NCBI RefSeq assembly: GCF_026151205.1
Contig: NC_087073.1
Location: 20,178,837 to 20,242,836 of the forward strand
Source: Bolinopsis microptera
Lineage: Eukaryota; Ctenophora; Tentaculata; Lobata; Bolinopsidae
Direction: 5' to 3'
Length of the DNA: 64,000 bases
A program made the position numbers and the translations under genes. Positions 1 to 64,000 of this stretch are shown here, piece by piece. The first letter of the stretch is position 1. Every line of letters starts with the position of its first letter. The notes beneath the pieces are model-generated. The model had not been told where the DNA came from. It saw only the letters and a list, made by a program, of their open reading frames with translations, and searched no databases.

Positions 1-7
1 ACACAAC

Positions 8-70
8 AATGGCGTAACGAAGGGCCCCGCTGAGCGGGGTGGGGGCGCCATCTTAGGGGGGCGCAAAATA
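8..70. repeat. hAT-like transposon end (degenerate)
   Basis: The first bases contain TGGCGTAACGA followed by a G/C-rich stretch with GGGGGCGCC and CTTAGGGGGGCGC. This matches the left end of the hAT-type MITE at 11233-11519, which has TGGCGTAACGA, GGGGGGCGCC and CTTAGGGGGGCGCC in the same order. I see no matching right terminal repeat nearby, so this is probably a truncated or decayed copy. Confidence 0.55.
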
Positions 71-1857
71 ACTTGTTAATATCCGTACTCTACCAGTGTC
101 ACTCATAGTAATAGTATTTTTTTCCGAGAAAAATAGCAACGCTTACGTCAATGCCATTAACTATCAATTTGTGTGACATGTGCATAGTGGCAAAACGTAA
201 ATTGACGTAAACGCAGTTATATTACGTAATACAACTGCGCGCGCAGTGATCTAACACCCATTAATATCTAGACAAGAAACCTGCTCAGCTCGATTGAATT
301 ATAAAATAAACGCGCGTGCTGCGCTGAGCATTCAATAATTTTGTTATTCGCGCTTTACGTAAAAACCGATCCTGAAGTAGAGTTTCAGCGATATTCAGAG
401 GATGTGTTCTCGGTTTTTGTAGCACGGCCCTATCTTGTGATTTGCCAACTTTCGATCTATAACCAGTATTATTCAACCTTATTTTACCTTAACCACTCTA
501 AAACGGTCAGATGTAGGTGGGGGCACCGGGTAAGCGTGCCACAAATGGGGGCAAAAAATGGGGCGTGCCACAAATGTGCCACAAATATTGAGAATACATC
601 GCCTTGTTTGTGTCCTAATCGCGTCCGACTGTCTCTAGAATCTAAACACTTTTATAGCGGCGAATAACCGAACAAATAAAATAAAAGATTCACCGCCTTA
701 ATGACCAACCAGAAATTCCTATTTACGGAAAATTGTCACTAGTACTTTTCTACTACTTTTCTTTAGAGGCAGGAAAATTTGATTGTAAAATAGCCTATTA
801 CAACCTTATCGAGACTGTCGGATTGATCTACGTAAAGGGATTCGCATACAGCATCAAAAATTAAGTTTATTCGAACCATACGTACCTCACGGATAATTTA
901 AACTTCAGACATGCATTTGAGGGTTTAAAAGTTAAACAAGAGACCTACAGTCGCCTGTAGCTGTAGTGACTATTGTCTGGGAATTAAAATTCTTTGTGTT
1001 TTAAATTACCCCGTCGCAATGCAAAGTTTAAATTGAATTACGGCTAAACATCGAATTCCGATACATTTTAATACCAAACAGTTTGGACGATGTTGAATTA
1101 GCCCAATTTGGATCATGGTTTAGATACAGCATAATTCAATATTTTACAGACAGAGTCACATCTACAGTAGACATAAGTTTTCAGTGCTGTCTCGACAAAC
1201 ACCACCAATATGCAGTATTATCTATATTCTATATTTACATGGCTACATGTAACAGGTGAAACTACACACGGTACTGCGGTACATAACACGGATGTTTTTA
1301 CATGTAAGCCTACTCACAACTCAACTCTCTTTACAGAGTGTAAGTAACAAGTTAATGACCGTTTGATGGCCGGTTAATGATGGGTTGAAACGGTTAAAAT
1401 ATGAGTTAAAACGGTTAAAGGTAACATTAACAGGCACAGGAAATGCTCCTTATTGGTTAAGTTTCAAACTCGCTACTTCCACATTGCACATGGTACTAAA
1501 AGGAGCTGCTGCTATAGTTCGTGTGTGAGGTTACAAACGGGGTTATAAGGTTACAAGGTGGCAAATGGGTGGCATATGTCCCCAACTAAGTGTTTACTAC
1601 ATAAAATTCGATGAAGCATGGGTCAATTTTCAGGGTTGTTTCGTACGAGGAAATTGAATTTCATCTAGTTAAGACTGGTAATTTTACAAGTTGAGACTTG
1701 AAAACAATAGATTTACTAACAGACTTATTTAGTGTCTTTTAAGGCTGGAGCTTGGTTAAATAATGCTGAGCTTTTGGCGCCGAAAAGAGGGTGATATTGA
1801 TACTTATAAAACCTGTATTATTTGTTATTATATTCCATAATGAAAATTCAGACATAC
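71..1857. other. No recognisable gene
   Basis: About 1.8 kb lying 3' of the last visible GGPS1 exon on the minus strand. I looked here for the missing C-terminal exon(s) of that gene and found no convincing stretch. The region probably belongs to an intron of GGPS1. It contains short degenerate GGTTAA-type repeats near 1340-1430 and nothing else I can support. Confidence 0.5.
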
Positions 1858-4800
1858 CTTTTATAATTCCTTGAATGATAACCCAAGAGTATTTACCCTC
1901 AGTTAAGTCTTCACAATAACTCTTATTAGCTGCATACTTTACGTCCCACAGATTACAGAAATCATCTCGTATTTGAAAGAATTTGGAAAATGTCTCCAGG
2001 AATTTCCGTCCATTATCGTATACCAGCTTTGTCTCTAAAACAAAAGGGTGGATTTCAAAATCTAATTTCTCATCTAATGTGCCGTTTCAGACAGAGAAAG
2101 ATAGATTAGATTAATCGAATGCTGTGATTTCGTTTCTCAATTGATATAACTAAATCTACAAATCAAACAAATGCTGGGCCCTAGGTAATTGGTGCCACAT
2201 TAAGACAGATTCATAGCATATTGAAATTCCGTACATACCTGACTGGTTACGGAAAATGTACATTAAATCGAATGCCAGCATCATGAGACCGCCAGTTTTC
2301 TTTAAGACCATGTCAATGTACTCATCAACAGTGGGGCAAATGTAGTGATCCCTCCAATGTATATCCAGACCCTGAAAATATTTGCAAATATTAATGTGAT
2401 CAACAGATTTACTGCCCAACTCCCTCGCTAATATTGAGGTTTCTTCAATACGATATAATAATGTTTGATACCTGTAGCTTGGCAGATCTACATGTAGGTT
2501 TTTTAATAGTAAATTCCAGGATACCTTTCCTAACAACTGCCTGATACTACCAGACTATCCGTACCTACCTCGGCACATTCTTACAATTTCTATATAAATT
2601 ATTGAAGGAACTGCTAACTAATGATTACACGTTACATATTCAAATATAGGGCCTGTGTTTAATGAAGTTGCTGAGAATTAGGAAAATTTCCCCCTTTTCC
2701 GGGTCTGGTGTCGACATGATGTGAACTAATAACTTTTTTAATGACCTGTACTTCTTATCCACATCCTGGAGCCTGTGTGTCCAGTTCTCTCAATCCCGGT
2801 AACTTACGTCCTGAATCCAACGAATTACTCCTTATATGGTGTTTGCGTTGATAATGGTAGGGTTGAGACCAGAATAAGACAGTGTCAACCACAAGTGCCA
2901 AACATTCTGACTCTGATACTCAGGGGGGGAGCCAAGTGGATATTTGTAGATATTTGTAGATTAATGTAGAATGGATAATCCACGAAAAAAGTGGATGACA
3001 TTCTACAAATTTATACATTTATCTCCAAAAATTCAGTAGAATTTCTGGGCACATATTTGAGATTACATTTTTTGTAGATAGATATCTTATCTTATCTTAT
3101 CTTATGAGGATTCGTTGCGACGCAACAAGGCCATCGAATGAGTCGACCACCTTTGTTATTTTACTTCGGCATTACCTGCATTACAATGTAAACCAGCACT
3201 TTCAAGGAAGAGCTTTACAAGAAGCCGAAGGATCGTTCCTAAGGCCAGCAACGGTTAAGGCACTATGCCACACTTTCTTCGCCCGAGGCTTCGCTGTGTT
3301 GATCAAGCACAGCTCCTCATTTAACCCTCACACCCGATTTCTCGAGCATTCGGCTGAGTGAACCGTGGGGCTACATAGACCACTCGGGATCCTTAGCAGA
3401 GCGTCAACGACGCTCACCCCACGACTAGGGGGGTGAGCGTCGTTGACGCTCTGCTAAATGTAGATATTTGTAGATTATTGTCAATTATGGATAATTTACG
3501 AAAATTCTACAAATTCTACAAATTTATACATTTATCTTAAAAAATTCAGTAGAATTTCTGGGCACATATTTGAGATATACATTTTTTGTAGATAAATGTA
3601 GATATTTGTAGATTATTGTCAATGGATAATTCACGAAAAAAGTGGATGACATTATCCAAATATCTACAAATATCCACTTGGCTCCCCCCCTACTCAAACT
3701 AGCAAGGGAACCAACATTTTAAAACTACAGTTAGCTCTGCCAGCCTGCCAGAACGACAGCACGGAATGACAGATGGCATCAGTAAACTGGAATTAGAGTA
3801 CGAAACCGAAAACCTTGTTTGTGGAACCCCACCAGAACCGACGAACGCAATTTCGGTCGGTTTTAACAATTAAATAAAGCACATTGTTTGGTTTCAACGT
3901 CATACTGCTCTTGTTAAAGCTGCAGAATTATATGAATTGGGTCTTGGGACCTTAGATTTGAAATCAGTCGGCAGAAACGTTGTTATCAGTTCAGTGATCT
4001 GAGGAACCCCAGAACAAGCTTAACCAATTTCGCTGTCTACGAGTTTTGCCCTTTTCTCAAAGTCTTCCTAATTCCTTCGAGTCGTAAAATATTTTGATAT
4101 TTATGCAAAAATGCAAGATTGCTATGAACAATTATTGCAGAACCCCTTGGCTAATGTTGGGATAATTAAGCCTTGGCGCTTAAGGCTATGTTTTGTAGCT
4201 TCGTTGCTAAGATGACTATTTATATCTTATACCTATTTAGTATATATAATATGGCTGGCTAATGAGTTAAACAGCTAAGCAAAGTAAGTACTAGTAGAAT
4301 CTTGATTCCATTAATTATTCATGCACCCTACTGCACAACACACACTGGCCTCTTTTAAACAGATCCCCTAGTCACGTCACAAACCTATATCTCATATAAT
4401 ATATTATGTGATATAGGTTTGTGACGTGTATATTAAATGTTCATCTTCATGAGCGGACTGTTGCTGGTTTGTTTCTAAATACTCCTCACAAATACTCCTA
4501 CACTTAATAAAACCTCCCACACAAAGTAAACCAGATCAAGTAACATATTTCAAATTCTTTGAAACTATTGCTGACGTCACCATCCATTAGTTCTACTACC
4601 ACCAGATACCCCAAATTTCAGGGAGCTTCTCCTGCTACCTTACGTAATTCAAATGTACCTGGCCATCTAGTTACAAGATACAAAACCACCAGAGATATTT
4701 TAAAATATTCTCGACCGTTCCATGCCAGATGAAGCGGGAAACGTTATTAATGTGAGATCTTATTAAGGACTTAAGATTGAATATCAAATCAGATTTTGGG

Positions 4801-7800
4801 TTTAAATATCGGTACGGAGTGCAACTCTTTAGCGTTCAGGGTCCTGGCAGACCCATCCAGACCCGGACGTAGAGCAATTCGAAGGACGAAATATCGAATG
4901 TTTTTCCGGCCAAGGCTAGCCAATATGAAATGGAGAACAAACATAATTATATGATTAATTGGTGAAGCAACTTTAAGATTGGATATAATAACAAACATTA
5001 GTCTACTGGTTTCTGAGCTCCAGATCCAATAATCTTCAATGTTGATATGAATATGAAACAATGAGCAAAAAATTGAAAAGTTTTTTATTCTAAAAAAACA
5101 GATAAAATCCCACACACCTGTCCCTGATGGAGTTTGATCATCCAATCGTGAAATATCTTACTAGCTTCACTCTTATCAACATTTTTAGCGGTCGTCATGC
5201 TTCCCAACTCCAAGGCTATCTTACCCGCTTCGAAGTACTTCAAATTGGCAATGTTGATTACCTGCGAGATATGGGCGCTGGTTTAATATCGGGATCACTG
5301 CTAATTAATTGAAAGTAGCAAGCATTATCACGTTTTGTTTTCAGAATCCTCAAAGTTTGTATTTTAAAATCTGATTGAATGAAAAATTTAAACGATTGGA
5401 TGTACGGAAATTCTCACATTATTAGCTGTTTTTATTATCGATAGCTCGAAATTAATTTATCTTCTGTTGTTCTGACCAAATTCAACTAAACGGCGACTAG
5501 AGCAAGCCCGGTCCTTCAGCACCCTAGCTATATATGACGTGTGTATGACGTATTTCCCGAACACTTTCTATGCCTGATTGGATTCAGAATCGCGAAAACT
5601 GAATTTATATCTCTCAGAAAATGAAAGACTCAAAGAATGCCCACCTCCGAAATACCGTATATAAGATACGCGGCAGGCTGGCCTCTCCTCATCTTGCTAT
5701 TATCCTGAATGTCGTCTATAAGGAGGGAGGCTTCGTGGAGCATAGTTATCACTTCCTTTATTTTCTGCAGCACATTCTTCTCCACGCCCAGCCACAGGTT
5801 CATCGCTTCTATCGTCTGGTCCCTGATCTGGTGAGGAAGGAACTTGTTGAGATCATGTCAAATATTTTTATAAATGACAGGCGAGAAGGGCAGTCTAGTA
5901 ACACTAACAGTCGAGATCTTACAGTAGAATCTGTCATCATATTTAGGGTGTTTTCTTGTTCATCTACTAGTCTTAAATATGTAATATAATCAAATATGTA
6001 ATATAATTTTCTATATTAAAATACAGTTGCGTTATCCTTGTGTCCCTCTGAACCAGTTACAAACTAATTAACTTTAATAATTAATACCTACTCCGACTTT
6101 AATATACAATTATACGAGAGTAATTTCATTGCTACAGGCTACTCATAATTCTACCTATAAATATTTGCATTATTTTCAATTTTAAGTAATGAATTTATTT
6201 GTATCATGTAGATCATCTGAAACCCTTGCTGTTATTAGTATTACCTGATACCTCAATAATACCTAGCGGGCTTCAGTACCATTCACACAAGTTTAATGTG
6301 AGATATAGCTAATTATAATTCAATATTCGAATCGTACGAATGACACCTAATCGTACGAATAACCCACAGAAAGCTTACATCACGTTTTTTCTGTATGTTG
6401 TTTTAGTTACCAAGATTATGAATAGAAGTACAGATTTCTCTTAGATATAAGATATCTATAATTAGAAACAGCTTAAAGTTTTGCTTAATCAGTTTATAAA
6501 TATCGTTAAAGCACTTGATATTAGTCACCAAACTATATAACCCGTATGGTAAGACACTTAGAATTAGTTAGAATATCTCACCGGACCAATAATAACTGTG
6601 GGGATCAGAGTTTACAAATTGAGGGACATCACATAGTCAGACTGTGAACTGAGTTTCTAAGTGATTATATCAGACTATCTAACTGATCTGTATCGCACCA
6701 TGCAACGCTCACGCGCGCTCAAAAGTATTGATCATGCTTTTGTGTTATTCAGTCTAGAATAGTCTCCTTCATCGAAGTATCAGCTTTGATAACATCAGAA
6801 TTCAACATTTAAGAGTTCGGGCAAGATTTGTGCCGTCATTGGTTATCTTTTTAAGAGCAAATCGTGCATGTTGTCAACAGAATACACATATTTTAGGATA
6901 GATCGTGCAAGTGCGTGGATTTTCTTAATCATATTCAAAGCAGATGCACGTGCACATTTCTACCTGCACGTGCAAAGTTCTACCTTCGGAAACAGAAGGT
7001 TCAAGAAGTCCTGTTCCAATTCCTCTCCAATGGGCGCTTTTCTTATATCCCCTCTGCCACACAAACACACATTGTGGGAAGGAACTGGACTTTTGCATTT
7101 AGTCAACTCAAACTCGTCGGTAGAAATCGACTGGTAGAAAATGGATTTGGATTGGTTTAATGTATTCATGTTTGGGGAGGTTAAGATATGGCGACCAAGC
7201 AAGTCAGCAAAAATTACCAATTACAAAACCAATTTCACACAGTTTAGAATATACCTAATCATTGACTATTTATTACATCACTGATTTTTGATTTATTTGG
7301 TATTAGGTTAAAATTCGTGCAGGAAACTGAGAGATATATTGTTAAGCCAAAGGTTATAACATGCCGGATTCCACCGCTTTATTATCTCTCAATTTACAAT
7401 TGTTTGGCATTTTGCCGTTGACTTAAATCAATGTCTTGGTTTACATTATCAAGGAAGGAACCGATAAATTATTGATTATCACCTGATTACTCAACAAGCA
7501 TCTAAATTAAAGTTTAACATTTCTATTTCAAGTTTTGCACTTTACAGTTTCCTGACAAAATCGATCACTGGCTTTTTCTGGTATGGGCATTGGGTAGCTA
7601 CGAAATTTTATTTCGAGCACGAGTTGAAACTTTTAGACCTGTCAAACAGGAAATCATATAATGTGATTATAAAACGAAACTCCAGATTCAATCATTGTCT
7701 ATTCGTTACACATGCAGGACATCAAGATACAGTAATATCAAAGAACATTACAATTCATCTAATCATATGCCTTATCTAATATCTATGCCATATATGTACC

Positions 7801-8331
7801 ATATATGTGCCACCAGGCTAGTAATCTTAGGCCAGTCATTTGATATTGGTGGGAGCTTGTGAGAAATGACAAGATATCGGATTATAAATTTCTTTGATAA
7901 AGCTTCAGTGCACTAGGTACTGTTAATTTCATAACCATTAACCATGTAATATCTAGCGTATATTGATGCAGTTATATTACATTGGTTAAGTCTAAATTAC
8001 TGTCCTAATCACTACAAGATGGATCACATAAAGTTAAGTGAGCTAGTTATCAGTCATTAGTATGTGTAATATTTGATTTGGTGAAATCTAATCAAAATAA
8101 GTTAATTTAAGATTAACTTAACTTATTTCTAATTAGATTTTAAACTTGACTTACTGCTTTGCCAGGGACTTGGGTGTGGTACTTGTAAGGTTCCTCCAAA
8201 CATCTCATGTACTTGGCATTAACTTCGTCTTCAACATTGCTGCTTGTATGACCGCTTGCATGACCACTCGCATGACCGTTAAGATTCTTTTCTTTTAACT
8301 TGTCAACCGAGCTGCCATTGCAATGTGTCAT
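1858..8331 (-). CDS. GGPS1: Geranylgeranyl diphosphate synthase (GGPS1 type), 3' incomplete
   Basis: Five minus-strand exons are visible: 8331-8155, 5827-5645, 5261-5118, 2371-2239 and 2034-1858. All junctions are GT-AG and phases agree (0,0,0,1,1). They encode about 271 residues of a trans-prenyltransferase. Seen: [14 protein letters not shown] in exon 1, the first aspartate motif DDIQD (residues 97-101) in exon 2, [13 protein letters not shown] in exon 4, and the second motif QIRDDFCN plus [11 protein letters not shown] in exon 5. The family (about 300 residues in human) condenses FPP with IPP to GGPP for protein prenylation. The last roughly 50-100 residues are missing and should lie left of the window. 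The N-terminus is longer than in vertebrates and carries a [12 protein letters not shown] repeat. The exon 5 donor at 1857 shows the gene continues. Confidence 0.93.
2923..3690. mobile_element. 768-bp MITE with 6-bp target duplication, in GGPS1 intron
   Basis: The element begins with GGGGGGGAGCCAAGTGGAT and ends with the reverse complement, giving terminal inverted repeats of at least 25 bp. It is flanked on both sides by TACTCA (2917-2922 and 3691-3696), a target-site duplication. The interior holds about three copies of a roughly 140-bp unit (around 2950-3085, 3465-3590 and a partial one to 3660) containing CAGTAGAATTTCTGGGCAC. A second sequence of about 360 bp (3088-3456) interrupts the units. 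There is no transposase, so it is non-autonomous. It lies between GGPS1 exons 3 and 4. Confidence 0.8.
3088..3456. repeat. Nested insert with (CTTAT)n edge and perfect 27-bp hairpin
   Basis: Inside the MITE at 2923-3690, this block starts with a short CTTAT repeat (3088-3107) and ends in a hairpin whose perfect 27-base arms are 3394-3420 and 3430-3456, with a 9-base loop. The sequence resumes as MITE repeat units right after the hairpin. It looks like a small non-autonomous element inserted into the MITE. An 85-codon open frame across it resembles nothing I know and is probably chance. Confidence 0.5.
4373..4428. repeat. Near-perfect palindrome in GGPS1 intron
   Basis: Arms 4373-4391 (CACGTCACAAACCTATATC) and 4410-4428 are exact reverse complements, separated by an 18-base AT-only loop. 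No terminal duplication is obvious. It may be a tiny foldback element. Confidence 0.7.
8084..8140. repeat. AT-rich hairpin beside GGPS1 exon 1
   Basis: An imperfect inverted repeat (AAATCTAAT...AATAAGTTAA and its complement) folds into a stem of about 25 bp immediately inside the first intron, a few bases from the exon 1 donor at 8154. Function unknown. It could be a small MITE or could influence splicing. Confidence 0.5.
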
Positions 8332-8333
8332 AT

Positions 8334-8350
8334 CTAAAAGAAATACTACA
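8334..8350 (-). promoter_or_regulatory. 3' splice acceptor next to GGPS1 start codon
   Basis: On the minus strand the sequence GTATTTCTTTTAG ends three bases before the GGPS1 start codon (ATATG). A pyrimidine-rich acceptor directly before the ATG means the mRNA leader is added by splicing, either from a distant 5' UTR exon or by spliced-leader trans-splicing. The same arrangement occurs at MLH1. Confidence 0.5.
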
Positions 8351-9223
8351 GTAAAGTACCTAGCTACTAAGCTACTGTTTTCAAAATGAATCGCTCAATT
8401 ATCTGTGTTTATAAAACAAATGGTGCAGACACAAAAATAAACATACCAAACAATCACTCACTACACCAAATATCGGATTTCCAGGAGGAGGGGAGGACTA
8501 CTGGTACTAATTACTGGGTAGCTATTAAGTAACCATAGTAATTATTGAACACAACCACCGAGCAGCTCTTAAACTAAGAAAAGGGGAAACAATAAACAAA
8601 GAATTGGTTAAGAAGAAATAATAGCAACCATTAGTATTGCATTGTGGAAAGTGCCCAATTAAATAAGGACCATTGTCCTGAACACCGTAAAACAATAAAC
8701 TGAAATTAAACAATTCTATGATAGTGTACATTACATGTGAAAAGGTATCAGCCACCTCTTAAAAGTATGGGCTCCCCCCCCCCCTCCCCCAACACAAAAT
8801 AATTGTAACAAATCTGATTACACGGTCTACAATAAACATTTTAATTCTCACAATAAAGAGTGCCCATAATAAAGTGGTATTTTCCCTTGTATTTGGGTCG
8901 AGGAGACGAGAAGTGAAATACTTTAATTTGGGTACGTGATATCGATTTTGCAAGTACAATCTCAATATTTCTCAACCCTCACGGAGGAGTGTTATAAAGT
9001 TTTTGTACTCTATAAGTGTATATTCACCTACAAGCATAACTGCTTGGCGTGATGAGGTACATCTTTGATTGGTCGAAGGTCCTTCAACAACACAGCATCA
9101 TCACTTTCATAGTAGTCCCCGGCTTATGACGGGTTCATAGCGGTATTAAACATGTTTTTCTGGGCCCAAACATTCTACGCTCCTACTATGCTATTACTGG
9201 TCTCTTGACTAACTCTCAATCAT
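8351..9223. other. Intergenic, no gene seen
   Basis: No coding sequence is recognisable. The stretch includes a C-rich tract with GGGCTCCCCC near 8768-8792, which resembles the G-rich terminus of the MITE at 2923 but is not paired with a second end. Confidence 0.5.
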
Positions 9224-9467
9224 CTAGTCTGTCCATATGGTAGTGTTTCTGGACAAATAGATGGTATACGATGCCCTCAGGCTGATCTCAGCGATCTTCA
9301 TGCAGGCCTTCTTCTTCTCTTTGTTCTTTACGTTCAGGTGGTTCATAAATGTTGGGAGGCTATAGTTGTAAATGCCTCGAGCTCCCACTTCTACTGTCTG
9401 GAGCTTGCAAGCCCATCCGTTGGCTTCTATCTCTTCTGTCAGCTGCTGATATCTCTTTATCTTTCAA
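9224..9467 (-). pseudogene. Retroelement reverse-transcriptase C-terminal fragment
   Basis: One open minus-strand frame ending at a TAG (9226-9224) reads TEEIEANGWACKLQTVEVGARGIYN in two consecutive parts, then SLPTFMNHL and SLRASYTIYLSRN. This pattern (a Trp, then a PVEVG.RG-like motif, then a final helix) is the C-terminal tail typical of reverse transcriptases in several invertebrate and fish retroelements. No RT core is seen next to it, so it is a fragment. Confidence 0.45.
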
Positions 9468-9903
9468 TATCCAACACAATATACTCAAAACTCCACTGCC
9501 ACCTCTCTGGCCTAATCCAAAGTGTACCCAGATAGTCAAAACAATTCCAAACTGTTTGCAATCTCTAAACAATCCCAAACTAAACTCCCGATAACCAAAA
9601 CAGAGGTGTGAAAAGTAAATCTATGCTAAAATACTGAACAAATACTGACATTCATAAAAACATAAAATATAGAAAACAACATTAATCAAGATAAGAATAT
9701 AAAAAGTTGCAAGTCTGTTGCTGCCAAAATTACCATAAAACACCCACAAAAGTAATAGAACTTGTACACATAAAGCCAATATATGATTTTTGTGGCTGAT
9801 CAAATGAACCACTTACATTGCAGTGTGCTGCAAACAAAGTACAGTAATACCCCGATTTACTGCCGAGTTTGGGAGAAAGGTAAAAGCCACAGTTTTAAAT
9901 TTC

Positions 9904-9940
9904 AATACTTTCAACACTACTATATAACAAATAATTTGAG
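9904..9940 (+). other. Candidate spliced-leader sequence, copy 1
   Basis: These 37 bases start AATACTTTCAAC and end AATAATTTGAG. They are identical to 44375-44411, while the flanks on both sides of the two copies differ. Each copy lies just upstream of the first ORF of a different retroelement, both PHD-containing. This is what a spliced leader captured by reverse transcription of a trans-spliced RNA would look like. A shared 5' UTR or unrelated repeat is the alternative. Confidence 0.45.
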
Positions 9941-10030
9941 GACCCCTAAACTGCCACTAACTCAAATTTTGTCACTACCTCCCATGACTACAGTTTAAGA
10001 CCTGCTCCCCTTTCAGCAGGATTTTTTGAG

Positions 10031-13000
10031 ATGCCCCCAAAGATAAATAAGGAAAATAAAGTGGCCGGGCCGGAATCGTCAAATTATATACAATTACAGG
10101 CAAATGTAAAGATAATCACAAGAATGATGAACCTATGTCCAATGATCCTATGTCGCCCAATATGGCCTCCCCAAATCCTAATAATCAGAAAGTATTAAAC
10201 TCAACCGATCCTATCAAACCTCAATCCTCTTCTTCGAGATATGACTTTCGGCGCCACATCAGAATATAGAAACCTTTGTTAAATAAACCTCAAGTCCTAG
10301 AAGTAAACTCCAATCATAAAACAATAGTTGATAAGAGAAAAAAATGTAGACCGAATGAGAAGGATAAAATAGATGACGTATGTCCTATATGTAAAACCAG
10401 AGTTGAATGGCATGTATATTGTATATGTAGATGCTTTGCAGTGTGAGGAGTGCGAGGTTTGGATTCATAAGGCCTGCTTGTGTATGAGTGATGAAGAGTA
10501 TGATGATCATAAAACCAGTGAAGATGATGAATGGTATTGGGACTGCTGCCAGTTGAATAGATCAAATAATGTGACATGGGGTACCATGGTTGGGGAAGGG
10601 TGTATACGGTCAGAACTTACGGGGATATATGATGAAATTATTACATGGTGTAGGAATTTGTTTATGGTGCTAATGGGTAAGAGTGGGGAGAAGTTTATCA
10701 AAGAGTTGACACGACTTTTGTACCTTTTTGTGAATAAAACGGCCTGGGAGTCTTTCACTGCAGCTAGTCCATATATTTATCCCTAATATGTTACAGAAGG
10801 CTTCATGTAAGTCCAAAGCTAGAGGCAATGCGAAGTACTTGGTAGATAGACTAGAAAAGTGGAAGGATGGTGACCTCAATTCCCTCATGGATGAAGCTCA
10901 TGTCATCCAGGAGAAGCTAAAACGAAGGAAAAAGTATGAAGATTCATCTCAAATGAAGGGCTTTAGCAGGTTAATGATGGTGGGTAAAATAGGTCAGGCC
11001 ATGAAGCTCATCAACAATGAAGACTCAGTTGTTGGGTTACACACATTGAATAGAAAGATCAAGAGTCTATTACAGGAGAAACATCCTAAAGCTGAGACAC
11101 CTCCAGCTGATATCCTTCTACCTATAACAGCGCTGCAGGCACAGTCGGTGATATTTGCTGAAATATCTGCAGAGCTAGTTGAGAAAGCGGCACTTCATGT
11201 TAAGGGTTCAGGTGGCCCAACCCATTTGGATGCAGTGGCGTAACGAAAGGCCCTGCTGACCCCGCTGTGCAGGGGGGCGCCGTCTTAGGGGGGCGCCAAA
11301 TCGTCGTTTGAATGTGGGACAATTTCGAAAACTTAACTAAAGTACTAGCAAAATTGCGCGTTTTGCTCTAGATACACACTTTTTTAGAGATTTTACCGGC
11401 GTATTCTTTAAAATCCCCTAATTTGCTCAATTTTAGGGAGGGGCACCAAAAGGGGAGGGGGCGCCAACAGGGGGCGCTTTTTCGGCAGGGGGGCGCCAAC
11501 AGGCAACGTTACGCCACTGTTTGGATGCAGATGGGTGGAAAGACATCTTGTGCTCCAAAGCATATGGGAAATTTCCTTTTCATTTTCAACTCTGCAGTGC
11601 AATAGCAAAATTTGCAAAGTGTTTGTGTGTAGAGGATGTAACCCAGAGAGTCTGAATGAGTTTGTGGCCTGTAGACTGGTACCTTTGAATAAGGGGGACG
11701 ATAAGAGAGGTAATCCTGTCCTGGTGTACGGCTGGTGGGGGTAGGAGAGGTTCTTTGGCATATTGTTGGCAAGGTGGTTATTGGGTAATTAAGGATGATA
11801 TACAAGAGGCTGCAGGACCTCTTCAGTAATGTGCTGGGCTAGAGTCAGGCATTGAGGCATCCATCAGAGCAGTTAAGAGGACATGGGAAGATCCTAAGAC
11901 AGAGGCAGTGCTTCTTGTTGATGCAGATAATGCGTCTAACAGGCTTAATCGCAAAGCAGCTATTCACAACATCAGGCAGCTATGTCCCCCGTTTCACCAA
12001 TACCTGAAAAACACCTATCAGAAATCAGTTAAGCTCATTGTCAACAACATATATTCGTGTCAGATCATTTACTCTGATGAAGGAGCAACGCAAGGTGATG
12101 TGGCAGCAATGGCGGAGTATGCTATCGGTATTCGTCTTCTTATCAACATCCTGGCCAGCGTGACAAAATTAGGAGAATTGATGCAAGCGTGGTATGCGGA
12201 TGACTCAGCAGCGGCCTAGCAGGTACTCTGAAGAAACTCCGGCTGTGGTGGGATTTACTCAGTGTGAACGGTCCTAAGTTAGACTACTTCCCTAAAGCAG
12301 TGAAGACTATTCTTATCCTAAAAGAAAAATCAAGATAAAATTAAGATAAAGGGCAGAGTAGACAGCCTCAAGTTAGTTAAAGAATTACGCTTGAAGAAGG
12401 AGCTTGCTGAGATAATGAGTGAAGTGGATGAGAATACCAGGGAGTCACTGCAGCTGGTACAAGAGCATGGGTCAGGAGCTTGGCTTACATGTCTCCCCAG
12501 TCAACAGCTAGGGTATACTTACAGCAAGCAAGACTTCAGAGATGCTGTTCATCTCCGGTATGGTTGGGACATCCCTAACACCCCAATATTTTGCGATTGT
12601 GGAGCCAAAAATGATCATAATCACATCCTCAACTGTAAGAGAGGGGGTATGTGAACTACCGTCATAACAACGTGAGAGACTCAAATGCTGAATACCTTAG
12701 GCTGGTGACCAAGGATGTGAGGATTGAGCCCCTGTTGACACCTATAGAATCAGCCAACTTCCAACAAAAGGGCAACAATGCTGATAAGGCTAGGCTTGAT
12801 ATATCAGCAAGAGGAATGTGGAGCATATTTGAGAGGACTTTCTTGGACGTGCCCATTTTCAATCCTAAATCGTCTACATATCAAGGAAAGACCATGCCAC
12901 AGCTCTACACTCTGCATGAGAATGAGAAAAAGAACCAGTACATAAACCTAGTGCTACAATTGGAGAAAGGGTCATTCGTCCCCCTTGTATTTACCATGGC

Positions 13001-13133
13001 ACCTGAGGCCAAGCGTTTCATTAGGAGACTTGCTGTGTTGATATATATTTACTGGGCCGCGCTCAGCCTGTCATTCCGCCAAATCTTGTTAATGAACAAA
13101 ATAGCCTGGGGTCCTCAGGTAGATATGTATTGA
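10031..13133 (+). pseudogene. Decayed PHD-finger reverse-transcriptase retroelement
   Basis: A chain of frame-broken pieces reads as one retroelement protein. It starts near an ATG at 10031. A PHD-type zinc finger follows at about 10375-10560 (CPIC, CEECEVWIHKAC, WYWDCC). Next is a conserved RT N-terminal region at 10788-11243 (LVDRLEKWKDGDL, KGFSRLMMVGKIGQA). The RT core is at 11520-12217, with LLVDADNASNRLN (motif A), EGATQGDVAAMAEYA (motif B) and WYADDSAAA (catalytic YADD). The tail, 12391-13133, has C.CG...H..NC and ARLDISARGMW...LDVPIFNP, resembling a nuclease-like domain. At least six stops or frameshifts and a MITE at 11233 show it is dead. The family occurs in cnidarians and sponges. 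Confidence 0.75.
11233..11519. mobile_element. hAT-type MITE with 8-bp target duplication
   Basis: The terminal inverted repeat CAGTGGCGTAACG is at 11233-11245, with its exact complement at 11507-11519. It is flanked by the 8-bp duplication TTTGGATG (11225-11232 and 11520-11527). CAGNG-type ends and an 8-bp duplication define hAT elements. At 287 bp with no ORF it is non-autonomous. Its interior is rich in GGGGGCGCC. Removing it with one duplication rejoins the RT reading frame (THLDA/DGWKDI), so it inserted into an RT that was colinear there. Confidence 0.9.
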
Positions 13134-13361
13134 ATGTATGACGAGGAAGTGAATTTTTGTCTTTGATAAATTTGGTACCAAAACAAAAAATTTGCCTTCA
13201 CGTTTGAATAATAAAATTTTATCGTAAAACATGATCATTGGTTCAAAATGTATGTTGGCTTCTTTTACATTCACAATTGAGCATTGTACTTAGTGTGAAA
13301 TGGACAAACAATTGCAAATTTCTTGGTTAATATTAATATTACCTAGGGACCCCAGGCTATT
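13100..13361. mobile_element. 262-bp MITE-like inverted-repeat element
   Basis: The left end AATAGCCTGGGGTCC (13100-13121) is matched in inverse orientation at 13340-13361 with two mismatches over 22 bases. A related sequence occurs at about 24528-24608 on the minus strand, where the shared block also includes the GCTCAGCCTGTCATT stretch found at 13066-13085. The element overlaps the end of the RT pseudogene. No clear target duplication was found. Confidence 0.6.
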
Positions 13362-14198
13362 ATATTTAGAGAAACAAATTTTTAGATAAACAAATTTGAA
13401 TTTTGATCTTTATTACAGATTAAACATATCATATATAACCATAAAAGCCGCGCGTCGGCTGATTGCCTCAACTTGGATTGGTAGTAATTTCAGATTACAG
13501 AAGCTGAAGGACGGCAGCTCAAAAGCCCCAGTGAACCATCGGAAAGATCAAGGACTCGAGTGCCAATAGTGGCTTTTTCGAACCCATTTTCGCCGATTTG
13601 CTGTGGCCCAGATGAGCCGCGCCCTGCTGCTTAACGGCACATGATGGTTTTTGTTTCAATACTTATTTAAATTTAAGCGATAATTCATTTGGTGGTTTAC
13701 AGTTTTTGAATCATGTTCATCATTTATTTTTCGTTCAGTTATCACGTGTTTACAATTCAGTCATACCATGCATGCATAGTCAACATTGTTGAGGCAACCA
13801 GCTTCTGCAGTTCAATAATTGGAGACCGAGAATATAAATTGATCGAAATTTACAATTCATCGTTATCAAATATAGTCAATAATATTCTTGATTCCATTTA
13901 GTACATACTAAGTTGGTTTTATTCTCTTGCAACACTACTGCACAACAAAAACTGCGCCTGTCCACCAGCAACAGCGCAGTCATAGGTGTGCAGCCAAAGC
14001 TAGGCCACACACCCATGGCCGCGCCGGTTAAACAACTTTATATTCAATCGTTATATTAGGAAATTTTAGTTAATTCTTTGATCACTCTTCAGTGCCGGTG
14101 GGCAGGCGCCCCGCATAGTTGGCTTTCCAAATTTACAGTCTCAAGAAAGCCGAAACGGTAATCGAGTCCCGGAGCAGAACACACATTTAGAAAATTGA

Positions 14199-14336
14199 AA
14201 AATTAAAATTAAAATTAAAATTAAAATTAAAATTAAAATTAAAATTAAAATTAAAATTAAAATTAAAATTAAAATTAAAATTAAAATTAAAATTAAAATT
14301 AAAATTAAAATTAAAATTAAAATTAAAATTAAAATA
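14199..14336. repeat. Microsatellite (AAAATT)n
   Basis: About 23 uninterrupted copies of the hexamer AAAATT. It directly precedes copy A of a dispersed repeat family. Confidence 0.95.
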
Positions 14337-14343
14337 ACAAATT

Positions 14344-14830
14344 AGAAATTAAAAATTAACAAGAATTTCGCCGCGGTTACACCACGCACGATTAATTTTC
14401 CCTGCTTAAACCGTTAATATTTGCAACGAAAAGTTAATTTTATCGATTAATAAAAATTAGATATTGGATTATTTTGTTGTTAAAAACTTGCGATATTTTC
14501 ATCGTCATTTTTTTTTCATTGCGCGCGTGCAGGATTGCACGTAATCGAATATTTAGTACGCCGCGCACAAGTTTTGGGCTAATTTATTTTGAACGGCATC
14601 GTTTGACAATTGAAATTCGCGTTGGATACTGCAATTAACTAACACATGCCGAGCGTCGCGCGCAGCATAACAGACGCTTCCTATACTCATAATTATAGGG
14701 GAGTGGTCTATATTGCGAAGGAGCAGACTTTTGTCGACATCGTAGGACCGTCGGGCCACCTCATATATCCAAACCCGATTACTTATTCCCTACGATCTTT
14801 TTGCCTTCGGCAAGAGCAGGGAAAAAAATT
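14344..14830. repeat. Dispersed repeat family, copy A
   Basis: This shares long stretches with 37975-38430: AACAAGAATTT..GCCGCGGTTA at one end, then AGCGTCGCGCGCAGCATAAC, AATTATAGGGGAGTGG and TCCAAACCCGATTAC. Both copies close with a hairpin (TTGCCTTCGGCAA) and an A-rich run. The middle of copy B is shorter or diverged. The GGGGAGTGG stretch vaguely resembles a pol III A box, but no full tRNA fold is visible. Confidence 0.8.
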
Positions 14831-15484
14831 ACATGACTACGAGAGTCCAGACAGGCGACAAACACACAAACCGGACGCACAGTGGCTGAAAAAGCGCAAA
14901 TTGCAAACTAAGTATTTTCGCGCGTTTTCGCGCGTTTTGACAAGATATATATTATGAGCACTCTTTAAATGCTTTTCATAAATTCCAGAACAATCCTTTT
15001 AGTATGATTTTTAATACAACATACAATTTATGGTCTAAATATCATTATCTAGCAATTTTGAAATTTCTAGCTTAACTGTAAATAGAGTTAAGTGCATTTT
15101 AAAACAAGTAAAAGTCTTCCATTTTGTTTTGATCATAACATTTTAACTAAGTAAAAGTATTTGGGCATATTTACACGAAATGATCAGAAATTGTCTAAAT
15201 AACAATACAGTCAAAGTTTTAATGATCGGCAGTAAAATATTCGTAACCAAAACGTTAATCAAAGTTATACGAATTATACTTATTTGTTTACAATATTGAC
15301 TTTAAATTGAACAAAATGCGCGGAACGCGCGCGATCTTATATCATATATGCGTAGGTGAAGAAAGAGACTAGCCATCTTTACAACAAAGGAAAGGATTTA
15401 ATAACCTCTACTAGCCTTAGAGCATAACCATGCTCTTTCCACAATGCACAAGTATGAGCAAATAACTCCTTTCGCAGGAAACTA

Positions 15485-15780
15485 ACGCCCTCACAGGCTC
15501 CCACGTTTCATGTAACCGACCCCAGGTTTTGGTTTTAGATCGGACACTCAAAACAAAGATAGAAGAGCGGTCTACACGCTTACAGGCTACCACGTCTCTT
15601 GGAAACCCAGGATTTAGTTTTGGATCGGACAATCAAAATACCGATATAGATAAACATAAAACAATAGAGGAGCGGTCTACACCCTCACAGGCTACCACTG
15701 ACCACGTTTAGTATAAGCCAGGATTTAGTTCTGGATCGGAAACTGGAAGCAAGGATATAGGAGCGGTCTACAGTGACGTT
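15485..15780. repeat. Tandem repeat, about three imperfect units
   Basis: Units of roughly 90-120 bp repeat the elements GAGCGGTCTACAC, CTCACAGGCTACCACG, CCAGGATTTAG and TGGATCGGA. Spacing varies because of internal indels. Confidence 0.75.
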
Positions 15781-16137
15781 ACAGGTTTAAAGGTATAGTA
15801 GTTGAAATCACTTTTACTTTTAGCAATATTAATGGACTGCAGTTCAAAAATATGGAAATATTCAGGAGCAGGACATGGACACTGTGTGGTTTGAGATATA
15901 AACCCATAGGTGAGGGCCAGAGACAAGTTTCCGCTTAGACATGACAGTACCTAGACAACTGTGTATCAACTGTTTGAAGATCCCGTTAACCAGATTTATA
16001 AGTAACACCTACCAGGAACACTACATACGACTACGAGTTGCACGTAGCAGGCCATGACCTTCCCTGAGAGTTCCTGTCTCTCCGTCTTTAACCCGACGGA
16101 ATTGCACCAGGGGTGGTGGTAACAGAGCTTCAAGACT

Positions 16138-16191
16138 CTCGGAGTCTGTAGCTGATATCTATGTTTTAAGATATCAGCTACATACTCCGAG
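16138..16191. repeat. 54-base hairpin (23-bp arms)
   Basis: Left arm 16138-16160 (CTCGGAGTCTGTAGCTGATA..) pairs with right arm 16169-16191 with one or two mismatches and an 8-base loop. The size and near-perfect pairing would suit a small foldback element or a microRNA-like precursor. Nothing in the sequence decides between them. Confidence 0.5.
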
Positions 16192-16468
16192 AAAGAAGAC
16201 TCCTAACTAAAGCATGCAATGAAATATCAGATTCTTAGAATATCATATCAAGTGGTCGAGACAGTTTTAAAAATCTTAAAATTTGAGTGTTGAGTGATTT
16301 AGTACGCACAGTCGCACATTTTTACTTTCAGTCTTCTTCATATCGCTGACCTCGTTAATTTCTTCTCTTTAGTACGTCCCTATAAAATAATACAATTATA
16401 ATCTTTAACTTCATTTCCAGGGTTAAACTACCACTGGTAAGCAATTCGGAAAATCATGGGACGGCATA

Positions 16469-16537
16469 ATGCCGGGGCGGGTATGAACCGCCAACCTCCG
16501 GGTTACATGCCTAGTGCTTTAATTGAGCTACCGGCCC
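16469..16537 (-). pseudogene. tRNA-Thr(TGT)-like sequence, probably SINE head
   Basis: On the minus strand the segment starts GGGCCGGTAGCTCAATTAAAG. It has an anticodon-arm-like CTAGG/CATGTAA/CCCGG (TGT in the anticodon position), then a perfect T arm GGCGG-TTCATAC-CCGCC and a 3' side CCGGCAT that pairs partly with the 5' end. The D loop lacks the usual GG and the acceptor stem has mismatches, so it is unlikely to be a working tRNA. A tRNA-derived SINE is the better explanation. Confidence 0.5.
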
Positions 16538-16691
16538 TATTCAGCTCAGGAATTTCTTGCAAGCGAATCAGTAAGCAATCTTGTTGTTATTTCATATCTG
16601 CTGCTATTAGTACACGTACTGCATTATATGCAGCAGGGATAGCCACTGCCACTAATGATCATGGCTCTAGCTAAATGTTTTACTCCATCGG

Positions 16692-19480
16692 GGCAGCCGA
16701 GGCACGTGCAATGTTTGTTTAAAGCTCTCGAGCTAAATTGATAAATAGATTAGACAACCTCGGAAGAGACGCCGGCAGTGTTAGATCAAAGAACCTTAAA
16801 ATCAGGTTATTCATGAATTTTCGGGAGGTCTTTTAGAAGAATGTCAAAATTCAAGTGTAGAGTGATTTAATCACCACGCTCAGCTATCTAACGTACGGAA
16901 CGTTCACTAAAAATAGTTTGTGAACGCGTTCGCTAAAAAACGTTCGGAACATAAGGAAAGTTAATTGCTATTATGAAATTAAAATGCAGGACATAGCCCA
17001 ATTATCCGGCAAAGTACTAGCGTTTCCATTGCCAGGCCTTCAGGGCCTTGAGGTATGTTACAAATACAAATGTTGTTTGATCTTGAGCTGAATGGTTGTT
17101 ATACTATAATATCGTATATATAAGAACGATGTACATTTTACACATCGATCCCTAATGAAGTTTTGTGGAAGATCAAATTCCAGAGAAAGAAACGTATCCT
17201 TGAGCAACTTTAAGTTTAACAATTTTACCTTTGACTTCTTAAGTTTCAGCCTTCAGGGTAATCATACCCCAAATCTTTTGGGAAGTACCATGAACAGACC
17301 GTTAAATCGACCGCAAGATACGAGAACAGTATATTTGCTGTGGTAACCATAGTTGGTCAGTTTGGTCATTGTTTATTTACTGTCTAATTCCAACAACATG
17401 GTTTTATCTCATTGTATCCATCTTAAGTTAAAAACTATCGGAAAATTATCAAAATATTGACTAACGTATACTAACGTTCACAAACGTTCACTACAAAATG
17501 ATTGGAACGTACGTTCAGTACGACTAAGTTCAGCGTTCACTACAACTAAGGTTAAAAGTGCGTTTAAGTACATTTACCGTTGAATTCACCGTTTTACGAG
17601 AGTAATACGTTTTATCAAGAGTAATACAGAGAAAGAGTCCCGACAGTCTCCCTGATTGCCTCTAAATATATTCACGTGACACATATGCCGGTCTTAAACT
17701 AACATCATCCAATTAATGGAGTATAACTAAGCCTGTCAGTCTGTAGAGTAAACAAAAGGGGTGACAAAGAAGCCTAATTAAGGAAAGTGAGGTGGAAACA
17801 GCTTGCTAACCGTGTGTAATGAGGTTAATAACAAAAGGCCAATAACCACATAGGAAGATGAACTAGTAGTCTAAAATGATGTGTACACTGGTGACAGGAG
17901 CGTACAATTACACATGTCTGATATCACAAAAATATCTGAAACCAAGCTTCCTGAATTTCTGCTCAATTGGCCGATACGAATGGCCCAAATATGGGAGGAG
18001 ATCTAGAGGGTGCAAGAAACAACTGGAAAAAATGATGAACCTTTTTTAGGAAACACGGATATAGTTCTAGAAGGGCCGATCGAACTAGACCAACTTGAAT
18101 TGACGCATTTTTGAACACTGATTCATATCTTGAAGTAATTGTAAAACAGATACGGTAATAATTAACATGTCAGGTCATATTATTCTGAAATAATTGTAAA
18201 ATGCCTACCTGCCTAGGTCGATGAAGTCTGGAACGAGTTTCCAGTTTCGTGACAGCGCTTCTCTCCATTTATCTCTATCACTCATGAGCCAACGAACCTT
18301 ATCAGATTGCAATCCAGTATCTTCTGATCTTGTAGGATGTCCGGAAAGGTCTTATGAGGTCGTCCTATATACCGATGGCCATATGATGGTTGTTAGAAAA
18401 GGAGTTGCTGAGCAGATTGGTACTGACGGTAGAAATGTCCTGTAAAATAGATACAGTAATATAAAATATCGGGTCATATCCTAAAATAGAGTAACTGTAA
18501 AATAGATACGTGTACGGTAATACTAATAACGTTGAGCCATAATATTTTGAACGATGAATTTATCTAAACAAAAGCATTCTTAATAGAAACTTGAACATTT
18601 TTACTCACAAACGATCCATTGGTTAATCATGCTCCTGTCTCGAAAAGAGTATTTAGCTCAATATGAGGGCGTGTATCTTTATTAGAATTCACAGAATCCA
18701 TTTTCTAAAACCGGAGAAGTATAGTATAATAAAGCAATTTAAAATTTGCACGATCAACAAAACATGACAATAATATGCTCATGTCATCAACTTCATGAAC
18801 AATAAAAAGCATATAACAAATATGTCAATACACAATGAATAACAAATTTTTAAAAAAGCTGTGAACAGAAGGTAAAAAACTGCGAACAAAAGGTAGCGTA
18901 CGATCGCGTTTTGAAACAGTGCACAAAGAAATGATCCTAGATTGAGCTCTAGAAATCTAATTTTTGAGTGGAGTACTTGTGGAAGAGGTAATGCAAATTA
19001 ATGCTGCCTGGTATGTGGAAGAGGCTGACTGAAAAGCTTGCAGAGTATATTGGCTCTAGCTTGTAGCTGTTTCATCAAAAATTGTGTTGACTGTGCGCGG
19101 CTCGACCGCGCATTTTTACAATATTTGTGCAAATGGCAAAATCATGCGTTGTTAACGATAAATCGACGTAAGGTCTACTTAGTTCGACTGACGGCGGGGC
19201 GCCAAATTTGTGCGCTAGTTGCAGCGCAGCCACTGTGGGACGAAGAGAGGGCCCACTGCTGAATTCGACATATAATGAATTGTTTAAAACATAATGATTC
19301 CTACACTAATATGATCTTGAGGCATGCCCTGCATGTACTGTGCGAGTACATTGTAAATAATATCTGATAAGATGGGCCAAAAATAGCGGCACAGCGCGCA
19401 AAATGCGCGGCGTGACCGCCGAAATTTTATATTTTAGACATTAACATTTCAATCGGCTTTAGCGCTCAGCATATCTTAAT
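16692..19480. other. Gene-poor stretch
   Basis: No coding region, RNA gene or clear transposon end is recognisable. Short near-repeats of the type ACGTTCACTAC / ACGTTCGGAAC occur at 16890-16950 and 17460-17550, and TAAAATAGATACGGTAAT-like words recur near 18140, 18440 and 18500. Confidence 0.5.
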
Positions 19481-19931
19481 TTAGTAGACATTAGAATTTC
19501 AGTTCGTTGGAATCGAAGTTCAGTTCACACCAATCTATTTCGTCGTACCTGGACTGCATGCCGAGTAACTCCTTTTTTATTGTGGATTTTACAAGGTTCG
19601 TTGATATATGTAGAGAAGTTGATATTGCTAGCAGTGTTTCTACAATCGTTCCACATTTTTGTCGATTGATATATGAAGGAGGTGGATGGGGTTGGAGTGA
19701 TGAATCGATCAGCACGTCTTGATGATCTGTGAAATAGATTTAGGAGTGGGACTGGGGATTCTAATTTATTGATTTTGAACATTTCCAATAAACATGTGTG
19801 TTTGAACAAACTGTGTATGGTTAGTAAACCATTTTTCTTAAATAGCGGTTTTGTGTGCTGTTTTTCATAGAAGTCGCTTCCTAATTTTTGCTTGTCTTTA
19901 CTTCGTGTTCTAGCACAAGTTCTAAACTTTT

Positions 19932-21416
19932 CTAAGTTACCAAATCTCGGTTACCAAATAGTATTCTAACACATTTCCTCTGAGTGATAAATATTGGTTC
20001 AAGCCTGTTGTTACTAAGGCCACCCCATACTGATATCCCAAATCGCAAGTGTGATTCAAATAGTGTGTAGTACAGTTCTTTGTAGAGTTTTTCTGGAATA
20101 ATGTGCCGTATTCTACAAATTTTCCCACTTTCACATTTCAGCTTTGTGTTGAGCGACCGTATATGAGCATCCCATTTAAGCTGATCATCAATAATAACAC
20201 CAAGAAACTTCACCTTTTTGACTTGCTTTATTACTACATTGTTTAGAGTAAGTACGTGTTCTTCTTCATTATGTTCTACCTTGCTTTTTCTATTCGTTGG
20301 TTTAAAGTGAATGTAACAGCATTTCTTAATGTTAATATGCAGGAGATTACATTTCATATACTGATACAGTTGTACCAGTTTGAGAATTTGGTTTGCTCGT
20401 TCATATAACTTTATCTTACATTCATCCGCGACAAATATATTTGTATCGTCAGCAAATAGAATGAACTTGCCTAGTTCAGTTGCCCTATATAGGTCGTTGA
20501 TATAAATAATAAATAGTAACGGACCAAGACAAGATCCCTGGGGTACTCCAAAGAGAACTGGAAGCTTGTCAGACTCTTCTCCTAGGACCGAGACGTATTG
20601 ATATCTATTAGAGAGATAACTAGCAATGAGTTTGTTGGCATTGCCTCGAATTCTGTAATTATCTAGCTTACTCAGTAATTTGTCAGCTGAGATGGTATCG
20701 AATGTTTTGCTTAGATCAATGAATATTCCGAGCACGTGCTGCTTTTTATTAAGGCATGATTCTATATAATTCACTGAGAAATTCAGGGCATGACTTGTAG
20801 AGTGATTTTTACGGAATCCATACTGATTTTCATAGATCATATTTTGTGACTGGAAAAAGCTGTATAGCCTACTATATATAATTTTCTCGAATAACTTACC
20901 AAATACGGCTAAGGTAGAGACTGGTCTATAGTTTTCAAGTAATTCTTCATTTTCTTTCTTGTATATGGGACTGATCCTGCCAATCTTTAAATCGTCCGGG
21001 AATATTCCCTCCTTCAAACATTCATTGTATAGTACAGATAATAGGGGGGCGATAATTCTGGATGACGCTTTTACAACATGTATTGGGATATCAGACGATT
21101 TGCCATTTTTCAATTCTGATATTATTTTACATACTTCATCGATTGTACAATCATGCATGTAAATACTGGTCGTGTTGGATTTTGGTAGGTAGTCATAGAT
21201 ACTGGGGATGCCATTAATTACTAGTTCGCCGATTTCATTGTATGCCTCGTTAAGATTAGAAGCTAGGGAGACAAAGTACTTATTAAACTCATTAGCTATT
21301 ACCCTACGATTAGTAATTTTTTCATTATTGATAGTAAATAGAGGTTTGGTTTGTCGTTTTCGTTTACCCCGTATTTGGTTAATTAATTCCCACGTCTTTT
21401 TACTGTTTCCGTGCAA
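19932..21416 (-). CDS. Reverse transcriptase of LINE 1
   Basis: A 494-codon open frame. Visible RT features: NYRPVSTLAVFGKLFEKI, the motif A region VLGIFIDLSKTFDTISADKL, VPQGSCLGPLLFIIYIND (motif B region) and FADDTNIFV (catalytic FADD). Further on come a thumb-like KVKFLGVIIDDQLKW and ESHLRFGISVWG. The family copies element RNA by target-primed reverse transcription. Motif A has T in place of the usual A after K (SKTFD instead of SKAFD), a minor change. Upstream and downstream portions lie in other frames, so this is part of a defective element. Confidence 0.9.
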   Translation of the reverse strand: MHGNSKKTWELINQIRGKRKRQTKPLFTINNEKITNRRVIANEFNKYFVSLASNLNEAYNEIGELVINGIPSIYDYLPKSNTTSIYMHDCTIDEVCKIISELKNGKSSDIPIHVVKASSRIIAPLLSVLYNECLKEGIFPDDLKIGRISPIYKKENEELLENYRPVSTLAVFGKLFEKIIYSRLYSFFQSQNMIYENQYGFRKNHSTSHALNFSVNYIESCLNKKQHVLGIFIDLSKTFDTISADKLLSKLDNYRIRGNANKLIASYLSNRYQYVSVLGEESDKLPVLFGVPQGSCLGPLLFIIYINDLYRATELGKFILFADDTNIFVADECKIKLYERANQILKLVQLYQYMKCNLLHINIKKCCYIHFKPTNRKSKVEHNEEEHVLTLNNVVIKQVKKVKFLGVIIDDQLKWDAHIRSLNTKLKCESGKICRIRHIIPEKLYKELYYTLFESHLRFGISVWGGLSNNRLEPIFITQRKCVRILFGNRDLVT

Positions 21417-21623
21417 CTCTGCAAATTTTCCACCATAGAACTTAGATTGAGCATTGCGGCGATCTTTTTTGACCTTCCGCCTGCAGTCACTGTATTTTTT
21501 ATACTTGTCACGTTTTGAGCAACATATTGGGCATTGGCATGTCCCCCCTTTATTTTCAATTTCCCCAAATTTACATTTAACTTTTCTGACCTTTACCCAT
21601 TTATCGTAAAGTTCGTGCTGATA

Positions 21624-22876
21624 TTAAATTTTGCCCACAAGGTCTGGTGTAATCCATGGGTTGTTCAGTGCTGTTCTTTTAGAGCATTTAGGGGTTTCTA
21701 ACTTACAAGTTCTATCTATACAGTCCTTAAATATGTCGTGAAATGTTGTAAAATTGTCGATAACATTATTATTGAGATCATGTTCCAGAGTCTGTAAAAA
21801 AGCTTTTACATTCGGTTTGTTGTAATCATAATACTGTTTGTATTTCAGGTCAATTCTGCTAGAGTCCAAGTTTCTATTAAAGATTTGGAAGATGGGTGAG
21901 TGGTGTGATATACGGTCAGTCAGTATTCCAGAAGCTACTATACTCTCTACGTCGTTATTTATTATGTTATCAATACAGGATGCTTTGCAGCCTGGTTTCT
22001 CATGTGTTGCTAACGAAATTAGGGGGAAAAATCCTTTACTTAATAGTATTTCTTCATAGCGTTGTACGATTGTGCTATTCTTATCGTGTAAATCAATGTT
22101 AAAATCACCCGCTAGGTAACTACACTTGGGGAGGCTGTCAAGGATGTCAGAGAGTTCAGATAGTGCAACATTGACATTACCACTTGGAGGACGGTACATT
22201 ACACCAACTGTTACTGGGGAAGTTGTACTACTTACGGCCACAAAAAGAGTTTCTAAATGTTCAGTGATATGGGATACATTGCCGTTTACTCTGGCACTAA
22301 GAGTGTCACAAACATAGAGAGCTACTCCAGTGCCCTTTTTTTTATCTGGTATTGTGTTTTGGTAGAAACTGTTGTATCCAGTTAATTGATACAAACTGCT
22401 GGATTCAGGACCTTCATTTGTTTCCGCTAAGGCTATGATCGAGAATTTCTTGGTGAGCCTATGGGATTCAATAGCGAAAGTGTCGAAATTTGACTTATTG
22501 CCGTCGATGTTTTGGAAGAGAAGCGATGAAAATTCATTCATTTGATTATCTAGTGCTTTGTTGAATTCCTTGACATTGTACGATACGCAGTTATTTAGTA
22601 TTTGATCTACTTTTATGATAGTGTCATCCACTTCACTACTTTCAATATCACTTAAATTAGTGCATGCAAGTCGAAATGGATTGTAACGAATAACTGCTAA
22701 ATGTACGCACTTGGGACAGTAAAAATCGTCAAATAATGTGTCATTGTTAATGGATTTGGTATAGCACTTATGGTGCATTGGGCAGTCGCATTCACAGCAT
22801 TCAACAATGAATTGTCCTACGTTAATGAACTTCGCACAGACTAGGCATACCTCTTTACTCAGGGGAGTCAGAATGG
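21624..22876 (-). CDS. PHD finger plus APE endonuclease of LINE 1
   Basis: The longest methionine-started frame begins at 22778, but the same frame is open upstream and encodes the first cysteines of a PHD-like finger, so the true protein starts further 5'. Endonuclease landmarks: LLFQNIDGN, IALAETNEG (catalytic Glu), GVMYRPPSG, YLAGDFNIDL and ISHHSPIFQIF (the final His-containing motif). The protein would nick target DNA for insertion. The frame ends at 21624 before the RT, so a frameshift or stop separates domains that should be fused. Confidence 0.85.
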
Positions 22877-23103
22877 CTGGTAACCATCCTGGTGTCGATA
22901 TAAATCATTTGACCATTGTCATATAAATCATTTGACCATTGTTAATGATCTGGCCCGGCGCGCGCTACTTTGTAGCTCGGGCCATTAAATAACATTTCGA
23001 GAAGAAAGCGGCGCGCGCTACTTCGAAGAAATTTAGACGAGTAACATCCGTCAAATAAATCATATGAATAGAGTTTCGACGGAATGATGCAGACTGAGCA
23101 CCG

Positions 23104-23225
23104 CCTTAACGGGTGATACTCGTAAAATATTTGTTTCAAATATTTAGGATCACTGTCGACGAGTCCAAGATCTGAACTCGGCGCGCGCGTCTTGGTAGGT
23201 TATAAACCTACAAGTGGTTGCGAAA
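23104..23225 (+). repeat. Dispersed repeat with ACTCGTAAAATAT core
   Basis: It contains TTAACGGGTGATACTCGTAA, TTTGTTTCAAATATTTAGGA and CTGTCGACGAGTCCAA followed by GGCGCGCG and TAGGTTATAAACCTAC. The same order occurs at 51601-51660 (plus) and 52187-52335 (minus). Confidence 0.7.
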
Positions 23226-24107
23226 AACATTATATTTAATGCAAGGCGCGGCCCATTATAGTGCATCGTGTGTGAAATATATAAATGCTTCTGATCGCGA
23301 TCGGCGACCACCTTCGTTAGCTATCTAATCGGTGCATCGGAGTCGTTTACATATTATACTTGTATCATGTCGTGACTAGGTAGTGCGCCATCGACAGTGA
23401 GCCGCGCGTGCCGACTGTAGGATGGTTTTTTAGCGCTAATTTCGGCCAGCACAATTTTCTTCAAACAAATAAATATTAATTATCCTTCCCGACCTCCGAT
23501 TGCAACAAAAATTGGTAAGCTTACTCATAGACTTACAAAGAAAGTGTCCGAAAAGTTTAAAGCATATCCAACCATCAGACATTATGTTACAGCTAAAAGC
23601 AGCGTATTTTGCTCCATTTTGATCACTATATCAACTCCGATATCCACCAAATTTTTCGGACAGTTGTGAAAGCCCTATTGGAAGGTCTTCGCCAATTTTC
23701 AGAATGATCTCATTCAAGGAACTGAAGATATATCCAAATAATACAACAAAAATCAACGAATTTGGTCAAATTTGGTCAAATTACGCGAGTTTTACAGTTA
23801 ATTTTGCTCCAAAAGCCGCGCACCATCAAATATGGCACCTGCCTAGGCGAAACTCACTGATCTTTCCAAAAAAGGTATGACAAATTTAGTATTGTGAAAA
23901 TTCTCACAGTCTCTAGAAAACAATGGCACAAAAAATTTTAAAATCCGAGCAAGTTTATTTTTATGGTGCACCCCCTATCGTGACTTGTATCATTGCTCTA
24001 ACCAGAGCCCTTTCGCTTGCAGTAGCGCGCGACCGCCGAATATATTCAATTCTTGTGAAACAAGCGCGTCAAGCAGTACGCGTATACACATGGCTATGTG
24101 AACTTGT

Positions 24108-24355
24108 ATCACGTCGTGACCCCCACTGTCGCTTCACTATAGTAGTTTCAACGATACAGGGGGAGCCGCGCACGAGTGCGCGGCGGATCATGCAACGTGC
24201 GACAAGTCTTGATTAACATTAACGATGTCAAGTGTCAACCCTTCCAGATCGTTGCTCTGCAAAGCAGTCGAAGCCCTCCAAGACAAGTCCTGACCCCCAC
24301 GGTCGTTTCACTAGGTTCTTACGCGATACAGGGGGAGCCGCGCACATGACTTATG
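24108..24355 (+). repeat. GC-rich dispersed repeat, two adjacent copies
   Basis: 24108-24215 and 24285-24355 both hold TGACCCCCAC(G/T)GTCG, TTTCACTA and GATACAGGGGGAGCCGCGCAC. A third copy is at 50938-51055, which also has the GATTGACGATGTCAA-type word next to it. No coding potential. Family unknown. Confidence 0.7.
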
Positions 24356-27114
24356 ACAACATATAATTACGTAATCGTTTTGGAACATTTTTACTCCTTC
24401 CCCTCCGTAATCAGTTTTACACATGAGCTGTTGTATCAAAATTACACTAGCGTAATCATTTCGAAACCCCTCTCCCCGCCTTTGCTGATTACGTAATATG
24501 TGAACGACCCCGTTGTTTATATACCTGGGGACCCCAGGCTATAATATTTATGTTCATAATCATAATAGAGATTAGGCGCAATGACAGGCTGAGCGCCGCC
24601 CAGTAACCCCGATGCACTAGGCAGCGAGGGCATGCCTAGTATATAGGCAGAAGGATTGGCATCGTCAATCAATATGCAGCTCGTAGCGGCCTAGTAGTGC
24701 TACAAGTACAATGTACAATCTAGTACGTTGTACGTAAATTTCAACCATGTCATTGGTCATGATCATAGGTACTGATTTGCATATTGCATATGATTCATAT
24801 TAATGAATAAACAATACACCTAGTTTGTCATTTGTGGTCAATATGATTTCTGAAATTTGGTCAGCTCGTTCTTGATACATGTTTCGTATCCCTTCGGCGC
24901 GCGCGAAAAGTGGCATGCAACGTATGTCAAGCTCGTTCATATTCATTTAAGAGTCGAAACAAAATAAAAGCAGGCCTTCAGATTATTAATCAACCTCTAA
25001 TTATTTCATAATCAGATACAAATTGAAACTGTAACACCCCTAAAATCGCTAAAATACCGATAATTACCCACAAATTCATGATTTTGTCTTTAATGTAAGA
25101 GCTAGGTATTGCTTTTAGGAGTTTCATAAATTTATCTACAACTACAAGTCTTCTGTCGGACTAAAACTAATGGTAATATTTAAAACGGACAACTTTAAGG
25201 AGAGATAATCTTTAAAAAATAAGGTAAGCTGCATATTTTAAGAAAAATATACGAATGCGCTCTTTTAAAACATGTTTCTTAATGCAAATTAACTATATTT
25301 TAAATTTAAGAGGGTTTGATGACAGAAGATTTTTAGTCTCTCAACATTTGGGGTCCTATCCCAGGTATACGCATGTTCTAATGTCCATTACCCCTCAACA
25401 GATGACAACGAATCATTTCTTCTACGTTCACATATAAAATTTCATTAACTAAACCCCAAATCGATAATAATTTATACTTATAACATATCGGTCTTAAATT
25501 TATCACGGATAGCCGACACTGCCGAGACAATGGGCACAGTGATACCCACAATATTAACAATCATCATCACCTGGTCGCCATCGCTCACGAAATCTCCATA
25601 GGAGACTCTGTGGTATTGTGATGACTACGAACTATTTTCACCTATTTTTTGCACAGATCACCGAATAAACTAGGGTTACCTTCTATCATTTTGTACTCGG
25701 AGAAGAAATCACAAACTTAACTCCAATTTATTCGGATATCGTGCGAACTAATAAACTATAGTGCATGCTGCAATTCACATTTCAAAAGTCATCATCATCA
25801 GATTTCTCTCCTCTTCGATCTTGATATCATACTTTAAAGTTTCTTCAAGCCTACCAAAAAATGTGCAAAAACTGTAAATCGCAGCTTTGAGCTTATAAAC
25901 CGCTATAAAATCTATTTCACAAACTATTAAATTTGCTTCAATTGGAACATATACTGAAATGAACTTCATTGCAGGAGCCATAAATAGTATTAGAATTATT
26001 GTCTGAGAGAACTGTTATGTGATTTTTCAAGGATTTGTGGCCCAGACAGAACATCAATCATGATTGAACATCAAGCAACATGGTAAAAAACATATTTTAA
26101 CAGAATGTTTGTTCCATTTCCTAAAAGAATTCGATCGACCACAATCGATAACTGTTGATAGATTCCCAAATAACAACAAATCGATACTTTTCGACTTAGT
26201 TCATGTTTGTGTTAACCATGTTAACAATGTCAGTGTTAACCCATGTTAACCTTCATCAAGAGGAAAAGTAGACCTACAGCTAGCTGTTTGTTTGCATGAG
26301 AGTTATGTTCACCTAATCTTTAAAAATAACGTCGCATCTATAGTTCCGGGGATATTGAGCTAAATTTCGTGAAGTCTACCTTTACTCAGTTAAATATGAA
26401 AATCTAACTTTAAGCTAAAATCAGATATGCTAAAGTCCTATTAAATTTCATGCTTCAATGTACGTAGCAGACTTTACGCAACGGACCTGCTTGATCATTG
26501 ACTGGAGCTATGAGTTCGGGGGTAGAAGGAGTACAATCAAGAGTAAAAGATGAGACTTTTTCTTGGTGCAGCCACCCTCTCAAATATCAAAAAGGAGGGT
26601 TTAAAAGAAAGCTAATCAAAGTTTAGAAAGACAAGAAAGTGAAGGCTGAAAAAACACAGCGGATATTTATATGAATGCTTGGTTGTACTCCGGCTTCCCT
26701 AAAATGAAGTTAAAGCATATATAACAATCAAATCTGTAACATCATTATTTCATAGAGCAACATTTTACTTAGTTTAACAATAACATAAACCTACAAGAAT
26801 AATGAATATAATTGCGGTATTTTTGTAAGGGGAACTCGTGCTTAACAAATGAATTCCCGAGTTGCTGCTGCTCGACAAAATATAAAATTAACAGTACTCG
26901 ACAAGTCACTCTGCTACTGACAGCTAGAAGGACACACTTTTTGTAAAAACACGGTAAAAACTCACGGAAAAAGATAAAAATACACAGAATCTTAATTAAA
27001 GGTTCAACTTACAAACTAACCAAGCACACAGCTAAAATTACCAACACGTTAAGTCACAGAGAGATCACGGCAATTTCGCGTATCTACTCTTTGGGAGGAA
27101 TTTTAGGAAAGTTC

Positions 27115-27215
27115 TTAGTTACGACGTCAGTACCGCGCGTAACAGTCAAATAACGTGACGTCACACTAGCAGAGGCCTGTGACGTCACAATCCCGGGCGT
27201 GACATCACACCACCA
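27115..27215. promoter_or_regulatory. Cluster of CRE-like palindromes
   Basis: Two perfect TGACGTCA palindromes (27156-27163 and 27180-27187) lie close to ACGACGTCAG (27121-27130) and GTGACATCAC (about 27199-27208). TGACGTCA is the full CREB/ATF site. The cluster lies about 140 bp past the S6K stop codon, so it could act as an enhancer or promoter for a transcript reading away from S6K. No such gene is visible. Confidence 0.45.
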
Positions 27216-27327
27216 CCACCACGAACAGTCGCTTATCATCAGTTCCCTTAAACAAGCCCCAGCAGAAACCACGATAATAACTTAGGTATAAAATTGGAGG
27301 CAGGGGAAACCTGCGTGGCAACGTGGG

Positions 27328-37488
<10,161 letters not shown>

Positions 37489-37974
37489 CTTCTATCTTCT
37501 ATCTTCAGTCTCCCTAAACAGTACACATCCTGCCCGAGAATTTGTGGTTAGAAAAATGTTCTGAAATGAAAATATAGATGAGAAAAAGCTTGGTTGAGAA
37601 GGATGGATCTGCACTACAGGAGTAATTGTATGTGATCCGATCTGAATTTACTGATACAATTTTAAGAACGAGTGATATTCACATGTTCTAATAATATGAT
37701 GTACCATATAATGCAAAGGCAGCAAGAATTTAGATTCATTTCTTAAAGTTTGTTATCATTAAATTCTTACGTACTTACAAGCGATTAACAAAAATATTAA
37801 ATCCATACAATTGAGGCCTTATCCAGTATCCATCCATTTTAGACCAATCTCCGACCCAAAAAACCAAAACCCCGATTTACTGCAGGTTTTTGCTTTCCTC
37901 CTATACTAAGTCCGCAGTAAATTGTAGTTCTACTGTATTTAGCATTTTTAATTAGATAGGTCAGATATTCTAAT
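37489..37974. other. Upstream flank of S6K
   Basis: On the minus strand the S6K start codon is preceded by GAAGATAGAAGATAGAAG and, about 25 bases up, by a possible acceptor CTGTTTAG. No TATA box can be assigned. 37862-37943 carries a short inverted word pair (CCCCGATTTACTGC / GCAGTAAATTG) that may be a pogo-like transposon end. Confidence 0.4.
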
Positions 37975-38430
37975 TTAACAAGAATTTTGCCGCGGTTAAA
38001 CCACGCAAGATCAATTTTCCCTACGATGTACTTGTATACCTTTAATTCTTTTGAGTGAAAGGTGTGACTGGAAAAAAGTGCAACATATTTACATACTATG
38101 TTATTTATAAATGAGTGGGATTCGTGCATGGTAAAAATTGACGATTTATTTGACGAACGTAGCGCCGTGCATCAACAATAAATGGATCCAGAAAATTGCG
38201 GAAAATAACTTTGCGAAGGAGGAATTTCACTGTAATTAATTAACACATGGCTAGCGTCGCGCGCAGCATAACATACGCCTTCTATACACATAATTATAGG
38301 GGAGTGGTCTATATTGCGAAGGAGCAGACTTTTGTCATCACCGCAGGTCCATCGGGCCACCTCATATATCCAAACCCGATTACCTATTCCCTACGATCTT
38401 TTTGCCTTCGGCAAGAGTAGGGACAAAAAT
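37975..38430. repeat. Dispersed repeat family, copy B
   Basis: Partner of 14344-14830 in the same orientation, with the same GCCGCGGTTA start, AGCGTCGCGCGCAGCATAAC block, AGGAGCAGACTTTTGTC, CCGGGC-type linker and terminal TTGCCTTCGGCAA hairpin. Confidence 0.8.
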
Positions 38431-38523
38431 TCAAATTAATTATACATTTCTTCTACTCTTGTAGATATGTTCCGTTTCTACTTCTTGTTGGTCCCTAAGG
38501 TTAGCTGACTCCAGACCAGACGA

Positions 38524-41500
38524 TTTTTTTTATTGAAATCTTTCAAATCAGTCAATTACATACAAGTTTACACAATGAATTAGTTAAATATAATATTGTC
38601 CTCTAAGCATGGATTGTCAAAGTTGAAATTGTCTCGGACAAAATGTATGTAACCAAAGGACCTGAGGGTCACCAAAACACAGATATTGAGTGCAAATGCA
38701 GCTCCTGCACAAGCATGGGCCCTTATAAAATTGTAATAAGTTACTTTAAACAAAATCACACACCCATTCAATCAATTCATAAAATATTGTGCTGTGAGAT
38801 GAAATTGAGAAATATGTGAATGCAGACAGCAAGAATAGATAATCTTGAATAAACTATTTTACGGATTTGTTTCTATTGAATAGTCAAGTTCAGAGTCCGA
38901 ATCCACCGGGATAATTTTCCCCCACATGTAAGTGGAAAGTTTACTTTTAAAATCAGTGATACTCTCTATCTCACGGATATCTAGAGGAATGTGATTCCAC
39001 TTAGTGTGGGTCCTATAGAAGAAATTCTTGGCAAAAGCGTTGGAGCTTGCTCGAGGTGAGATAGAGCTTACAAAACATAGAGAGTCCATGTGACTATTTC
39101 TGAGCCTTGAGTGGCCTTGAAATGGTTGCAAATATGAGGGTAAAGTGACAGGTATATGTTGCTTCACAATTTTAAAGAAGAAGATGAGATCCAAGAAGTC
39201 AAAGCGGTCTTCAATCGGCATAATCTTCAGCTGTCTGCATTTTTGAATGTATGTGGATGGTGGATAACTCATATACTCCTCGTGAAGAATCCACTTAATA
39301 GCACGCTTTTGGAGGCCCTCCAGCTTGCTTATCTGGGATTTTGTGACTGGTCTCCATATAACCGAGCAATGCTCAAATAGGCTCCTCACTAAAGTGAGAT
39401 ACAGTACTCTACGACGATTTACGTCTTGGACAAAATAACAATTTCTTCTCGCCATGCCTAATTTTTGGTTTGCCTTAGAAAGGACTTTGGAGCACTGATC
39501 TTTCCAATCGAGATTTGATGTCACAATTACACCCAGATCCTTTTCATGATCAACATAGTCAAGTGTGATTCTTCCCATGGAGTATACAAAGTTAAAGAGT
39601 GGTAGGACACTAAGGAGGGAAACTGTTTCGGATATCCTTCCTGCGACGGTGAGGACCTTACATTTGTCGGGATGAAATCTCATTTTATTAGAAAGTGACC
39701 AGTCATGGAGATAATCAATGTCCTTCTGCAGTCGCAGGATATCAGACTCCGAAACAATCTTACGCCAAATTTTAGTATCATCGGCATACAGTGACAGTTG
39801 TGTGCCTGGTGAAATCCCCACTGATATATCATCAATGAACATAATGAACAGCAATGGTCCCAAAATTGACCCTTGAGGTACACCAGACTGGGCGTTTCTC
39901 ATAGAAGAAAACTTGCCACTCATCAAGACCTGTTGTTGCCTGTCTCTTAGATAATCAGTGATGAATTTCAGTAGCCTCCCATCAATACCAAATTTGCTCT
40001 TTAGCTTAAATAATATAAGATCATGGTTAACCGAGTCAAATGCTTTGGCAAAATCAAAGTAGACTACATCTGTTCTCATATTTTCATTCAGTGAGAGCGC
40101 TAGGCTGTCGCACAGTCCTACAAGATTAGTTGCACAAGATCTCTCAGCTCGGAAACCATGCTGTTTGTCATTGATCATGCCATTAGTAAGTGCCAATAAC
40201 TCATCTCTTATTATGCGTTCAAGAACTTTTGTGATTAAGCATGTAAGAGAAATTGGCCTATAATTTGAAACCTCATGTTTATCCCCTTTCTTGAATATTG
40301 GTACAATGTGCCCCAGTTTCCACTCCCTTGGTAGTGTCCCAATGTTGTAGCATGAATGAAAAAGTATTGATATAGGGTATGCGAGCCCAACCGCACAGTT
40401 TTTCAAAAGTTTCCCATGGATACCATCAGGTCCATAAGCTTTATTAGCATTAATATTGGAAAGGATTTTGCGAACCCTTCTGTGGTCAAATTCAATATCA
40501 AAGCGCCAATCATTAGAGTAATCTATATCTATGTCATAAGTTGATGCCTCAGAGAACTGCTCGAAGAAAAAGTCATTAAATAGGTTGGCCTGGTCTTCAG
40601 GGCAGTTGCGGACAGTGCCTTTGTGGCTTACAAACTCAGGGATCCGCTGACTAGCTGTCTTCGATTTGACATAGGACCAAAATTTTTTTGTTATTAAAGC
40701 ACTATCATCAGATTCATTTAATGTTTCCCTCATTTTTTGAGCAACCACATTTTTGAAATTTTTCCTAGCAAGGGAGAATGCAATTTCAGCTCTATCACTT
40801 TTATGCCTTTCTTTATGTAATCTCACTTTCTTACGCCATGCATCATAACACTCCGAGTCAAACCATGGATCTTGGCCATCAGTCTTGACAGAGCATTTTT
40901 TAACAAATTTATCTGTGACATTAAAAAGTTTGTCCTTAAATTTTTTCCATCCAATTTCAGGTTCTGTGCCATTGAGCAATGCATCCCAATTCGTGTGTCG
41001 GAGTTCATGGTTTAGCCTCTCCCAGTTCACAGTCTTAAAGTTATAGCACATACGCCTGACTGGCTTCTTCCTACCAACTTTAACGTTGATCTTAAAATTG
41101 ATGGGGAAGTGGTCAGACTTGCAAGCACTATCTCTCTCACCTACCATTAGGTCATTAATATTTGACACAGAGTTTGTGAGCAATAGGTCAAGTGTTTTGC
41201 CTTTGCAGTGGGTAGGTGTTAACACACATTGTTGAAGGCCTAGATCAACAAAAGATTCAACAAAAGATTGCTCAATAGGACAGGAGCTGGCCAGGGTAGA
41301 CCAGGAAACTCCGGTCAGGTTAAAATCTCCTAGTATGAAGACTTTACTCAGTCCTCTTCTTCTGAGAAGAGTTTTCAAAGACTCAACAATTTTTTCATGA
41401 TTTGCGGAGCCCAGTGTACCAACACGATAACATGTGCATACAACAAACTTAATTCCAGTGGATGTCTTAAATTCCACAGCAAGAATTTCTGCACCATACT

Positions 41501-41640
41501 TGAGATGAACTTCCTTTGAAGTTACTGAATGGCAAGGTTTGATGCCTAGGCAGTTGAGACCTCTAATCGAGACCCTACATAATAAATCCATACAGTTACA
41601 TAATTGAAACAATTAAGGCCCCTTGGTGTGGGCAAAATAT
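38524..41640 (-). mobile_element. Non-LTR retrotransposon, 5'-truncated (LINE 2)
   Basis: One long ORF (APE plus RT) followed by about 330 bp of 3' sequence ending in TTTCAATAAAAAAAATCG on the minus strand, a plausible poly-A tail at 38524-38531. The 5' limit falls within the endonuclease domain near 41612-41640, the usual 5' truncation of a LINE insertion. It lies about 1 kb upstream of S6K. Confidence 0.85.
38859..41612 (-). CDS. APE endonuclease-reverse transcriptase of LINE 2
   Basis: An uninterrupted 917-codon frame preceded directly by a stop. The initiating codon at 41612 is TTG, with the first in-frame ATG at 41588-41586. The beginning of the APE domain (first catalytic Asn and Glu motifs) is missing. 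Present: VCTCYRVGTLG, VFILGDFNLTGVSW and KSDHFPINF (final SDH motif). The RT follows with NYRPISLTCLITKVLERI, VVYFDFAKAFDSVNH (motif A), VPQGSILGPLLFIMFIDDI (motif B region) and SLYADDTKIW (catalytic YADD), then the thumb KDLGVIVTSNLDWK. The tail TKWNHIPLDIREIES is the typical LINE C-terminus. No internal stop in 917 codons suggests a fairly recent insertion. Confidence 0.93.
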   Translation of the reverse strand: MFQLCNCMDLLCRVSIRGLNCLGIKPCHSVTSKEVHLKYGAEILAVEFKTSTGIKFVVCTCYRVGTLGSANHEKIVESLKTLLRRRGLSKVFILGDFNLTGVSWSTLASSCPIEQSFVESFVDLGLQQCVLTPTHCKGKTLDLLLTNSVSNINDLMVGERDSACKSDHFPINFKINVKVGRKKPVRRMCYNFKTVNWERLNHELRHTNWDALLNGTEPEIGWKKFKDKLFNVTDKFVKKCSVKTDGQDPWFDSECYDAWRKKVRLHKERHKSDRAEIAFSLARKNFKNVVAQKMRETLNESDDSALITKKFWSYVKSKTASQRIPEFVSHKGTVRNCPEDQANLFNDFFFEQFSEASTYDIDIDYSNDWRFDIEFDHRRVRKILSNINANKAYGPDGIHGKLLKNCAVGLAYPISILFHSCYNIGTLPREWKLGHIVPIFKKGDKHEVSNYRPISLTCLITKVLERIIRDELLALTNGMINDKQHGFRAERSCATNLVGLCDSLALSLNENMRTDVVYFDFAKAFDSVNHDLILFKLKSKFGIDGRLLKFITDYLRDRQQQVLMSGKFSSMRNAQSGVPQGSILGPLLFIMFIDDISVGISPGTQLSLYADDTKIWRKIVSESDILRLQKDIDYLHDWSLSNKMRFHPDKCKVLTVAGRISETVSLLSVLPLFNFVYSMGRITLDYVDHEKDLGVIVTSNLDWKDQCSKVLSKANQKLGMARRNCYFVQDVNRRRVLYLTLVRSLFEHCSVIWRPVTKSQISKLEGLQKRAIKWILHEEYMSYPPSTYIQKCRQLKIMPIEDRFDFLDLIFFFKIVKQHIPVTLPSYLQPFQGHSRLRNSHMDSLCFVSSISPRASSNAFAKNFFYRTHTKWNHIPLDIREIESITDFKSKLSTYMWGKIIPVDSDSELDYSIETNP

Positions 41641-42359
41641 GTGTCCTGGCAATCACAATGGAGATGCTTCTCGTTGTAGAGTCCTGGTATACAATTTATC
41701 TGAGGAACTGGGACTGCATTATAATAATTTAAGGAAATCACTAACAACAGTCTTTAAACGATAATAGAGACAATAGAAATAAATACGTGGGCAAAAATAT
41801 CAAATGGAACAAAATGCAGCCACCTAAACAGATCTTGAGCCCACAAGCAATCTTGACTTAAATTGTTTTATCTTCAGCGAGAGCTAAGACCTATATGAAT
41901 ACCGTGCTGTACATTTGCATGGCCATGGCATGTGGAATAATTGGATTGAGATTACTTGACTGGAAGGTGAGTGACGAAATTTTTAACTTAACTAAATACT
42001 GTGAGAACTACTTTTTAGTCTTAATGTCCAAGAGTTTCCCTTGCAACTGAATAACTGATTTCTGAGCCACCCCTGCAGATTTCGTCGATTTCAGGTGCCG
42101 TCGGCACCATAAAAATTAAAAGCAAACATAAATTTTTTCCCCTAAAATCGAAAGCTTTCTGCGCAAAAAATTGACCTCAACAGAAAAAATTAAACATGGC
42201 TTCAAATCCAAATTTGAACCAGAGATATTTCACTTCCTCTCGATAAACTCAATTTTCAACCCAAAATAAAGTCTCAAAGGGGTAAATTACTCAGGTCAGG
42301 ATTGTAGGCAATGACTATGCCAAACCATACATTTTTGTAAATTCATTAAACTTTCAATT
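41641..42359. other. Intergenic, no gene seen
   Basis: AT-rich sequence with no recognisable coding region or transposon end. Confidence 0.5.
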
Positions 42360-42555
42360 TAGCCTAAAACACCCTATTTCGCAAAATTTTTCCGGGGGGC
42401 TGCGCCCCCCTAGCCCCCGCCAATGGGGTCCACCCCTTACCTGGACCCCGCTGGGGGCCGCACCCCCAGACCCCTGCCACAGCTTGCAGCTTCGCTAGCC
42501 GACAGCCCCCCCCCCCCCCCCCCCAAAGAAAAATCCTGGCTACGTGCCTGAGCAA
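42360..42555. repeat. GC-rich poly-C repeat, second copy
   Basis: Shares with 34957-35182 the words AACACCCT(A/G)TTTCGCAAAA, CCGGGGGGCTGCGCCCCCC, CTGGACCCCGCT, CCCAGACCCCTGCCACAGC, a poly-C run and AAAGAAAAA..CTGGCTACGTGCCTG. The reverse-strand edge CAGGCACGTAGCCAGG resembles a hAT-like end. No partner end is seen. Confidence 0.75.
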
Positions 42556-42839
42556 AATATAGGTTTAGGGCTTTTCAGATGATTTGGCTCCTCAACAGAT
42601 ACCGACGTACATAACGGTCAATATGTAGTTTAGGTTTACCTGGCCTGTAGGTTACGAATGTGCACGAGGAGGAAAAAAAAGCAAACTTAAGAAAATTTCT
42701 CGGGAACTTAAAAGTTCACCTCAAAACGAAATCTGCACCTATGTTCTGAGCATTAATCATGTCACTTTTTATTTCCTCCAGTTTTGTTGTCGCTTTTAGA
42801 AAGACTTCCTTATATCCAACAATACCCTGAAACGCGTCA

Positions 42840-43780
42840 AAAAGGTGCTTTATGGACTTCACTTGGAATAAACATCTCCTACTGAACCCTAGAATAAATC
42901 CGGGTGAGATACTGGATAACATCGATGAGAGGAGCAAAAAGTTGTTTCCTCGCTACTCAAGCAGGAGCACAGACACTAAAGTAATGTCTCTCTTGCATGG
43001 CCATGACATCACCTTCACAGCGTTCAAGGCAAGGGTTGCCAACAACTGCGACCCTCAGTGTCCGAATTGTCAGATGTTGGACAACAATTACCATCGAATC
43101 TTCTCTTGTCCACTGTACCGCTGTTCCTACAGAGAAACCATTCAAGAGCACTCCACTAGTGACCAACCATGCTGGTCTATCTTAAGAGATGGTAGTGATG
43201 GCAGCATCACTGCCTTCCGATCTTTAGCACAGATCGCCATCGATGAACTATCATAGAATTGATACTTATACTTATTAGTGCTCCTTCACCTCCATCCCCC
43301 TTTATGTCCTACATCTCCTTATGACATCACTCCCCCTTCAGCCTCTACTACTCCTTTACTACTCCATCTACTGCCTCATCTTCTGGACATCATTATCTTC
43401 TAGTTAAGTTGAGAATTCTCAACACCCACTTCCAAGTCGAGTACTCTCGACCCACTTAGTCCACATACCTTGCAAACTTACAGCAGGGTATTTGTAATGG
43501 TCTAAGTCCCTAATACACGCCAAAGATGGTTCCTCTATACTCAACCGTAGGAGAAGAGAATTAGGTGACTGTATTTTGTTCTAATGTTGATATTAATATA
43601 AGTATGTTCTAGTTGTTACTCCTTTTGTTTTAACGTTTTTATGGTACTCTCCTTAAATTATTTCAATGCAGTCACTCAGATGATTTTTAAATCAGGACAC
43701 TTAAATAAAGACACATACTCTGCCCACAATAAGGGGCCATAATTTTTAAATTATGTAACAGTATAGAATTATTATTATTA
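42840..43780 (+). pseudogene. LINE RT C-terminal fragment with (ATT)n tail
   Basis: A 134-codon open frame (42852-43256) encodes the zinc-knuckle tail of a LINE reverse transcriptase: LLHGHDITFTAFKARV, then CPNCQMLDNNYHRIFSCPLYR (C-x2-C...H...C). About 500 bp of 3' UTR follow, ending with ATTATTATTATTA (about 43769-43780), a tail style of CR1/L2-like elements. The RT core is absent, so this is a 5'-truncated copy. Confidence 0.65.
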
Positions 43781-43781
43781 C

Positions 43782-43904
43782 TAAAACATCCTTGAACTTG
43801 TCTAATGTAATATGACTATCTTCATCACAGTCTATTGTCTTCATCACTTCCTCAACCCAACAACCAAGATCATAAGCAGCATCAGCAAACATGTCCAAAT
43901 CAAG
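43782..43904 (-). pseudogene. Possible orphan exon with EF-hand-like loop
   Basis: Minus-strand open frame of 41 codons, MFADAAYDLGCWVEEVMK then TIDCDEDSHITLDKFKDVL, ending at a GTAATA that could be a donor. DCDEDSHITLDKF has the D-x-D-x-D spacing of an EF-hand loop but K at position 12 instead of E. It is directly abutted by the LINE tail at 43780. I cannot find neighbouring exons. It may be a gene fragment or chance. Confidence 0.25.
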
Positions 43905-44374
43905 AAAACAACAAATTTTCAAGAAAACAACAAATTTTTATTTAAATCAATTATAGCAACAATTTGAAAAAAAATATTTACATGACCACATTGTAGAGTC
44001 AAAGTCTACATTTTCCATAATGTACTCAGAATTGTATAGCACCAGACAAAAACTAGCAGCTAAGTCGTCGTTAAATCGTAGCGATAAGAGATGAGCTCAA
44101 TAATCAACGCGTTACAAAACTACATCAAACTTAGGAGCGAGATAGAAGGTACATGAGTACTTAGAGAAAGAGAGAGAGTGATGAATGTGGAGAAGGCAAC
44201 CTTCACCCGGCAGTATTTCTCATATCTGGAGGTATGTCGAAAGAGTGTAAGCAATTTTTCAACAGACTAGCGGACCTCATAGCCAGAAAGAGGAAGGAGA
44301 GGTATTGTGATGTGGTAAGGCATGTAAGAACGAGGATATAATTTGCAATGCTTAGAACAACACTTATTGCTTTT
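43905..44374. other. Short intergenic stretch
   Basis: AT-rich, with a duplicated AAGAAAACAACAAATTTT (43901-43938). No gene seen. Confidence 0.5.
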
Positions 44375-44411
44375 AATACTTTCAACACTACTATATAACA
44401 AATAATTTGAG
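44375..44411 (+). other. Candidate spliced-leader sequence, copy 2
   Basis: Identical over 37 bases to 9904-9940. It ends TTTGAG 13 bases before the first ATG of LINE 3 ORF1 and marks the probable 5' end of the element. See copy 1 for the reasoning. Confidence 0.45.
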
Positions 44412-44423
44412 TTTCAGGAAGCA

Positions 44424-45980
44424 ATGTCAATGGCGGGCCAAAAGGGGCACGAGGCCCTGGCCAGTAAGAAGCTCAAGAAGACTCTAAAGCCAAAGAAGAA
44501 CTCTGTTATACTTCCTGTATTTGAAGACGGCTCGTGTAAACAGTGTGGGAGTAATGACACTGTGAATGAATCGATTATCTGTAATGTCTGTGATGGGATG
44601 TTTCACTCCGCTTGTCGCAAAAAAAACGGTGTTCAATTTCCTGACTCCATTTGTACAAATACCTTCCGTGCTAAGGTGAGACCTGTGATTGCAGATCAAG
44701 CTCGTTGGGGTTATTTTCTATTCGTATGTGAAGATTGCATTTCACTGGTAGATGACACCCGTTCTTCCAAAAACGTTTCTCCACCTGGTCCACCTGTACC
44801 ATCTGTGGCAGATGCTCCTAAGTCCAACCCTGTGATGAGTCATGATAATGGTGATGATGAAGCTCCTGATATTCTCTCCAAAGTTGAGCATCTGATGAGG
44901 GCAAACAACTCTGCCCTTCTGGAATCATTTCGTGAGGAAATGCATAGCATTATTGTCGACAAGCTTGCTCTATGTGCTCCAGAACATTTGCAGGAAGAGC
45001 AAGTTTCTAATGTTAACAAAGAAAACTTGCAATCCCGGTCTCCAGGTGCACTGTCCTCTTACAGCAATTTTTCTGCAGCTCTTGTAGGTGGTGCTAGTTC
45101 TCCTCAGCCAAGAAAAGTGTCCGCTAACATAAATCAAATTGGCAAGGAAAGTAAAGAGATATTGGTGCTAGATAGTCCCTTTCCTTCTGCTGATATTTCA
45201 TCTGCTCCAGATGTTCTATCTGAGTTGCTCTATGACACACGATTGATTGCTATGAAAACTAGCCTACTAGATTCACACAAGAAGATAACGCTAGTTTTTC
45301 CATCTTCATCTGATAGGCTGAAGGCTAAAAGTCTTATTGAAAACTCTGATGTCATTAAATTACTTGGTTTTCACATCACTCTTTCCCAGAAAGCTCTCCC
45401 TAAAGTCACTGTGTCTAATATTCCCAGTCAGATATTCGAAACCATTGAACGCTCTGGTTTGCCCGCTGAAGATTTCCGGTTACAGACTAAAAAAGCTCTT
45501 CTAGATATTATTCCCTTGAAAAATCCTGGACTTAAACACTTGCTAGATAATGAGCATTTCTTTGAAATTGTGTACATAAATGTTGGACTAAGGTACACTA
45601 CTGCTGGGATCAAGGTCTCTCCTCAGATTAGGAACCTATTGACAGGAGACGGCAAAATCTTTATTCTGAATAGTGCTTGTCCTGTAAAGGATAGATTCAT
45701 CATCAAGCAGTGCTATAATTGTCAGAAGCTCCACCATATTTCCCAAAATTGTCCTGAGAAAGAAACTCTGGTTTGTATGTATTGCAGCGGTAGGCATAGA
45801 ACATCAGACTGTCATTACAAGGAAGACCCTAGCAGACATAGATGTCGCAATTGCAGTCTGTCAAAAGATCCAAGAGTCTCATCTCATTGTAACACTCACC
45901 ATTCCAGCTCAGAGCAGTGCCCCATCATGCAACAGGCATTGAATCGGTATAAACAAAACATCCTTACTTCAAAAAACTAG
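44424..45980 (+). CDS. LINE 3 ORF1 protein: PHD finger and CCHC zinc knuckles
   Basis: 518 codons. The N-terminal basic segment (KKLKKTLKPKK) is followed by a PHD-type finger at about residues 36-110 (CKQCGSND, CNVCDGMFHSAC, FVCEDC). The middle has a low-complexity Ser/Pro-rich part, a possible coiled coil (KVEHLMRANNSALLESF) and an RRM-like half. The C-terminus carries two zinc knuckles, CYNCQKLHHISQNC (C-x2-C-x4-H-x4-C) and CMYCSGRHRTSDC, then a further Cys/His cluster. ORF1 proteins bind element RNA and form the RNP. The stop at 45978 is 29 bp before ORF2. I chose the first ATG (44424); a second lies two codons later. Confidence 0.88.
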   Translation: MSMAGQKGHEALASKKLKKTLKPKKNSVILPVFEDGSCKQCGSNDTVNESIICNVCDGMFHSACRKKNGVQFPDSICTNTFRAKVRPVIADQARWGYFLFVCEDCISLVDDTRSSKNVSPPGPPVPSVADAPKSNPVMSHDNGDDEAPDILSKVEHLMRANNSALLESFREEMHSIIVDKLALCAPEHLQEEQVSNVNKENLQSRSPGALSSYSNFSAALVGGASSPQPRKVSANINQIGKESKEILVLDSPFPSADISSAPDVLSELLYDTRLIAMKTSLLDSHKKITLVFPSSSDRLKAKSLIENSDVIKLLGFHITLSQKALPKVTVSNIPSQIFETIERSGLPAEDFRLQTKKALLDIIPLKNPGLKHLLDNEHFFEIVYINVGLRYTTAGIKVSPQIRNLLTGDGKIFILNSACPVKDRFIIKQCYNCQKLHHISQNCPEKETLVCMYCSGRHRTSDCHYKEDPSRHRCRNCSLSKDPRVSSHCNTHHSSSEQCPIMQQALNRYKQNILTSKN

Positions 45981-46009
45981 CTACAAACTCTAAGTCAGAA
46001 TGTCAGAGT

Positions 46010-49000
46010 ATGAACTTTGCCCTGTTCAATTGCAGATCCATATGCAATAAAACTGCTGGAGTCATGCAATTGCTTGAAGACTTTGATACTGATATTTGCT
46101 GTGCTACAGAAACTTGGCTGAGAAAAGATGACAATGCTAAGTTTTCTGAGATGAAAGAACTTGGATATTCCATTCATAGCCAGCCAAGAGCTGGGCGGGG
46201 AGGAGGTGTTGCTGTTCTATATAAGAAAAGTCTTAAAGTGACTCCTCAGAAGTGCAAGCGATTCAAAACTTTTGAGTCTTGTGAATGTACCTTCAAATCA
46301 TCTTCTGGAGATATACTACGAATTGTTTCAATTTACCGTTCTGGCACCTCCACATCTCAGAGTGCTAACATCCCCCAATTTCTAACTGACTTTGAGCAAC
46401 TCTTGGTTGATTTAGTAGACAAACCTGGAAAGCCCTTGATCATGGGTGATTTTAATATCCACATTGAAGACGAAAATGATTCAGTTGCACAAAGGTTTAA
46501 TTCACTACTTAAGTCTTGTGGGTGGGTGCAACAAATTTCAGCTGCAACACACAGAGATGGGGGCATATTAGATCTTGTAATTACCAGGGATGGTTCTTTT
46601 ACTCACGATTGCATTGAAGTTCTAGATCCTGTCATTACTGATTCTGGCACATCGTCTGACCACTACTTTGTTGCTTTTAATTGCAATGTATCTCCAGCAC
46701 CCATAGGCACTCTAGAACCAATTACTTACAGAAACATTGCTTGCATAGACCTAGATGCTTTTGTTGAGGACATTCTTAAGTCAAAACTATGTGACACTGA
46801 TTGCTTCAATGACCTCGATAGTGCAGTTGATATCTATGAGTCTGAGTTGAGCAGTATTTTGGACAAGCATGCTAAAGAAAAAACTTTCATCCCAAGAAAA
46901 GATCATAACGCTGAATGGTGGTCTACACACTGTCAACAAGCAAAAGCAATGAGAAGAAAGATTGAGAGACTGTATCAAAAGAATCATGATTGCCCAGATT
47001 ATAAACGACTGTACAGGAAAGCATCAGAGAGAGCATCCTCAGTCATTGTATCCACAAGAGATCACTTCTACAAAACAAGGTTACAAGATAGTGCAGGTGA
47101 TGCTAAAAAGACTTATTCCATCGTTAATAAGTTGCTCAATAAAGAAAAAGTTAGTACTACTACACCTTCTTGCTCTTCAAATCTTGAGAGTGCTAACAAC
47201 TTTGCACAGTTCTTTAAATCAAAGGTCGACAACATATACAACAACATTTATTTAGAACAACAATCCCTTGAAGATTCTCCTAACTCAGATGAATCTGTTC
47301 CTCTTTCTAATAGCCCAAAGATAGTACAATTCCGTCATGTGTCTGATGAGGAACTAGTAAGCATCATAAAGAATATGTCTAACAAATTCTGTGATCTTGA
47401 CCCCATACCTGAAAACTGGCCACGGGCCTAAATATTACATATCAATCAATTACAATTCATTAACATTACCAATATTAAAAACTATCGAAAATATTCAAGA
47501 AAGTATTCTCTAGCCAAAGGGCTCAATATTTAATACCCCATACCTACAAAGATTCTCATCAAGTGTCTCCCAGAACTCCTTCCTCTGATCTCATTTATAG
47601 TCAATGAATCATTAGTTAAAGGTGAGTTTCCTATAAAACTTAAGGAGGCTCTCATTCGTCCAAGTTTGAAGAAACGTGGCCTTGACGGTGAATTACTATC
47701 TAACTATAGGCCTATTAGCAATCTCTCATTCTTGTCAAAAATCATTGAGAAGTGTGTATCTATACAGCTCACCAGTTATCTTGAGGATAACAACTTGCTT
47801 TCTAAAGTTCAGTCCGGCTATAGGAAGTTTCATAGCTGTGAAACTGCAACAACCAGAATCCATAACGACATCTTGATAACTATTGACAAGAAAACTAAAG
47901 TTGTTCTTTTACTTCTAGATTTGAGTGCTGCCTTTGATACTGTCAATCACCCAAGATTAATCAAGAAGCTAAGATCTGCTTATGGCATTACAGGCATTGC
48001 TCTTACATGGATCAGGTCCTACTTGGCTAACCGTTCATTTTGTGTCAAAGTCAAGGATTCGTCTTCCTCATCAACTGTTCTTGAGATAGGTGTGCCACAA
48101 GGTTCAATCCTTGGCCCCCTGCTATTCATATTGTACACCAAAGATCTTGAGAACATTGCAAGTATGCATGGGTGCTGTATTCATTTGTATGCTGATGACA
48201 CCCAGCTGTATTTCACTCTTGATTCTGATGACCCATCACAGCTAGAGCACAATATGGAACACTGTATGTCTGATATCAAGAAATGGATGACAAACAATTT
48301 CCTTCAACTGAATTCTTCTAAGACTGAAGTCATCGTTATATCCTCTAAATTTGACTCAAAAAATATTCCAGCCTCTCTACAGATTGTTAAGGATCAAGAG
48401 CCACATGTTGTTAGTGGAACTGTGAAGAGTCTTGGGCTGTATTTGGACAGTTATCTTTCAATGAGTGATCAGATTACGTCAGTGGTTCAAGCATGTAATA
48501 TTCAGATCAGAAATTTGTGGTTTATTGCATCAAAACTGTCTTTTAACCTTAAGATTCAGCTTGTTCATGCTCTAGTACTCTCTAGAATTGATTATTGCAA
48601 TAGCGTATATTTTGGACTGAGCTCTTATGATTTAAGTCGTTTACAGAAGGTGCAAAATTCTGCTGTAAGATTTATTTTCGGGAGAGGAAGAAAGGCACAC
48701 ACTACTCCACTACTTAAGAAAGTTCATTTTCTACCAGTTAGATTTAGAATAGATTTTAAGATTGCCCTACTTGCCTACAAGTGTTTAAATAATATAGCTC
48801 CTCCTTACTTAAAAGAGTTGATATCTCCTAGGCAGCAAAGTTTTAAAAATGTACGTCTTGATAATGATTATTTTTACCTTAGTTTTCCGCCCTCTCCTAA
48901 CTATGTAAACACAGAGAAAGCTTTTAGTCACTGTGCAGTTAAAGTATTTAATTCCTTGCCATACGACATAAGATCAGCTGAGTCAGTTACATCTTTCAAG

Positions 49001-49042
49001 ACCAAACTTAAAACATACTTCTTTTCTCTAGCATTTGATTGA
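46010..49042 (+). CDS. LINE 3 ORF2: APE endonuclease-RT, interrupted by insertion
   Basis: Two open frames, 46010-47431 and 47666-49042 (open in frame from 47546), make one protein of about 965 residues once the 135-bp insertion is discounted. APE motifs: MNFALFNCRSI (Asn), CATETWLRKDD (Glu), RGGGVAVLYKK, LIMGDFNIHIED and SSDHYFVAF. RT motifs: SNYRPISNLSFLSKIIEK, VVLLLLDLSAAFDTVNH (A), VPQGSILGPLLFILYTKDL (B region) and HLYADDTQLYF (catalytic YADD). The tail has AVKVFNSLPYDIRSAES. It nicks target DNA and reverse-transcribes element RNA. The insertion puts a stop at 47429-47431, so only the endonuclease half would be made. Confidence 0.92.
47411..47545. mobile_element. 135-bp insertion with 11-bp target duplication
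   Basis: ACCCCATACCT occurs at 47400-47410 and again at 47535-47545. Between them lies AT-rich sequence with no coding continuity. Removing one duplication plus the insert rejoins DPIP to TKILIKCLPEL in frame. The ends GAAAACTGGCCACGGGCC and GGGCTCAATATTTAAT do not form a clear inverted repeat, so a short retro-inserted or atypical element is possible. Confidence 0.85.
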
Positions 49043-49222
49043 TTTTGCATTTACATAGGTAAAATGAACTTGTCATGTCTAATTTTCAATTAAACTAAGC
49101 TCAGTTAATGTAAGAGCCGCTTTAGAAAGCACTGGAGTTTATCTCCAGGATTAAATTATATCGAGTTATATGATTTAGCTATAAGGCGGTTTATAAAAGT
49201 TGTATTTATTATTATTATTATT

Positions 49223-51600
49223 ATGTGGGTACAGAGGAAAGAGGATAAACATGAGACCCCTCTATGAGAAGTCTCGTACAACCTCATTATACCTGCCATT
49301 TCAATTTGTATATATATATATTTTGTTGCTGTACTCCTACACATTAAAAGTCGGTGTTGATTAGATCTTCGAAATAGTTCTTTGCATCATTTTATTAAAC
49401 ATCGTTATCTGAGATAAAATTGTTCTAAAAGCAACTGGAATATACACAAATCTTTAAAATAACTTACAAACTATATATACCAAAAGGAACACAAAATTTG
49501 ACTAGGGGGTTAAATAATGGGGGGTAAAAATATGGACTGTTATAAATATGGTTCTCTGGCCCAAAAAGGACCAAATTAGACCCCCCATAATATTACCGAC
49601 TATACCACTAAGGTAGTTAAACTGAAACGACGAACATTTTTGATACATGTTACGTATCACCGGCGGCGCGCGCTTCGCGCGCGAAATGTGGCATGCAACG
49701 TATGTCAAGAACATTTATGAAGTCATACAAATTTGTCAAATCACAAGATGGCGCTCGATTTTTACTAATGTGAACACAAACTGCGCGCGCCGCGCAACCA
49801 TTAATTCATAACTTATCATTTTAAACATTTAATACACTCCTCCGATCCTAATAACACAAGAATTTGTCATAATCAAGTAATATTGTGTGTTAACGAACTA
49901 ACAAAAATAAGTTGACTGTTTTATACATCATTTTTACTCATTAAAAATGTTTTGTAAGTAGTTACAATTTTATAAATTTAAATATTTTTAACATTTATGA
50001 TTAATTACTTGTGTTATGTTATAATAATTGAAGTTTTTATTACAACCTCAAATACAAATATTGCATTAAGTAAAATAAAATTTTTAAGTAAAATAAAATT
50101 TAAATTTTATTGCCATTACAATGAATAATAATATCATAATAAATATAAGTAGACATCCGATAATAAACTTGTTACATCCAGTATACAACCCAAAATGTCA
50201 GCCGACGCGACTTACAAAAATAAAGAAAGCTAGCATGTTCATTGTTGATAGTTTTTCTAACGAGCATACTTAGGCTGTACGGAAATAGCTTTAATGTTTA
50301 ATTCTACGTCATATTAAAAACATTACATCATTTTTGCTAGATACAAAAATAAATTTTAAAATAAATAACTCTTTTGCTGCTAAGGCGCGGCACCGCGCTG
50401 GGTCCACATGTTATACAGCGTGTAGCAACACAGCGCTGAAAATATAAGATGATTGAGCTATAACATATAAGCGGTGCGCCGCGCCTAAACCTAAAACCAT
50501 AAACTTTAAATTGTAAATATTGTCAAGATATTTAAACGATACCGACCTTTCCAAATTATAAAAATAATTATGTATATTCAGACGAAGCGAAAACGTGCAT
50601 ATCAAAAAACGCCGCGCAAACGATCATTTTTGTTTTTCTTCACTACACACTAGGATCCAGCTTGATTCACGATGTCAATCCTTCGCATCTCGCCGATCGC
50701 ATCTCGCCGATCTGCATATGTGGTTGCGAGAAGCATTATTGGATGCGCGCGCGCGACCCAGTAGTGCATCGCGCTACAAGGATCCAGCAAAACAGTAATA
50801 GTTTCATTGACGATGTCGATTCTTCGCAGCTCGGCGAGGGCCTGTATAGCGAATTTCGCCAATTTAACTGACGCCAATTTAACTATGCTTGATTGACGAT
50901 GTCAATCCGTCGAAATCGTTGCATGCTCTGCGAAGCAATTGTATCACGTGGTGACCCCCACGGTCGTTTCACTATAGTAGCGTCTTCGACGCTACAGTGG
51001 GAGCCGCGCACTTCGTGCGCGGCGGGTCATACAACGTATGACAACGAAGCAAAGCAACGATCGACGACGGATCGCAAAAATGCAATGGAAGGAAGAATGG
51101 AAGCAAAAATGCTAGTTCGCAAGAATGGAAATAAGAATGCTAGTTCGCGAGGCGCGTCGAAGCGGCGAAGTCCTCCAAAACTATGCGAGAAGCATAATTG
51201 AGTGCGCGGCGCGGCCCAGTAACGCATCTCGCTACAAGTAATAGTTTTTTGCGAAGCAACTATTTGGAAGGGTCGGTATCGTCAATTAAAAAAGCTCTAT
51301 AACAATCTTTGAATTGATTGACGATGTCAACCCTTTCAAAGCGTTGTTCTGCTCTGGGAATTAACAAAGCAACGACTTAGTAAAAATGATAATTTGCGCA
51401 GCGCGTCGAAGCGGCGAAGTCCTCCAATTCTTAAATAGCAAAATATTCGAAAATAGCGCGCCGCTCATAATTGGATTTGTTTTCGTAAGAATCGAGCACT
51501 ATTTTATCCCCCGACAATTTATATATAAGCTTATCTTTTATGTTTTACTACCGTTCTTTTTCGGTGCCCATCAACCCCAATTACCATGTGAGTCTTGAAG
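49223..51600. other. Gene-free stretch, GC-rich repeats from 50.4 kb
   Basis: 49223-50390 is AT-rich without features apart from a TA run at about 49308-49322 and CGCGCGC-rich words at 49662-49682. 50390-51480 contains numerous CGCGCGC words, repeated GATTGACGATGTCAA-type words (50663, 50891, 51314) and the dispersed repeat copy at 50938-51055. No gene recognised. Confidence 0.5.
50938..51055 (+). repeat. GC-rich dispersed repeat, third copy
   Basis: TTGTATCACGTGGTGACCCC, ACGGTCGTTTCACTATAGTA and GGGAGCCGCGCAC..GTGCGCGGCGG match 24108-24215. The GCGCAC/GTGCGC pair forms a short hairpin. Confidence 0.75.
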
Positions 51601-51664
51601 GTTTATAACCTACCAGGACTTAACGGGTGATACTCGTAAAATATCTGTTCCATATACAGAGGAC

Positions 51665-52027
51665 ATGGACATGCTCGAAAATTTCGCAGAAATGCCATTC
51701 TTCGACCCCATCATCGAAGATGATGTACACGTCCTCCGGACCTGCTTCCTGTATGAAGACTACCGACACCGCTTTAGTCAGAGAGCCAAAACCTGTCTTT
51801 TCGCTAACTTAGAGGGGCTATTCACAGATGCCAGCCTCATAAGAGAGACAGCGAGACAAATTGTCTTTTCTCTACACCTCAACAGAACTCCTCTGCGGAT
51901 ACGTGACGGTCGAGTCGAGCTTCATTTCATTTCATATCGCGATCACCATATCATATCATTTTGGAACATGTTCATGGGAATTAAATTATTTTATTTGCAC
52001 TTGTTTCTCTTTCAACAAAAGATGTGA
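51665..52027 (+). CDS. Hypothetical protein, 120 residues
   Basis: I do not recognise this protein. The first about 85 residues look like genuine protein (MDMLENFAEMPFFDPIIEDD, YEDYRHRFSQRAKTCLF, LIRETARQIVFSLHLNR), with balanced composition and acidic and basic helices. The last about 35 (FISYRDHH onward) look like chance AT-rich read-through. There is an ATG at the start and no introns are evident. It sits between inverted copies of a dispersed repeat. It could be a captured exon, a small element protein or a lone exon whose donor I cannot identify. Confidence 0.35.
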   Translation: MDMLENFAEMPFFDPIIEDDVHVLRTCFLYEDYRHRFSQRAKTCLFANLEGLFTDASLIRETARQIVFSLHLNRTPLRIRDGRVELHFISYRDHHIISFWNMFMGIKLFYLHLFLFQQKM

Positions 52028-52186
52028 CGAAGTTAAATTTTTATGATTTTTAAATTTTTATTTTAAGAACACTCTTGCACATTATTTATTTATTTATTTC
52101 TATTATATTGATGTATAGTCAAGACGTGAGTGTTAGGGCTCACACTGACAAATTTATGTTTAATCCTGTTTAATCCTGTTTAATAC

Positions 52187-52279
52187 AGGACCGTCGAAGA
52201 GTCCAACTCGGCGCGCGTCCTGGTAGGTAGTAAACCTACAAACCAGGACGCGCGCTGAGTTGGACTCGTCGACAGTCCT
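52187..52279. repeat. 93-bp GC-rich palindrome
   Basis: Arms of about 43-45 bp (AGGACCGTCGAAGAGTCCAA ... CGCGTCCTGGTAGGTAG and its complement) with a 4-6 base loop (TAAA) and few mismatches. It includes GTCGA-centred and GCGCGC words. It forms the right-hand core of the block at 51601-52335 and follows a TTTAATCCTG tandem repeat (52158-52184). Confidence 0.85.
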
Positions 52280-52335
52280 AATATTTGGAACAAATATTTT
52301 AAGAGTATCATCCGTTAATGTGAGTCCTGTTATTT

Positions 52336-52850
52336 TTCCTTTTGATTTGTTTAACATTTAAGTCGTTGACTACGATACACTGATAGAAATTGTTTCAACC
52401 ATTAGGTTCGATAAAAACGGCCAACCGAGAACACTTTTCTTTTGATAAAATTTATAGCGAATTGCTGTGATCCATACGTAAAACTTTTGATATATACAAC
52501 CAAACAGTTGTACATCACTCATTTACTTGTTTGACATTGGCCAGTGCCCAGTAAACTTGTGTAACACTTCTATAGACGGTATAAAACGACTACGTTTTTA
52601 GTTTGATATCACCTGATGATTCCCAATATAGCCTGTGAACGGGGTCGGACCCTGCTGTCAAGCAAGCTTGTCAGATTCGTTAATTTTTATATCTAACCCT
52701 CCTCCCCCTTGATTTAGATCCCATAACCCCCATTCACAAATAAAACCCCTGATTAACCGTAATATTCCCCTCTCCCCAAACTGTGGGTAAATTGGGGTCC
52801 ACCACTGTGCCGGTACTTTCAGAGGTACCCAATGTGTCAGGAAACCAGGG
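52336..52850. other. Upstream flank of MLH1
   Basis: About 500 bp with no coding sequence and no clear 5' UTR exon. I looked for a donor that could join the acceptor at 52864-52865 and cannot single one out. Confidence 0.4.
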
Positions 52851-52865
52851 CTCATTTCTTCTTAG
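52851..52865 (+). promoter_or_regulatory. 3' splice acceptor just before MLH1 start
   Basis: CTCATTTCTTCTTAG ends three bases before the MLH1 ATG at 52869. It is a strong acceptor with no coding exon before it, so it must receive either a non-coding leader exon or a trans-spliced leader. The arrangement parallels GGPS1. Confidence 0.55.
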
Positions 52866-52868
52866 TTG

Positions 52869-55800
52869 ATGGCTCTGGAAATAGGCAAGATATGTAAACT
52901 AGACGAGGTCGTAATCAATAGAATAGCCGCTGGAGAAGTTGTACAACGACCTTGTAATGCCATCAAAGAATTGGTTGAAAACAGCATTGATGCAGGTAAA
53001 TTCTACATAAGAAAATATAGCACATTAATTGATGAATATGTAATTACCACAATGGTCCGATCAGAACACTACTAGTATTTCCAAAGAAAGGGTTACAGTA
53101 CAGAAATAACTAATGTTAGTTGTTTATTGTTATAGGATCTGACTCGATTACGGTATCAGTTGATGACGGTGGTTTGAAAATGCTACAAATAACTGACACA
53201 GGTACATACATCATGTTCGTTATATTTGTTGTAGGGTATGGATATATACATGTTTTGTTAAAAATTACTATAGCAATGGTAACTGATCATATCTTAGTAT
53301 GATTACAGAGAAACACGGAATGAATTACATGAAAGAAAGCAGTTATATTTTTAAAGATTGAGTCGTTAACTGTTCTCTGAAGATAGAACTGTTTTTAGTT
53401 TATTCTGGGCTACCCTGTATTATATAACATTTCGATTACACCAGGTCATGGTATCAGAAAAGAGGATCTGGTTATTGTTTGTGAAAGGTTCACTACAAGC
53501 AAGCTGAAAACATTCTCGGATCTGAGATCTATCAATACTCATGGCTTCAGAGGAGAGGCACTTGCGTCCATCAGCCACGTTTCCTTTGTTACTATTCAGA
53601 CCAAAACTGGTTAGTTTTATAATTTGAAGGTTTTAATTTCATGCTGCTGAAATGTTCATATTACAATCGAAGCACATTATTACTTCTCGTAACCATTATA
53701 CGTAACCATTATAATAAGCAGTCTGAAAGCCTCATGGGAAATTATAGATTTATTACTCATAACTATTGTTTCCCATTCTCGCTTGAACATGACTTAAATG
53801 TACATCTTTGTTGGGTATACTTTAATGTCGAAGTGTGTAATAAATGTTAGAATTTATTTATTATTATTCATAATCACATCAGTATACGACAAATGTGCAT
53901 GGGCTGCCCATTATAAAGATGGAAAACTCCATCCAAAGAAACCAGGGACATCAGCTGACCCAAAGCCATGTGCAGGTTACTCTCCACTTTCCACCTCATG
54001 TTGTAGTCTTTCAAATTGTTCAGATAGTTTTAAATCAATCTGTTGTATTTCCTGTTTAAATATATAACTTTACTATACTGCTTACTGATTTGTACATTTA
54101 GTCAGCTAACAGTGAATTCTGCAGGTAATACGGGTACAACTATAACAGCTGAGGATTTGTTTTACAACATGGGAACAAGAAAAAGAGCAATGAATGGAAG
54201 GGATGAGTTCAACAAGGTGGCTCACGTTATAACTTGTTATGCTGTTCATAATACTGGCATTGCTTTCTCCCTTAAAAAATCTGGTTTGTAAGACAAATTG
54301 TTTGTTTTATTAATAAATTCCATTTATTTTCAGTTTTCCACGAAAAATAAAACTAATACGATAAGTGATAAATTCAAAAATTAAAATCGCAATTCGCAAC
54401 AAATACAATTTTTCATATCTATCTAATCCCATTAGGAGATAACATGCCGAAAATTCGCACTACATCAAAAGCCTCAAAAATTGATACAATAAGCAATCTG
54501 TACGGACCTGCTCTAGGAAAAGAGCTCATCGAATTCTCCTGTGACGATAAAAACTTTGCTTTCAAATCATCAGGCCTCCTCACCAACGCAAATTACAGCG
54601 GGAAATCCTTCAGATTCCTTTTGTTCATCAACAATAGACTCGTAGAATCTTCATCCGCAAAGAAAGCATTTGAGGCAGTTTACTCCTCTGTCTTACCTAA
54701 AAACAGCTACCCGTTTGTATACCTTAGCATAGAGATAGATCCTCAGAATATAGATGTAAACGTTCATCCAACTAAAAACGAAGTACACTTTTTGCACGAA
54801 GACGAGATAATAGCTGGTATCCAGGCAAAAGCTCAGCAGACACTGTACAAGTGCTCTACTTCTCGAAACTACTACACTCAAGCCAGGTTTGGGGTTGGAA
54901 AATGCAGAAGACGCTATTATAACTTTAACATTTTTTTGATGTACTTTGCCAGTTTTATGGTTTTAAGACCGTATTTTCTATACGAGCTAATTTATTCAAC
55001 GGGAATGTATGGTATTTTATTTCAATGTTAATTTCAGATTACCGGGTTTTGACATGGCAGCAGCTGTCGAGGAAGTGAAAGGAACAAAGAAAGTCCGAGA
55101 AGAAACTGAAAACACAAGAGTATACGACCATGAGCTGGTCAGGACAGATTGTAATCAAACCAAACTCGATCTGTTCATAGCTAACCAAGCAAACAAAATA
55201 ATGTCTGAGAAAACATCCGAACTAAACACAACTCCTACGACCTCTTTGTTCACAACACTAGACTCTGAAAAACCTGGTCCTTCCAGTAAGAAAATGAAAT
55301 TACCCAACCCCGGAACTGCAAATTCATCCCGTGCTAGTACATCCAGCGATAACAAAGAGAACATAGACACCATCAATGTGGAGGAGTTCATTCCAAAAGA
55401 AGCCCCAAAATCAGTTAACAACCCCACACACCGGCGCCCAATATATCTAACCTCTGTGTTAGCACTTCAAGAAGAGATCTGCAAAGCAAGACACGAGGGA
55501 GCAGTTGACCTTCTTCGTGAGCACAAGTTTGTTGGAGTGGCCAATACTCAGTATGCCCTCGCTCAGGTCAGGACAAAACTTTACCTGTTTGATATCGGCA
55601 AACTTTCTGAAGCTCTCTTCTATCAGAAAGCAATCTTCGATTTTCAGAACTTCGACATTTTCGATTTCTCAGAACCATCACCGATGCATGAGCTGATAAT
55701 GATAGCCTTGGATGATGAGAGTAGTAGCTGGAATCCGGATCATGGTCCAAAGGAAGAGCTCGCTACATTTGCCACCGACCTGCTTGTGTCCAGGAGGGAG

Positions 55801-56214
55801 ATGCTGGACGATTACTTCAGTATAATGGTCACTAAGGAGGGGAGCTTGTCTGGTTTACCGCTGCTTGTAGATCAGTACTACCCTCTACTTCACCAGATTC
55901 CCATGTTTCTGTTGAGACTAGCCACTGAGGTGGACTGGGACTCAGAGAAGGGGTGTTTTCAGACTATAGCCCAGGAAATTGCTAAATTGTACGCTATGAG
56001 GCCGATTGAGCAAGAAAGTGATAACTCAGCTACGCAGTCAACTCAGAACAAAATGTCCGACCCGAACATTCCTGATTGGAAGTTTACGGTGGAGCACATA
56101 CTTTTCCCTCAACTCAAGTCTTTCTTTGTTCCCGATCAAAGTGTTACAGCTAGTGGTGCTATCCTTCAGGTCGCTGACCTTCACGATCTTTACAAAGTGT
56201 TTGAGAGATGTTAA
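52869..56214 (+). CDS. MLH1: DNA mismatch repair protein MLH1
   Basis: Seven exons: 52869-52995, 53136-53201, 53445-53609, 53883-53975, 54125-54283, 54436-54886 and 55038-56214. All junctions are GT-AG, with consistent phases, giving 745 residues (human 756). MutL homologue; pairs with PMS2/PMS1/MLH3 partners to license strand excision in mismatch repair and meiosis, in the nucleus. GHKL ATPase motifs lie at the same positions as in human: Glu34 and Asn38 (ELVEN), DTGHGI at 63-68, and GFRGEAL at 98-104. The S5-like half has [10 protein letters not shown]-type [14 protein letters not shown] Ser/Thr-rich linker follows in exon 7, then the MutL C-terminal dimerisation domain. It ends in FERC, the invariant MLH1 tail that completes the partner's endonuclease site. 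Intact. An LINE tail sits in intron 3. Confidence 0.98.
53783..53870 (+). repeat. LINE 3' tail in MLH1 intron 3
   Basis: GGGTATACTTTAATGTCGAA and AATAAATGTTAGAATTTATT match the 3' UTR of the LINE fragment ending at 32890, and the copy ends in TTATTATTATT. It is an extremely 5'-truncated insertion. Confidence 0.75.
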
Positions 56215-56250
56215 AAATAAGAATTTTTAATTGGACCAGTTTTATAATTA

Positions 56251-56269
56251 TTCGTTCTTCTTGTTATAG
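56251..56269 (+). promoter_or_regulatory. 3' splice acceptor 55 bp after MLH1 stop
   Basis: TTCGTTCTTCTTGTTATAG is a strong pyrimidine-tract acceptor between the MLH1 stop codon and the first exon of the YjbQ-like gene. There is almost no room for a separate promoter, which fits trans-splicing in a two-gene transcription unit. Confidence 0.5.
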
Positions 56270-58177
56270 TTTATTTCACAATTTGTAATGTGGCGATACA
56301 GCAGAGGGGTAAGTTTCAAGTGACAAGTTTTTAACACATTTTTTATAATTCTAATTAATACAATAGAAATATTTCTATTTTTGTATTTTGCCTTAACTTA
56401 TTGATATTCTAACTGATATAATTTGAGAGGTTTTCTTAGTCTCTAGAAGCTTGTAAAGGTTAATATTTGATTTATCGTTAACTTGATATAATAAGTATTA
56501 TGATTGCGTCATATATACAAGCTTCTAATAGATTTTTGTATCGATGTAACATTTTGTAATACGAATTATCCAAGATCACTACAATTTGTTGTCCTGATTT
56601 CTCGATCGTTTTTTCTTCCCTTTCCCAAAATATAAACTCCCAAATATTTCTTAATTCTAACATCATAATATTCCCACATAGTTTAGGTGATGTAACCTGA
56701 CTGATTTCTCCCAAAAGTTCACATTTAAACGATCATGAGTTACAAAAAGTTAACAGAACGCCCCATCGCTGGGGGTTTATGGTTCCAGTGTACCATGACC
56801 CTTCCAGCCAAAGGTTAATGATTGAATAATTCTACTAAATTCAAAGATATATATTATACATTATACATATGTAGACGCTTTTTGATATTCTTTGATTCTG
56901 TCGATCCCTGAATTCCCACCAAAGGAATTGTGTACATTCCATATTCATTTTGCGACAATCTGCCCTGGATACCTAATCGTTATATCATTAGGCTGAAGCT
57001 TGGCAAATCCAATATTTAGCATTAAACGTGAAATTCGTGGGCTGTCTTCTGAAATCGATTTTGTATAAGATTTTGAAATATAAATTTTGAAACATCCTCG
57101 GACAGTCAGCCATATTGGATCAAAAGCTACAATCTAAATAATGAATGCATATAATATATAAACTACAATCTAAGTTCTATGTGCTTTGTAAACATCAATA
57201 AACACACACAAAGCATTCCTAACATACCACATACTGTACAGGTCGAGGTTGTCACCTGATCACGGAGCACCTTGAGAAGGTTAAAGAGCTGGAGGAGTAC
57301 AAGGTTGGGCTCTGTCACATTATCCTACTCCATACCTCCGCTTCTCTCACTCTTAATGAGAATTGGGACCCTAATGTCAGGTAAGAGATGCAGCCACACT
57401 TTCTTGAACGAGAGTTTATTGTGAACGAGAGTTTATTAAAGTTTTCCCTATTTGGTAATACTCTTTTTCAATCACACAATAGTTGATATATGTATATCAC
57501 TAGGGCGTCCCGAAGGCAATATCACTGAAGGAAAAACTGATTGAACAGATCCCAATTTTATTTCCCAAGAGTTTTCAGCGTCCAGTCTGTAATTTCAAAG
57601 TACAATCCCTTAATGACCTGTGAGTTAACTCTTATTAAATCCCAGGAACGACATGGAGATGATGCTTAACAAGATAGCTCCCGAGGAGGGTATCAAGTAT
57701 ACCCACACGTGCGAGGGCCCTGATGACATGCCCGCACATGTTAAGAGCACGGTTATTGGCAGTGAGATTACTATTCCCATCCACAACGGCAAGCTAACCC
57801 TCGGTAGATGGCAGGTACGGTGGTCACGTGCTCTTTTAAATAGCTTATGTTTTATATTGTGGCTTAGAATAAACGCCATATCGAGATGTGTAGAACCTGT
57901 AGTTATTTGCCTTGTTTCACTTTGTCTGTCACGAGCCGTGACGCTCCTTACCGAACACTATTACTACATATATACAATGACAACCTGTAGAGAAGAAAAA
58001 CAGTTGAATGTACTTCAAATCATAATTTGCTCACAATTATAATCACATTGCATGCTGTAGATTATTAGATATTAAGTTGTGACTACTTTACAGGGGTTAT
58101 GGTTGTGTGAACACAGGAACTGTGCAGGGACCAGGAAAATTGTTATCACTCTCAGTGGTGCACCTATCACAAACTAG
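56270..58177 (+). CDS. UPF0047/YjbQ family protein
   Basis: Four exons. 57242-57380, 57646-57814 and 58094-58177 (stop TAG) are certain: [48 protein letters not shown] then [20 protein letters not shown]. The family (about 135-140 residues, found from bacteria to animals; E. coli YjbQ has thiamine-phosphate synthase-like activity in vitro) forms trimers with a conserved His/Glu/Asp metal site. Here the H of LLHTSAS, the E of NEN, and the H of PAH and CEH are all kept. Exon 1 is probably 56270-56308 with ATG TGG (MW, as in YjbQ) at 56288. However, joining at its GTAAGT donor is out of phase by one base with exon 2; the next GT or a sequence error could resolve this. The animal function is unknown. 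Confidence 0.9.
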
Positions 58178-59048
58178 ACAATGTCTGAGACACTGACCCT
58201 TGTTATAGATCAGTTCTTTGGAAATCATGAGCTGAAATCCGTGCTGATACTTTGATTGTTTTACAGATTCCGGTTCCAAAATCTCAGTTTACTGTGATTT
58301 TGAAACAACCTTCAATTGCATTTAATCACCAAAAGTTATTCATTTTTTGAGAAATATTTGTCGACCTATGCCCAACATGTTCTTTTATCATACTCATAGG
58401 GTATTTTCTCGGGACTCAGCGCCTTACACGATCTTGCTATTAATTCGTTTAGAGATCTGTTTTCTTGATTTTTTGACTTCTATAATTTGATAGGTTTCTC
58501 CAATGATATGTGATTTCAAGGGCTGAAGCGTGTGATTTAAAATTCAAACCATATATTTAAAGAATTTATTATTTTAAGATGTTAAGTACACTTTATTATT
58601 CTACAGTTTGATAGTACATGTTGCATTAATGTACCAAGTATCTTCAGATCTTACGTAATTAAATAATGTTATGAAGTATTTGTCATGATTTCTTTTATAA
58701 TATTTTGTTTGATTGCTTGCAATATCATCACTTACTAGCCTTTCTGTAATCGATTAAGGACCATTCCAGGATTGCACTTTTGTTCAAGAAACTACCATAA
58801 TATTAAAGTCAGTTCTATTGTACATTAGAACTAGACAGAAACATGTAACATGGGTTAAAATCAGTCAAAAAATAATGAGTCACGTACGTGTGTGGCGGTT
58901 CCTCCGCCCTGCCGGATGCGCCAAGTGATAGCTTGTTATTATATGATTTACGTCCTTAGTTTTTGCTAGTTGGCCCTTTTTATGATATTATTACCCCCTT
59001 TTGCACAGTTCTTCAGGAGTGTTTCCCTTCATGTTTTCTGTTCCTTAG
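58178..59048. other. Intergenic, no gene seen
   Basis: AT-rich to 58880, then mixed composition. No coding sequence or repeat end recognised. Confidence 0.5.
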
Positions 59049-59165
59049 ACCAAACAGGGGCGTGAGCTGCCCGCCCTAGCTACGGTACGAGAAGCAGCGG
59101 CAGTGTGTGATCCGGTTATAAAGAGTGTTCTTGGAACAACAGCACTCTGCTTGGCTGCACTGTGA
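59049..59165 (+). other. Short unassigned open frame
   Basis: From a TCCTTAG acceptor-like sequence an open frame of 38 codons reads TKQGRELPALATVREAAAV and ends at TGA. Composition is protein-like. It could be the last exon of an unseen gene or part of the 5' region of the Penelope-like element. Unresolved. Confidence 0.2.
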
Positions 59166-59276
59166 CAGTGGGAGAACATTAGTTCATGTCACCTAACGCC
59201 CGCTTAACCTTGGCAGCCCCAAGGCATCTGGTTGGTGATGGTTCCCAGGGCTTTTTCAGTTGGAGTCGGCTGTTAA

Positions 59277-60020
59277 GTTTGTCCTGTAAATTCTTGTCTT
59301 AAGAAAGGAAATAAAATATATAACATCACATCCAACACTTGGATTAATCCCAACAGTATTATTTCCCCTGATATAACACCGTGTAATAAGTCAAGATGTC
59401 TCACCTGTAAACCATTCAGGTCAAGTAATATTTTCACCAGTTACGTTACTAATAATTCTTTCATGTTAACTCACTCTGAATCCTTTTCTTGTAAATCTTC
59501 TTCTATTATCTATCTCCTCACTTGTTCTTGTGGTATTCAATATGTTGGGCTCACAGAACAGCGCCTTAATGAACGCATGAATGGACACCGTGCTTCGGTT
59601 AAAGCCGGCAAATCCTCCTTTGTCCATGACCACTTTAATACTCCCGGTCATAATTTTCATGACGCCTCCATTCAAATTATTGATTTTATTGACCCTTCCT
59701 CTACTGAAGACCCTCGTCTGGCCTTAGCTGACAGGGAACTTCTTTGGATTAATCTCCTGAGCACTGCTCACCCTCTAGGTCTCAATGACAACATAAAAGG
59801 TTCTGGTAATATTTCTAAAAGCAACTTTAACGATATTTATTTTAAAAGTAAAATAAAAAGATATAAAAGAGGACATGGCAGAAAAAAGAAAAACAAAAGC
59901 CATGAAGATAGAATATACAAAAGGACTCTCACTTTAAGAGAGATTGACAATAAATATGAAAGTTTAAAAAGAAAAATGTCTGAAAGCAAATACAACTTTT
60001 ATAATCTGCTCCGTAGATAA
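59277..60020 (+). CDS. GIY-YIG endonuclease part of Penelope-like element
   Basis: The frame is open from 59277, and an ATG at 59463 gives 185 residues. The upstream part matters because it encodes the Cys motif TPCNKSRCLTCKPF typical of these elements, so the start is probably earlier or non-ATG. GIY-YIG domain: IIYLLTCSCGIQYVG (GIY/YIG strands with an embedded C-x-C), RLNERMNGHR (catalytic Arg) and LADRELLWINLL (catalytic Glu). The following basic segment (KRYKRGHGRKKKNK) may bind nucleic acid. It would cut DNA for integration. The frame ends at TAA 60018-60020 just as the RT frame begins. Confidence 0.85.
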   Translation, partial: VCPVNSCLKKGNKIYNITSNTWINPNSIISPDITPCNKSRCLTCKPFRSSNIFTSYVTNNSFMLTHSESFSCKSSSIIYLLTCSCGIQYVGLTEQRLNERMNGHRASVKAGKSSFVHDHFNTPGHNFHDASIQIIDFIDPSSTEDPRLALADRELLWINLLSTAHPLGLNDNIKGSGNISKSNFNDIYFKSKIKRYKRGHGRKKKNKSHEDRIYKRTLTLREIDNKYESLKRKMSESKYNFYNLLRR

Positions 60021-61350
60021 AGCTTCAAATAATTATGTTTTTGTCTGCAAGAAGTTTTATCTTTTAACCCTTCTCAACGAACTTGGCTACGATCTCACTT
60101 CTCTAGAGTGTCGTGGCAATTCTACTTATCATCCGGTTAACTCTGTAGAGGATGATATTATTCAGGAACATGTGAACTTCATTAAAGATAACTTTAATAT
60201 TCGTGTTTCTGAGGACAACCTTTGTCTACCGAGAATCTTTTGGATTCCTAAACTTCACAAGAATCCTTATAAGTCTAGATTTATAGCTGGGGCCAGTAAA
60301 TGTACCACTAAGCAGATATCAGTTGTAGTCAACAAAGCTTTAAAAGTTTTAAAAGAATACTTTTCCAAATACTGCAACTCTATCTACAACAATACTGGAA
60401 TTAACTGCGACTGGAGCATTAACAGCTCTAAACAGTTCCTGGAAAGGCTGCCTAGACTAGAGATTTTTAAAATTCAGGTATACGACTTTACCACTCTGTA
60501 TACCAATCTAGACCTTCAGGTTGTACAGTCACTGCTTTTCGAGCTAATAGATCTCCTCTTTAGTAATACGAATAAATTTATTTGTGTTTCTCTGTATAAG
60601 AACAACAATTTTTTCTCTAAAAAGGAATATAACGGATACTTATGTTTTTCTGCTGATAAACTCAAAACAGCTATTACATTTATTCTGTTTAACACTTTTG
60701 TTTGTTTTGGGGATCAGATTTTAAGACAAACGAAAGGCATTCCCATGGGAGGGAATTCTAGTAGCCAGTTCGCTGATCTTTCGCTAGGGAAGTGTGAATA
60801 CAACTACATGACACGCCTAATCAAAGAAAAGAAGTTCGGTCTCGCTAAGCTCCTCTCAAGAAACTGCAGATATGTCGACGACCTCAACACCATGAACTAT
60901 TTGCATTTCTCTAACCTAATCAGGTCCATTTATCCACCTGACCTGCTTATGGAGAGGAGTGGTGACGACAATAAGTCCGTAAACTATCTCGACATCAACA
61001 TCTCGATGAATAACTCCGGACACGTCGCCACCAAGCTTTACAACAAACTTGATGACTTCAACTTTCCTGTGGTCATGTACACCTTTCCTAACAGTAATAT
61101 TTCCTCTTCTGTTGGTTATAATGTTTTTTACGGTCAGGTCCTTCGTTACTCTTCCATTATCTCTGACCTTGATTCTTTTCTGTGTTCTACCAACACCCTT
61201 TATAGGACACTTCTTTCAAGATGTTATAATGACAGACTCCTGAAGAGTAAATTCAGAAAGCTTCTGAAAGACCGACCTAGTATTCTGTACAAATACAGTA
61301 TACTTGATGTCAGCGACATCCTTGACATCACATTTAACGTGAACAGGTGA
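59994..61350 (+). CDS. Reverse transcriptase of Penelope-like element
   Basis: Open from about 59994 in the frame one base off the GIY-YIG ORF; the first ATG is at 60172. It starts with DKASNNYVFVCKKFY, the usual Penelope RT entry motif, then PRIFWIPKLHKNP and KSRFIAGAS. Motif A is YDFTTLYTNLDLQ, motif B is GIPMGGNSSSQFADL and motif C is RYVDDLNTMN (catalytic DD). All core residues are present and there is no internal stop, so the RT itself is intact. Without a -1-type shift or correction of the TTTT run it is cut off from its endonuclease. It is related to telomerase RT and copies element RNA. Confidence 0.88.
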
Positions 61351-61389
61351 TCACTGACGAGTGATTGCTAGGGGGTCTTGGCACATTAA

Positions 61390-62894
61390 GGCCAGAGGGG
61401 GGGGTAAATGGAACTTTTCTAGTTTTCACATATTTGATAATAGCTGCTGGAGACGAACAAGAAGAAAAAAACCAGATCAAAATCTGACCTTGCGTTCCTG
61501 AGATATCGCGCGCTAAATTTTGAGGTTTACCTGTAATTACATGTTGAACTGGATCTTTAAACGGCTGTAACTTTTTTGACCTTTCGATTCCTTAGTTTAG
61601 AAAACCGGCCAATCCCTGATCTTGAGGTTTGGTACAGTGGTTCCTTAGACAATTATCCTCATTTATTATGTGAGCGATTTTTGTTATTTGACTCGGTTCT
61701 TGAATTATGAGGTTAACCATGTCAAAAATTCGGAAAATTTAGCTGGTTAACCTCATAATTCGAGAACCGAGTCAAATTAAAAAAATCGGTCACATAATAA
61801 ATGAGGATAATTGTCTAAGGAACCACTGTACCAAACCTCAATATCAGGGAGTGGCCGGTTTTCTCAACTAAGGAATCGAAAGGTCAAAAAATGTTTTTTG
61901 AGATAGATGCAATTTAGTGTTTTCAAAATTTTGAATATTCACTGGAATGTTTCACAGTTCGTTAGTTAGGACTTTTTATACACTTAATAACGTTTGCTTG
62001 ATCAGACCTGGCCGTCCCCTAAATGATTTTAGCTACTTTCAGTAGTTAATGTCCTTGTATTGTAAAAAATGAGGTTAACCAAGACTTCCTGTAAACACTA
62101 ACTGCTTAAAATTTGGTTGTTAACCTCGCTTTAGACCATATAACACTAGGATTGGTTTATCAATGTTATTATATATGTAGTAAAACATTTGCACAGTATA
62201 ACGATTAAGTTTTTGAGGTTAACATGTAATTGACTAGTCAGGTATTCAAAAAATGAGAGGTTAACCTCATTTTTTAGCCATTTACGGGTAAAATCTTCTA
62301 CTAAAATATGGTCAGTTCGAATCACCTTTGTCACGTGATTATAGTTGTAGGCATTGTGATACCAATAGATACCTCACTTCGATATTGTGGTACATTACAT
62401 AAGTAAGAACCGTATGTATATTCCCTACGGTACCAAAATGTGTTGGTTAACCTCATTTTTTTCATTTTCCCAAGATAAAAGAAAGTCAATCAACACGTCA
62501 TCTATTTAGAAATGTGTATACCGTAAACTTACGATGAAAATAATAACTCTATCATTTGATCTATTCTCGCTATATCTAAAAGACGAGGTTAACCTCATTT
62601 AATCACGTTTGGATATTACTTTTTCTGACAATTATGAACCTAAAATTTAGAGTTTACATTTGCTGACCGAAATAACAAAAAATTATGGCGTGTAATAAAA
62701 TATTAACCTCAATTTTATTAACCTCAATATTGTATAGTCAATTTTGTGAAAATCGGTTAACCTCAATTATAAAATAAAGTTAATCAGCTACAAATATGTG
62801 AATAGCGGCAATGTTTTTGTCATTAAAAATTAAATCGATTTAGAAAATAATATTTTGGTAGAATTTTTTGACCCCTTACCCCCCCCCTCTGGCC
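61390..62894. mobile_element. 1.5-kb element with TTAA flanks and a giant palindrome
   Basis: Inverted ends GGCCAGAGGGGGGGGTAA (61390) and its complement (to 62894) are flanked by TTAA on both sides (61386-61389, 62895-62898), a piggyBac-like duplication. There is no transposase ORF. The interior has a palindrome of about 318 bp (61573-61890) and at least ten copies of GAGGTTAACC or parts of it. A further inverted pair CTTGGCACA / TGTGCCAAG lies just outside (61377-61385, 62930-62938), so the true ends could be slightly wider. Confidence 0.7.
61573..61890. repeat. 318-bp palindrome
   Basis: Arms of about 145 bp (61573-61718 and 61744-61890) are near-perfect inverse copies, for example ATTCCTTAGTTTAGAAAACC and GGTTTTCTCAACTAAGGAAT, around a spacer of about 25 bases. 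It can fold into one long hairpin. Confidence 0.85.
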
Positions 62895-63179
62895 TTAAAC
62901 CGGTACAGGTATTAAACCCCCGAAACCGGTGTGCCAAGTCATCTGCTGATGATGTTCACATAACATTATTTCATCTCTCCTTTATTCCTTCCGTCTTTTC
63001 TTAAACTTACAGTTCAGTTACTTTATTTCACCAGGTCTACCTAAGGATCAATTATTCTTTGGTGGGGTTTCACTTCTGGTATTGGCTTCATTCCCGTTCC
63101 TTTTCCTTATTCTTTATACTTATTTTTTTTATATAGTTTAATGAGATTGGATACTAATTCCTAAAAACAAAAAATGTTA

Positions 63180-64000
63180 ATTATATAACCACTAATTTTA
63201 TATTCGACTGCTAGACCAGTTTAACTCAAAGTGTACTGAAAACATTGAGCACGTGACATTTGACATTTAGCACGTGACATTTGTGTGTAGAGTCTAATGT
63301 ACCAGCCCATTACGGGAGATTATTATGGGCCCTGGTCGTTTCTCAAACAGGATGTTAAAATTACAGTTGCCATGACAACGAGCTGTACGGTGTAGTGTAA
63401 CTGTAGTACAACTGGACCCTGCAATATAATGAGGTGGTGTATTATTGTTGTGATCTAAGTAAAGGGAGAAAGGAGGACTGGTATAGGGGGGTTGTTATAG
63501 GAGGACCTGTTCAGACAGTTCTACCGGATATTAGAGTTATGTCCTTATCTCTCGTTAACTGGCTGCTTTCTCTTGTCTACACTGCACGTACATGTTCTAC
63601 TGCTGTGATAATATTGGAGGAGAGGAAGTAATGATGCAATGTTTGCACGATTAACAAGTCAACAATTCAAAATGGGTTAATAAGCTCGTATAATGAGGTA
63701 ATGGGGGTGTAGACTTTAAATTGATATAGACTTAGAACATTTCAACCTCACGGCGCACTGTATCTCAATAATTTCAATAATTTTATACATTCCAAAATGG
63801 AATTTAGTTTTCTTGAGTACACACTGGATGGTCTAAACCTCATAATATGATGTGCAGTGTGCACTTTAATAATGTTGTGATATGCTGTCTGTGAAACACG
63901 ATGCTGCTAAATGAACCACACCTAATTGATGGAATAATCATCATGTATTACCAAATTTATCATGTGTTTGTGGTGGTGTGAGCAGCACAGGTATACTGTT
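63180..64000. other. No gene seen to window end
   Basis: AT-rich. GCACGTGACATTT is directly repeated at about 63249 and 63269. A 65-codon frame at 63434-63631 has no recognisable features. Confidence 0.5.

Follow-up and report, generated by a model that had tools for sequence, protein, structure and literature searches.

Introduction

Spliced-leader (SL) trans-splicing in ctenophores has been described for Hormiphora californensis and Mnemiopsis leidyi, and the section devoted to leaders reports that the comb-jelly (Hormiphora) leader is present on 56% of the Iso-Seq reads, that 718 leader copies are found in the Hormiphora genome and 491 copies of the leader motif in that of Mnemiopsis, and suggests that reads align to the closest leader locus as a mapping artefact (PMC8527503). 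In Hydra, the passage on transposable elements (TEs) gives a trans-spliced leader on about 30% of the TE Iso-Seq reads (PMC12220107). Here we analyzed a 64,000-nt stretch of the genome of the ctenophore Bolinopsis microptera (the window), in which an initial annotation, made from the sequence, had proposed that two unrelated retroelements start with the same spliced leader.

Two retroelements of the window start with a copy of the same putative leader

The segments at positions 9904-9940 and 44375-44411, both on the + strand, are indeed identical over 37 bases. No match to this 37-mer at ≤3 mismatches was obtained in 100 dinucleotide-preserving shuffles of the window, and 1,620 copies were found at this threshold in the same genome, with none for the reversed 37-mer used as a control. 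The flanks had been said to diverge at once on both sides. This holds on the right side (GACCCC vs TTTCAGG, immediately behind the copies), but not on the left, where the TTTT at 44371-44374 is still part of the leader; upstream of the first copy (9904-9940), TTTC stands at the place of this TTTT. The 37-mer very probably represents most of a spliced-leader exon of ~43 nt, SL-A, whose full form probably begins with AGTTTT. The proposed identity as a leader was supported, with a length that exceeds the 37 nt of the shared segment. SL-A is AT-rich. The window carries an SL-A DNA copy of 37 nt at the 5′ end of element 1 (9904..9940, + strand), with the first 6 nt of the leader missing or changed, and one of 41 nt, counted from the TTTT, at the 5′ end of a LINE (44371..44411, + strand).

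Different retroelements lie behind the two copies, as had been claimed. The decayed body of element 1 (9941..13133, + strand; the second coordinate marks where the last ORF piece stops and not a mapped end of the element) is composed of PHD-like and RT-like ORF pieces. The PHD match (E=0.0029) is under the cut-off of Pfam, which gave no RT match in these ORF pieces; the RT-like pieces and a YADD box were identified by eye. In the LINE, the leader is directly followed by TTTCAGGAAG (44412..44421, + strand), which contains two further AG sites. ORF1 (44424..45980, + strand) has a PHD-like finger (E=0.0041, also under the cut-off) and, by eye, zinc-knuckle-like cysteines. The endonuclease part of ORF2 (46010..47431, + strand; PF03372, E=1.5e-15) and its reverse transcriptase part (47666..49042, + strand; PF00078, E=2.6e-34) do not form a single open frame, and since both domains were matched the element is classified as an APE-type LINE. 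Its probable 3′ end, read by eye, is a tail of ATT repeats (49203..49224, + strand).

Three arrays of putative SL RNA genes

A tandem array of SL-A, with units of ~591 bp, was found on contig C3. Each unit contains, in this order, the leader exon, a GTAAG donor, a hairpin, the motif CTTTTGG and a second hairpin, so that the initial annotation correctly anticipated genomic 37-mer copies placed before a GT donor in a tandem array, together with an Sm-like site, here between two hairpins. Starting from the window LINE, two further leaders, SL-B and SL-C, were reached, with arrays on C1 and C5. Within these repeated units the exon runs directly into a GT donor, as is expected of an SL RNA gene, and the CTTTTGG motif, which we take to be Sm-like, sits between two hairpins in arrays A, B and C. 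The GTAAGATTAAG sequence was present in every unit read (28 of A, 4 of B in L089, 2 of B in L090 and 2 of C). Alignment and folds, the latter with the CTTTTGG site constrained to be open, revealed that the first hairpins of A, B and C differ in sequence with the pairing kept. Judged from sequence, the tandem units on C3 are SL RNA genes, and each of the three leaders has an array of its own. The anticipated proximity to 5S rRNA genes, a linkage that is frequent but not obligatory for SL RNA genes, was not recovered, with no Rfam match in 10 kb of array A (L064).

Leaders are also arranged in other ways. The tandem leaders of L031-L033 were discarded as SL genes, having no GTAAG donor, and in L012 a second leader begins 14 nt behind the first. 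Head-to-head pairs of leaders occur in the genome as well; a Penelope-like identity of the families that carry them was considered and not retained, and L006 and L025 contain no ORF of 100 aa.

Leaders differ between copies of one LINE family

The family of the window LINE was collected by matches to the body and not by the leader. Of the 17 copies whose 5′ end could be read, 16 had a leader (5 A, 8 B and 3 C), and near-identical bodies carried different leaders: L070 (B) and L081 (A) have 1 difference in 1,874 sites, and L068 (B) and L071 (C) have 2 differences in 1,881 sites. On the tree of the bodies, where only 3 of 14 branches are starred as well supported, 8 changes account for the three leader states, or 9 when the leaderless row is included; with that row included, shuffled leader labels needed a mean of 8.0 changes, and 200 of 200 shuffles were as low as the observed value, i.e., the leader type does not cluster on the tree. 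The leader copies start 0-7 nt short of the 5′ end of the leader. At their other end, 14 of the 16 leaders are joined before TTTCAGG, and the two further AG sites serve as the junction in one copy each (behind TTTCAG in L071 and behind GGAAG in L079). One LINE body with three different leaders, mostly at a single junction, shows that the 37-mer does not belong to an extended 5′ UTR common to the elements, which the initial annotation had named as a refutation. L077, the only copy without a leader, is a truncated one inside another repeat; the part upstream of it was considered as a fourth leader and rejected, because it belongs to that other repeat, of which 7 other copies continue with T where the LINE begins. 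No outron form was found among the 17 readable LINE starts, which makes leadered copies the likely parents.

In a second family (that of L027), all 13 body starts had a leader at one junction, which was A in 7 and B in 6. Among 20 dispersed SL-B copies sampled, 3 had the same body and junction as SL-A copies, and another SL-B copy (L110) joins the body of an SL-A copy 12 nt deeper, behind AAAG. The flanks of dispersed copies differ. In a comparison for target-site duplications, matches of at least 9 bases were obtained in 11 of 59 items, with some loci standing twice among the 59, and in 7.3% of the shuffled pairs. An Rfam search of 20 leadered loci, which covered ribozymes among others, gave nothing at gathering scores. 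As read at these ends, leaders A, B and C stand at the 5′ ends of dispersed retroelements and are cut exactly at the end of the leader exon.

The element 1 family gave a different picture. The first 400 bases of its body have 25 genomic matches, and all 9 other copies that reach the body start carry SL-A (7 without any change to the 37-mer, 1 with a single change and 1 decayed), so that with the window copy SL-A is found in 10 of 10 copies, with no switching, a pattern that a single leader choice or a single burst would also produce. The body of the window copy shares only 76-85% identity with those of the nine others and yet its 37-mer is exact, which would hardly be expected from inheritance alone.

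A short repeat with leadered and unleadered forms

On the - strand of the window, a SINE-like short repeat (49324..49408) has SL-A directly in front of it in some other genomic copies. In the window it is preceded by an upstream part (49409..49473, - strand; the 65 bases compared) that ends with TTTTATCTCAG at the junction, presumably an outron with its 3′ splice site. Of 20 copies fetched, 17 had the long upstream part (16 ending in AG and 1 in AA) and 3 had SL-A exactly at that place; the long form mostly ends with TTTTATCTCAG, and it is at this point that SL-A replaces the upstream part. The preponderance of long forms (17/20) indicates that this repeat has spread mainly without a leader. 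Wherever the acceptor side is visible, in the short repeat and at the body AGs of L071, L079 and L110, the leader directly abuts the base that follows an AG.

A model for leader acquisition and its alternatives

We consider it very probable that the 37-mer is a DNA copy of a spliced leader, acquired by trans-splicing of the retroelement RNA before reverse transcription, and that the leader is replaced about once per cycle. The retroelement RNA, started upstream or in the flank, would be trans-spliced by the host SL RNA, thereby losing the sequence 5′ of the AG and gaining the leader; the RT would copy this leadered RNA almost to its 5′ end, at most a few bases short, and then insert it. The new copy would thus consist of leader plus body, with the end of the leader (TTTGAG or TATTGAG) as its first AG acceptor, and the next transcript could be trans-spliced at the same place by any SL RNA at hand, the leader being both product and acceptor. 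The tree, together with the missing outron copies, suggests that the leader end works as an acceptor. Because every leader ends in AG, the original acceptor at the main LINE junction is hidden.

A shared 5′ UTR or promoter module, inherited in the DNA with no splicing, would account for SL-A in 10 of 10 element 1 copies, and the AT-rich leader could in principle carry promoter signals. Nevertheless, LINE bodies that hardly differ have A, B or C in front of them without any grouping by leader on the tree, separate arrays have the leader before a GTAAG donor, and the upstream part of the short repeat is swapped for the leader at an AG; such a module is already contradicted for two LINE families and very improbable in general. 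Different leaders on one body would also be obtained if the RT ran off the LINE RNA and jumped to an SL RNA, so that the leader was appended during reverse transcription; LINE-1/U6 chimeras are a precedent, and unusual reactions at ends do happen, as is evident from the head-to-head leader pairs. A jump of this kind should, however, often include the SL RNA behind the exon and ignore splice sites, whereas SL RNA past the exon end was seen in 0 of the 38 junctions read or placed in the families found by their bodies (16 of the LINE, 13 of the L027 family and 9 of element 1, L099 being decayed there), the two shifted LINE junctions and that of L110 lie behind body AGs, and 16 of the 17 long short-repeat forms have an AG exactly at the junction. 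We thus give template switching hardly any credence.

Leaderless master loci, with an outron and an acceptor, might make all copies of each family by trans-splicing, in which case leadered copies would never remobilise and the leader end would never be an acceptor. The many outron-bearing copies of the short repeat favor this scheme, which also predicts a leader pattern that does not cluster on the tree, and the assembly might lack such a leaderless master copy. The LINE family, however, has nested supported clades, for which one master is hardly enough, and its 17 readable 5′ ends include no outron form, the leaderless L077 being truncated and placed in another repeat; we therefore regard master loci as the sole source of copies as rather unlikely. 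Under the cyclic replacement of the leader, we lean slightly towards the view that these LINEs can dispense with an internal promoter, so that read-through RNA would be trimmed and capped by host trans-splicing at the AG of the leader, a self-renewing 5′ end that is rewritten in each cycle from three SL RNA pools. If so, the identity of the leader would mark single generations of copies.

Comparison with known systems

Ctenophore leaders and their genomic copies were already known; SL-A can be aligned with the Hormiphora leader, with which it shares the end AATTTGAG (PMC8527503, leader section). The leader section on Hormiphora and Mnemiopsis makes no mention of retroelements, of several leaders or of leader switching (PMC8527503), and the passage on Hydra TE leaders concerns the RNA level and is silent on leaders in DNA or on exchange between copies (PMC12220107). 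No earlier description of the switching of leaders by LINEs, as read from the genomic copies, was found in the literature searched. This switching may offer a simple source for the hundreds of genomic leader copies of ctenophores, which were reported without a retroelement explanation, and it points, from DNA alone, to an animal LINE RNA that is trans-spliced before reverse transcription. The approach also yields a method, in which the 5′ ends of young retroelements reveal the unknown spliced leaders of an animal, as they did for SL-B and SL-C.

The relics of DinoSL in dinoflagellate retrogenes are likewise attributed, in the part concerned with them, to trans-spliced RNA that was reverse-transcribed and inserted with its leader (PMC12014239). 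There, host retrogenes keep partial relics behind a new leader, at times several in tandem (PMC12014239), whereas in Bolinopsis the retroelements themselves bear the leader and, unlike with DinoSL, no leader remnant was recognized at the body start in 50 groups of body starts.

More distant parallels, where a LINE encounters a small RNA of the host or gains a defined 5′ end from read-through RNA, are the R2-type ribozyme release, the LINE-1/U6 chimeras and the insertion of SLACS and CZAR into SL genes. Compared with all of these, here it would be the host spliceosome and the SL RNA that make the 5′ end, and compared with the SLACS/CZAR group the leader is located at the front of the element and not at its target. 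The Bolinopsis LINEs may provide a new answer to the question of how a LINE that inserts into random DNA retains a complete 5′ end.

Spliced leader gene arrays and dispersed leader copies

The initial annotation proposed that an identical 37-base segment in front of two different retroelements is a spliced leader. The identity was confirmed (exact copies at 9904-9940 and 44375-44411 of the window), and the 37-mer did not occur in 100 shuffles of the window sequence. A tandem array in which the 37-mer precedes a GT donor, as had been predicted, exists on contig C3, where, among the matches listed, 36 exact leader-plus-GT places lie within 13,511,056-13,533,417, plus a single one at 13,551,282, with units mostly 591 bp apart. 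All 28 units read (27 in loci L064 and L065, the latter with 659 N, and one in L066) had the layout CTGCAGTTTT, 37-mer, GTAAGATTAAGTTCCAATG, hairpin, CTTTTGG and second hairpin, the hairpins being obtained by folding. The suggested linkage to 5S rRNA genes was not observed: no Rfam family, and hence no 5S rRNA, was detected in L064. Two further leaders, SL-B (AGTTTTAAACTAATTACAACACTACAAATCTATTACATTTATTGAG) and SL-C (AGTTTTAAACTATTTTCACAACTACAATTAAATACATTTATTGAG), have their own arrays, with the same donor as the array of SL-A, the leader that contains the 37-mer. The SL-B array spans C1:14,490,810-14,549,178 (unit of 434 bp, 74 exact units among the matches listed) and the SL-C array C5:1,039,668-1,050,567 (22 places at ≤1 mismatch among the matches listed; two units read are 428 bp apart). 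The full SL-A exon is probably 43 nt long and starts with AGTTTT, because CAGTTTT is found at the exon start in all three arrays and AGTTTT opens 7 of the 16 leader-bearing LINE copies described below, the remaining ones being shorter by 1-7 nt.

The assembly to which the window belongs (264.65 Mb in 232 contigs) contains 1,620 matches to the 37-mer at ≤3 mismatches (766 forward and 854 reverse, gene array included) and none to its reversed control; at ≤2 mismatches, 30-mers of SL-B and SL-C gave 1,009 and 198 matches, arrays included, and their reversed controls no genomic match. The sequence behind the 37-mer varies from copy to copy. When 110 distinct dispersed copies, a biased sample with 30 loci picked for a following GT and others by family, were clustered by the 30 bases that directly follow the leader, they fell into 50 groups, a few of which represent one family with differing join points. 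Among 10 ORFs scanned behind leaders, a PHD match was found in 6 (one exceeding the cut-off), a 2OG-Fe(II) oxygenase in 2 and a GDSL lipase domain in 1 (both above the cut-off), and no domain match in 2. The oxygenase ORFs (L030, L046) and the lipase ORF (L049) lie directly behind the leader. On the minus strand of L003, a 103-aa ORF begins 19 nt past SL-A; its start resembles a signal peptide, it contains an acidic region that is repeated, and it may derive from a retrocopied host mRNA. In L031 and L032 the leader is located inside tandem repeats of ~100-200 bp and is not followed by a donor. By eye, the window shows successive AAAATT units at about 14200-14335.

One LINE family carries three different leaders

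The first 489 bases behind the leader of the window LINE (the element at 44375) gave 22 genomic matches: 17 with a readable 5' end, 2 second pieces (L085, L087) and 3 partial copies (L082, L086, L088). A leader was present in 16 of the 17 readable ends, namely SL-A in L067 (the window copy), L069, L080, L081 and L084, SL-B in L068, L070, L072, L073, L075, L076, L078 and L079, and SL-C, with small changes in two of the three, in L071, L074 and L083. The junction between leader and body precedes TTTCAGG in 14 of the 16 copies, and is shifted behind TTTCAG in L071 and behind GGAAG in L079. Because the main junction has the leader's own AG, only the two shifted joins support acceptors in the LINE body.

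On a maximum-likelihood tree of the bodies, leader excluded, the three leader states needed 8 changes among the 16 leadered rows and 9 when the leaderless row was counted as well, the latter against a mean of 8.0 in shuffled assignments, all 200 of which were as low; this tree is weak, with 3 of 14 inner branches starred, L084 occupying 28% of the columns and long branches for L072 and L076. Leader change appears clearer in close pairs than in the tree. L070 (SL-B) and L081 (SL-A) differ at 1 of 1,874 sites, and L068 (SL-B) and L071 (SL-C), whose junctions also differ, at 2 of 1,881; as a counter-case, L073 and L078, with 5 differences in 1,880 sites, both carry SL-B. From these comparisons, the LINE leader seems to be replaced about once per cycle.

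In a second family, 13 of the 14 matches to the 200 bases behind the leader of L027 extend to the body start, and all 13 carry a leader at one common junction (7 SL-A, 6 SL-B); eight loci were read (L027, L038, L114, L121-L125) and five were placed by coordinate match to the leader lists. When 20 of the 27 listed C1 places of SL-B outside the array were fetched, 3 had the body and junction of a known SL-A copy, and in L110 SL-B was joined to the body of an SL-A copy 12 nt deeper, behind AAAG.

The family of element 1, the decayed retroelement behind the 37-mer at 9904, differs from these two LINE families with mixed leaders. Its first 400 bases gave 25 matches, 10 of which, the window copy included, extend to the body start, and the nine others (L092-L100) all carry SL-A there (seven exact 37-mers, L097 with one change, L099 decayed); with SL-A in 10 of 10 copies, this family therefore shows no leader switching. 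The other bodies are 76-85% identical to that of the window, yet the leader matches the SL-A genes exactly in the window copy and in seven of the nine others, a combination that fits renewal better than inheritance.

The acceptor and traces of insertion

A short SINE-like repeat, which in the window starts at 49,408 (minus strand) and is leadered in L033, occurs in two forms. The search gave 294 candidates at first look, of which 40 were scored; 41 of 43 listed matches extend to the body start, and 65 upstream bases were compared in 20 of these 41. In 17 of the 20, the body is preceded by a common upstream part with TTTTATCTCAG or a similar sequence at its end (16 with AG, 1 with AA); the window copy is of this type. 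In the other 3 (L135, L139 and, slightly altered, L127) SL-A replaces this part at exactly the same point. Judged by sequence, these are the outron form and the trans-spliced form of one repeat. AG also precedes two other leaderless starts among the examined loci, L030 at 364 and L077; further leaderless-start rows either matched the leader itself by chance or were leadered copies in a shifted register.

In the LINE we infer that the leader end acts as the acceptor itself, because no outron form was found among the 17 starts and the leaders do not cluster. That leaderless master copies are the source instead seems unlikely. The one leaderless copy, L077 (C11:8219623), is a truncated element that lies inserted within a different repeat, which has 7 other copies without a LINE, and its sister L079 (support 100/99) carries SL-B at the same AG.

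Candidate target-site duplications were found in 11 of 59 items, some loci being counted twice, versus 7.3% in shuffled pairs; CR1-like LINEs often lack such duplications. Head-to-head leader pairs, 2-35 bp apart and in the order minus then plus in each of the places listed, were observed for SL-A at C1:3731160/3731199, 7307505/7307554, 15606568/15606624, 16284611/16284659, 18035177/18035228 and 23931773/23931818, and for SL-C at C3:9105132, C7:15867979, C8:5250547 and C12:7747693. In L025 and L056 both arms have the same body; in L012 CCTGAAG starts both arms, and another leader then interrupts one of them. Such pairs may arise when the end of the cDNA folds back on itself and acts as the primer for second-strand synthesis. 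Upstream leader pieces among 67 SL-A copies were inverted in 7 and direct in 1.

Comparison with known systems

SL-A can be aligned with the leader published for Hormiphora californensis, and the two have the end AATTTGAG in common. In the open-licence literature, covered mostly as titles and the starts of abstracts, we found no report of leader-bearing or leader-switching LINE DNA in any animal. As far as the accessible parts of these sources indicate, the nearest neighbours are the leader copies in ctenophore genomes, which were interpreted as a possible mapping artefact (PMC8527503), the leaders on TE transcripts of Hydra (PMC12220107) and the leader relics in dinoflagellate retrogenes (PMC12014239).
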